Shown here in pieces: positions 1 through 64,000 of a stretch of 64,000 nucleotides of DNA. Position numbers and translations under genes: made by a program. The notes beneath the pieces are model-generated. The model made no database searches, had not been told where the DNA came from, and saw only the letters and a list, made by a program, of their open reading frames with translations. Location of the stretch: assembly GCA_037893245.1 (NCBI GenBank), contig JBAIAA010000809.1, positions 496,001 to 560,000 of the forward strand. The letters run 5' to 3'. This stretch comes from Crossaster papposus. Taxonomy: Eukaryota; Echinodermata; Asteroidea; Velatida; Solasteridae. Position 1 is the first letter of the stretch. Each line of letters begins with the position of its first letter.

Positions 1-126
1 CTCCCCTTCCCGAGTCCCTCCCCTTCCCGAGTCCCTCCCCTTCCCGAGTCCCTCCCCTTCCCGAGTCCCTCCCCTTCCCGAGTCCCTCCCCTTCCCGAGT
101 CCCTCCCCTTCCCGAGTCCCTCCCCT
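1..126. repeat. 17-bp tandem array
   Basis: About 7.4 almost perfect copies of CTCCCCTTCCCGAGTCC. The array is cut by the window edge and so may be longer. Confidence 0.95.
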
Positions 127-869
127 GATTCACGACATGCAGCCAACCTGCACCCACATGGCCATGTGCATTATCTGTTATGTCAAAGATGTATCGCATG
201 TGGGGGTTGTTCATTATCGCGCAACTATCGCGATTTAGCGCCCCTGCGCCTAACGACTATCAAACAATAGAGGGCGCTGTTGGGAAACTTCCAGATAACC
301 ACCACACATCGGCTCAGAACAGATTCGCGGCTTCCAGAATACGCCCTCTATCGGTGGAATAGTCGCGACGCGTATAGTGTTGAGTGCATAGGCCATATGG
401 TTTTATGGTTTTACTATCTCAACAAGAACGTCTTGCACCAAGACTAGGGGGTTGTGTGAGGCAGCGCGCGTGTCTGTGTACATGTACATGTACGTACATG
501 TCGAGTTGGGCAACTTGCTTGCTTGTAACCACACACCGATCGTAATCGTTTTGCTGTGTTGGTGACGACTTCGGCGTGATTTGGTAAGCTGACTTATGAC
601 GTATGTCATCGCGCTACACAATGTTTTGTTACAATATGAAAACAAATAATTGATCCACAATTTAACACAGAGAAATCGTTATAAAAAAAATTATAAGTTA
701 ATATTTTAAAAGCGTATCGATAGCGTATCGGAGGAATTATAGCGTGTCGGAACTTTTCGATAGCGTGTCGGCCCGGCACGCTATTTAATGCCTAGCTAGA
801 ACGCTGGTGGAAGAGGAAACATTGCTAGTGCGAACTCGCACTGTTTATTTTTGAATATTTTAGTATCTG

Positions 870-1233
870 ATTAACCATTGCTTGAATTATCATGAATGGG
901 TGAATTTAGGGGCGTTGTACATGTATTTAAATATCGTTTAACTGACCTGTCCAAAGTTTCACAATCATAGATGCTGAGGAAAGCAAGAAAAACGGCATTC
1001 GTTTTCAATCAACGTCGGGCAGGGGTTCTTCAATTGTTCTGACATGTATTCAATTTATGTACATGTAATTTTATCTTATCAAATTCTATTTTTCAGAACA
1101 ATTACAGGATATCTAGCGCAATCTTTTTACTGGATTCCTACATTCATTATTTACTTTCAAATAAGTAAGATATTTCCTAATAATCCGGTAGTGAAAAATG
1201 TTGATATCTGCAAATGGTGTATCCTACCTTTAA
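870..1233 (-). mobile_element. MITE-A copy (TTAA family), reversed, 5' truncated
   Basis: It runs from the CATTGCTTGAATTATCATGA block to TGGTGTATCCTACCTTTAA. The outer end at 870 has lost its terminal repeat. MITE-A has no coding capacity. Confidence 0.85.
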
Positions 1234-1769
1234 GTACTATCAAGGGATTTTACCTAGTAAAGGTCGAGGAAGTTTATATTCAGTTAAAACCCCACCGTCC
1301 TTTTGTGAGAGGATAGACCTTTAAAAACAGCCTCAGTTTGCCTTTTATATTGTGACAAATATTGAAAAGGGCAGCTATAAATATTTACCACATCAAGGAT
1401 CTTGAACTTCAATAGAATTATGGCAATCGGCCCTTATAATATCCGGCCCAGATACATATATCATATTTCATTTGCCTTTTATTGGAGACTTTGTGATGTA
1501 AATAACTAGGGATTCATCACTATTTTTTTTACAATAATAGTTCGTTGAAAGCTACAAGATCGATTACTATTTACTGCTGTTGACCGTGTTTATGAAGGGT
1601 TTGTAAAAAAGAAAAATCATTTTGGCTACTCATTTCGAAGCACTTAACTTTTCTGATTTTCTACTCGTGTGCTAAATGGTATTCTTCATTGCAGTTTTTT
1701 GTTAGTTTTAATCCACACTGTTAAACATGTACATCGTGTACCTAATTACATGTACAATCAAACAAATAT

Positions 1770-2619
1770 GTGACCCGCTCTGCGAAAAGGTGTACAGTCA
1801 AACCTTGATATAGCGGCCATCGACGGTGCCGGTTTTCGTGGCCACTATACGCAAGTGGCCACTATAGCAAGATGTACACATGTACACACACCCATACATG
1901 TACATGTATGAAGTCCAGGAACCAAACAACAGGGGAGATTTTAAAGTCAACAGAGGGCGCACTTCATTTCTGCGGCCGGAGTACACAGGTTTCACGGCAA
2001 TGTAATTGTACACATTTTATTTGCTGTGGGCTATTATGGGTTGGCCACTGGCCCCGTTACGCAGTGGCCGCATTAGCAGAAATGGTTATGGTATGTTTAT
2101 GCAAGAATCAAACTGGGACCAAGCAAAGGTGGCCAGTTAAGCCAGGTGGCCGCTGTATCAAGGTGGCCGCAATGGCAGGTTTGACTGTATTAGGTTGCGC
2201 TGTGCATTGTCATGTAATGGCCGAATCAACATTGACAGGGTGAACATTTCATAAAAAAGTGATTTTTATTTTGTGTCATGAATGACATCTTTAATACCTA
2301 CAGTTTCAGGTTTTATTGAAAGAAATGCTGATTTTGATGAATAAAGTGGGAAAAACAACCATTGTGTGTGCATCGTTCTGTTGTACATGTACTTCAACAG
2401 AGCCGGCTATCTCAAAGCCTGTTTTCTCAGTTGTGTAATTTGAACTCCAAGGAAGTAATCAATTTGCAAACATGTCATATCTCCAGAACGGTAGTGGCTA
2501 TGGAACTCTATGGACATACCAAATGAAAGCTTGCGTTGTGGGCTTCCCAGCTTTGTATATAACTCAATTTCACGTTTTTGTGACATACCGGTAGTACCCC
2601 TTTTTCTGGAGCGGGTCAC
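1770..2619. mobile_element. GTGACC-family element interrupted by a pogo-like insertion
   Basis: Termini are GTGACCCGCTC and GAGCGGGTCAC, with flanks ATAT (1766) and ATAC (2620) as a 4-bp target duplication. Outside the 1795-2187 insertion it matches the copy at 49173-49600 throughout. Confidence 0.85.
1795..2187. mobile_element. pogo/Tigger-like MITE, TA target
   Basis: Terminal repeats CAGTCAAACCTTGATATAGC and GGTTTGACTG are flanked by TA on both sides. CAGT.AAACCT.GATATA termini are typical of pogo/Tigger-like elements. Internal GTGGCC/GGCCAC blocks are inverted. No transposase. Confidence 0.8.
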
Positions 2620-2728
2620 ATACATGGTTGTACACTATACATTGTGTAGTGAGCACAAAACGTGTTTCAATTGTCTCATATTTCAATTTTAATCAGGTTG
2701 AAAATTGTTGGGTAAAGAAAATTCTTCA

Positions 2729-2964
2729 TTAACCAGTTCGCCCTGGAGGAGGTGTGCAAAGTTTTCCACAGATTCAAAACAGATTACGCATAAACACGCC
2801 ACGAGCAAGGCCGAAAATGTTTGTCAGCAGCTAGCAAGGCCGGAAATGCGTGGGTGTGCTTCCCGGTACCATCGGCCTAACCCGCATCGGAACGAGTTTC
2901 GTTACAAATAATCCCGCGCCTCGGCTCGGTGATGTTAAAATAATACCAGGAACGAACTGGTTAA
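2729..2964. mobile_element. MITE-B copy (TTAACCAGTTCG family)
   Basis: About 236 bp from TTAACCAGTTCGCCC to GAACTGGTTAA, with TTAA at each end. GC-rich compared with its surroundings; no open frame of note. Confidence 0.85.
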
Positions 2965-4175
2965 TAGATACCTGTACAAGCACAACAAAGGTAACGGTAC
3001 ATGTACAAATGTACCAGTATGTAAGTACTACAAAGTACTACCATGGAGCTAGTTTATTGCTCCATGGTACTACAAAGTACTACAAAGTACTACTCCTGCT
3101 ACCTCTGCATGTACATGTACAATGTATGTAAACAATACTACTAAACCATACCATGTACATGTACATGTACCAGTACATTTACAGTCCTGCAACATGTGTA
3201 AATAAAAAATACTTGCATAGTCTCTATACCAATATTATCAACTCAAGGCTAAATTTGGATAGAAAACCAAAAACTGTTCTTGAGGCTCTACCAGTAATGT
3301 GTATATATGTACATGTACATGTACAGTACATTTAATTTATTTAAACATGGAATGGATTGAATAAATACATAAATGTACCGGTACGGTACATGTACATACT
3401 GCAGATATCAAATAACAATGTAATACTGACTGGTACATGTACATTGTACCACTCTTGCATGAACAGTGTGGACCCATCGTCACCTTCTTAAAATAATGGC
3501 CCAAGTCATTATTTCCAAGTTTTGAGAAAAACAGAGAAAACTGAACCAAACATAATAATAAATGCAATTTTTTGCTCATTTTAAACAGAAAGGTTTGGGG
3601 ATAAAACGGCCTAAGTTACATGCTTGACTTACTGGTAGGCCATTATACTAACTGGGTGCAGCCAGCATGAATATGTTCAATTCAGCACATGTATGTATGC
3701 CATTTAACAAATGTGGATAGCCTCATGAAGAGATTATTGGGCCAAAATATATTTTTTTTCAAAATGTGACTATAGGAATTATATTCATTCATGGGCTTGC
3801 CTAAATTTGTCTACCATGCAGCAAATTTTTCTACCATGTGTATACTGTACCAACAATAATGGTAGCTTGCACCACACAGGGCATGCAATGACAGGCAGGC
3901 CCCAGTGTTGTTGTGTGGATGTGATGAATGGGCAAGGCATGTATGGTTGACTGCACTGGCTCAACTAGGAAGTTTTTACTTAGGGGGCCACTTGGAAAAT
4001 TTGTTTATGTGTTTGGTGAATTGTGTGGTGACTGTGTCAATAGGTGTAGTGCTGAGGCAAGCACAATGTGGTCCTGCAATAAAATGGTTACTTTTTGTGT
4101 TGTGGTTTGTCTCAGGGGTGGGATTGATGTACCTTGGACAGTGTACATGTAGTGCAGTTGTCTGATGATACTGTG

Positions 4176-4220
4176 GTGGGGGTGGGGGTGGGGTGGGTGG
4201 GTGTGTGGCTGGGAGAGGGG
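4176..4220 (+). other. G-quadruplex-prone G-run cluster
   Basis: At least five runs of three to five G separated by single T, then GGG and GGGG, on the + strand. It satisfies the classic four-run G4 pattern. Confidence 0.7.
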
Positions 4221-5973
4221 TTGCACTGGTGTACACACTCAACTTGTACAGTGTGTGCATGTATGGTACCATGTGTTATAAGAACTGTAAAATCAATTGG
4301 GATGTTTTACCCGGCAATGGCAATGGAATCGCCTTTCTTGCAAGGTATTGTATGGTACTGGTATTGTCATTGCTAGCTATACAGTATAGGAAATCATAAG
4401 AGTTCTTAATCAAGAATTTATGTGAACGTACCGTACCCGTACTGTACATGTGTATGTAACGGTATGTTTCTGTAATAAATTTATTCACTGTAATACCCTA
4501 ACCATCCCGAATCCTCCAAAGTCCTCTTTGCAAAATGCACGATTTCGCAGGATTGAGGGCAATTGGAAGTTGGTGCATCAGATAATTTTACATGAAGTTA
4601 AAATGGTTACATGGAGTTTTAACACTTTGGGATTGTCCAAATCAAAAAGGGAAAATCACTGAAACATGACAAATTCTTGCCTTTGACAAAAGCAATTATA
4701 AGCAATACAAGTTTGGTGCATTGCGCAGTGGCAAAACAAAAATCCTTGTTTAATATGCATCAAATGCATGAAGTTGGCACAAGATCAAAGGTAAACAATT
4801 ACACAGACGTAAACATTGATTTTGTTTGCAAACATGGTTGACAACAAAACCATTAGAATCATATTAATGGAAGGTCAAAGGATTGCATGCTACATGTATA
4901 ATAATGTGTGATCACTTCACATGATAAATTTACTAATTGAAGGTCGGTGGTGTTAGGTTATAACTTGGGGAAATTAAAAACGAATTTTATTTTTCAGTGA
5001 GACTGTCACTGTGACAAATGATTGAATTTGTTTTTTCTTTACGCGTAAAGTCGTCAAGTCAAGATAACAATTGGTATTCATTGCCATTGGCACTTGATTC
5101 TCCAGTTTTTTTCGTTTTTTTCTTTGAACATAAGGAGAAATGTGCGTGGTTTGGCGCTGGCGGATATGCAGGCTCCACAGGTCTGCGGTTGCCTGTGGCT
5201 GTGCACTCCAACGCGCTCCTTTATTAGGCATATCAATGCTCAGATTTGCGATTTCAAACACGACTTTGCATCTCATTAAAAACCGAAAGGAACTGCAGGG
5301 AGTCTTAATGAAAATGGATGGGGTAGTACATGTACATGGATCTTATAATTAAACATTGCAGAGTTTAATTATGCCTGTCTGCCTTTGCAATTTATGGCAG
5401 AGTTGTATAAAATTGTGCATACTTTGTATATATCGTACATGTACAAGTACACTCTTAAATTTACAGTATGTACTGGTATGTACATGTATTACACAATGTA
5501 CTGTACAGAATGTGCACACAATCAAAATTCTGTATTGTAATCGCTTCAGGCTGTCAGTGAGCTTCTAATTAACATAATCTATCATTTTTGGAAGTCGTTA
5601 ATGAAATTTTGTATTCGGCAAAAAGTTTAATAAAATTGCCTGACTTCTTTAAAACCACTGAATGTATAAGATGAAGCAAACGGCTATAATTTGAAAATAT
5701 GTTTGATTCACGCTATGTGTAATTGGCATGATCAGTGAAAACAAAAATGTGTGAAATTCTGGTTTGCATATTTTAGAACAAGCAGCGAAGACCTTCAATA
5801 CTTTTGCTATTTAACAGACAATGTAAGGTCTGCTTTGAATTGAAACCAAAAGTGTTACATGTACGGTACTTTGTAGAAGGTGTGGTGGAGGGAGAACAAA
5901 TTTAATTGTCTTATCTTATGAATTGTCTTATTAAGTGGTTTCAGTGTTAATGTAAATCTTTTCATTGGATTCA

Positions 5974-6322
5974 TTAAAGGTACATGTAGGATACACTATT
6001 GGGTATTGCTTGAATTATCAGGAATGGGTGGATTTTGGGGGTTGTATTTTATAGTAAATATTGTTAACTGACCTGTCTGAAACTTTACATTCGTGGATGC
6101 CGAGAAAAGCAAGAAAAATTATGTTTGTTTTCAACAGGTGTCAAGTTGTTCTTGTTAATACAGCGATCATTATTATTTTGTAATTCATATTTTCGGAACA
6201 ATTACAGGATATGTTACACAATCATCTTTTTGCTGGATGCCTACAATCATTATTTACTTTCAAATAAGTAAGATACATGTAACGATATTTCTCAATAATT
6301 CGGTAGTAACATTTTCCGATGT
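5974..6322 (-). mobile_element. MITE-A copy, reversed, degraded far end
   Basis: TTAAAGG, a short TACATGTA insertion, then GGATACACTATT. The other end fades after the CAATAATTCGGTAGTAACAT block. It is a GGATACACC-subfamily copy. Confidence 0.8.
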
Positions 6323-6483
6323 TACCATAGTCTTAGACTGTGGTGGTTTATACAATGTTGTTGACAATTAAATACATCAAAGTGCGTGCACACTTTTTTA
6401 CCTGATGCACTGTGTTGTGTCTGGCAGGGTTAGGGGGTAATATCCGAATAAGATGGCAATTAGTATTGTAACTCTTATTTTTA

Positions 6484-6583
6484 CTTAAATGTATATGTAG
6501 GATACACCATTGGTAAATGCTTGAATTATCAGGAATGACTGGATTTGGGGGGTTGTATTTTATAGTAAATATTGTTTAACCCT
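6484..6583 (-). mobile_element. MITE-A fragment (one end only)
   Basis: The first 100 bp of a reversed copy, ending abruptly at the internal GTTTAAC, where the small CCCTAACTCC element begins. Confidence 0.75.
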
Positions 6584-6666
6584 AACTCCCTCACCATTGT
6601 TATTGAACAATACAATTCCTTCAAAATCCTCCAACTTCCTTTGTTGTGTAAGGAGTTAGGGTTAAA
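6582..6666. mobile_element. Tiny TTAA element with CCCTAACTCC inverted ends
   Basis: TTTAACCCTAACTCC and GGAGTTAGGGTTAAA enclose about 55 bp. TTAA plus CCCTA-like ends recall piggyBac-type termini, but there is no other support. Confidence 0.6.
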
Positions 6667-7052
6667 GGTAGGATACACCATTTGCAGATATCCGTTTTAT
6701 ATACAAAGTTTACTACAGAATTATTAGGAAATATCTTACTTATTTGAAAGTAAATAATGGTTGTAGGCATCTAGAAAAAGGATTGCGCTAGATATCCTGT
6801 AATTGTTCAAAAAATTCTATTAAAAAAGAAAAAACCACGATCGCCAAACGGCGATCGCGAAAAAAACAAGAACAACATAAGAACAACTGCCCGACACCAT
6901 TTGAAAACAAACGCTGTTTTTCTTGCTTTTCTCGGCGTCCATGATTGTAAAACTTCGGACAGCTCAGTTAAACGATATTATTTTACTATAAAATACTACC
7001 CCCTAAATTCACCCATTCATGATAATTCAAGCAATTACCAATGGTGTATCTA
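6663..7052 (+). mobile_element. MITE-A copy, nearly full length
   Basis: It starts TTAAAGGTAGGATACACC, has the central hairpin CGATCGCCAAACGGCGATCG at about 6838-6860, and ends at CCAATGGTGTATC without the final CTACCTTTAA. Confidence 0.85.
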
Positions 7053-7378
7053 AGTAAAATGTTTCTTATTAATTGGGTAGTAACAATTATTTTTTTAGGT
7101 ACAGCCATCTCAACCCAGAAAGATATCCAACAGTTGAGGTGTTTATGCCTTGTCCCCAATGTTTTTTTCCCCCACAATGTTAAACAACTTTAATGCAACC
7201 TCACGTAGTTAAATGGGTCAAACCAAAAGGTATTGATCGCAAGTGCTTTCTTCAGGTTGTTTTTCAAGACACTGCACATCAATTCTAATGCACAAGGTAC
7301 TGTAGTTTGTATGCCTATAGATGTTTATTAGGACAATTTTCATTTACTTATTTTAAAGCAATGTATAATCAAGTATAG

Positions 7379-7722
7379 CTTTAAAGTTAGGATACGTCAT
7401 ACACCATTTGCAGATATTGAAAAAGTTTACTGCCGAATTATTAAGAAATATCTTATTTATTTGAAAGTAAATAATGATTTCAGGCATCCAGCAACATAAT
7501 TGTGCTAGATATCCTGTAATTGTTCTGAAAAACTTAATTTTATATACAAAATTTCCACCATCGCCGGATAAAAACAAACGCCGTTTTTCTTGCCTTTTTG
7601 GGGGGCATCCATGATTGTAAAACTTCGGACAGGTCAGTTAAATGATATTTAATATATTTTAAAATACAAACCCCAAAATCCACCCATTCCTGATCAATTT
7701 AAGCAATTACCAATTGTGATGC
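7379..7722 (+). mobile_element. MITE-A copy, far end interrupted by another element
   Basis: It opens TTTAAAGTTAGGATAC and has lost one half of the central hairpin. Its terminal CAATTACCAAT is cut by the inverted-repeat element beginning at about 7717. Confidence 0.8.
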
Positions 7723-7993
7723 GATCAAGCAAAATCAGTCTGAAGTAGGGCTTGGTCATTTTTGGGATTTTTACATTCTTTTGTAGCGTACTTCAGGTTT
7801 CATTTCAGTGAAAAAAAAACCATGTGAATACGACCATTTGAACACCAGTACGTTAAAAATAAAGAAACTGAGAAAATCATGTTTTTGTATCATTTCCCTT
7901 CTAAATTTGGTTAAAAGAGTATTTTCATGTAAAAGAAAAATATTTTCCCCTTCTATTTTTGTAAAAAAGTGATTTTGCTTGATCGCATCACAA
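7717..7993. mobile_element. Inverted-repeat element with TGTGATGCGATCAAGC ends
   Basis: A perfect terminal repeat of about 23 bp (TGTGATGCGATCAAGCAAAA and its complement) at 7717 and near 7970-7993. It sits inside the terminus of a MITE-A copy. Internal sequence is AT-rich and non-coding. Confidence 0.75.
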
Positions 7994-8456
7994 TTGTGTA
8001 TTTGGGCTCACCACAGATACATTTAATCCAAGACTTCTTTGAAAAAAAACTTTTTTTTTTCTGATAAGTCATAAACAGGTTTTTATCTGCACACTTTAGA
8101 AAGGTTAGAATGGGTTATAAATACAGACCATGATGAAAGGCATGGGATTAGATGACACCTTTTCTTTTCCTGAAGGTGCATGTATTAAATGTTTGCCACT
8201 GCTTGCATTAGGAACTTGAGAAACATGACACTGTGTGTGTCAAAGATGTCTCCAGTCGTGCAGTTTGGGATTACAATTAAACAGATGCTTCCAATTCTAA
8301 AGCTTTAATACCAATAATGGTACATCTCGACACAAACATGCAAGAACAAATACCGGTACATGCAAGAATATGTTTTTCAAATTTTGCACATATGCTACAT
8401 TAATTGAGAAGATTTGAAGCTCGGTTGTCTTTGATAATAAAAACCTGAACACTCGA

Positions 8457-9086
8457 ATTAATAATAATAATAATTCTGCTGCTTTTATAGCGCTTTCCAT
8501 TGTATACAACGATTTTAAAGCGCTCTACAATTATTACCCCGTTCATCATGCCCTGGACCACGCGGCAGCCTTTTAGTTTTACAGGCACGCAATCGGCATC
8601 GACCCTCACTACAATTGTAGTTAAAGGTAGTATACACCATTTGCAGATATCGAAAATATTTACTACCGAATTATTAAGAAATATCTTACTCATCTGAAAG
8701 TAAATGTTGATTCTGGGCATCCAGCAAAATGATTGCGCTAGATATCCTGTAATTATTCAGAAAAATAGAATTTTATAATGAAAAATTCGCGATCGCAAAA
8801 CAAAGATAACATAAGAATAACTGCTCGATGCCGGTTGAAAAAAAAAGCTGTTTTTCGTGCTTTTCTCGGCATCCATGATTCTAAAACTTCGGACAGCTCA
8901 GTTAAACGATATTTACTATAAATACAACCCCCAAATCTACTCATTCATGATAATTCAAGCAATGACCAATGGTGTATACTACCTTTAAGTGTCTTGCCAA
9001 AGGGCACAAACACCATTTCCTTGAATAGGTTTGAACCCATGCACCATCGTACACGAGTCAAACACTATCACCACTGGGCCACTGCA
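8457..9086 (-). mobile_element. tRNA-derived SINE, minus strand, interrupted by MITE-A
   Basis: Read on the minus strand: a tRNA-like head with box B GGGTTCAAACC near 9030, then after the inserted MITE-A a tail with AGCGCTTTAAAATCG, AGCGCTATAAAAG and a TTA/ATT repeat. It has diverged from its tRNA source. Confidence 0.65.
8621..8988 (+). mobile_element. MITE-A full-length copy inside a SINE
   Basis: 368 bp, with TTAAAGGTAGTATACACC at one end and its exact complement at the other. GTATACACC subfamily. The central hairpin is collapsed to a single arm. Confidence 0.92.
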
Positions 9087-9208
9087 TTCTACAAACTATC
9101 GTACAAAGTAGACTGTAATTTATGTTTTTGCTTTTTGTATCTATTGCATATCCGTGGTTGTGTGCCGGTTTCTTTCTGTAAATTGTACTTGTTGGCGCAG
9201 GGCAGGGT

Positions 9209-9492
9209 TGTAGTCGAGTCTCTGCAAGTCCGTTCACAAGTCCTTTCGTGAAGCCAGTCACAAGTCCCTTCGTGAAGCCAGTCACAAGTCCCTTCGTGAA
9301 GCCAGTCACAAGTCCCTTCGTGAAGCCAGTCACAAGTCCCTTCATAAAGGCAGTCACAAGTAACTGGATGAACAATGACAGAGGAATGCTTTTGTCAAAG
9401 CTCATTTGAATAGCTTGTGATTTGAATTGGAACTGAAGGACTTGTGATGGACTTGCAGGGACTTACAGGGACTTGTGATTGACTTGACTACA
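9209..9492. mobile_element. Foldback element with internal 24-bp minisatellite
   Basis: Ends TGTAGTCGAGTC and GACTTGACTACA, with CTGCAAGTCC and GGACTTGCAG just inside. The interior carries a minisatellite (9232-9365). A second copy at 16001-16566 lacks the minisatellite and contains a MITE-A. Confidence 0.8.
9232..9365. repeat. 24-bp minisatellite
   Basis: About 5.5 units of AAGCCAGTCACAAGTCCCTT plus CGTG, nearly identical except for the last unit. It opens a repetitive reading frame on the minus strand that is not a gene. Confidence 0.9.
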
Positions 9493-9870
9493 TGTACATG
9501 TACATCCTTGACTACATGTACATCCTTGACTACATGTACATCCCTGACACAGGGTCGAAAAACATGCAGCGTTTCACACGTGGCAATTTGGTGTCAAGTT
9601 TGCCACCAACCCCGAGATTGATTTAGTGTAAAAGGTGCTCAAGGGGTCAGGCCTGTTGTTGAGAGTATTTGCCATTACACTCGATACAGAGTCTGACAAC
9701 CTGATTTTTGTTGGGTACTTTTTTATCAGCAAACAGCAGGTGTTTTGGTAGAAACGTATGGGACGTGCCTCTTTTGCACAATCTACAAAATGTTTATTAC
9801 TGTCTTACTTGAATTACTTGTTTTTCATTTTTTTTTTTTTGCCATTTCTGTTTTTTGTTTTTAATTCCAG

Positions 9871-9930
9871 GCCTGTGTGATTTGGATACCGAGGCAGAGC
9901 AGTTTGTACCGGACTTCCAGAGCGACAATC
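9871..9930 (+). CDS. ETV1/4/5: ETV1/4/5 exon: end of acidic transactivation domain
   Basis: The exon is 60 bp, between a pyrimidine-rich acceptor (TTAATTCCAG) and a strong donor (GTAAGT). The first two bases complete a codon from an upstream exon and the last base starts a split Leu codon finished at 33028. It encodes 19 residues ending [11 protein letters not shown], almost identical to the segment that closes the acidic activation domain in vertebrate ETV1/4/5. The preceding DLSQLQE-type segment is absent here, and I found no exon for it in 1-9870. EQFVPD also fits the acidic-xx-VPD type of COP1-recognition motif known from this family (inference). The residues before the match are less conserved. 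Confidence 0.93.
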
Positions 9931-12900
9931 GTAAGTAAACACTTGAAGACTGTTCAGTGGATGCTTAGAGAAAGGGGAAAGTGGGTTGGCGCCTCTGCCC
10001 TCATAAGAGAGATGAAAGATATATCCAGGAAGACAAATGTTGCCTCGTTTGCCGTGCTCGGGCAAGGAAAAACAGGGGGGGGGGGGGGGGGGGGGGGGAG
10101 AAAGGTACAACTGTGGGTGGTTGCACTGTGAAGCAAGGAAGATGTATTCTGCTTACATGTAAAACGCTCATCCTGCTAAAGGCAAGAACAGGATCCAACT
10201 ATTGTATATGTTTGCTTGACCCTGTTTGATTTAGCAGTACTTCTGTTGAAATCAGCAGGAAAGTACACCTGTAAATCATTCATTGATTCTGTTTAAGTAC
10301 TGGAATGCCTTTAATTCGATTCACAGTTTATCTAAGTGCGAACAAGTTTACCGCACTCTGTGAAACATCAAGAGTTCGCTAGCATTAATATTCAGCAGTA
10401 GTGCAGTCGCGTTAAAGATGCAGGCTCGTCAAGCGAGCAGGCAATATTTCTAATAGCGCCCTCTTTCGCTCGCAATAGGTAAAGGCAAATTTTAAAAGTT
10501 GCTCATGCTGTTCTGTTACACCCTCTGTTGACATGTGCAGCATGGAGCAAGTTCGGGCGCGAACTATAGTTAACCATAGTTCGACTAACATCGCTCGAAC
10601 GCAAAATGGTTGGACTATCTAGTCGACTATTTGGAACCAGACCACGGAGCACGGTTGCCGCTGGTTGACAGTAGCCTCTTTTTATAGGAAAACGTGGAGA
10701 GAACCAGTGACGTAGAAAAAGGTGGTATAGTCGGACGGAGGGAAAGGCAGTAACGTTAAGTGAAAATCTGGCGGGCCTAATGTAATTTTTGTCTTGTTTT
10801 TGGACCAACATGACTAACGTTAAATCCTACTTATATGCGTGGAAGAATAGTGGCAATACCCATTTCATTCATGTCGCAAATGTAAACAAAGCGGTTGCCA
10901 TCTTTTTAACAATAGTTCGACTAGAGCCGTTCGAGCGAACTGCATTTGAGCATGCGCATTGGTAAAGCAGAGACTGACTAATGGTTAACTATAGTTCGCG
11001 CCCGAACTTGCTCTTGTGTGTACACAGCAATGATTGCCACGATGGCGTCTCATGCGGAATACGAGCCTAAAGTTTGCATGCGCCGTATGCTGGTGAACCT
11101 GTCTATGATGTTTCATGCTTGCACGGCACTGGCATGAAGTCTAGCTGGATGATGATGCCTAGCGGCGATGTCCAGTCAACTTTCTGAGAGTCTGATATTC
11201 TATTCACAATTATTCAAACCCTAGTTCCACTTCACGTCTTCATGCTCAAATGATCTGGTGAAATCAATTTACAGTTTTCACAGTCATGACGGTCAATATC
11301 GCACGACTCGATCCGGCTAATATTCACGGATGTTCACGGGGATTTAGTTTCATCGATCAACAATCTCAACATTCAGTTTCACGCCAGATTTTATGAGAAC
11401 GATAACTGTTGCTTCTTTTAATCAAACACAGCAGCTCTTCAACTACACATGTATGTTCTGGATAATTAGATGGATCCCTAAATTGCCAGTTTGTCAGCAT
11501 ACAGGTAGATCATTAGGTGTACAAAACGATTTCAGACGTGTACATCAAAACTCAGTTTCACTAGTAGATGGCTCTCTTTGCCTCGTAATTCTTTTGCGAT
11601 AGCACGCTTCGTAAGCAAATCACTACTTAGGTCAAATGCACAAAGCATCTTAGGTCGCATGTAAATAATCAGATCTTACGCAAATTACCTAAAGTGTAAA
11701 CAAAGAGCAAAGGTTAAAATGGCAAAGATATGACGCACGTTGCGTCATATCTTTGCCATTTTGTAACATGTAACATAATATGCATACACGTATGTAATAT
11801 TAATTGTACGTACAGTACTCAAGAAATTCTGGACCGTTAACGTGGGTGTATAAGTGATTTCTGCGGTGGAAAACTACTCTACACGTATACTCAGAGGACG
11901 ATGTTGAATGTCTTGTGCGGAAAGTAGGGAGAATTTAAACCGTATCTCATATGGTATCAAAGTGCGGTTTACGCAATAAACAAATTCTCCATTGTCGATG
12001 TGCAAGGCAAACGGACCGCGTGCCTGTTTTTTGTGCCTCAATCGAAAACGCGTTAAATCGGACTGGTGTAACCGTCTCACTTATCTGCTGTGCTAAGTTC
12101 TCGGTACGGATTCAGCGGATAATTGAACACGTTTACATTTACGCATGCGTGTTGAAGCGAAATTTTTCCGCAAAAGAAGTTAGCACACTGGAGAAGTGAG
12201 ACCGTTGCAAAACACCAGACTATGGATCTAACAAATATTATAGCTACGTACATATGCAAACTGCAAACTGACGTTAGACCACGATGTTTGTCGAAAATTT
12301 TGTGGGGTTGCATTTTATCTCTTTTAACAATAGGGGTGGTCGGGCGATCCAAACCAACGGTATTTTGTTAGGGGGTGTAATGTAAATCGGTAAGCTGACA
12401 GTGTCAACCCATCATCCAGTATATTTTACACTTCCTTAACGCATTACATGGTTTCGAAACCGACGTGTTGAGAATTACTGTGATGCACCTCGACGCACCG
12501 TGATGTGTTCAAGACTAACCAAAATTGCACTTGACAACCCCCCCCCCCCCCCCCCCCCCCTCCCCCCCAATCAACTTTTTGACTGAGCAATCTGGAGACT
12601 TGACACACCTCCCCCGGGGGTCCAAGGGTGGTCTTACAATAATTAATAAGGTGCATACTCCTGAAATATTTGTGCACTGCTGTCAGTCAAAGCCAGTGGA
12701 ATGCATGTCAATGGTAACAAATGGCCAGGGGATTGTTACATACATAATGTATGTGAATGTTGTGAGGGATGTTTTGTGGTGTCAACCCAGTGGGTAAGAG
12801 CTAATTGGGTATTGTGTTCGGCCATGAAATATGAACTCATGCCCTGTGCAGAGTATGAAATTAAATGATGCGAAACAAAATGTAAACTTTTGGGGTTTCA

Positions 12901-15900
12901 GCAAACATACCCCCCAAATTTTTTTTTTTTAAGTGGTTAAATAAAGTTAAGCTTTTATTCCAACCGTACTTTACTATTTTGTTCTCTCTTTGCTCCCACT
13001 TTTCCTAATTTTCCCCTTGAAATGTGTACTTTTCCCTACTTTTTTTGTCCCACAACTTTGAAAAATGAGATCTCTTGAAATATTTGTCATAACAGTGTTA
13101 ACACTTTCATATAAATACGGTAACACAATGAAGGGCTTTGGATGCAAGAGGACTGCAACTGTACCGTACTTCCCAAAGCTTGCATGTAAAGATGCAGATG
13201 GATGTACCAAATGAGGCTTATGAATCAGTGGAAATGGGCGAGTATCACCTTTTAACCCTCCTACAATAATACGTTAACTAAAAAAAAGAAAACTTCCTCT
13301 TTCATAGCGTACGAGTTACAATAGGTTTGATAGAAATGATAACTGGCTCCGTGTTGGCACTGAGAAAGGGAGGGTTAAAGCCTGCGAAAGTCCAACTTTT
13401 ATCCTGTTTTTGTCCACCAAAGTCCTACTTTTATCGTCCAAAGTCCTACTTTTATCCTACTTTTATCGTCCAAAGTCCTACTTTTATCCTGTTTTTGTCG
13501 TCCAAAGTCCTACTTTTATCCTGATTTTGTCCTCCAAAGTCCTACTTTTATCCTCAAGTCCTACTTTTATCCTCAAGTCCTACTTTTATCCTCAAGTCCT
13601 ACTTTTATCCTGTTTTTGTCCTCCAAAGTCCTACTTTTATCCTGATTTTGTTCTCCAAAGTCCTACTTTTATCCTGATTTTATCCTCCAAAGTTCTACTT
13701 TTATCCTGATTTGATTCTTCAAAGTCCTACTTTTGTCGTCCAAAGCCCTACTTTTATCCTGTTTTTGTCCTCCAAAGTCCTACTTTTATCCTGATTTTGT
13801 TCTCCAAAGTCCTACTTTTATCCTCAAAAGTTCTACTTTTATCATGATTTTATCCTCAAGTCCTGAATTTGTTCTCCAAACTCCTGATTTTCCCCTGTTT
13901 TTGTCCTCCAAAGTCCTACTTTTATCCTGATTTTATCCTCCAAAGTTCTACTTTTATCCTGATTTTATCCTTCAAAATCCTACTTTTGTCCTATAAATCC
14001 TACTTTTCGATCTGGGCCTTCTTAACCAGTTCGCGCCGGGATTATTTTAACATCGCCGAGCCGACGGGCGGGATTATTTTTAACGAAACTCGATCCGAAG
14101 CGTGTTCAGGCTGATAGTGCTGGGTAGCACACCCACGCATTTCCGGCCTTGCGCTCTGCTGACATACATTTCCGAACTTGAACTTGGCGTGTTTATTCGT
14201 CATCCGTTTTGAATTTGGGGAAATTTTTGCGTTTATATACGTCATCCGGCGCGAACTGGTTAAAAGCCACACAAATGAGATAACGGCTTTCCTACAAGTA
14301 CCGGTATACACCATAAATTTGCTTTTGCTGTAATTTTCGAAAATGGATGGGTTACATGTATATTATGACGCTGACCTGTTTAAAGTTTTTGTGTTTATAG
14401 AAGCTGGAAAAAACTAAGAAAAAGTGCTGTTCTTGCAGTCTAGTTCCTTGACTTCCTTTCAGACGAAATAAATAAATTAGGGGCGGTGTTAAAAAATACA
14501 GTAGTCAGGTTCTTACAATAATTGCTGTTTAAAATTGATACAAAATTCAACTTGTTGTTAAAAATCACATCAGGTGCCGTGATGATTGACTGTTATTCAC
14601 TTGTATTTCCTAATAATTAAGTAGTTATTATGTTTGGTATATCAATGGATAAATTCCTCCATGGTATATCCATACTACATGTACTTTTTAAGCAACAAGT
14701 TTGTCAACAAATCCCTTCTGACCTTGGTTAAAACTAACAGCAGTTTGAGCTGCTCTTGCACAAACATTACAGCAGCTTTGTCAACAGATCGGAAGTCGTA
14801 ATTGCCTTTTATGGCTGGCACTGAAGCTGATTGCGCAAGACTTGGGTGACCTCATCCAGCTTTGCGCATCATTCTAAAAAAACAACCCTGATATCATTTT
14901 TCTATTCAAATCACCCTCTGAATGGTGTATTTCTGTCAATCACAGCACTCATAAAACTCATACAACTGCATCCTGTTTTTCTGTCTAGAAAGTAGAAGAT
15001 TAAACAAAAGTTTTGTTTTTTTCAATTTTGTTCCTATGTGTGTTGGTGCAGACCAACGCGTCACTTGGCTTGCAATGAACAATGCCATTTCCGTTTTGGC
15101 GGCAGTAGACTGCTGTAAGTTGTAAGTGCTGTTGCACGATTTATTGAATAAAGGAATAATGCGGATACAGTAGTTTCATATGAAAACACATCTGATCACT
15201 ATCAAACACTCCCCCCTTTCTGCTTTTGGGGGTTTGTTCATTTTGTTTGGTTTGTTGTTTTTTTTGTTTTTTTGGTTTTTTTTGGGGGGGGGTACTTTTT
15301 GTTTTTGTGAGTAGCCAAAGATTTCTTCACTGGTTGAAATGAGACAAATTTGGATTTGTTGTGGCGAAACCAAATCACAAGGCCACGGTAGAAACACAGT
15401 CGTGTTTTGAACGCTTTGGGGTATAACTGTTGCTTACTATTCTCACAATCTGTGCATTGTGTTACTGAACCCTATTATATTTTGTTACTGCACTGTAACA
15501 ACAGTTTGTTATTAAACCGCTACAAGTCCCCATTGTCCTTACCCAGTGCCATGGCCATCATCACTGGGGAAAGTTAATTCAATTTAACCTTTGCAATCAG
15601 TTGGTGTAGATTCATCAGTGCATACACAATGTAGGCCTAAATGCCTGCAAATGAACACCTGTGCGAAATCCCTGCATTCATTCATCCATCCATCATCCAT
15701 CCATCCATCCATCATCCATCCATCCATCCATCCATCCATCCATCCATCCATCCATCCATCCATCCATCCATCCATCCATCCCTTTATTCATTAATTCATT
15801 CATTAGTTGATCATTCATTCAAACAAATGTATAATTCACCAAGAAAAAACCCAAACTGTATTCATAAGGTACCAGTATGTGTTCTTGTATGTTCATACAT

Positions 15901-18900
15901 TTATGTACTGTGTATCATGTAATATGTACACGTAATATGTACTGGTACATGTACATTGTACAGTATACATGTTCAAAAACAAAATACATTTGTGTACATG
16001 ATTCGAGTCCCTGCAAGTCCAGTCACAAGTCCAGTCTTAAAGGTAGTATACACCATTGGTCATTGCTTGAATTATCACGAATGAGTAGATTTGTAGGGTT
16101 GTATTTTATAGTAAATATCGTTTAACTGAGCTGTCCGAAGTTTTACAATCATGGATGCCGAGAAAAGCACGAAAAACAGCGGTTTTTTCAACCGGCTTCG
16201 AGCAGTTATTCTTATGTTATCTTTGTTTTTTCGCGCTCGCCGTCCGGCGATCGCGAATTTTTCATTATAAAATTTTATTTTTCGGAAGAATTACAGGATA
16301 TCTAGCGCAATCATTTTGCTGGATGCCCAGAATCAACATTTACTTTCAGATGAGTAAGATATTTCTTAATAATTCGGTAGTAAATATTTTCGATATTTGC
16401 AAATGGTGTATACTACCTTTAAAGCCAGTCATAAGTAACTGGTTGAACAATGACAAAGAAATGCTTTTGTCAAAGCTCATTTGAATAGCTTGTGATTTGA
16501 ATTGGAACTGGAGGACTTGTAATAGACTTGCAGGGACTTACAGGGACTTGTGATGAACTTGATGACATCCCTGCTAGTAGTACACTACGTATACATGTAC
16601 AGTGTGTACAATGATTTGTGGTACATTGTACATGATCATACATGTAGTACAGTATATCATTTGATGTAGTACAGTATATCATTTGTTTCTCTTTGTAATG
16701 TAAACATCCTAAGAAGAGAAAACTATACAAATACAGGATCATCAGTTAACAAAAATGTAAATTTTTGTATTTTTTTAAAAGTATCCCTAATCCTGCATAC
16801 CAGTATAATGCACGGTACTGGTATATGACTGTATATCAGTGGATAATAGTCAATATACCAGCCCCTGTATTATACAGTCTAACAGGCTTAACCCTGTTTT
16901 TATTCCATATCCAAATGGTTTAAGTTATTAATACCACTCCATTATAGACAATTTATAATTGCATGACAAATCATCCTTACGGGCAAATAAAATTTGCGAT
17001 CTATTTTAAACCCTTAAAGGTAATGTAGGATTCACCATTGGTAATTGCTTGAATTATTATGAATAGGTGGATTTGGGGGTTGTCTTTTATAGTAAATATC
17101 GTTTAACTGTCCTATTTTTTACAATGTTCTTTTAACAATTACAGGATATCTAGCGCAATCCTTTTGCTGGATGCCTACAATCATTATTTACTTTCAAATA
17201 CATGCAAGTAAGATATTTCCTAATAATTCGGTAGTAACATTTTTTCGATATCTGCAAATGGTGTATCCTACCAGTACCTTTAAGAGTACACAATTTGCTT
17301 TCGATGTAATTTCCGAAAATAGATGAGGATTTATATTTTATTGTAAATACTGTGACGCCGACAGGTCTGTTTTAAAGTGTAGTTAGAACTACCCAACAAT
17401 AATTGATGTTCTGGTAGTCTAGTTCCTTGACTTCCTTCAGACGAAACAGCAATTTATAGATGTCAGGGAATCATCAGGTTTAAGAAAAACCAGACAAGTT
17501 GGCTGGCACCCCATTCATGGATGTGAAACCGTATTGCAAATAAAATGTGGACTATTAATAAAATGGGGGCAGTGTTTAAAACAGTCGGGTTTTTCCAACG
17601 ATTGCCAGCTGGCAATAGTTGGAAATTGATACAAACATAAAGGTGTTATATATAGACAAAACAGAACTATATATCGTTGTCACATGTCACACAGCCATCG
17701 CAGAGTTCAACTCAAACATGCTCGCATGAAGCAGCTCATTGTGTTCATCCACGAACACACTTCTAGTTTAGTAGTTTGTTTTTTTGATGTTTACAAATGG
17801 TACCGGACATGTAAATGACTACGTTACCCCTCACAATTCTACTCAGTACCAGTCCCCCACCTCAACCCCTCTTCCACCTCTCAAAGCCCACAGCCCAAAC
17901 AAGTTTTGAAACCAATTTGTCAGTGGTGTCCCACAGGTGCTCCCACCAAAGTTTGTGTTCCCCCCAACCCCTCTTTTGAAGTGGAACCTTCCTATTTACT
18001 AGCTGTAATGAAAAGCTTCCTATTGCTGGTCTCAATGGCTCCAAGGGGATGCGTGTTGATTCCAGCATGGAGCTATGATTCCAGGCAGTATGTACTGGTA
18101 ACCCCAAGTACAGGGGTACTGATGCTCAGGGATCCCCTCAACAATCTTTTTTCTAGTTTCTTCATCGTTAATCCTGGCACATGCAAGTTCTGGGGTCTCT
18201 TCTAAGCTTATTTGAGACATGTTGGGGGCACACGTGTTTTATTTTCTTGAAAATGGAACAATCTACTTTTAACTAGTATACATACATGTCAGCTTATGAA
18301 ATTATTCTTACCATTGCACTTAAAACTATTCATTCATAAATACCCCAAAAAGTTTACCCATTCCTATTGGTTGAGAGCCTGTCACATAACTGGTCTTAAA
18401 CGGATGATAAAGACACAGCCCAAACAAGTTTTGAAACCAATTTGTCAGTGGTGTCCCACAGGTGCTCCCACCAAAGTTTGTGTTCCCCAAACCCCTCTTT
18501 GGAAGTGGAACCTTCCTATTTACTAACTGTAATGAAAAGCTTCCTATTGCTGGTCTCAATGGCCCCAAGGGGATGCAGTGTTGATTCCAGCATGGAGCTA
18601 TGATTCCAGGCAGTATGTACTGGTAACCCCAAGTACAGGGGTACTGATGCTCAGGGATCCCCTCAACAATTTTTTTTCTAGTTTCTTCATCGTTAATCCT
18701 GGCACATGCAAGTTCTGGGGTCTCTTCTAAGCTTATTTGAGACCTGTTTGGGGCACGTGTGTTTTATTTTCTGGGCGTATACCTTTTTCAACTATCCAAA
18801 AAGAAACCGACCAAATTATTGTTAGAAATCTTACTTGATGTAAATATACTAATTATTGACTCTAAACTCCTTGTGAAATGGTTCCTTCTGGTTCCAGTAT

Positions 18901-21900
18901 TGTTTCAGTGAGTGGGATTACAAATTTTGTTACAAATTCTTACCATTGCACTAACTAACATTCGTTCATAAACACCCAAGAGAGTTTACCCATTCCTATT
19001 GGTTAAGAGCCTGTCCTACCGGTAGTATTAAACGGATGATAAAGACATGGCTTGCTAGTTTTAAACACTTTTCCAGTGTCGCGTGAAATTTGGACCCCTT
19101 TGAAATCCAGTGCCTTTTACTGTTTTATTGGTTGAACGTTCACAGTGCATGCGCAATACTTTTCAGTGAGTCAGTATTTATGATCCAAAATTCACAACGC
19201 ATTCGCCACAGCTGCATTTGCGCAACATGCGCAGTACGTGCAACGTGTGGGTCAATGTCCATAAAAGAAGTTGTTTACATCTAGCTCACAAGCTGGATGT
19301 TCCATTATTTAGCTGGAAAAGTGTTTAGGATATCATGAACTGAAATTGTTCAACAAAATTGTTGGAAAGTTTTAATTGTTGACTTGTTTTGACTTTTGGA
19401 CCAAAGGGTTTGATTTTTTTTTTAACCTAAATGGTATTTAGGAATGGGAATAAAAAAATGTTGTTGGCCGGTATTCAACATACATGTACATTTAAAACTG
19501 GCTCATGGGCCTGGACATTGTTAATGCCTCCACGATTGTAAAACGACAATTACTATAAAATAAAACCCCCAAATTCACCCATCGAGCAATTACCAATGAT
19601 GCATTCTACCTTTAATTCAGGTTATAATTTACTTAATGTCAAGTACATGTAGGATATTAAGTAATATTAAGTAATTCAGTATGTTTTTTTTCTTTGCAAA
19701 TGTTTGTGTAGTTCCTAGCAGTACAAAAAGTTGCCTAATAAATCAGTGACATAATAATATAAATCTCAAAGGTAAGCAGATTTGTCAGCTATACTCAACA
19801 TTTCTGCTAAGTGTTTAAAGGTAGTATACACCATTTGCAGATATCGAAAATATTTACTACCGAATTATTAATAAATATCCTACTAATCTGAAAAGTAAAT
19901 GTTTATTCTGGGCATCCAGCAAAATGATTGCGCTAGATATCTTGTAATTATTCCGAAAAATAGAATTTTATAATGAAAAATTCGCGATCGCCGTCCGGCG
20001 ATTGCGAAAAAACAAAGATAACATAAGAATAACTGCTCGATGCCGGTTGAGAAAAAACCTGCTGTTTTTTGTGCTTTTTTCGGCATCCATGATTCTAAAA
20101 CTTCGGACAGCTCAGTTAAACGATATTTACTATAAATACAACCCCCCCAAATCTACTCATTCATGATAATTCAAGCAATGACCAAGGGTGTACACTACAT
20201 TTAACAGTGCCATGAAATTGGGCTGAAGTGAAAGGTACCATTTTTTTACAATGGTCTCAAGTGATGCTCAGTTTGCCTCTAATAACCTAAAAGAAAAAAA
20301 ATATTTCCAACATATTGGTGTGATTTTTTTTTTTCTAGCTCCTTTGGCAAGTAAGTACCAGACTTGTTGAGAAAAAAACGACCACAACTGGCAGATTTTG
20401 CCAGTGATAGTCTGGTGTATGTACAGTACATTGTATTGTAATTGAACCAGCTATGATAGGAGGAAGTATTCAGTTTGTGGGTTTGGGATCTCAAGGTTAC
20501 TGGGCCAGTTGTGGGTCTGAGGCTTGCCACAGACTGTCAGACTTTGCTTCATTAAAGGGACAGACCACATACCAATACATGTGTCCAGGCCCTACCAGTA
20601 CATGTGTCCAGGCCCTACCAGTACATGTGTTGGGACCCTGGCCTTGCTGTGGTAAAAAGCACCAAGTAGTGGTACTGTACATTATCGTAGATTGAAAAAG
20701 GCTTGGCAAACTTGTATTAACAGAAACATTAAAATCTTAATGGATTTTAGTTTCTACAAATGTTATTTAAATTTGTGTACCGTGGGTCCTTTGGTGCTGT
20801 GCGCACCTTGGGTGTTACAGCAGTCAGGGTGTGTGGAAAATCACATTGGACTTGGAGAATTCTGGACAAGATGTACATGTACACTATGTACTGGTATAGT
20901 ATGGTACATCATGGAGGAATAAGTACATGTACATGTAGATCCAAATGATAACATTCTTATTCTTTGTACTACATGTAGTTGTAGAGCAAACTTTAAAGGG
21001 TTTGACAATGATTGATTTGCACTGTGTCGTGTACATTGTACATGTAACATGATGTAACATTTACTGAAACGGGCGCAATTTATCAAATTCTTTCTCCTGT
21101 CTTGTGTCCTCCAAACCGAATCCATTTCACATCAGATTTGCATCCAATGATACATGTACATGTACCGGTACATATGTATGTTCACCGAGATCTGCATATT
21201 TGAATCCCGTGCATTATTTGCAACAAATTCACAATGATCTGTAATTTAATGGATATCAAAACCCCAAAAGCGCAATAGAAGGAAATTTTTCGGCTGCAGT
21301 GGACTACGATTTCCGTCCGCAAGTTCCGCGGTAGATTTTAACGTTGTGACCCGCGGAAATCGCAGTGTGGGTACGTGGCTTGATAAAGCCTGATGGACTT
21401 ACAGTGTACAATGTACATGTAGATTTGGAAAGGTTTTCAATTTGTTTTGTAGGGCCTAGTACAGTACGTACCGGTACATGTACCTGTACTACTGGTATTT
21501 AGAGATGTACTGTATTTATACAGATAGTGTACATGTATACAGCACTACCTACCGGTATGTGTTTGAGAGATGGCCATTTTTTTGTTGCTGGTGGGGTCGC
21601 GGGGTCAAGTTGTTGACTGCAATCATCAAGTGCTTTTGACAGCTGCAGGACATGTGACATGCTGGAATGGTCTACTCTCAGATTTGAGAGGGGTGTGGTA
21701 TTATGTGTAATGTGTAGTACATGTACAGTATACAAATACTCATGGTTTGAGGGGTAGTACTAGTGGAAATTACTGGGCCGGAGGTGTACATGTAGGTCAG
21801 CTCGACTATGTACTTACCTCTCGCTCTTGACGATGCGAAGCGGGACCATTAATTCCCACTATTTTTTAAAGAAATACACCATGCTGTATTTGTTTTACTA

Positions 21901-24900
21901 CGCCTCATAAATATTCACTGCCTTGTCGATAACGGCCTTCTTGTAAATCTTTATTCAGCACAAGATATTCAAGTTCTTGGTCGGTCAATGACGGAAATCT
22001 AGTTTTACTGAGACTGGTTCCGTAAATATTTACATGCCACAGACTACATGTCGACGAGGCGGGTTCCAGAGGGAATTTTTGGTGCTACATGTACCAGAAA
22101 AGAATACCGCATGGCAGCGAGCTGGATACTCACCGGGATGAAGTAACATGGCAGCGTATCATTTATACTTTCCGGACGCGCGACAAAATCGGCCAATGAA
22201 ACGCTCCAATTTGATTATGAATTTATGAGGTGTGGTAAACACTCGTACCGTATGTACTTGTACATGTACAGTGAAGTTTTTGTAAAAAAAGTGGTAAAAA
22301 TAGTGGTAAAAATAGGTACATACATTCGCATTTTTGTATCACTGTGGAGACATGGCTTTGTTCTCGTGTACAAAATGGTTAGAAAGTCGAGCACGTTTTT
22401 CAAAATACTCCCATTTTAACCATAATTGTTTTCCTGGGTTAAAATTTCTACCCAATATACCCTATATTATACCCTAACCCAAACACTAACCCCAACCCAC
22501 ATCATAATCCTAGTTTTTGAGTAATTTAAGTAAAATCCAAAAATCTAATTCGTGAAATTCCCAGTGGAGACCTATTCATCTATAGAAATTTACCCTCCGG
22601 AGACGTTTTGTCTCCATTGTACACATTGTGTTCATGTCTTCAGAGAGTACCGTATTTCGCACCATGTCCATGTACCGGTACATACATGTTATGTGGAACC
22701 GAAATCGAAGTTGGTCTTACCGGTAAGGTATTTGTTACTAGCCAAGGATGATTTGGACTTGTGTATTGTATCAGGCATGCAACCTTTGCTCATCAGCAGA
22801 TTTCCTGATTTTCAAGTTTACAAATCACATTTGTGTTTAAAAAAACCAAAAAACAAGTACCGTAGTACCTGTAGTACCGTAGTAAGCCTTAGAACATTAG
22901 GTATCTAGCGCAATCATTTTGCTGGATGCCTAGAATAATTATTTACTTTCAAATAAGTAAGATATTTCTAAGATATTAATTAGTAGTACACATTTTGGGA
23001 TATCTGCAAATGGTGTATCCTACCTTTAAATACAACACCTGGAAAAAACTACCTCGTCATCTGATTGGTCAGACCCGCCAAAATGGTGACCATGCAAAAT
23101 GGAGCTTCCATTTTTACTGTGATTAATGGCCAACCAATCAGACTACACTGTCTGTCATAAATAGCACCCTCTTGTGAACTGATGTTTTCTACACAAAAAT
23201 GGTCTTTATTCCCCCTCCCCCTCCCCCCCAAAAAAAACCCAAACCCCATATGGTAGTTCTTACAGTAGTTAATACAGTGGTTCGTAATTGCAGTTATTAT
23301 GCACATGAGAAGTGAAAACTTGAGCCTTTGACAGTTCCTGCAAAATGGGCATTGCACATTTTCCAACACAAGAGGGCGGTATGCAATATTTTCAGTGAGC
23401 TCAGCTAGTCTTTATTTTTATTGGCTATTATAAGAACAGCATGCATACTGCTGGTAGATGATTGATTGCGCATGGCATGAGCAGATACAGTGCACACATG
23501 TACATGTACAGCATTGTACATTATGCACGCCTGCTTTTTGACACTGCAGGCTGCCCTTGATACTCCAGTATTGTGTTTTTTTAACCAAAGAAACTGGTCA
23601 ATTGGAAACTTTTATAAATGCAGTTGTAAACAGATTTGAAGGAATGCAGAATAAACAGATTTGAAGGAATGCAGAATAAACAGATTTGAAGGAATGCAGT
23701 TGGTGCATTGCAGAACTTCAGTGCAGAATGTTGTTAATTGAAAGTTTGACATGTATGATGGTTTTGTTTGTGTTGTGTCTGTAGTTGAACTGTTCAACAG
23801 AAACTCTCCAGCCATCTTCAGCTGACCTTCACTTAAAGGGACAAATATACCATTTGACGGTTGTACATTTTTATCGTTTGAAAAATCAAAAAGTGCTCAA
23901 AATATAAAGAAAGGTGCTTGACAAACAACCTGATGAAGTTTAAGCTCTGTGGATGCTTCATATTTAGAGAAAACAGAATTCTAAGATTTTGATTTCAATA
24001 TAAAATCTGCAGAGTCGCAATTTAAATTGCAACCACAATCTGCATTCGGGGTGCGTTCTCAGTCAGCTAATCGCAGCTACTGGCGTGTCAGTCCAATAGT
24101 AGCGCCAACGTCTGTGCCGCACGTCGTTCGAACACTTGCGCGCACTATTTGCAGACATTTTCAAAAGTGCATCTTTGACATGCATATTTGAAAATGGCAT
24201 TCTTGGTTTTCTTCAAAATGACAGCATGCCAGAAGGAATAATTTCACAGGAAGTTTAGAATCAATAATATCTTTAAAACAAGTAAGCTTTTCAACAGTAT
24301 TTTAGTTGGTTACTTTTTGGATAGTTGCAAAAGGTGTATATTAACCCTTTAAATTTAGAACACATGGATGGAAGAAACATCCTTATGTCATTATGGGGCA
24401 TCGGACCTATGTGTCGTGGTCGGGCGGTTAAGAACTCGGTTTTCTGTTCCGCAGAGCGTGGGTTCGAGTCCCGGTGTCGACACGTGTGTCCTTAAGCAAG
24501 GCAATTAAACCACTATTGCTTCGTCCTTCGGATGGGACGTTAAGCTGTAGGTCCCGTGCGTTGTGTAATGCACGTAAAAGAACCCAGTAACACTCTTTGC
24601 TAAGAGAAGGGGTTCGCCCCGGTGTTCCTGGCAGCGCCTCGGAATAGGCAACTAGATAGATGGCGCTTTACAAATGCATGATCATTATCATCACCCCATT
24701 TGTAAACAGTTACATGTATATGGGTCTTTCCATAAATAAGGGGGCCAAAGCAGGACATGGTGTTATTTCTCAAAATGTAATTTACTTTCTATATTCTTTG
24801 CATGTTCTTTGTGTTCCTTACAAATACAAGGTCGCCTGTGTATAACGAATATTGCCCCAACTTTTACAACCCTGGCATTTGAATGCATAAGAAATTACCC

Positions 24901-27900
24901 AATTAAAAAAATGTAAGGCAGGGGCCAATTTTATGAAGCTGCTAAGCACAAAGTCTTGTTCAGTAAAAAAAATTACCAGCCAAAACACTATGTGCTTTTT
25001 ATGCTAAGCAAAAACCAGCTGAACACCAGTCTCAAACAATATGCATCAGTTAAAAATTTGGTTTGTTGTAACCCTGTTTTTGCCAAAGAAAAATGTTCAT
25101 GCTAAGCAATTATTTTTTGCTGAGCAGCTTCATGAAATTGTCCCCTGGTTTTTAGAAGAAAAAAAATGGCCAGACCGACTGGTGGGCAATTGCCCCATTT
25201 GGGTAACCTTCGAGTTTGAAGTATTGATCCTATGAATGCTATCTCTTAAAAATTAGTTGGTAAATTAGGTGACTACCAACCCAACTGACCCATAAAATTG
25301 GGGTATGGATAGATGGAATAAAAAAATATACAGTGAACATGTTTGGGTGTGTAATACATGTACACGCAGCTTGAGTAACCCCAGCTCTAAATAGCCCATG
25401 ACATTAGGAGATTCACAGTTTAGCTTGAGCCACAATGTATACTTACTTATCGACCGGCATTCCAAAATAACCGGCCCCTGCAAAATGGTCAGTTGAAAAT
25501 AAAATAACCAAGAATGCAAGAGCTCTAGTGTGCATTTTTATACGCATGTATACATGTACTAGTACATCCTGTGTATGTATAAGACTTTTTACTGAAAAAA
25601 AATCTTAAAAAAATCAGAACTTACAAAGTTTAAGAGTGTCCATCACAAAACTTTCCAGGATTGTTGCTAACGATTATAAACTAACTTTTGAAAAAATATA
25701 TCAAAATTTAAAGGTAGGCTATACCATTTGCCGATATCAACAGAAGTTACTACCGAAATATTAGGAAATATCTTACTTATTTGAAAGTAAATATTGATTC
25801 TAGGCATCCAGCAAAAAGATTGCGCTAGATATCTAGTAATTGTTCCGAAAACTCGAATTGAAAAGAAAAAATTAACGATCGCCGGACGGCGATCTCGAAA
25901 AAACAAGAACAACATAAGAACTACTGCCCGGCTTCGGTTAAAAACGAACGCCGTTTTTCTTGCTTTTTTCAGCATCTATGATTGAAAAAACTTCGGACAG
26001 GTTAGTTAAACGATATTTACTATAAAATACAACCCCCCAAATCCACCCATTCATGATAATTCAAACAATTACCAATGTTGTATCCTACTTTTAAAGCCAA
26101 CGCGTTTTTATAATTCAAGTTTAAAGGTCATTTTGTTCGGTGTTTTCTCTATGCTTCACACTACGATTTTGAATGGATTTTATGAAACGGAGACTATTCA
26201 AAGAGCTTCAAAATGATGTACAACTTGGTCTTCTAGGTGCTATACTTTTAAAGATGTAAGTTTTTTAAGTTTGGAGGTCATGCTAATTAGTCCAAACTTC
26301 TCTGGTGTGCACACACATCCTCCGCTGAATCAACCCACCTTGCCTGACAGGTTAACGTGTCATTCGTGGATAGTAAAACAATTTGTGACTCGCTCCATCG
26401 TAATCAGAAATAAGTCGCTGAGGCCGTTTTACGCAATCGGCCGTTGAAGTGAACGCATGGGTGAAAGTCAGGATCAAGTCGATTTTCTGAACATTGTATT
26501 TTTAGGAAGTGTAGTTATCACAGATTATTGTCATTATAAAATGTCTTGTATGTAAAAAAGATCAAGAAAGATAAATATGAAGAGGATTTGTGTGCGCTGT
26601 TCAATTTTGTTTATTTCAAAGCTGTTTTTCTCGGAATGTGGATTCGGCAAATAAATATACACCTGTCATCTTCATCAGACCATAACTCGCTAACCTAAAC
26701 AGATACACACTTGTGATGGGTATCATTAGAAAGCTTATGAAATTCCCTTTCTCACCATGTGCATATCTCAAGAAGATATTTTGAGACTTATTCCTGATTT
26801 CGATGGAGCGGGTCACATGTTTTCTTCTCTTTATAACAAACCATGTCTGGAGATTGACATCATTCAAGCTGACTTGTTATAATAAAAAACACCCTAATTA
26901 TGATTTGTTTGCCCTTCTACCGTAGTTGTTGCGTTGTTCCCTTTTAATGACTAGTCTTGCTCACTTTTTAATGACCAGTCTTGCTGTCCACACCTGAATC
27001 CCCCTGCCAAATTATGCAGACTACTCTTCAAATTATACGGATCACGTCATTATTACACAATTTATACGCACTGTTGATGTGGTTTTTTCCCCTTTTTTTT
27101 TCTTCTTTCTTGTCTCCATTATTTTTGACAACTTCATCGTTTATTTTTCTCATTAGGAGACATTAGTGTCGTTTTTTCTTTTTATATGCGCAGTCACGAC
27201 GTGTGTCGTAAGAAAATTGTACATGTATTCCAAAAAGTTTCATGTATATGTATATGTAGCTTTATTACCTGCTCATTATGTTTTTTATGTAGACTGGTAA
27301 TGACACCAAAAATTGCCCGTTGTATATATATTTTGTTTACACATTGATATCAAGAATCAAATTTTATGCTGATAAGGGTTTCACCTAAATTTTAGCATCA
27401 CCGGGCCGACGCGAGGGATTATTTTTAACGAAACTCGATCCGAGGCGTGTTCAGGCTGATAGTACCGGGAAGCACACCCACACATTTCCGGCCTTGCCGG
27501 TGGCGTGTTTATGCGCCATCCGTTTTGAATCTGGGGAAAAAATTGTTAAATTACAAGCAGCCAAAAGACTGAAAAGATTCAAATTGGAGGAATTTGAAAG
27601 AAATCTTGGAATAATTTGTATCTTCATGTAATGTACCGGTAGTTCCAAGAATATTACTTTTGTCGCTAAATGCAAGGTTCCCAATGCTTGTACCCGGTAG
27701 TACGGCTGCCAAAATGGTCAAAGACATTTGTCCTAATGTCTATTTTGTACTTTTCGTTTTGAAAAAAATAAAATCCTGGTTCACTTTTTCCCATTTTTTT
27801 TGATAGTTTAATATAACATTTGAATGCACTTGAATATGAGGTTCAATAGAAAAGTGGTGTCCTTTGCCTATTGTGTTGGCATGCCACTTTATTGAAAATT

Positions 27901-30900
27901 AAATCTCCCTTTAGACAAATTAAATATATTGTTCATTCAATGGTGTGCGAGCCTAAGGCATTTTGATGTTTTACACCAACTAATATACCATCTGTTTAAG
28001 CGTAAACAACAGCAGTGCTTTTTGCCTCCCACATTGTATAAAACCACAATTATTGAATAAATTAGTTACGAAGACCAGCCACTTTGAGATGGTATATTCT
28101 CGCTGAAAGTCGTGGTTTTCTTAAACCTAGCCGTGCAGAATTTGAACCACAATGGTTGTAAAAAAAAATTAAAATACGGGGACAATGAGCAGCCAGGAAT
28201 TAATTGGGGGTTGAAAATCACGGCCGGCCGCGAGTCTTTGTGATTGATGGGAACGCCATCGGCACTCGTTGGTTGTTCTCAAACGGTTATTATTTAGGGG
28301 ACTCGGTGATAAAGACTGCGCTGGATCGATGTTGATGCAATAAAGACATTTGTGACCCGCTCCATCGTAATCAGGAATAAGTCGCTGAGGCCGTTTTACG
28401 TAAATGGCCGTTGAAGTGAACGCATGGGTGAAAATCGTGACCAAGTCGATTTTCAGAACATTGTATTTTTGTTTAGGAAGTATAGTTATCAAATATTATT
28501 GTCATTAATGTATTGTATGAAAAAACGATCAATAAAGATGAAAATGAAGAGGATTTGTGTGGGCTCTCCGTATGATTTTGGTCAATTTTGTTTATTTCAA
28601 AGCTGTTTTTCTCGGAATGTGGATTCGGCAAAAAAATATACAACTGTCATCTTCATCAGACCATAACTCGGTAACCTAAACAGATACACACTTGTGATGG
28701 CTATCATTAGAAAGCTTATGACATTCCCTTTCTCACCTTGTGCATATCTCAAAAAGTCTTTCTGCGACTTATTCCTGATTTCAATGGAGCGGGTCACATT
28801 TGGGAGAACGAGGAACGAAAAAGAAGAGAAAAAAAGAACTGATGATTTAATGAGGGAGACTTGTCTGCATTAATGTCTGCCTACTGAAGTCTCATGCCAG
28901 AAGAAAAGGAGTGTAATGTCATTGATCACCGTTGTAATCAAGCCACTACAGCGGCACCTTTGAAATCTAGTACTTCTTTGAAAGTTCTGTTTGAGGATAA
29001 CACTGGGGCTATAGGAAAGAAAAAAGAGCATTGTGGTGCATACATTGACTTAAAGTTAGTATACATCATTTGCAGATATCGAAAATATTTACTACCAAAT
29101 TATTAAGAAATATCCTACTCATCTGAAAGTAAATGTTGATTCTGGGCATCCAGCAAAATGATTGCGCTAGATATCCTGTAATTATTCTGAAAAATAGAAT
29201 TTTATAATAAAAAAACAAAGATAACATAAGAATAACTGCTCGACGCCGGTTGAAAACAAACACTCTATTGTGCTTTTCTCGCTATCCATGATTCTAAAAC
29301 TTCGGAAAGCTCAGTTAAACGATATTTACTATAAATACAACCCCCCAAATCTACTCATTCATGATAATTCAAGCAATGACCAATGGTGTATACTACCTTT
29401 AAAGTTATAACTACCTAATGACTGTCTTGTGACTGAAATCTACTGTAGGAATTTGTTTTGTATGTTCAAAATATTTTTCTTTCATTGTACTTTCTGTAAC
29501 ACTAAGGACGAAATGCTCATGGTAATGTTTTAGTAGTAGTACATGGACATGTATTTCAATGCTGCCATTAACACAGAATGGAAGAAAACAAAATTCACTA
29601 ACAAAAAATGAACAATTAAATGATCTAATTGAATATATGTACAGAAGTATTAAATTATAACCAAAATTATGACAACATTTAGGTATAAGGTGAAGCGAAT
29701 TGCTTTTGTACCCTAACCTATTGACAGACAATCTATACAGTCAACACACAGGACAAAGGACATTATACGTAAACAAACAATATAACAAACACACACTGGA
29801 AAACACGAGCTAGTGAAAGACAAAACCACAACAATTAAGTTCATAAATTATAAATTATATGAATGTGAATCAAGAGAATGTTAAAACGATCGTATACGTT
29901 TGGTAATTACTCCAAAAATTAATGGCAATAAAAACTTACTTGGTAAGAAGTACAGCAGCTTTGGATAGTATAATGCATTTTTAGAAACTTTTCACTTCGA
30001 AGTACTGCGGTTATGGAAAAAGATATCACTTTTTATCCCCAAAAATTTGAATCTGAGAAGCGTTACTGCAGTGACGTTTCTCAGAGTGTGTATTCCAATG
30101 CAGATTATTCTTCCTGCGTGGACATAACTGCTCCAGATTTTCGGCAATATCTCAAAATCGCTACCACCTTTTGAAATGAAATTTGTACAGGTTAGTTTTA
30201 TGGTAAATAACTATAATTATATAGGATTGAAACAAACAGTGGGTTCCAATTACCAAACGTATACGATCCCTTTAAGTACATGTATGTGTACAAACAAGGT
30301 TTCATGATTGCCAAAGATTAGGGCTGTGCATTGGAACCGGGTACTCGAGTACCCGACCGTTGGATCAAGTCAGGAACCGATTTCCAGATCTTCGTATCGA
30401 GTACCCGTAGCTAATTTTACAAACTGCATAGTTACTTTTCAGACGATGAAAGCGAAAGGTTTTAAAAATCAATTTGTTGGGATTTTTGAAAAGGAAACCA
30501 GGCTACACAGGAAAACAAAATATATTTTAAATTGATGACGCTCAAGAATCTACAGTTTACACCTTAAAGTAAAGCTCACTGTAAACACTTCTATCTTGCT
30601 TTATAAACTCACTGATGTGGCAGTATTATAGTGCAGATTTTGTAAAAACAAGCTGAATTTAACTTCAATTTTTAAAGGTAGTATACACTATTGGTCATTG
30701 CTTGAATTATCACGAATGAGTAGATTTGGGAGGTTGTATTTATAGTAAATATCGTTTAACTGAGCTGTCCGAATTTTTAGAATCATGGATGCCGAGAAAA
30801 GCACGAAAAACAGTGGTTTTTTTCAACCGGCGTCGAGCAGTTATTCTTATGTTATCTTTGTTTTTGCGAATCGCGAATTTTTCATTATAAAATTTTATTT

Positions 30901-33900
30901 TTCGGAATAATTACAGGATATCTAGCGCAATCATTTTGCTGGATGCCTAGAATCATTATTTACTTTCAAATGAGTAAGATTTCTCTTAATAATTCGGTAG
31001 TAAATCTTTTTGATATCTGCAAATGGTGTATACTACCTTTAAACTACAATTTTATAAACTATACATTTTTACAAACCTGACAATTTTACCAACTTCAATG
31101 TTACCAACTTCACCCCCCCCCCCCCCCCCCCCCCCAGGCTTGGCTTGCTCTGTATTCAACGCAAACGTTCCCATGGTTTGCGAGGCATAAATCTAGAATA
31201 ACTACGCATAACAAAATCAATTACTCGTCTATATAACTTGGCATCTGAATTGCAAATGCCTATACTGACGATATACTTGTGGTATTTTGTATTCTCCAGC
31301 TTCGTGTGTGTATCAATAGTCGTCGCTTCGTCCCTATCTGGCTAGTGCGTGATTGGGGGCCATTTTGCTTAATTAATGGGTGGGTTTTGACTTGGTTCGT
31401 TTGTGTGTGAACTTGAAGGAGCCGAGGAGAAATAACCAAGGTCGTGATAAATCAATTCATTTAGCGGTCATTTTGGGGGTATCATCTCTCGGAACGGAGC
31501 CCGATTGGTGGGGATTATGATGACACGATTCATTTGCCGTAATTGTTTGTGATGCACCGAGACTCGTCACAATGGCTGAATTGTAAATGTGCCTGGACCT
31601 GTGTGAGGCAGGTTCTGCCAGTGACCAACGTCACATCTGGTTGCGACGTCTGTGAGATGAGAATACAAATTAGTAAAAAAAACAAAAAAAACAAACTCTT
31701 TGTTTTCCGCCAAAAATTAGAAAGTATTGTTCAAGAAGATTGTACCGTACAGGCGTATTGGAAACCGCGTTTTGTATTGTATGAACTCGCGAACGGTGTT
31801 CGCAAACAGGATTTTAACTTCCTGCTAGTGGGGTGCACAGAAAGAACGTCAAGGACAAATATGGCGGACTTACATGTAGGCCCCTTCGACTTGTGTTAAT
31901 TTCTGTTCATACAAATTGGTGCACATGCAAACAAATTAGATGGTACATGATCATAGAAGTGGAATTATCTTTGTCAGTTTTTACTGCTATTTCTTGGATG
32001 TAAATTATTTTCGTAAAATCATTTTTAATATTTTTTTATTGAGTTTTAATTTCGGGCTGCCATCTTGAATTTTTGCGTACACGCATTCCACACGCACTTG
32101 GGGCGTTCGTAATCGTCAACCCGAGAACATCGTTCGCGGACAACTCAAGAACATCATTCGCGGACAACTCCAGAACGGGTTTTGGAATACACCCACAGTG
32201 TACATTTCTTAGTACGGTACTTTCTGTGCTTCAGAGCCAGTGCCTTGTGTTTGCTTCGTGTACAGTGAGTAAATGGTCCTGATTGTACTGAGGCCGTAAC
32301 CTGTCAATCAAATAGAGATAATGATTACGCACCCCTATCACTGTCTGTACGCTCGTCATCATTATTGGATGAGGCAAAACCACATGTTCCTTGCGTCCCC
32401 ATCGGAGACCTCCCATTGATATGCAAATCGGGTCCTCCGCTGACACGTACCGTTATTTTTTTATTGGCGGCCGTAACATGCAAATGAGCTTCCATCTCAC
32501 TCCGACCACGCTCGTCACTGACTCTCCTTTGTCATTCGGCAATTAACCATCGCCATGACGATACTAGGATGACTCCTTTATTTATTTTTTGAGGTGGGGG
32601 GAGGGGGCACCAGCTTCTTGCCAGCCAAGTTGTGGCGGTGTAGATAAGGCGTGACGGAAACTGACTGATATGGCAGACCGTGTTGAATCAGACAGCGGAA
32701 CGGCGGGAACAAGTTAGCAGATTTATCTGGCATTCTTGAGTTTTCTCTCTGGTAGTTGATACTTTTAAGACATAATGTACGATGCACGCTTAGCTATAGG
32801 TGAGTCGTGTAGACCTTTTGTCCGTTGACATGCCAATTTTTGTTTTAAAGACATTTTATACAATTTTGTCTCGCACTAGTGATGGAAGAGGCAGTCCACA
32901 AACTTGGGGTGAAAAAATACATTTTCATCAAGATGTATTTTGTTACCGGTGCTTGTTTTGTTTTTCATCTCAAAATTTTTACCAACCGAACTCGGCTTAT
33001 TTTCCTTTTTTCCTCTATTTCTTATAGTTCCTCTAAACGTAAAAATCAAGGCAGAGCCCAAGAGTCCCGGTTGTCACAAGCCATGCGCTCACATGAAGTT
33101 TACCTTTCCACCTTCCTCTGCGGCCAACGCCAACTGCGCATCATCTTCCTCTCACTTCGACTTCAACAGCCGCAAGTTCGAGTTTGGCGAGCAGCTGGTG
33201 GTGGACCTGCCCCCGATGAAGCTGGAGGGCTTGGCCGGCCCGCCTACCAACACTGCCTCGCCCGTTGCCAACACCGGCGCGACCCTGGTCCTCGCGTCGT
33301 CCGAACGCGGCAACGCGGCCAACCCACGAATCACCACCCCCATGCCCGCGGCGTCTTCGTCGTCTTCCTCCCTGCCCAGTTTGGACCTGAACTTCAACGT
33401 GGTCAAGCAGGAGATGGCTCACTCCTCGCCCAGATCATCCTGCGCACTTTCGGCTTGTACTCCCTTCAAGGAACCGGCGTTTCCCTGCGGTCGAGAACCC
33501 CAAGGATACAGCGTAGAAAAGAGGTAACCTTTGCCTACATTTCCTTGTATACTTTGCCTTTATAAAACTTTTTTTGCCATTACCTGGATTTTTCTTTTTC
33601 TTGGGTTATACATGTGTGTGAGGCGTTCTTGTAAAATTAAACAGAACTGGGCAGATGTCAGATTGAGGGTAAAAGGAAGTGTTTGGATCCAAAAGTTTGG
33701 CCTACTAATATATAAGGGGAGTCAGGTTGGCGCAGCGGTTCTTTCCTCGCATTCCAACGCTGTGACCCGGGTTCGAATCCGGCCTGTGCCAATATGTGAC
33801 CTGCTCCCACAAAAACAGACATAAGTGTTTTTTTGTTATTGTGAGATTTTGTTATTTCCATTTAGTACACATCGTCAGCTTTCATTTGGTACCCAAACCA

Positions 33901-36900
33901 CCTTTATACCATACTTACTTCCAATTTTATTGAGGATTTTATTTTGATGTATTTGGGAGATAAATTACCACTTTCAGAACACAGTTTGTCTCAATACATG
34001 CATGATTTTTGTACTTTCTTATCAATAAAGTTGATTTTCTTTAACCTAACTGAGGGTTAAAGTATACATATTGAAGAATAAAAAAATAACGAAAAACAAA
34101 AATCGATGTCCGCCAGATTTTTCACCCCATTTCAACTTTAATGAGCTGTATCTCGAAATAGCCTGTGCGACTTATGTCGGGTTTCGTAGGAACGGGTCAC
34201 ATATGTGGATTGGGTTTTCAGTCCCTGTCTGACTCCTCTTACCTGATTCCTCTTTTCCTCTTGCCTCTGAAACTGTAACTTCTTCACATTATCTTCTCTC
34301 ATCCTGTAATTGGCGCTATAAATAAATATTTGGTCCGTTTCCCCCCCCCCCCCCCCCCCCCCCCGAGTTTATTATGGAATTGTTTACATTTCTTCTGTTC
34401 AACCCCTTCCCCGTACTCCCAAGGTTTCATCGCCAGACATCAGAACCCTGTTTCGTAGCCTTTGCCAGCGAGCAGCGCTCTCCCTTCCAGCGGCAGAACT
34501 CCGAGCCCACGTTTCTTCCTTTCAAGCACCACGGGATTGTCAACGGTCAGTTTGACCACAGCTACGGTGGCTTCCAGGTCAAGCAAGAGCCAAGAGACTT
34601 CTATGAAGCTGGTAGGTGGTTTAAATTATTCTGATTTGAATATCTTTTTTTGGGGGGAAGGGGTTTGGTCATTTTATAGTTATAGTAGACATACAGGTAC
34701 CAATTGTCAGTTGTGGATTTTTTGAAGCAGCCAAAGTTGTCAATCTAAAGAAAGGGGCTTGACAACTAACCTGGCCCGTTTTTAAACAAGTGTGTTTATG
34801 TTTAAAACCGACGCATGGGCCTGGGTGTGTTAAGGTAGTATACACCATTTGCAGATATCGAAAATATTTACTACCAAATTATTAAGAAATATCTTACTCA
34901 TCTGAAAGTAAATAATGATTCTAGGCATCCAGCAAAATGATTGCGCTAGATATCCTGTAATTATTCTAAAAAATTGAATTTTATAAAGACGGCGATCGCG
35001 AAAACAACACAAATAACATAAGAATAACTGCTCGACGCCGGTTGAAAACAAACGCTGTTTTTCGTGCTTTTCTCTGCATCCATGATTGTAGAACTTTGGA
35101 CAGGTCAGTTAAACGATATTTACTATAACATACAACCCCCCAAATCCACCCATTCATGATAATTCAAGCAATTACCAATGGTGTATACTACCTTTAATGA
35201 CCGGAGGCAAAGGCATTAATAACATCTGTCTCTCAAATTAATAACATCCGTGTTGATTTTGTTGAGTCCGTCTGTCTGTCTGTCTTGGTGTCTGTTTGTT
35301 TGTTAATTTGTCTGTCTGACTGTTAGCAGGATTACAAAACTTGGTTGGTAATTTTCAGATTGATCTGAGTTCAGACCAGGAATCTGAGTTACTTTGAATG
35401 TGTTTTGTTTGCGGTTTTACTTGTGTTGTGGAGGTCTGCATTCTACCGAGTGCCTTGTCATGTACCGAGTATACCGTTATGTAGTGTATTTTCTGTGATA
35501 TATTGCATCTACTGGTAATTTTTAAAAAGGGTCACATTTTTGTCCGTCCCTAACCCACGAAATTGTCCGCCCCTCACGCTAATTCACTCCGATGACTTAT
35601 TTTTTTCCTTAAAGTGAAACTGACATTGTATGTGAGGTGTACACATGCATAGTACATAAATGTTTTGAACATCCTTGCCCAAGGTCAATGCTCAACAGAA
35701 TCTGAAACTGGGAACTGAGGAGCAGGTAGTTAATTTGATTGATGTGTTTCTCCTCTCAAATGCTCTCAAATTAATGGATTGATATGGATGTGTATGTAGT
35801 AGGCCAGTAGGGCCATTGAGTACAAAGATTTTAGAATAATTTGGAAGAGCAAATAATGCATTGATGCTCGTCCCCCACGTAAGGGGCTGGTGGGGTTTTT
35901 TTGGAAGGGGGGAATTGAAAACTTTTTACTGTGACTAATCTTTGTTTGGTTCCATGTTTTCATTATCATTATGATGACTTTGTATTTGCGAGATGTGAAT
36001 TAGACAGTCTGAGACTTTAGCCCTGTTCGCACTGGACTTTTTTTGATAAAACTTACCGAGACGATGGGTACTTTTCCCATTTTAAGTCCAGTGCGGCCAG
36101 CCTAGGACGTTTTCCTCTGTTACTTTTCCCGAGTCCAGTGGTTACTTTTACCGGCCAACTGCTGCCCGGGAAAACTTCTGAGGTAACTTTTCCCTAGACG
36201 ATAAGTCCAGTGCGAACAGCGCGAGTCGGTAAAATGGTCTCGGGAAAACGTACATCCGCCCCCCTACTGCGATTTCATGCTACACAAGACACCGCACATG
36301 CGCTTTTTGCATTGTTTACGTGCGCGCGCTGATGCATGCACATCGCATTGTGATCACATTTGCCTTCATGATTCATTATAATGACAGCTCGGCTACATGC
36401 CCCCCTACTGCGATTTCATGCTACACAAGACACCGCACATGCGCTTTTTGCATTGTTTACGTGCGCGCGCTGATGCATGCACATCGCATTGTGATCATAT
36501 TCGCCTTCATGATTCATTATAATGACAGCTCGGCTACTTCTCCCGCGGTCGTCTCGGTAAACAATTTCCGTGTCGAAAGTCCAAGTGCGAACAGTGGTAA
36601 CATTTGACAATTTTTTATTTTACCATCGTCTCAGTAAAACCTTCCCCCAAAAAGTCCAGTGCGAACACAGCTTATGTCGCTTCAACCCTAACCCCCTAGT
36701 CTCTTGCACTAGAAAGCATGTATACCAAACTTAACAAACTTCAACAACTGCACACAGTACCTAACAGTAACAGAACCTAACGGTACGAAACCTGCCAAAC
36801 TCCAACAGTTGAAGTTTGATTGACTTGGTACAGATGGTACAAGTGCCTAAATATTGGTCACAAGGATACATGTACTGGATGATAGCAAAATAAATGTTGT

Positions 36901-39900
36901 TTTAAAAAGGCCATCAAGGCATATCATTTAAAGTTAGTATACACCATTTGCAGGTATCGAACATTTTTACTACCGAATTTTACTTTTTTAAAAGTATCGG
37001 TAAATAACAATTCTAGGCATCCAGCAAAATTATTGCGCTAAATATCCTGCTTTTTTCTTCTTCCGCATCCATGATTGTAAAACTTCGGACATGTCAGTTA
37101 AACAAAATTTATTATAAAACACAACCCCCAAATCTACCCATTACTGATAATTCAAGCAATTATCAATGGTGTATCCTATCCTTAACCTGCAGGTTGCTCC
37201 AAGGCAACAAAAATAATTGCTTCTTGGATATCTATATTTCTTGGCTCAATCAATTAGACACGTATTAATAGTTATAAATGTACTGACCTGTGTGACTTGG
37301 CTCGATACTGGATACGAGGCATTAATTCTTGCGCATCAATAACAAGAGATTTGTTCAGATTGTGTTACATGCGTGTTGATTCAAAGATTAGCCAATGAAA
37401 CCATTGCAGTGGATTATCTAGTATGATATTGTCTTTTGAGTCATTTATTTACAAGATTCAAGTCCTTTCCTTTGTATACGTGTACATGTACATTTGTTAA
37501 CTTGTACTTTGTATTAAAGGTAGGATACACCATTGGTAATTACTTGAATTATCATGAATGGGTGGATTTGTGGGGGTTGTATTTTATAGTAAATATCGTT
37601 TAACTGACCTGTCCGAAGTTTTACAATCATGGATGCCAAGGAAATCACGAAAAACAGCGTTTGTTTTCAACCGGCGTCGTGCAGTTATTCCTGTTTATTT
37701 AGCCATCGCCGTCCAAATTTTCTTAAACAATAAAGTAATAAAATAAATTCATTTCTCAAGTTTTCAACATTTTTCAAGGGATATACATGTATGATTGAAA
37801 AAGTGGTGTCAGTTTGCAACATTCTCAAGATGTGTGGCAAAGTTATGTGCACAGAAAAATACTGCAAAAAGCACAGTTTTATTAATATGATACTGGTATC
37901 TTGTCTTAATATTGTTCTTTTAAAGTATGGTTAAAAGCAATGACAACAAAAAAGTATAATAAATTTCAGATCCATAAGACTTAAAGGTAGGATCCACCAT
38001 TGGTAATTGCTTGAATTAAATGCTGGAATGGGTGGATTATGGGAGTTGTATTTTATAGTAAATATCGTTTAACTGACCTGTCCGAAGTTTTATAATCACG
38101 GATGCCAAGAAAAAAACCTAAGAAAAACGGCGTTAGAACTTTGTTTTTAACCGGCGTCAGGCAGTTGTTCTTGTTGTTGGCTTTTTTTTTTGCGATTGCT
38201 GTCGGCAATCGTGATTTGTTTTTAGGAACCATTTTTTTCGGAACAATTACAGAATATCTAGTGCAATCATTTTGCTGGATGCCTACATGTAGAATCGTTA
38301 TTTACTTTTAGGAAAGTGAGATATTTCTTAATAATTCAGTAGTAAAAATGTTCGGTATATTCAAATTGTGTACTTGTATCTTACCTTATGCATCTCTTTT
38401 GTGGAGTTGTGTTTTTCTGAAAAGAACCGATTGGTAACTTGATATTTTGAATAGTATGCTCGAAAGAGTATGGAGAAAGTTTGTCGGACTCATGTGCAGG
38501 GGCTTAAGGTCCTCAAATACGATTCTTGGTGTGAGCTTTGTGAAAAAGAGATTTCATGTACATGTACTCCTTTCCGAAGAGGGAAAAGACCTCTATTCCC
38601 CTAACGCCCCAACCCCTTAAAAAAGGAGAACAATATCTAGAATGTAGAATGGAAGTTGTACATGTACCACATGTGTATCTCCTTAGTTACAAGGGTCAGT
38701 GATTCATCCGAGTAGCTTGGAAATTCTAGAGTATCAAAATCATTCCAACCCATGCTGCTTCTTCCATTGAAGTACACTGTACATGTACATCCCTCTTTAT
38801 AGAAGATTAACTCCTGAGGTTAGTCGTAAAAGTAGAGTTTATGAGTAGAAGACATTTTTGTGCTGGCGAGTCTGCATTAAAACCCAACCACCAAGTGGGC
38901 GCCCGGATCATAAAAATGAGAAGGCTGTCTTTCTGACTCTTGGGAGGGAGGAGGGGGGGGGGGGGGGGGGGGTGCAGATCTTACTCAAGTCTCAACAGAC
39001 AAACTTTTGAAAGAAAAAAAAACCAACCAAAAAAGATGGATTAGAATAATGAAATGTAGGAAGTATGTACATAGCACCCAGGCAAGGGTGATTTATACTG
39101 GGAAGATGACTCGCGATTGCTATACAATTACACGCAGCAAGTCGGTGCAGCCACTTAGCCGCAATGGCATCGACTATATTAATTACACTGGCCAAACACT
39201 ACAGTCATAGACGGGCTGCGCAGCCCCAGTGGTCATTAATTAGAAGTTAGCTGCATGTGGAGAAAGTCAAGAAAAGTCAAGAAAAAAAAATCCTCTATCA
39301 ATTTGCAGTGTCCTAGGAGGCTATGATCAGAAATAAGAAAGAAATGGATAAAAAGATAAAAGAAAGGACAGGGGACAAAAAAAACCAAAAAAACCTAAAG
39401 AAGTGCTGGCTGTATTGCAAATTACAGGCATTAATCAGTGGTGGTGTGGCGTGGAGTTTGCTCTGATCTCTGCTGGGCGATTTGGCTAATGGATTGATAT
39501 ACTCGGCGAATACATTCCTAGTTAATATTCATTCGTCTTATTGGTACATTTACATGAGCGTAAACATCATAGACGTAGCCTATTAATTTACATTAGACTA
39601 GTCTGTTTTTGTGGTATGGTGTACCTATACTCAGTTCCCAGTGGAGACCCACAAACAATAAAATAAATTAAAAAGTCTCTAAAAGGTACATACTATGGGT
39701 TGGGATGTCTCTGCAAGGAACTTTGTGTACAAAGTCTAGGGTCATTGCTTAACCAGTTCACGCCGGAGGACTTATATAAACGCAAAACATTTCCCCAGAT
39801 TCAAAATGGATGACGTATAAACATGCCACGAGCAAGGCCGGAAATTTCTGTCGGCAGCGAGCAAGGCCGAAAATGCGTGGGTGTGCTTCCCGGTACTATC

Positions 39901-40027
39901 GGCCTGAACCCGCCTAGGGTTGAGTTTTGTTAAAATTAATCCCGCGCCTCTGCTCGGTGATGTTAAAATAATGTTAAAGGTAGGATATACCATTGGTAAT
40001 TGCTTGAATTATCATGAATGGGTGGAT

Positions 40028-40066
<39 letters not shown>

Positions 40067-43000
40067 GTATTTTATAGTAAATATTGTTTAACGGACCTGT
40101 CCAAAGTTTTACACTTATGGATGCTGAGAAATCTAAGAAAAACGGCGTTTGTTTTCAACCGGCGTCGGGCAGTGGTTCTTATGTTGTTCTTGTTGTTCAT
40201 GATCGTCGGACGGCGATATTTTTTTGGTAACATTTAATTATTTAAAACATTTACAAGATATCTGGCGCAATCATTTCGTGGATGCCTACAATCATTATTT
40301 ACTTTCAAATAGTAAGATATTTCTTAATAATCGGTAGTAATTTTTTTGTTGATATCTGCAAATGGTGTACATCCTACCAACAAAGGACAGAGTAATGCCA
40401 TGTCTTTACAAGGATACAAATTTGAGAATGTGTGTTGTCCTGAATAATTCTGCTAATGCCAACTTTTCTTAGTTTTGTGTATATTAAACCATCCTACCGA
40501 TACGTGTACCGTACATGTACCAAAGCAATTTTAACCTCGTGTAAGTACGGTACATGTAATATACATTTTTTAAAGTCAGCCTAGTTCAATGATAAAGCAC
40601 TGTTGGATTACATTTACATCATGTACCAGTACATGTGTGTGTGTAAACTTAACCACCCTCTGTGTTCAATTCATGGTCCGATTTCAAATGCAATTAATGT
40701 TTTTTCTACAAGAAAACTCCCGCCTGTTTTTGCCGTTAACGGCTCCTTTTTCACTTTGTACTTAATCATCATTAGCCGATTGGCGGTATTAATAGCAGTG
40801 ACACGTGGCTCTAGGGCTGTGGCTAGCTACAGTACATGTCTCCCCCCCCCCCCCCCCTTCCCCTTCTTTGCCCTACCGTCATTGACTTCGTTGAATGGCT
40901 ATACCAGCGCTGAGTCCACCGAGGCTCCCGTGAGCTTTAATGACGGCGAGGGAGGGTTTAATTTGCAGATTGCGTCGTGTTGCTTCTGCTCTTGAACTTT
41001 GAGATGGTTGCTCTCATTTTCTCTCGTTCTTTTATATATATTTTTGTTGGGAGGGGGGGGGGGGGGGGGGGAGACATTTGCAATCAACTGCTTGAGGATG
41101 TGTTAACCATCTGTAATGCAAACATAACAATAACGGAGTTCTTTCTTCGGTTGGGGGAGGGGGGGGGGGGGGGGGGGGGGGGTTTGCTCACTCATTGGAC
41201 TAATTTGGATGGAAGATGATATTGTGATGATGCGACTTGCGATCGATGCTAATTGTGGTAATAATTATTCTGGCAAATGTGAATGACCAGCATATGTTTG
41301 GCACATGCATGTACGCTTAAAACTGTAACAAAACTACTACCAATGGTGAAAATGGTATACAAATCATTGATTATTGCACACACCCAATAGAGTTTGTCAA
41401 CTCTTTGTACTCGTTCTATACTGTACATGTACCATCCTATTCATTCATTCTGTAATCATGTTTATTGTAATTAAAAAGGAAGACAAGTGCCTTTCATCTA
41501 TTAAGAAACTTTAAACAGATTGCTACATGTGTGTCTTCTTGAAAATTTAACATAAACCAAGATATAATAATATCTTTGTTAAAGGTAGGATACACCATTT
41601 GCAGATATAGAAAAAAATTATTACCGAATTATTAGGAAACCTTTTACATGTACTTTTTTGAAAGTAAATAATGATTCTCGGCATCCAGCAAAATGATTGC
41701 ACTAGATGTCCCGTGATTTAAAAAAAAAAAAAACATTCGCAATCCGGCGATCGCGAAGAAACCAAAAATATAACATAAGAATAACTGCCCTACGCCGGTT
41801 GAAAACAAACGCTTTTTATGCTTTTCTCGGCATCCATGATTGTAACACCTTGGACAGGTCAGTTAAACGATATTTACTATAAAATACAGCCCCCCAAATC
41901 CACCCATTCATGATAATTCAAGCAATTATCAATGGTGTATCCTACCTTTTAATAGTATAGATAATCACCTGCACTTAAAGTAATAATAATAAAGTTGGTG
42001 CTTGTGTAGCGCTTTATACCCTACAATGTAGTGTTTCAAAGCGCTTTAAAATTATTCCTGTTCATCAGGAACGACACTATTTCTGCCAGAGCTCAAGGTC
42101 AGCGCATGTGGTCTATTGTGTAAATTATGCATATACATCAATCTGAGACAAAATACATGTAAAATGTTTCTGTTGAAGCGATCCAATTCAATAGGAGACT
42201 ATATAGTTGATTTGCGCTTTAGTAATCTTCTGTTGTGTGTTGGCCACTAAATACACGCATTTTCTAAATAAAAAAAAGTTTGACACAGTCCAACCAAATG
42301 TTTGTGAGAAGACAAAAGTGTGACTGTCAGTTTTCATTGTAATCCACACATTGGCTAGTCGACTGAAATGTCCATTGCAAAAGCACAGAGAAATGGTCAA
42401 GTAACTTTTGCGTGGAGCCAATTGCCTTGGCAACGGACAAAAGATGACGTATTGACTCTGGTATACTCTACAGGGTGTCTCTAAAAAAAAGTATACCCAT
42501 TTTCAAATTCATATTATTGCAAAACTACTGAATATTTCAGAAAAAGACAAATGTCTGTGGAAAGGGTACAGGTAGAAGGTCCTCTGTCCAATGGCATAAG
42601 GTTCAATTATGTCATTGACGTTGATGACTGAGCAAACAAGACAATTAATAAATGTACTGAAATCAGCACTGTGACAAGTTGGGATGATAAGGCGGGCAGT
42701 GAAGATGCCAGCTATGCATTAACAGGAATGGTGGCCATGTGGATGGCACAGAACGTTAAATTTGTCAGTTAAGTGTGACACCACAAATATAAAGAGATCA
42801 GAAAATTACTCATCGACCATGTCATCTTCACTTTTCCAATGTGTTTAAACAGCAAAACAATTTGTCTTCAACCAGTTTGCGTCGGGATTATTTTAACGTC
42901 ACCGAGCCGACGCACGGGATTATTTTTAACGAAACGGCAGGTTCAGGCTGCCAGTACCGGGAAGCACACCCACGCATTTCCGGCCTTGCTCGCTGCATGA

Positions 43001-46000
43001 CAGACATTTGCGGCCTTGCTCGTGGCGTGTTTATGCGTCATCCATTTTGAATCTGGGAAAAACTTTGCCTTTATATTCGTGAGCCTGAGCTTTGTCACTC
43101 AAGTAAAAACAACTTGTCACAGTGCTGATTTCAGTGCCTTTCATAAGTGTAATGTTTGCTCAGTCATTCATGGCACTGACATATTGAACCTTATACCATT
43201 GGGCAGAGGACATTCTGCAGATATGTCCTTTTCTGAAATATTCAGTAGTTTTGCAATAATATGAATTTTAGAATGGGTATTTTGTTTACAGACACCCTGT
43301 ATAGGCCGAGGCAAGTGACACAACAAATTTGCTTGGTATTTGTTGGTTTTTTTCATATGAAAATAAACCACTACCCCTCCTGCACGTCCCCTACCCCTCC
43401 TGCACGTCCCCTACCCCTACCCACTCAGTATCAGAGGAAAGTTAATCAAAACAGGATGTAAAGGACAATACACACCTGTCCCATACATGTAATAGGAACC
43501 ATGCTTCACTGCACTTCACCCACTGGGTTGAGATAGGCATTGTTGAGATTTGGAGCCCTTGTTGACACAAGTGACCTCTCTGATGATGATCAAACAATTT
43601 TAATGATCAGGTACTGGTACAAAAAGTCTTTGGGACAAATCGTGGGCTATGATATACATGTAAATAAGTTCTTTTTTGTTCACAAAGGTCTTAGTTCAGG
43701 GTGGTTTGTTTTTCTTCAGTTTTTGTTTGAAGCAACATCGCTTTTTGAGGAAATCCAACCGAAGTCGTTGAGTGTGCCAGCTTTTTTCTTTTCCATGCTG
43801 TTTGCATGCAGCCAGTGCTATGATGTCATAGGTGTTACAAGCTTTGAATTTCAAATAATGGATGGTTGTTTTAGTATTGTACATGTAGTTGACTGGTGTC
43901 TGTTGACTAGTAATGAGACGTGGAAGAAAATACACAAGTACTAGGTGAAGAAGTATGGTTTGCCAAACTTCAAGTGATTTTGTAAACAAACTAGTCGTAA
44001 ACTACGGACGACAGGGTTTCAAGATTAACTCGAACCCAAGGATGACCAACTCGGACCCAACGACAACCAACTTGGAACCATCATGATATTAATATGGACT
44101 GTTTAGTGGTTTTCAGATCATGCGCCACACATTTTGTCATGCACAAAGTTTGACCCCTTGTTTAATGAACGGATGAAGTGATCAGTCAATCACTCTATCC
44201 ATTCATTCAAACTAGTCAACAGTCTTGCGAAGGCCAAAAAGAAACTATAAATTATGCTATAGGAGTTGGTCGTGGGTCCGAGTTGGTCGTGGGTTCGAGT
44301 TTACCTGATCCCGATGACAGACAGCAATCAGTTTGTAATGGCAAAATATAAGGACATCTTTCAAGTAATCAGTTTGTCTGGAGTTGAGATTTTTGAAGGT
44401 GTTTTCTTTTTTGAGAAATGGAGTGACTTTGTTCGTGTACATATTAGCTCCTCTTTAGTTTTTAATTAATCCAAAATAATTATCAGCACACATGAATTCT
44501 TGCCACAAAGTAAATTTTTTGTTTTGTTCTACATGTACTTCGTTTGTTTAGACCAAACTGCATAAAATGTCCCTTTTATTATGGTTAATTTGTAAGTATA
44601 TTAATGGTTTGTGCAATATTTTGGACTGTTTTTCAGAGGTACCCAATTCCTGTTGTATGGGGTTCCAGCGAGGGGAGATGTACAGCCAGCAAGGAAATGC
44701 TGATGGTAAGTCTTAAGATGTTTGCCCCGCTTGACTTTCTTAGGTTGTTCTGTGGGAGTTGTTTATGTCTTACTCGCGAGCTGGACATTCCATTATATAG
44801 CTAGAGGGGTGTTTTGAAAAACATGAAGTAAAGTTGTCAACCAAAAATCCAAAATCGTTGAAAAGGTTTAATTTTTTTTAATTTTTTTTTCTCAAGTTAT
44901 CGGTCCATGTACTTTGAATGGTCTTGAAACGTTTCTGTAATTTTTCTGTTAGTGATTGAACAGTTGGATACACATGTACCGGTACATTTGTTGGAGCAAA
45001 ATTTTCAAAACAAATCTGTATTATTGTGACAGGCAATAACTGTACATGTATGTTGTGGAGTAGGGAGCTAGAATAGCGTACTTGTACATTTACACAAGTT
45101 AAAAACAAAATGCATGTGTATTTAAACAGAACCACATGCTCAAATCCATAATGATAATTATCCAACATAGACTAAAAATATAAAGGATTAATAGTAATTG
45201 TTAATAAATTTGACCGCCAACATTTTGAAAATTGCCATAAAAACGCGCCAATATTATCAAAAACACTACAATGTAGTACATTTATTTGTAATTGCTCAAA
45301 TGTATATTTACAATGTATACAGGTACTTCATGGCAATATTTCAAACAGGGGCATTACCATGATTACACTTGTTCTTTTAGAGTACTCATGTTCATGACCA
45401 AGTGGATTTCAAAAAAATATGTTGGACGGTGGATTTTGTTAATTCCGTTGAATTTTATTAAACAACAATGTTAGATATTTTTGTACACAAAAAATCGGGG
45501 GCAAAGGATGGTGTTTGGTATAGCCGAATGTTCAGTATAGCGGTGTTCTGCTGTACCATTTACTTGGCTGCTTCCATTTCCATAAGCCTGCACACACGCA
45601 CACACACGCAGCTCTGTTTTGACCGGCAATCGTGGACGGGGTATTGTCCGACCGTCTTCCCTCTTTTGTTTATACTCTAACGTTTTTTTATGATCGCCAT
45701 AGGATTTGTACATGGGAAAAGATCGTGGACGTTGTGTCAATCGTGGACCCATTGTTTGAATCCATATTCTTTTGTCCGACGACCACGATTGCCGGTCAAT
45801 ACAAACGCACACCGTCGTGTATTGACCGGCAATCGTGGACGGGGCATTGTCCGACCGTCTTCCCTCTCTTGTTTGTAACGTTTTCGGATGATCGCCATAG
45901 GATTTGTACACGAGTTGAGATCGTGGACGTTGTGTCAATCGTGGACCCATTGTTTGCCTCTCAATTCTTTTGTCCGACGACCAAGATTGCTGGTCAATAC

Positions 46001-49000
46001 AAACGCACAATCCTGGCACCACACTCTGCTAGTAAGTCAAGCCGATGTTGGGCCAGACTCGAAACAATTATCAATTTTGTATCCTTTCTCCTCCAACCCT
46101 AACCCCACCCCTGGGGGAAGGGGGTATTAGGATTTGCTGAACAAAGCATGACAGGTTGGACCTTGTGGCAGGGCAATGAGGGCATGTGCCAGTGTTTTTG
46201 ACTGGCATTGTGAATGTCATTTCATCCGAGTTCCAGAAGGGTTTGCCTGCCAGCAAACTTCATCATTAAAGGGGTATTATTGAAATATGATACCCCCATA
46301 TATCTCAAATTGGAAAGCTTCTCTTGTTGTCCTCCAGGGATCATTTTTCCCTTCTGGTTTTTTTATAATATTTTCTTAATGTTTTTTTTCCTACCAACTT
46401 TCTGCTTTAGGATATTCATATTTTAGAGTATTATGTTGAGTTTAGAGACCTGTGGTAGGTAATTTTCTATTCGTTGGTTGTGATTCCAAAAAGTTAGGCA
46501 GTGTTGTTGTAATGTCATTGTACATTTCAACCATGCCAAGATCTTAAGGCCAAACAACAAACCTCCAAAAAAAATATAAAAATTGTTATAATAAAAAATG
46601 TGTTGCAATTGCTTTTATTGATTGATTAAATGTTTATTGACAGGGCAATACTGGATATTATAGAAACACCAGAAAGGTTTAGATTTTAGTTGGAAAATAC
46701 TGATAAAAGGTTGTGAATGAGAATTTGAAATGTAAGCTTTCAGGTTTTTAAGTATTTCTGCTTTTCCCTTTTTTTCCCTATTTTTTTTCTCACTTTGCTT
46801 CTACTTTTCCTATTTTTTCTTAAAATTTCTACTTTTTCCTTCGAAAAGTTGATTTCCATTGAATATTGATCCATGTGTGTGAAACAGTTTTCGCGTTGCT
46901 GTCATAAAAAATTATGTCAGTTTCGCTTCTGCCGTTTCAACAATTTTCCTCGTCGGCATCTTCCACTACTCCTTTGTCAGTAGCCGTAGCTGCTCCAAGT
47001 TGGTGGTGTTGTGTAGGCGCTTGCCCACGCTCTTCAGGTAGTGTGGTAGTGAGGGCTTCCTCGCCAACCTTCCATGTCTGCTTCTATCCCGAAGTACTCA
47101 TTGGTGAATTTCTGAGCAGGTACGTCTCTTGGTAGTCGCATGACATGGCGGAAGAATCTCCAGCGTGCTTCAAGGGCCATGATGCTGAGCGGACCACATA
47201 GAGTGCCTTATTGGAGATGCGGTGCAGCGACAGTATGCCAATGATTTAACGTAATGATCTGCCATATTGTAGGGAAGTACAGAAGCACGAACGCGTTGTA
47301 GATCCGCAGACGGGAGTACCTCACTCACGTGGTGACACCGTAGCCAAAGTGTTCTTATCTTATGGAATGCTACATTGGCTACATGTAGCTGCTTACGGTG
47401 GGCGACATCTTCCCCATCGTCATGCGCCATTCCTCTCCCCTTCACGGTCTACCTGATTTAGCTCAGTGTGCTCAGTTTTAGTGAGGTTGATGGTTAGAAA
47501 CCATTAAAGCAGACTTTATGGTGCGGTCTGCTCCACTATGTCGAGACATTCTCGCGTGTTGCTCACAAAGTCTAAGTCGTCTGCGTATACATCAAGAGAG
47601 ACAGCCCTGTCTCTATTGCTCGGCGTCTGCAGTTTCTCACGAAGATCACGGGGAGCTGTCAGATACAACACAAAATGAAGGGCTTTGGCCTTTGGTTGCA
47701 GGAGTACCGCAACTGTACTTCCAAGAGCTTAGACGGAGCACAAGCCAAATGAGGCCTAAGATGCTGTGGACATGGGTGATTATCACCAAAAAAACAACAA
47801 CTAAAAACCTGCAATAGTCCTACTTTTATGCAGATTATTTTTTTGTTTTCCTAATTGCGAAAATGTTGATCTTACTTTTCTCTTACTTGTTTATCTGGGT
47901 CTGCTGGAAAGTTTGTTATTGGTTAAACAGCAACACCTACAGTGTAATTTATGAAATAGATAATTCAATCCACGGTTTACGGAGCCAAGCAATACATGTT
48001 TATCTGCGCAGTTCTGCTGGTATTTGTGGTCCTCATGGTTAATTATTTTCTGTCTTGTAGGATGTAGCGGTATTCCCGAGCAAGCAGCAAGACCTTTCTT
48101 TGACGATGCCAGTGTTCCTGAGAAGATTCCTGAAGGTAAACGTGTTCGTAAAAATAAAATAAAAAAGTGCAGTCAACGTTTCCAATGAAACAAATGGATT
48201 ATTTACCCAAAGATTAACATACCCAATTTCCCATACTCGATAAGCCCACCTTGTACATGTAGTATCAAGGTCTTGTAATTGGAAGAATTGAAAAGTGGAA
48301 TAAAATGTGGATTTGGTTCTCTAGGTATATATATTTTTATGTATTGTACATCCATGCCAAATATTCTTAATAAAAAAAGACCTGTCATCATTTCTGCATG
48401 AAATGATAAAACAGATGGGACAAATTGGCCACCAAAATTAATTTTTTTTTTTTTTTTTTTAGGGTGGGGGGGGGGAAGGGGTGGCGGCAATAATTGATCT
48501 ACGAAAAAGCAAAAGAGAATAGCTGTGCTCGGTGAATGATGGGAACAATGAAGCTTCTTTTTTTCTAGTGTTTTTTTTTTAGGGGATAAGACGAGGGCAA
48601 CTAAAAGCGATTTCACTGCTTTTCAATCAGTTAACCGTCAATGCTGGAGGATTGCTAATTCATCATGGCTACAAAGCCCCTCTGGTTGGCAGCGCTGGCG
48701 TGATTACTTAGCGGACAATATGCTAGATGCATTAAATAGTAAATGGCGATAGGGAGAACAAAAACAGAGGAGAGAGAGGGCTGGAGGAGGGGAAGAAAAG
48801 AAAATAAAGGAGGTCTTGATGATGATAATACCCTCCGCTCGCGGGGTTAGTGGCGGTAAGACTTGGTCGTGAGGGGCTACGCCCGGGAGCTGAAGAAAGT
48901 ACAACAATGGGACAAGCTGAGCAAAACGGCCAAAAGAAAAGATGAACAAAAAACAGACCGTGTTGCCAGTCATTCATCAAGAAAAACGGAGCCTGGTTAG

Positions 49001-52000
49001 ACCCGCCTGTCTGGGCTGCTATCAGAAGCAATCAGCCACGCCAGATACAACAACTTGTTTGCTTTTGTGTCCTAATTTCGGGCTAATGGGAGTTGACAGG
49101 CGTTATTATGAACTTAGACTGGGGGGGGGGGGGCTGTCGTGATTGTGTTGGATCTTAAGCTTATTACTATGTGTGACCGGCTCTGCAAAAAGGGTATTAT
49201 GCTGCGCTGAGCATTATCATGTAATGGCTCGCTTAACGTGGAGAGGGTAAACATTTCATCAAAAAAGTGATTTTCATTATTTCTCACGATTGACATCTTT
49301 AATACCTAAAGTTTCAGGTTTCATTCACAGAAAGTTGATGAATAAAGTGGGAAAAAACAACCATTTTGTGTGCATCGTTCTGTTGTTCTACAACAGAGCC
49401 GGCTATTTCAAAGCCTGTCTTCTCAGTTGTGTAATTTGAACTCCAAGGAAGTAATCAATAGGCAAACCTTTCATATCTCCAGAACGGGAGGAGCTATGGA
49501 ATTCTATTATATTTTCCAAATGAAAGCTTGCATTGTTGGCTTTTTAAACATGCATATAACTCAATTTCATAATACCCATTTTTTTTGTGGAGTGGGTCAC
49601 ATGTACATGTAAGCTTAAAGGGAAGGAAGGGTTGATTTTCACTGGATGTGTAGCCTCTTTTGGGTTAATAGAAACAGTGTCGTTTGGTGTCAACCTTGCT
49701 TCTTCGTAACCCTAACGGTCAACAATCTTTTGCAATTTAAATACAATTTTGCACGCACCTTTATTAGGGTTACTCTACATAAACATGGAGCCCCTCTTCA
49801 TAGCTCCATGACATAAACAAGTAATTTGTTTATATTTTTGGAAGAAAAAAAAGGTACTTCTTTTCCATCCACTTGATGGTTGATTTTTTTTTTTAAGTAT
49901 CTTTCTTTCTTTTGAAATTGATTATTAACCAGTTCGTGCCGCTATATAACCAGTTCATACACACGTTTGTCCGAGATTTAAAACGGATGACGCATAAACA
50001 CGTTACAATAGCAGGGTTTCCCCTTAGCGGTCGCCAGCTCGCCAAATGCGACCCAAAACAGCCACGGACGACTCAAAACACTGCCTCGGTCGTCCGGCCG
50101 GCGAGTTAAATATTGAATACATTACATGTGATTTCCCAGATCAACTGTTTACTAGTACATGTACAGCAGTACCTTTACACAACAGTGCACGCGCACGTGC
50201 ATTGCAGAGATAGGATCGATACAGATTCGCGATGTTTATAGCCTGCTTGCTATGGCTAGCGCTAGCGCATGGCGCGCATGGCCTGTGCGGCACACATACA
50301 TGTACATGTACATCCCTACCGCAAGCGTACGTAAAAACGGTGATGGTGCCAAAAAGCCATGTGCTCGCCCCATGCAAAGCATGCATAATGCAGGCGCATT
50401 GTTGGATTGGTTTCCGCCGCACGCTTCAATGGACAAAGTTAAGGACCGAAACCAGTCCATGGCCGACATGCATGTATTTTTCCGTTACGCGAAATGGTCG
50501 AATTTGACATCGTAAGATGTAAAAATGCCTGGCAAACAAACCTCAATGAAGAAAGTCATATCCTGCAGGTTAATTATCAGATCATGGTCGCCCTTTCCTA
50601 TTTTTTTATTTTCTGTTAATGTATTTCTTTCGAGGTAGTAACGCTTGTCCTTCTTGAGCGATGTAGCGTGTTTCTACAAAATGTTCTACCGCGGCATGTT
50701 TCCTGCATTCTCCTGCATTCTGTTTACGCTTCGCCTTGTGTGGTGTGTTGGTCAGCTCGGCGTTCGTTCATCGTGTGAAAGATTGATTTAGGCCAACATT
50801 CTCCGTTTCTTTTCCAAAAATGTTTTCAACCTTAAACATTTAATATGCTTTTACAATAACTCCGCCAGTTTTGTTGTCACATGCGAGGTTTAGTTTTGAT
50901 AGCTTTTGTGGCGGATGCAAATTAAATCTTCCCGCAAGATCAGCGATTACAACAAGCAGTGGGCTGGCCGGCTGTGAAGTGCCGTGCCGTGCCCTGCCGT
51001 GCCGCGTTACGGCAATTTTACCAAACGCGCGGCGGGCTTTCGCGGAAGGTCGGACAATGCAGTTGGCGTTGCGTAACCTCGGTGAAAAACACAGTATGGC
51101 AAATGCACACGTGGCCACTGAAAATGCTTTCGGGCGACTGAAAACTCTAATTAGGTAGCCCGGCGGGCCACTGAAAAAAAAAGTTAAGGGAAACCCCTGC
51201 AATAGGTGGAAATAGGTGGGTGTGCTTCCCGATACCATCGGCCAGAACCCGCCTCGGATCGAGTTTCGTTAAAAATAATCTTGCGCCTCGGCTCGGTGAA
51301 TTTCAAGTAATCCCGGCGCTAACTGGTTAAGCCCCTTTTTACACTACAGCCTTTCAACCTGGGTTGAACTCAACCCTGGGCAAGCCCGGTGCTGGCCCGT
51401 GTTGAGTTTTTTTATTTTTCAACCCTGAGTTTAACCCTGTGTTGTGAGAAAGTCATTTGTTTGCATTTTTTAATAATAGCCTGAAGCAAATGATGAAACT
51501 ACCAATTTGAAAAATTCATATAAAGTCCGGTTGAGGAATTGATTACATGTATACAGTCCAATAACCCATGCATGCTGAAACACCGCACTGCGAGATAGGG
51601 ACATCTTGTAACCAAGACTACATGTAGGTCCTTATAGGCTAACTCAATAGGGGAGCTGCTAATTAAGCCAAGCAATTTACTAATCACAGAAAATTATTGC
51701 TGAGCAAAAACAAAGTTACCAGTCAAAATGACATGAAATGTATTGAATCCGACTGGCTCCCAGCTGATTTGTGCTAAGTGCATAAACTTGGGCTTGTCTG
51801 ATTTACTTTGGCTACGGCTCGAAATAACATGAACACACATGTCATTGAGGATCAGCTGTAGCCGCTCCCTCCCTATTGTGTGTGTAATTTGAAGCCATAG
51901 CCAAGTAATTTCCTGCTTAGCGGCTTGGTGACATTGGACCCGTTTACATTGTAATTCATTTTGCAGGCGAGACCAAGCCAGAGACTACTTTCCGCGAGGG

Positions 52001-52884
52001 GCCGCCATACCAGCGTCGTGGCTCCCTTCAGCTCTGGCAGTTTCTGGTCACCCTTCTAGAGGATCCGGCTAATGGTGGATTCATCGCCTGGACTGGACGT
52101 GGACTGGAATTCAAGCTGATTGAACCAGAAGAGGTAACATCATCAGACTTATCTTTTTTTTCTTTCAGTTCCCACCCCTTCTCCCCTCGAAGCAAATTGG
52201 ACTGTGCTAAATGTGGCCATAAGCCCCACCTACCTTCGGCTTGTCTCAGTTTCTCACATCGGTAGAGTTTGACCGTGATACTGTGGTCAATTGACTAAAC
52301 AGCCGTATTCTGTAATCGGTTTGTGTTGGCTATTCGTTTTTATTGCTGAATATTTTCTTTTTCCCCTACTTTTTCCTTGAAATTCCTACTTTTTCCTATT
52401 TTTCCCTGCTTTTTCCTTGAAATTCCTACTATTTTCTACTTTTCCCTTTTGATGTATAAGTGATTTTTACTGATGAGTTATTGAGGTGTCTTAATAGGGC
52501 ATTGCTTTCTACTTAATACTTCTCTACTGCCAACAGGTGGCCAGGCGTTGGGGCATCCAGAAGAACCGACCGGCCATGAACTACGACAAACTCTCCCGCT
52601 CGCTGCGCTACTACTACGAGAAAGGCATCATGCAGAAGGTTGCTGGTGAGCGCTACGTTTACAAGTTTGTCTGCGACCCCGAGGCTCTCTTCATGATGGC
52701 GTTTCCCGACGGCTTGCGTGCTTCGCTGGCAACCACCTCGGACCGCAGCGTGCCGGCCAGCCAGCCGGTGAAAATCAAGGAGGAACCGGCCTACCAGATG
52801 CAGGAACACCAGGATATGTACGTCCCAGATATGGTCCCAGCCTGCCCCCCACTCCAACATCACATGGAGGGTTCCACTTATTAG
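9871..52884 (+). CDS. ETV1/4/5: PEA3-subfamily ETS transcription factor, seven coding exons (5' end missing)
   Basis: The joined exons encode 466 residues plus a stop (numbered here from the first whole codon in the window). They carry the marks of the PEA3 subfamily: EQFVPDFQ at the end of the acidic domain, an [12 protein letters not shown]-type motif, two RQxSEP repeats, VKQEPRDF, a DDxxVPEK motif and the ETS domain at about residues 316-405. Exon phases match at all six junctions. Members are nuclear activators that bind GGAA sites and respond to FGF/RAS/ERK signalling (family knowledge). The vertebrate proteins are about 480-510 residues, so a few dozen N-terminal residues are probably missing. 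Introns are 23.1, 0.9, 10.0, 3.4, 3.8 and 0.4 kb. The middle region (residues 20-185) is rich in Ser, Ala and Pro and diverges from vertebrate copies. Vertebrates have three paralogues; this looks like the single pre-duplication orthologue, which the sequence alone cannot prove. Confidence 0.95.
10545..11013. mobile_element. Inverted-repeat element, ends GAGCAAGTTCGGGCGCG
   Basis: 469 bp with perfect terminal repeats of about 33 bp, GAGCAAGTTCGGGCGCGAAC to GGTTAACCAT-type sequence, and further internal TAGTTCGACTA pairs. No clear target duplication and no transposase. Confidence 0.85.
11716..11762. other. Perfect 22-bp inverted repeat with 3-nt loop
   Basis: AAAATGGCAAAGATATGACG plus CA, then CGT, then the exact complement: a 47-bp hairpin or cruciform with no mismatches. 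Confidence 0.95.
13125..13250. repeat. Dispersed repeat shared with 47669-47785
   Basis: The block beginning ATGAAGGGCTTTGG and ending GGGCGAGTATCACC is present at both places with indels. Here it precedes the TCCTACTTTTATCC minisatellite; there it lies next to the LINE relic. Confidence 0.75.
13385..14010. repeat. Minisatellite of AAAGTCCTACTTTTATCC units
   Basis: More than 20 variable units of about 19-32 bp built on AAGTCCTACTTTTATCCT with GATTTTGTCCTCC spacers. Long repetitive frames arise here but are not genes. Confidence 0.9.
14022..14263. mobile_element. MITE-B complete copy
   Basis: 242 bp with perfect ends TTAACCAGTTCGCGCCGG and CCGGCGCGAACTGGTTAA. TTAA lies at both ends. It is the best-preserved copy in the window. 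Confidence 0.92.
14284..14580. repeat. Dispersed repeat shared with 17283-17640
   Basis: The two copies share TTTGCTTT.{5}GTAATTTYCGAAAAT, the GACGC(T/C)GAC block, and AGTCTAGTTCCTTGACTTCC, followed by a RGTGTTTAAAA-like block. Confidence 0.7.
15680..15782. repeat. (CATC)n microsatellite
   Basis: About 25 CATC units with two early interruptions, then decayed CATT units. Both strands give His-Pro-Ser-Ile or Met-Asp-Gly-Trp repeats that are not proteins. Confidence 0.95.
16001..16566. mobile_element. Foldback element (second copy) containing MITE-A
   Basis: Same family as 9209-9492: TTCGAGTCCCTGCAAGTCC on the left; TTGTCAAAGCTCATTTGAAT and GGACTTGCAGGGACTTACAG on the right. The MITE-A at 16030-16422 divides it. 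Confidence 0.8.
16030..16422 (-). mobile_element. MITE-A full-length copy, reversed, inside the foldback
   Basis: 393 bp, GTATACACC subfamily, with the complete central hairpin CGCCGTCCGGCG at about 16236-16252. TTAA lies at both junctions. Confidence 0.93.
17014..17283 (-). mobile_element. MITE-A copy, reversed, internally deleted
   Basis: 270 bp with both ends, TTAAAGGTAATGTAGGATTC and CCTACCAGTACCTTTAA. The part with the central hairpin is missing. Confidence 0.88.
17283..17640. repeat. Dispersed repeat shared with 14284-14580
   Basis: Starts directly after the MITE-A end. Shares the AGTCTAGTTCCTTGACTTCC block, and has its own inverted pair CGATTGCCAGCTGGCAAT. Confidence 0.65.
17889..19048. 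repeat. Tandem duplication, about 525-bp period
   Basis: The segment from CAGCCCAAACAAGTTTTGAA through GCTTATTTGAGAC and TGGTTGAGAGCCTGTC to GGATGATAAAGACA occurs twice in direct order (from 17889 and from 18414). The copies are over 90% identical by eye in the first 340 bp. The second copy holds about 110 bp of additional sequence. Confidence 0.9.
19270..19390. repeat. Dispersed repeat shared with 44757-44875
   Basis: Both copies read GAGCTGGA..TTCCATTAT.TAGCT or close to it, then a GTGTTTxxxA block and GAA..TGTTCAACAAAATxGTTG-like sequence. Confidence 0.6.
19528..19614 (+). mobile_element. MITE-A fragment (B end)
   Basis: Only the last 85 bp survive, from CACGATTGTAAAAC to ATTCTACCTTTAA, with a shortened interior. 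Confidence 0.75.
19815..20204 (+). mobile_element. MITE-A full-length copy
   Basis: 390 bp, GTATACACC subfamily, with the intact hairpin CGCGATCGCCGTCCGGCGAT at about 19983. The far end has two changes (GTACACTACATTTAA). Confidence 0.92.
22897..23029 (-). mobile_element. MITE-A fragment (A end)
   Basis: It begins at GGTATCTAGCGCAATCATTT and runs to GGTGTATCCTACCTTTAA. Confidence 0.82.
23833..24352. mobile_element. TTAA element, ends TTAAAGGGACAAATATACC
   Basis: 520 bp with imperfect inverted ends: TTAAAGGGACAAATATACCA on the left and GGTGTATATTAACCCTTTAA on the right. Resembles MITE-A only at the extreme ends. Related to the element at 55553. Confidence 0.75.
24408..24690 (+). mobile_element. 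tRNA-derived SINE, nearly complete
   Basis: The head folds like a tRNA: GTGTCG pairs with CGACAC, box A lies at about GTGGTCGGGCGG, and box B is GGTTCGAGTCC. The body has CTTCGGATGGGACGTTAAGC and a GGGGTTCGCCCCGGTGTTCC block of the kind found in widespread animal SINE core domains. The tail ends TGGCGCTTTACAAATG with a short ATCATTATCATC repeat. Confidence 0.85.
24921..25146. mobile_element. Foldback element, ends GGGGCCAATTTTATGAAGC
   Basis: Inverted ends GGGGCCAATTTTATGAAGCT and AGCTTCATGAAATTGTCCCC, each followed by GCTAAGCA-like motifs. Same family as 63366-63604. Confidence 0.8.
25708..26094 (+). mobile_element. MITE-A full-length copy
   Basis: 387 bp, GGATACACC subfamily (TTAAAGGTAGGCTATACC here), with the central hairpin CGATCGCCGGACGGCGATC at about 25875. 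Confidence 0.9.
26385..26816. mobile_element. GTGACC-family element
   Basis: 432 bp, ends GTGACTCGCTCCATCG and GATGGAGCGGGTCAC, flanked by ATTT and ATGT. Close relative of 28352-28797. Confidence 0.88.
27388..27553. mobile_element. MITE-B copy, truncated at both ends
   Basis: Core from GCATCACCGGGCCGACG to GAATCTGGGGAAAA. The TTAACCAGTT ends are gone. Confidence 0.78.
28352..28797. mobile_element. GTGACC-family element with exact ATTT duplication
   Basis: 446 bp. GTGACCCGCTCCATCG and TGGAGCGGGTCAC ends, flanked on each side by ATTT (28348 and 28798). Confidence 0.92.
29050..29402 (+). mobile_element. MITE-A copy
   Basis: 353 bp. TTAAAGTTAGTATACATC to GTATACTACCTTTAA; the central hairpin is deleted. 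Confidence 0.92.
29881..30275. mobile_element. TTAA element, ends GATCGTATACGTTTGGTAATT
   Basis: 395 bp. Left end TTAAAACGATCGTATACG, right end CGTATACGATCCCTTTAA, with TTTGGTAATT inside both. Non-coding. Confidence 0.85.
30672..31042 (-). mobile_element. MITE-A full-length copy, reversed, mosaic
   Basis: 371 bp. The half near 30672 has GTATACACC-subfamily diagnostic bases; the half near 31042 has several of the other subfamily (CTAGAATCATTATTTAC). Confidence 0.92.
32300..32799 (+). promoter_or_regulatory. Candidate internal promoter and alternative first exon of ETV1/4/5
   Basis: An ATG at 32775 opens MYDARLAI and reaches a good donor, G|GTGAGT, at 32799/32800. It leaves one base, exactly the phase needed to join the exon at 33028, and would give [19 protein letters not shown]. 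An in-frame TAA at 32766-32768 makes this ATG the first in its frame. The 450 bp upstream are free of recognisable transposons and contain an octamer motif (ATGCAAAT). A protein from this start would lack the acidic domain but keep the DNA-binding domain. The phase match alone has a one-in-three chance of being accidental. There is no transcript evidence. Confidence 0.4.
33028..33523 (+). CDS. ETV1/4/5: ETV1/4/5 exon: central linker with SUMO and MAPK-type motifs
   Basis: This 496-bp exon follows the acceptor TTCTTATAG and ends AG|GTAACC, encoding residues 20-184 with split codons at both ends. It opens [13 protein letters not shown], which aligns with the IKKEP(H/Q)SP segment of vertebrate PEA3 proteins. 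It carries two psi-K-x-E SUMO consensus sites (K27 in IKAE, K146 in VKQE) and Ser/Thr-Pro sites (EPKSP, HSSP). The rest is a Ser/Ala/Pro-rich, probably disordered segment with a Ser run near residue 130. The coding GC content is far above that of the surrounding intron. Long open frames on the other strand and in the other frames here are only by-products of this GC-rich composition. Confidence 0.95.
33718..34331 (+). mobile_element. tRNA-derived SINE split by a GTGACC element
   Basis: The head carries TTGGCGCAGCGG (box A-like) and GGTTCGAATCC (perfect box B). Beyond the 33796-34200 insertion, the body continues GTGGATTGGGTTTTCAGTCC to TGGCGCTATAAATAAATA, a typical SINE tail. It lies 0.2 kb after the exon at 33028-33523. 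Confidence 0.82.
33796..34200. mobile_element. GTGACC-family element with exact ATAT duplication
   Basis: 405 bp, ends GTGACCTGCTCC and GGAACGGGTCAC, flanked by ATAT at 33792-33795 and 34201-34204. The interior differs from the other copies, so it is another subfamily. Confidence 0.87.
34424..34611 (+). CDS. ETV1/4/5: ETV1/4/5 exon: paired RQxSEP phosphorylation motifs and VKQEP
   Basis: The exon is 188 bp, entering after CTCCCAAG and leaving at GCTG|GTAGGT. It completes a split Arg (R185) and encodes residues 186-247, beginning [10 protein letters not shown], then [10 protein letters not shown], and near the end [11 protein letters not shown]. The two RQxSEP motifs correspond to the RRQLSEP and QRQMSEP sites of vertebrate ETV1, whose serines are phosphorylated by RSK/MSK-type kinases (family knowledge). 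K238 in VKQE is a SUMO consensus lysine. A run of 24 C lies 60 bp upstream of the acceptor, which is unusual for the region before a splice site. Confidence 0.95.
34830..35197 (+). mobile_element. MITE-A full-length copy, mosaic
   Basis: 368 bp. Ends are GTAGTATACACC type, while internal bases (GGTCAGTTAAACG, TCCACCCATTC, ATTACCAATGG) are of the other subfamily. One hairpin arm remains. Confidence 0.92.
36019..36672. mobile_element. Inverted-repeat element, ends TTCGCACTGGAC
   Basis: Terminal repeats of about 50 bp with gaps (GTTCGCACTGGACTTTTT, then GAGACGATGG) on both sides. Inside, a 140-bp segment (ACTGCGATTTCATGCTACAC...) is duplicated in tandem at 36258 and 36398. No transposase. Confidence 0.85.
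36928..37185 (+). mobile_element. MITE-A copy, internally deleted
   Basis: 258 bp. TTAAAGTTAGTATACACC to GTATCCTATCCTTAA. About 110 bp of the centre are absent. Confidence 0.88.
37514..37720 (-). mobile_element. MITE-A fragment, reversed
   Basis: TTAAAGGTAGGATACACC end present; the copy stops at the centre (CCATCGCCGTCC). Confidence 0.85.
37981..38388 (-). mobile_element. MITE-A copy, reversed, diverged
   Basis: TTAAAGGTAGGATCCACC to CTTGTATCTTACCTTA, with several small insertions. Confidence 0.85.
39749..39973. mobile_element. MITE-B copy abutted by MITE-A
   Basis: Starts TTAACCAGTTCACGCCGG; its last 20 bp are replaced by the MITE-A that begins at 39974, so the junction is at a TTAA. Confidence 0.85.
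39974..40378 (-). mobile_element. MITE-A copy, reversed, with a 35-G expansion
   Basis: TTAAAGGTAGGATATACC end; the GGGGG normally present in the GATTTGGGGGTTGTATT block has become about 35 G (40030-40064). The far end stops at CATCCTACC. Confidence 0.88.
41579..41952 (+). mobile_element. MITE-A full-length copy
   Basis: 374 bp, GGATACACC subfamily; ends TTAAAGGTAGGATACACC and GGTGTATCCTACCTTTTAA. Confidence 0.92.
41981..42115 (-). mobile_element. SINE 3' fragment, minus strand
   Basis: The TAATAATAATAAA end, AGCGCTTTATACCC and AAAGCGCTTTAAAATTATTC match the tail of the SINE at 8457-8620. The tRNA head is missing. Confidence 0.65.
42471..43299. mobile_element. Mariner-like element with about 200-bp inverted repeats
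   Basis: Arms 42471-42682 and 43109-43299 are inverted copies (CAGGGTGTCTxTAAA, then ATTCATATTATTGCAAAACT and ACTGAATATTTCAGAAAA). TA lies at both ends. CAGGGTGTC ends with TA targets are frequent in mariner-like elements. No transposase; the loop contains a MITE-B. Confidence 0.85.
42869..43084. mobile_element. MITE-B copy in the loop of the mariner-like element
   Basis: AACCAGTTTGCGTCGGGATT, ACCGAGCCGACG and TTCCGGCCTTGCTCG blocks. Both TTAA ends are eroded. Confidence 0.82.
44026..44302. mobile_element. Foldback element, ends AACTCGAACCCA
   Basis: Inverted arms of about 45 bp made of CCAACTCGGACCCA repeats: left 44026-44075, right 44264-44302. The loop is anonymous. Confidence 0.78.
44637..44705 (+). 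CDS. ETV1/4/5: ETV1/4/5 exon: short linker exon (EVPNSCCM...)
   Basis: The exon is 69 bp between GTTTTTCAG and the donor GTAAGT, phase 1 in and phase 1 out, encoding residues 248-270. The translation [20 protein letters not shown] aligns loosely with the SEVPSCHSIYMRQEGF segment that follows KQEPRDFAYD in vertebrate ETV1. Two cysteines replace the single conserved one. Similarity is modest, but position, length and phase all agree with the family. No domain is known for this stretch. Confidence 0.88.
44757..44875. repeat. Dispersed repeat shared with 19270-19390
   Basis: Starts 52 bp after the 44637-44705 exon; CGAGCTGGACATTCCATTAT and the following GTGTTTTGAAAA block mirror the other copy. 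Confidence 0.6.
45619..45998. mobile_element. Tandem pair of foldback elements, 213-bp period
   Basis: Two units (45619-45800 and 45831-45998), each bounded by TTGACCGGCAATCGTGG and its complement and joined by a TACAAACGCACA spacer. The long minus-strand reading frame across it merely translates the repeats. Confidence 0.85.
46900..47655 (-). pseudogene. Degraded LINE reverse transcriptase
   Basis: Read on the minus strand, the region encodes [11 protein letters not shown] around 47560-47600, containing the YxDD catalytic core of reverse transcriptases at 47576-47587. After frameshifts come an [16 protein letters not shown] segment, a [14 protein letters not shown] stretch and [20 protein letters not shown], all typical of the thumb end of non-LTR elements. 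Stops and frameshifts break it at least three times. Family within LINEs is not decidable. It lies antisense within an intron of the ETS gene. Confidence 0.8.
47669..47785. repeat. Dispersed repeat shared with 13125-13250
   Basis: AATGAAGGGCTTTGG, GCAACTGTACTTCC and CCAAATGAGGC blocks. Being next to the LINE relic, it may be part of that element (inference). Confidence 0.7.
48061..48135 (+). CDS. ETV1/4/5: ETV1/4/5 exon: VPEK degron-type motif
   Basis: The exon is 75 bp between TGTCTTGTAG and GTAAAC, phase 1 in and out, encoding residues 271-295. The core [16 protein letters not shown] matches PRQFYDDTCVVPEKFDG of vertebrate ETV1 in order and spacing. DDASVPE fits the acidic-xx-VP-acidic pattern used by the ubiquitin ligase adaptor COP1 to bind ETV1/4/5 (established for mammals; inferred here). 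Confidence 0.93.
49173..49600. mobile_element. GTGACC-family element, exact ATGT duplication
   Basis: 428 bp. GTGACCGGCTCTGC to GTGGAGTGGGTCAC, flanked by ATGT on both sides. It is the uninterrupted counterpart of 1770-2619. Confidence 0.9.
49925..51330. mobile_element. MITE-B copy split by a hAT-like insertion
   Basis: TTAACCAGTTCGTGCCG on the left, CCCGGCGCTAACTGGTTAA on the right, and recognisable MITE-B core in 51206-51320. The 50012-51199 insertion removed some internal sequence or joined a rearranged copy. Confidence 0.85.
50012..51199. mobile_element. hAT-like non-autonomous element, 1188 bp
   Basis: Terminal repeats CAGGGTTTCCCCTTA and TAAGGGAAACCCCTG; CAATAG duplicated at 50006-50011 and 51200-51205. 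CAGGG ends resemble hAT, but hAT normally duplicates 8 bp and only 6 match here. The GC-rich interior has open frames of up to 132 codons without recognisable domains. Confidence 0.78.
51967..52133 (+). CDS. ETV1/4/5: ETV1/4/5 exon: first half of ETS DNA-binding domain
   Basis: The exon is 167 bp between CATTTTGCAG and GAAGAG|GTAACA, ending in phase 0 after residue 351. It encodes the inhibitory flank [11 protein letters not shown] and the first half of the ETS winged helix-turn-helix, with [15 protein letters not shown] and EFKLIEPEE (helix 1 and the first beta strands). The REGP(T/P)YQRRG(S/A)LQLWQFL string is specific to the PEA3 subfamily. The phase-0 split after EPEE leaves the recognition helix to the next exon. 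Confidence 0.98.
52537..52884 (+). CDS. ETV1/4/5: ETV1/4/5 last exon: ETS recognition helix, C terminus, stop
   Basis: The last exon starts after TGCCAACAG with [20 protein letters not shown] and continues [20 protein letters not shown] and [12 protein letters not shown], completing the ETS domain. R372 and R375 in the recognition helix are the invariant base-contacting arginines. The tail has 63 residues and ends in TAG at 52882-52884. It contains KIKEEP (K432, an extra psi-K-x-E SUMO consensus absent at this place in vertebrate paralogues as I recall them) and [10 protein letters not shown]. The ordinary vertebrate EEDTVPLSHxDES tail is not obvious. GTG at 52537 is an internal Val codon, not a start. 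Confidence 0.98.
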
Positions 52885-54710
52885 AGAAAAACAAAATCAG
52901 CTTAAACAAATCCTGGAAGTATGGACATTTGCGAGAGTGTGTGTCTGTGTTTGATTCATCAGTACCAACCTCGGAATTTGTTACCAACTCATTTGTGTCT
53001 GTGCATTTGGTTGTAATTTTGTGCTTTTTAATTTTTTTTTTATTGTGCATTTACGGTATCCTGTGGGGGAAAGGAGCAGTTTAAAAAAAGGTAGAATACA
53101 CCTAACTGACCTGTCTGAAGTTTTACAATCACGGCGTTGGGCAGTTGTTTTTGTCATTTTTTTCCCATAAAATTTAACTTTTCGGAACGATTATCTAGAG
53201 CATATCTACATGTAGAGCAAACATTTTGCTGGATGCTTAAAATCATTTTTTACTTTCAAACAAGTAAGATATTTTTTAATAATTCAGTAGTAAAATGTTT
53301 TGATACTTTTTGATATGACGCCGGGAAGTGAATATTGGCGCATACCCGCTAATCCATCCAGAATGTTGTAGAACACGGCCTGTGTGGCAACTGCATGCTC
53401 TGTCCAATGTGCAGTGCAGCTACTTGACAAAGGCTGCTGGGCAAGCATGCATATATTCTGCAACAAGGGGTTATAATGCACGCGTAATGGTTAAACAAAT
53501 TCAATAAACTATTTTTGAACACATGCTAGCATAAAATCTTAACCGTGTTTCTGTACTATTTTGTCGCATTTGATTTTTGTTTAATTGTTGTTTTTTATTA
53601 TTGTTGGTTTTTTTGGGGGGAAGGGGTTGTATAACTTGTGTTTCATTGTAGCAGTTAAAGTTTAATCAGTTAAAGATCAATCTTACAAAATAAAGTACAT
53701 AATATTTTGTACTTGTTTATATTTTGGATTACACTGTTGGCTGTTTTATAGCAGAAAGTGGGAAAAGTCAAAATTGGGACAATAATTTAGGGCTTTGTGG
53801 ATGAGAAAGGCAAATCTTTAACAACATGAGAATTTTACTTGATGATTAATTATTGCTTTAGAAAACATTGTTTGATGGCAGGTGATTCGCCATTTAAAAT
53901 TTCTCCTTATATTGGCCAATCAGAATGGTGAGCTTAGCTGGCAGGAATTGTTGACCATTGCCATTGGTCAATTTAGCTGTACATGTAACATTCAACATTT
54001 TAGTTAGAGATTTTTGTATGTCATAAACATTTTTTATTGAATGGTTTATTTACATGGTAAAGTACTAAATTATAAAAAGGTGGGACATTAATCTCTCGGA
54101 AAGAGTTGCTTGTTTGGTTTACAACAACAAAAGGAGCTAGCTTAAATAATTCAGGTTAATTTTTAGAGGATTTTTAACTAAATCATTTTTGAGAAATACA
54201 CTGTAAAAAATAAGATTGAAAAAAAGGTTTGTGTGGTTTAGTTTTTTTTCCTCCAACAAAGAAAAGAAAAGGTTAGATTTTAACATAGAGTACTAGTATA
54301 TTATCCAGGTGGCAGGGCACTGAGTACTTCTTTAAAGAATGAGTGTGGAAAAGGCATTGTGGCCCTGGAATGTGTATAAATAAAAATCATGTTTTTTGTA
54401 CAGAATCACTTAGAGACTTTTTTAAAATCTAAAATGGGTGATTTACTTTGGTTAGTTTTACATTCGGCTACGTTTACACAGACATGCCTGTAGAACAGGA
54501 AGTATACATACTGTATCTAAGAAAAAAAAGGTGTTTTTTCATGCTCACTGTAAAGTTAATGCCCCTTCTTTCTTCAATATATTTTTGTCACTGAAATTTT
54601 AAAAATACAAAGAATGTAGACTATAAAGAGAAAAAATAAACAACTAATTTTTTTATTATGAAAAGATTTAAAAAAGATATGAAAGATAAAAAAAAAAAAA
54701 AAAAAAAAAT
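52885..54710 (+). other. Probable 3' UTR of ETV1/4/5 with candidate poly(A) signals
   Basis: AT-rich sequence after the stop with no coding potential. AATAAA hexamers lie at 53503, 53689, 54379 and 54635; the last is followed by an A run of over 20 at about 54687-54710. A further AATAAA lies at 58158. A decayed MITE-A copy occupies about 53088-53307. Which signal is used cannot be decided from sequence. Confidence 0.45.
53088..53307 (-). mobile_element. MITE-A relic in the 3' UTR region
   Basis: AAGGTAGAATACACC, then the ACTGACCTGTC block and, near the other end, CTTTCAAACAAGTAAGATAT. The rest is deleted. It is the oldest-looking copy. Confidence 0.8.
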
Positions 54711-55552
54711 CAGAGACACCTAGTTTGAAGGTAAAAGTGTGTTATTAACTTGTATATTAAAGATATTTTCAAGTACAAGTGTTATACGATATGAACAAGG
54801 TACCGGTATGTGAACCTGTGTTTTTCGGTTTTAAGAAGTTAATGTATGCTCAGCGCGCCAGTTTTCCCTTGTACTGTGTGTTGTGCATTGTCTCTGTACA
54901 AAGGCAGCTTCCCAGTAATGTGTTGAGACAGTGTTTGAAATTGTTGACTGGTTCTACAAATCCCCAGGAAAGCTTGATGACCCGATATATTGGTCTTCTC
55001 TGAATGAAAATTAAAATTTTACAGTATTTTAAAAAATCTGGCATGTGCTAGTAAAAAGTACATGTGCTAGTATCTTCCACGTGATTAAAAAAAAAATGTA
55101 AATTTGATAGGTTGGTGGCATTTAAAGAAGAAATAGAACCATGTTTTGTGAAAGAGGCGGCACCTCGAAGTAGCCATCTTTGTTCATGTTTCAATAAGGG
55201 TTAATAGCATAATGTACTTGCATTCCATTCAAGGAACTAATATACATGTAAGCCACCATTACCATTACCTGTGAAACGTTGCCATTGTAGGCCTAACACA
55301 TTGAAATTATCTACCTGCAGATGGTACCTTCTGTGTAGTAAAAAAAAATGTCCATATTAATCAGTAAAAAAAAGTTTTGTCCAGCTGTGATGATGTCACA
55401 TGATCAATTATGCGCATTTGCAGATCAGTTTGTGGTGTAAAATAGTGGCAAATATTTGCAAATTATCCCCAGGCGAAACAAATATTGTATTAATGTGTTG
55501 CATTTACCCAAGTCTCCCAGAGGAATAATATAAATAAAAATGGTAGTGATGT

Positions 55553-56029
55553 TTAAAGGGAATATACAACATTTGCAAACATCAAGAAAATAATGACCTA
55601 ATTATCACAACATACTTCACTGGACTGTTTAGGGAATGACAGTCTGAAGCATCATGAAAAATCATGGTGTCTTATGGTGTGCCGACATTTTAAAGTAAAG
55701 TGGTTTTTTTTTTCAATTTTAAAGAAATACTGCCCCAAATTTTTCATCTTTAGTTATTCCGCATTTTCTTTGCAATTGATTACACACCTGTGAAGGGGTA
55801 CAACTGATTCTCTGACCTGACAATTCCCCGATGTCTAGTTGCTCAGTTTCATCTCAAGTGGTGTCAGGGCACCTGACTACAAGAACATGCAGGTTTTCTT
55901 GATTTTTTTTCCCCAGCATCCCGGAACCCCAAACGTCAAACATGTCAATGTAACAATAAGATACTAACCCTCAAAATCCATTCATTTCTGAAAATTACAG
56001 CAAAAGCAAATGATGTACATTCCCTTTGA
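55553..56029. mobile_element. TTAA element, ends TTAAAGGGAATATACAACA
   Basis: About 477 bp; the right end TGATGTACATTCCCTTTGA is the imperfect complement of the left one. Related to 23833-24352 by its ends. Confidence 0.7.
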
Positions 56030-57654
56030 CATCTCAAATGTACGACACACATTTGAATTTGGAAGAAAGATTATTAAAATGCTATATTGAAATATTTTTC
56101 AGCTGTTTGTGTATTAATGATGATAGGGAATTCCACACAAATCATGTTTTATAAAAGTGTGGTCCAAAATTTTAAGAAGTCCATTTAAATTTGAAAAACG
56201 AAATGTGCATTTGCATCCAGGAACACTTTCATTTGTAAATAATGCCAAGGTTAAAAAGGCATCATTGCTCTATACTAGCATCAAATAAGTGTTTCCTGCA
56301 ATGCGTTTTTTGTTTCTGAGAAAAATGGTCAATTGTTTTAAAATACATGCACATTTCAAGTGTTGTAAAAGGAAAGAAAATCCCTCAAAGGAACTGCTTA
56401 CTGTACTATTTTATGATGTTTTAATCTTTGAATCGATGGACACTGAACGCTTGGTGACAATACTTGCCTCACTCCAGAACTATTCACGGTTAGGTTTGGT
56501 AATGTTGAGCCCTTCACACTTTCTGGTGTCATAATCATGAAACCTTACGAACTAGTTGACAACTATAAAATTGTAATTCATGAAACCTTACTAAGAAACT
56601 TGCCGACTAGTTACATACTAGGAGTGGGAATGTATGAAATGTGATACCAAAGTGTAACGGATGTATTTAGATAATCCACGTCTAGCACTTGCGTGGATTA
56701 GCATAGCTTTACGAAGTTGGAAGTCACTAAAACTAACAAGTGTAGCAGTTCTTGTTGTATTTTTCTAGGCACTTATGTATCCTTACCCGGTTTTCCCTTC
56801 AACCTTGTTCTATAATCCATAAGAAAATTTGTCGAAGACAAATGTTAGCGATAGTCGAATTTGAACCACAGACCTTTCTGATCCATAGCTCTCATCTCTA
56901 TCAACTATGCTAATGGCGAGTTGGTTGAGGAAGCCGTTCTTTATAATTCTTTATAGTTCTTTATTGTATAATGAGTTGCAATTGCCCTTTCTCATGAAAA
57001 TACATTCACGCACACCCTGGCCCGGAAAAATAAAGACAAAAAAACGGCTACAGCGGTTAGTATTAAGTGTTTTCCGACGAAGTTATACCAATTCTGTGAT
57101 TCTTCTAGCCACGTTGTCACATCGGTGGTCAGTGATACAATGATTTAGTTGCCAATAATTAAGTTACCCTGGATCAACTCTAACTTTAGTAAGAATCTTA
57201 GAATGTAACTAACGCTAGTAATGTGTCTTGAGGCTTAGTAAGCAACTACGGGCCTTTTTAGTAACCAACTAGGCTTTGTAAAGTTTCATGAATATGGTCT
57301 CTGGTGTTTAACGATGGTTTAATTCTTCAAATGTTATTTTGTTTGGCAGATTTAAAATCAAAATGTACCAACTCTTGACAACAAAATAGCCCTGTGTACA
57401 GATGACGTCACCCAATGTTTACAGAATGACCTTGCATATTTTTTTAGTGGTGGTCACCGTTTCACGCTCGCTATACTTTTACGTGCAAAATGCCGACATA
57501 CGGTAAGTTTTAGACCAAAAGACGGGCCAAATAAAATGTGCAGGGATTTTTTTCTCTGGCGCCGCAGTCAACCAAATTCACGTGGAACGTGCTGGTCAGT
57601 GTACGTAAAATGTGTATATGAGCTGCAGCGGTGACTCCCACATTGTATACACGT

Positions 57655-57910
57655 CATCAGTGGGCCAAGAGGCTTGTGAATCATGATCAGAGGGTCGGGG
57701 TTCGAATCCAGCTGCTGGCCATATGCCTTTGGGCAATTCACTTCACCCCACTTGCCTCTCTCCACTCAGAAGTATAAATGGGTACCGGCATTAGCTGGGG
57801 AGTAACCTGCGAAGGACTAGCCTCCCATCCAGAAGGAATATAAATATTCTCAGTCGACTCATGCTAAAAATTGAGAAAACGGGAGTTAAACATCGCCCTC
57901 ATGAGCCACA
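57655..57910 (+). mobile_element. tRNA-derived SINE
   Basis: AGTGGGCCAAGAGGCT (box A region), then GGGGTTCGAATCC (box B), followed by TTTGGGCAATTCACTTCACC, a common post-tRNA SINE motif. The 3' part ends near GGGAGTTAAACATCGCCC. Confidence 0.72.
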
Positions 57911-59734
57911 TTGTCTCCGGACAGGCTTTGTTTTTACTTTTTTGTACACGTCATTTGTACATAGGGCTATTGAAACGGAATCATGTGGGTAAATTATTAT
58001 GACGAATTATGTTCGTTAAAATTGTAAAAGATGTTCAGTCATATTTTTCTCCATCCCAAAAGCGACCATCGGTTTCAAGTTGTTGTTAAATCCCATCTCG
58101 CTGTCCTGGATTGTACAACTTCCTCTTCGGTTATTTACTCAGATTTAAGTTGTTTTAAATAAAGATTTTTTGTACATATCCAAAAATGGAGAACTGCATT
58201 TGTTGGCTTGATTCTATCTTATAACTGTTGAGTCATTCTACCCACAATCCTCTTATAAAACTTCTGTTCGACTAGTAGAATATTTTTTTATTTATTTTCC
58301 CTTATTATTGCATGTTTTTTTTGAAAAACCTTTTTTGAAATTATTTTGGACCAGTAGAAAATGTTTAATCTAAATGTTTTTAACTCTTTTTTCCGTTCTC
58401 TGATTTTTGTCTAGATTAGTTTAGTAGGTTTAAAAAAAATATATCTTGATTATTGCCAATGCTATCTATTTACTTTTGAATAATTCTGTTCTTAAAATTT
58501 TGGATGAGTAACAGGTAGGATTTACACAGATTGACCATAATTCATTGTAAATGTTGTAGCTGTTTTATTAGACACATGAGAATGATTTCTGATCATAAAA
58601 ACGAAATCCCATCATCGTTAAAACTGACGTTTCATGATAAAAAGCATCAAGTTTCAGGGGGGGACAATTTAACCGCTTATTATGAGGGCGCTGTGCACCG
58701 TTTGTTGGCTTTATAAGTCAACGGAGAAAATCTGCCGAACTCCGCCGAATAATTCTGAGAAAAATTGATTATTAATGGCACAAAAAGCCTACTAAAAATG
58801 AAAACGGCATTATTGGTCAATACCCTTTAAAGAAATTATTTTGTTCAAAAGAGAATATTTCGCACTCAACACAGTGGTGACCGCTATTTGTGCAGCGCGC
58901 CCTCTTTTGAAAAACACAATCTGCAAAAATACAATCTCGGTACACCACCCTCGGTACAGTTCGCAGCCTACAAGATAGTGCTTTCTTTTATTTGCTATGC
59001 ACAACTCTCTCGGTAAAATGAATATTAACGAGATGCGATTCTACATTTCAAAACTCATTTTTCTGACTAATGAATGTATCTTTTAAATAACTATTTTATT
59101 CAAAAGTAAAGTAGAAAAAGGTTCAGCCTAGCGCCTTGCTAAATAAGATTTCAAAAAACATTTTAAGAAGCATTTCAAACCATTTCAAGAAATGTAAGGA
59201 AAAGAAACATGTCGCGAATTTATTGTTGGCGAAAACTATCAGTTTAGTTTGCTGTATACTATAAGACAAAAGACGGCGGACTATTTAATTATTAAATTAA
59301 CTTATCTTCGTAACTATGGGTCCTTAAAAACGCGGTACACGGGGTACTTGGTGTATACTGATGTATACTGCCGTGAAACAGTGGGCTATTTAGTGCAGAC
59401 GCTCTACAGTAATGCCTCACTCCTAAACAAAATCAGCAAAAACCTTTATAGGCTTGCACGCCGGCCACGAACCAAAAAAAACCGATAAATTTCCACTTGT
59501 GAGAGCCACCATCAGTATCACTATCAGATGACCAAGCATATGCTTCTATTTTTAGACATTACATCACGCTTGGTACCCGTCCTGCTTTTAATGGGGAAGT
59601 GGAACGCTAGTTAGTAACCAGCGTAAATACGTCATATTTTGTACAAATTCAATGAGTGCGTTCGATTAGCTCACTCGAGCCAACCACTGATATACATACA
59701 AACAGATCAGTGGAGCCAACGTAACACCATCGAG

Positions 59735-60586
59735 TAAAGACCGGTTCATACTGAATGCGTATGCGAAGCGAATTTTACGTCATCATCCTCTTCGCAACTG
59801 CTTTGCTATGCTGCGCGTACTTCGCAGCGAAATATCGCCCCGGATGCGAACAATATTCGCTTTGCAAGCAGTTTCGCACGAGTTGAGCAATGTTCAACCA
59901 TGGATAAATATTTCTCCGTGGTTCAACTCTAGCGAACCTTCGCGAAGCCGACAACAAAAACTATTATCTACCGTACTACTTGAGTGCGCAATTTTAGGGC
60001 CTTGTCGAGTTCCTGGATTCGGAGTTGTCTTTGTCTTAGGATTAGGATTAAGGGGATTTTAGGCTATTGCAAGAACTCCAGCCGTGCCTGATGTGCTTTA
60101 GAAACATTCAACCATTGATATGAACCAATAAAAGGTTCGGATATTTCTATTCCCTTCATTTCTATTTACTTCTTGGTGATTCCAGAGTCGCAGGCGAACC
60201 GAAGCCGAAGGCGCGAAGCAAAGGTTCAAGTTGAGTACGCGTAGCAGCCGACAAAATATTATGTTCGGCGCAATAGATCTTTGCACGAACGTTTGCATTA
60301 ATAGTGGTTGTTCATTCATTTTACCATCACTGAAAATCTTATTCTTAACTTCCACCACACTAAAACAAAAAACATTTAACTTCGTCGAATTTTCTCATCA
60401 ACATTTTCTTGTAAACTCTGAAACATGGTGGACTTCGCATTGAACGATGCAAAAAGTATGAATGTCATTTTCGCAACGAATTAATTCGTCACATCGCGCT
60501 GCGAATTATTCGCGCCCAGTGTACGAATAGGCATGATTAAAATTCGCATCGCATTCGCATTCGCATGAAGTATGAACCGGCCTTTA
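59735..60586. mobile_element. Inverted-repeat element, ends GTAAAGACCGGTTCATACT
   Basis: Left TAAAGACCGGTTCATACT; right AGTATGAACCGGCCTTTA, with ATGCGAA/TTCGCAT motifs repeated inside both. About 850 bp, non-coding. Confidence 0.82.
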
Positions 60587-62641
60587 CGCGAAAGCGAATT
60601 GCGAAGCAAATTTCATGACGTCTACAATTGAACTTTTATTGTGACGTTTTCCGTTACCTTAAAGGGTCCTAGAAAGTTTAAATGAAAGATTATAACTAAT
60701 TGAGTGATTTTTAGTTTATAAAAGTTAAATTTTTTGGTAATTAATATGATAAAAAAAATGATAAAGTGCTTTGGGGGACCGGCCCCGCCCCTAGAATGGT
60801 AGCTTATTAACATGTAACATTTGCATAATTGTGACGTATGTTTAGGAAGACTTCAACGTCGCGACCAGCGTGCCCGTGCATGCATGCATCATGTGCCACG
60901 CCTATCGACGCAAAATCATTCAGTCGATGGTCGACTCAAGTTATTGTCAAAGGAATTGTCAAGTGGAATATCTTCTTCAGATGTAGGACATGATGATACT
61001 GCGGATATTTCGTCCGATTCTGTGGAATATGCGCTCCCCGGCCCCGAACTGTCGTCTTTTATTACTCGCCATGTCTGAACAAAATCTGCTGCGTGCGTAC
61101 CCGCGTGCATTAGCCTCTGTCATGACCTTTCTAAAAGGTCAACGCGAGGAAAATTGTCAAAATGGCGGCGCTTACCAACAGCAACACGTGTGTCGTCGAT
61201 GTCAGAACTTTATGGCTTACGACGGGGCTCTAAAGGCTGTGGTTATTTCGAAAGGATAAATCGTAGGCATAAGGCTAAATGTCATCCAAAACCGTAAAAT
61301 TACGAAAGAGAAAGAAACAGCGACTGAAAAAATGGTCAGTTTGTGAAAGCGTGCTGCGCTATATACGTACGTGCGTAGCTAGCAGATGTCAGACAAGTCG
61401 ACCGTTGAGACAACTCGCCCGTTGAGACAACTCGCCCGTTGAGACAACTCGACCTTTGGGAGAGCTATAGCTGTACTTCGACGTTTACATTGTTTATAAA
61501 CAGTTAATGTTGGGCCGACTTTCCTCATGCAATGTTGCCATACTTCTTTGTTGACAAACTGCAAATTCATTGTACCTTTACCATGTTAATGTTATTAATG
61601 CTTGCTATTTATCCTCTGTTAACAATTTAGGTGTAAGCTTAGTCCGAAAAAAACACCAAAACGGTGGCGTCCAGAAATTGTGCACACAATCAACCGAGTG
61701 CTCCCTAATTGGTGGCGCAATTGAATAATTCTTGAAAAATTCAAGTTTAATATTTACGAAGTTCTTTTAATGTCAGGTTTCAGTCAATAAAAGGGTAAAA
61801 TATTACTAGATTTCACAGGCGTCTGTACATTTAATGTGACAGTATTTAAAACTGGTTTTTAAATTAACATTGCAGGATTAGGAATGTTGAGGTTTAACGT
61901 CCATATAGTAATTATGTGAACCAAGTGCTTGTGTGTAAAGCCCCAAATTTATATTTGATGTCAAAAAATAATTAAAAATACAAAAATAATATTGCTTGTA
62001 CATGTATCAAGTTGTATGAATTGGCCCCAGAATTTGTTTACTGTTTGGCATTCAAATATGGCTTTCAAATAAAGCTTCAGTTCAGTGCCACTGAATTTTT
62101 TGTTTTGTTTAAATGTTAATTGGGCCTAACCGGTTTTCTAAGGAGCATAAATATACGGCGGGTCTTTTCAAGTGCAGGAAAGAAAATCTAGTTTTATGAT
62201 TGGCCATTTTTTATTAAGTATTTCCCCGCAATTCACTAACTATCTATTGTCTTTCCTCCATGGTATAGCTACTTACGTTAGTTTTACGCGCGAGCTCGGA
62301 AGCCATATTGACAAATTTCCTCAAAACGCCCTCTTCGGTTGATTTTCGTCATTTCATGACAGAGGCTAATGGCATCTCTTTTGGGGGGTTGCCGAATGTT
62401 CGTCACAAACAGCGCCACCATTTGGCAGTGTTTGAACATGTTAATGAGGGGGCCAATTACATTTACGGTGATTAACCCCAATTAATGTCATTTTATACCA
62501 TTTTATCACCCCCTGGTCTTGTTACTTACACACCAAGGCACATTTTAAATTATTAAACAGCAATTCTCCTCGAAAGGTCTGCGTAGAACCTTTAACCAAT
62601 TCGCTTCGCAGTGACATTCGCGTGAAGTATGAACCGGCCTT
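60587..62641. mobile_element. Second, larger copy of the GGTTCATACT element in tandem
   Basis: The right end is AGTATGAACCGGCCTTAA; the left begins within the shared ACGCGAAAGCGAATTGCGAA motif. An internal inverted pair (61107-61170 against 62305-62373) shares GCATTAGCCTCTGTCATGA. Several frames of 60-90 codons occur near 60820-61260; I recognise no domain in them. Confidence 0.6.
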
Positions 62642-63337
62642 AAGACGCGGGTTAGCCAACGAACGCTCAAACTATCGGGTCATTATTATACAACTCTATA
62701 TCTATGGGGTCATCGCGATCACGTGATATTTGTAGCCGCAAAATGCACCTTGCAGTCTGGGGTTTATCTTCAGATTTACCGCTTTTTCGTTAATCGCAAA
62801 TAAGTAACAACGGAAGACTAGAATAACAGCTTCTATAGGCCTAGTCGCTATAAACTCATGTTTATAAAGTTGAGCCTACTTGAAGTTATCCGCAGACTGA
62901 CCCTAGCCTTGTTGTCATTCCACACATAAAGTCCGGCTGTGTACGGATCCGAAGCTGCGCACCCGTAATGCGCCCGCCGCTTTTCGTTAGTTAGCAATTT
63001 ATTGGTGTCATTTGTTAATTTTACAGTTTACGAGTTGCCCTTGTGTATAAGCCTTGCCATAGACATGCATAATTGCTGGTTCTTATTGGATCAAGTTTCC
63101 GTTACATCATGTAATTATGCATTCAACGTCACAGGCGCAATACGACACAATTTCTGCTCAGAATATTTCGAGCGATTATGATATGTCAGTTAGCCAAGAC
63201 GTACAATTCCAAGGTTGTGGCGTGGTCTACGGCGTATGTTAGAGAGCGACCGCATCGGCGGCCTACGCGCGCTGCATACCGTGATTAGGACGTCTTGACG
63301 GCTGACCCCGTGAGCGTGAAGATTTTCATATAAAGTG

Positions 63338-63912
63338 CGACGCAGCCACTGACCTCTACACCTGGGGCCAATTTCACGGAGCTGCTAAGCACAAAAATGT
63401 GCTTAGCATGAAAATGTGTCCTTGGTCAAAACAAGGTTACAGACCAAATTTTCACGTGATCTTTATTGTTTTTGATTGATAATCGGCTGATTTTTTGCTT
63501 AGCATAAAAAACACGTAGAATTTTGGCTGATAAATTGTTTTTAATGAGCAAGATGTTTTTGTGCTAAGCACATTTTTGTGCTTAGCAGCTCCGTGAAATT
63601 GGCCCCTGGACGGACCATTGTCCATATTCTGCTGTGCTAACACTTGAAGTCGGCGCGAACTGGAAGTGCAACATGGCGGACCCGAGACGTCACAGCTGTG
63701 AGCCAATGAAATGTCCAGGTGTGGAGGTCAGCGGATTTATTCTGTACATTTTGTATTTATAAACATTACGTAATACGTATCGTACCAACACCTGGACATT
63801 TCATTGGCTCTCAGAGTCACGTCGTGGGTCCGCCATGTTGCACTTCTCCGCATGCCGACTTCAAAATGAAACAATGATGATCTGTCCATGTATAGAGGTC
63901 AGTGGACGCAGC
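63338..63912. mobile_element. Long inverted repeat with one arm interrupted
   Basis: Right arm 63784-63912 is complementary to 63338-63365 plus 63610-63722; shared blocks include GCAGCCACTGACCTCTA (one mismatch or gap), AAGTGCAACATGGCGGACCC and GAGCCAATGAAATGTCCAGG. The spacer between arms is about 60 bp and AT-rich. Confidence 0.85.
63366..63604. mobile_element. Foldback element GGCCAATTTCACGG inside the long inverted repeat
   Basis: Ends GGCCAATTTCACGGAGCTGC and GCAGCTCCGTGAAATTGGCC with nested AAGCACAAAAATGTGCTTAG palindromes. CCTGG flanks both sides (63361-63365, 63605-63609) as a possible 5-bp duplication. Confidence 0.85.
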
Positions 63913-64000
63913 TTTCTATTTTTCTTGACCTCATGAGCCCCGAGTATGACGTCAGAGCTAATGGAACGACCCGGGGTAACCTGTGTCGACTCGGGTGAAC

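Follow-up and report, generated by a model that had tools for sequence, protein, structure and literature searches.

Kolobok elements duplicate a TTAA target on insertion and have 5′-RR/YY-3′ termini, which the available portion of PMC9587614 sets in contrast to piggyBac. The T2-MITEs of Xenopus, which pair TTAA with the terminal motif AGGRR, have been assigned to Kolobok (PMC6004289, excerpted text), and the part of PMC12628747 available to us already documents satellites that originated at transposon ends or within MITEs. Here we describe family A, a very abundant MITE family of an already known kind, in a 64-kb window (the whole stretch of DNA that was analysed) and in loci fetched from the host assembly. 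Family A resembles the Xenopus T2-MITEs, as the excerpts of PMC6004289 and PMC12628747 present them, in its TTAA target, its AGG-starting termini, its high abundance and the conversion of a MITE segment into a tandem repeat. It departs from the AGGRR motif given in the available text of PMC6004289 by starting with AGGTA, the fourth base being T rather than R. Like the autonomous Kolobok elements of the PMC9587614 excerpt, it has a TTAA duplication and RR...YY termini; unlike them, it has no recognised gene.

A dense MITE family in the window

A dense family of TTAA-flanked MITEs had been predicted for this DNA, and the family proved to be real: the end sequence TTAAAGGTAGTATACACC, with up to three mismatches, was matched 27 times on the two strands of the window, where 0.05 matches were expected from 100 shuffles. 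An nhmmer profile built from the nine two-ended window copies gave 26 window matches at a cut-off of E ≤ 1e-3, and merging three split copies (17014–17283, 36928–37185 and 55553–56029) left 23 copies or fragments of family A. The original prediction had placed at least 21 copies, in both orientations, between 5974 and 53307; the profile likewise finds 21 copies or fragments in that interval, in both orientations, together with copies beyond it at 851–1233 and 55553–56029. The copies, and one copy of a sister element (MITE C), are listed below with the evidence for each.

851–1233, minus strand: family A, truncated at the 3′ end and 20.5% away from the consensus, hence among the divergent copies (nhmmer, consensus distance)
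5974–6344, minus strand: family A, 5′ end truncated (nhmmer)
6485–6601, minus strand: family A right-end fragment (nhmmer)
6662–7068, plus strand: family A with central palindrome, one mismatch (end and palindrome matches, nhmmer)
7381–7726, plus strand: family A, divergent (nhmmer, consensus distance)
8621–8988, plus strand: family A, two-ended, TTAA on both sides (end matches, flanks)
16037–16422, minus strand: family A, two-ended, TTAA on both sides, near-intact palindrome (ends, flanks, empty paralogous site)
17014–17283, minus strand: family A, internally deleted (nhmmer)
19517–19615, plus strand: family A right-end fragment (end match, nhmmer)
19815–20204, plus strand: family A, two-ended, palindrome centre in GTCC orientation (ends, flanks, alignment)
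22879–23029, minus strand: family A left-end fragment (end match, nhmmer)
24183–24352, minus strand: weakly matched fragment from the left part of family A (nhmmer, E 1e-8)
25708–26094, plus strand: family A, two-ended, more divergent group (ends, flanks, consensus distance)
29050–29402, plus strand: family A, two-ended, without palindrome (ends, flanks, alignment)
29881–30275, minus strand: sister MITE C, ending in TTAAAGGGATCGTATAC and sharing 91.5% identity with the copy in L015 (sequence comparison)
30672–31042, minus strand: family A, two-ended, TTAA on both sides (ends, flanks)
34829–35197, plus strand: family A, two-ended, left TTAA altered (ends, flanks)
36928–37185, plus strand: family A, internally deleted, TTAA on both sides (ends, nhmmer, flanks)
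37514–37743, minus strand: family A right-half fragment (end match, nhmmer)
37981–38389, minus strand: family A, more divergent group (nhmmer, consensus distance)
39974–40382, minus strand: family A, about 405 bp, one end mutated (nhmmer, consensus distance)
41579–41951, plus strand: family A, two-ended, with a mutated right TTAA that reads TTTA (ends, flanks)
53082–53317, minus strand: family A, decayed fragment (nhmmer)
55553–56029, plus strand: decayed family A copy, split in two (nhmmer)

The nine two-ended window copies measure 353–390 bp, with one of 258 bp. Their ends follow the pattern TTAA-AGGTAG[T/G]ATACACCATT (here and below the hyphen marks the element boundary), and the consensus ends are identical over 21 bp save for T/G at position 11, in line with the near-perfect 21-bp inverted ends originally described. 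Family A combines features by which MITEs are recognised, being short (approximately 385 bp), high in copy number, bounded by inverted ends and flanked by a duplicated target. It has no recognised gene; open frames overlap its copies, for example one of 131 aa at 16089–16481. The 18-base family-A end had no exact match among viral contigs, and the copy at 16037–16422 had no match among phage records. Four 13-base forms of the end gave one match in the literature, a plant-vector paper.

The window contains no tRNA, and no Rfam family reached its gathering score there. At 32913–33524 a 204-aa open frame, a possible host exon, weakly resembles the N-terminal domain of ETS PEA3 (E 0.011, which falls short of the cut-off). 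Tandem repeats were noted at 36258–36537, 45615–46009 and 13387–14007: 141-bp and 198-bp repeats, each present twice, and a TTTTATCCTCCAAAGTCCTAC-type minisatellite.

Target site

TTAA is intact at both ends of seven of the nine two-ended window copies, and TTAA/TTAA flanks were seen in 26 of 31 end-pair rows drawn from the window and loci L001–L030, three of the 31 reusing a right end. The eight flanking bases of these 31 rows showed no other shared motif except in L006, where CGTTGGC flanks the MITE copy at either end, on the far side of the TTAA (L006:1494–1500 and 1877–1883).

Three empty paralogous sites were found for the copy at 16037–16422, one each in the window (9344–9347), L012 and L017. 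Each has a single ATAA, and the joined flanks of the copy hold a single TTAA; its left flank is a variable repeat. In L017, sister MITE C occupies a TTAA in the interior of a family-A copy. Removing C but keeping one TTAA gives a sequence that agrees with the family-A consensus at 124 of 140 aligned positions (89%); the left TTAA copy of the nested C element now reads ATAA. Adjoining elements share one TTAA at L002:1501–1504 and at L021:2544–2547. The empty paralogues, the nested C element and the abutting elements with a common TTAA together support TTAA as the insertion site, with one copy gained. The original prediction had staked itself on duplication of the TTAA, naming an unduplicated site as the observation that would count against it, and on this point the empty paralogues and the L017 insertion speak in its favour.

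Search for a transposase partner in the host

The host assembly was searched with a putative Kolobok-type transposase fragment, which matches Pfam PF20700 ('Mutator-like transposase', E 1.2e-8). This query gave at least 117 matches, with 100 of 428 candidates scored and a best E of 2.7e-74, and tblastn with the same query against the window and L001–L040 returned nothing at E ≤ 10. Comparison of the 117 matches with 150 THAP matches showed a THAP match 1–3 kb upstream on the same strand at 12 Kolobok-like loci (C658, C111, C123, C191, C195, C959, C381, C1277, C657, C117, C311 and C721). From the ends of the L033, L035/L036/L038 and L037 THAP loci, described below, the left end of such elements was predicted to lie 310–440 bp before the THAP start, and 120-base windows were read at four of the 12 THAP and transposase loci. 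TTAAAGG stood in the proper orientation at the predicted position in three of the four (L044, L045 and L047, the TTAA counted at L045 being also the end of an adjoining MITE-C copy), the background being 34 of 1660 windows for TTAAAGG and 32 of 1660 for CCTTTAA. L046 (C658) was without TTAAAGG in its predicted 120-base window.

Several other THAP loci have ends of this general kind. L035, L036 and L038 are copies of one THAP element, approximately 89% identical, with the right end TTAA-AGGTTCTACGC in L035 and L038 (TTAA altered in L036) and the left end TTAA-AGGGTCCTAG in L038 (altered in L035 and L036). In L037, TTAA-AGGTTCAGAG lies 335 bp before the THAP match. L033:922–2178 is a 1,257-bp element with a perfect 14-bp inverted repeat and TTAA flanks that begins AGATGG; its longest open frame encodes a THAP domain protein, with a THAP E-value common to 28 matches in the host list. 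The ends of the THAP/Kolobok-like loci, including those beside C191, C111 and C381, share only TTAA-AGG with family A, and the L033 element only TTAA-AG.

Among the host loci read, no transposase gene was found with the ends TTAAAGGTAG[TG]ATACACC. The family-A end was absent from 1.2 kb downstream of C658 and from 2 kb downstream of C159, the latter holding only 14-mer look-alikes with up to four mismatches, none beside TTAA. The window and fetched loci contain 15 pairs of opposed family-A ends 1.2–7.8 kb apart, which we take to be ends of different copies. We rejected as direct partners the L035/L036/L038 element, the L033 element, L037, C191, C111 and C381, whose ends are related to those of family A but different. 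L031 and L032 were also rejected: they encode THAP and DDE_Tnp_4, an ISL2EU-like type, and contain only five-mismatch look-alikes of the family-A end.

Other observations were made during this survey. L034 looks P-element-like by eye. Sixteen equal-scoring matches to Kolobok-like transposase exons, mostly about 5.24 kb apart, lie at G000:C721 224993–313547, a spacing that marks the region as a putative tandem array of a transposase-bearing unit. Equal-scoring THAP exons recur mostly every 110–190 kb along contigs C375, C453 and C733 of G000, which suggests very large repeated units. Eight equal-scoring, dispersed Kolobok-like transposase matches on C159 (where the copy is seemingly multi-exon) and seven other contigs have perhaps spread recently.

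Superfamily assignment

The superfamily had previously been left unassigned among piggyBac, Kolobok and Sola3, and the evidence now favours Kolobok. The family-A boundaries, TTAA-AGG...CCT-TTAA, agree with the 5′-RR...YY-3′ termini of that superfamily and with its 4-bp TTAA target duplication, the latter being shared with piggyBac. From the TTAA target, the AG...CT termini and the presence in the host of THAP/Kolobok-like loci with TTAA-AGG, family A is most likely a MITE moved by a Kolobok-superfamily transposase encoded elsewhere. Such a transposase, which in Kolobok is a DDD/E enzyme with a C/DxxH signature, would bind the inverted ends of family A, excise the MITE and insert it at TTAA, which would be duplicated in the process. 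Its source may be a host Kolobok-like transposase with a THAP exon, or an extinct relative.

Mobilisation by a piggyBac-superfamily transposase would also account for a TTAA target with a 4-base duplication, in which piggyBac MITEs and family A are alike. However, piggyBac ends begin with CC (CC...GG type), whereas the termini of family A are AG...CT, and we regard this reading as improbable. The available portion of PMC9587614 sets the RR/YY termini of Kolobok against piggyBac. A TA-specific transposase of Tc1/mariner type is somewhat less probable again. It would require the flanking T and A to be a target preference only, and since TTAA contains TA, a palindromic site alone cannot separate duplication of TA from duplication of TTAA; against this, the 26 of 31 rows noted above retain the outer T and A, and an identical TTAA-AGG boundary recurs at the sister THAP/Kolobok-like loci. 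Sola3, which also has TTAA targets according to the original prediction, is less favoured because Kolobok-like loci with TTAA-AGG are present in the host, and movement by it or by another TTAA-target superfamily is the least probable of these readings, with very little likelihood attached to it.

Central palindrome

The central GC hairpin that had been ascribed to the family stands as a feature of the consensus, but not as a sequence preserved from copy to copy: the exact form CGATCGCCGNNCGGCGATCG, with up to three mismatches, occurs only four times in the window. An alignment of 40 near-complete copies, drawn from the window and the fetched loci, still shows the palindrome as the consensus TTCGCGATCGCCGGACGGCGATCGCGAA, although nearly every copy carries mutations or a partial deletion in it. 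The centre of the palindrome occurs in two forms, GGAC and GTCC, depending on the copy, and two near-intact palindromes gave folding z-scores of −4.25 and −4.37. Because several copies of low divergence lack all or half of the palindrome, it is likely not required, and we rejected a required hairpin as the likeliest reading. More probably it is a relic with a passive role, or else a hairpin prone to extrusion.

Abundance, age and sister families

In the 1.02-Gb host assembly, family-A ends with at most one mismatch numbered 19,817 in the forward and 19,734 in the reverse orientation, and a reversed-pattern control gave 1 and 0. We also sampled 20 regions of 10 kb (L011–L030), picked non-randomly by taking round coordinates along five contigs; at least one family-A match occurs in 14 of these regions. 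These 200 kb contain 44 matches covering 3.8% of the sequence, 14 of the 44 belonging to one tandem array; at the same threshold the window has 25 matches and 10.5% coverage. The sampled loci also include a GPCR gene as well as a Raptor-like exon, which points to an animal host.

Distances from the consensus in 40 rows fell at 3.3–8.6% (21 rows), 10.7–20.5% (16 rows) and 34–42% (three rows), in a sample enriched in young copies by the selection of L001–L008 for an exact T-type (young-type) end. We read the three most distant rows as a putative sister family B, and L002:696–1504 looks like a full copy of it with another insert. Sister MITE C, with ends TTAAAGGGATCGTATAC, occurs as elements of 383–396 bp at L015:4866–5261 and L021:2165–2547 as well as in the window. 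At least two sister MITEs (B and C) have TTAA-AGG ends like those of family A.

Tandem arrays of the right end

The terminal 54 bp of family A are repeated head to tail at L012:423–1179 (15 right ends) and L021:3925–4087 (four right ends), that is, in two of the 20 sampled regions. Since satellites of such origin are described in the available text of PMC12628747, these arrays are an instance of a known phenomenon rather than a new one. They differ in the source of the unit: that of Xstir, a Xenopus T2-MITE satellite treated in the same excerpt, comes from the MITE interior, and that of family A is the last 54 bp, with the right inverted end included. It is very unlikely that the transposase itself made the L012 and L021 arrays, by one-ended joining events recurring at the right inverted end, and that ordinary slippage or unequal crossing-over did not; if it did, family A would keep producing satellites that contain its ends and titrate the transposase. 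The arrays exemplify a satellite that originated at a transposon terminus.

Implications

Family A makes up a sizeable share of the sequence sampled, so a superfamily name aids its annotation. To our knowledge, the matching of MITEs to their partners in the Kolobok superfamily has rarely been done outside Xenopus. A host with Kolobok-like and THAP loci, three of them near TTAA-AGG, would make such matching testable here.
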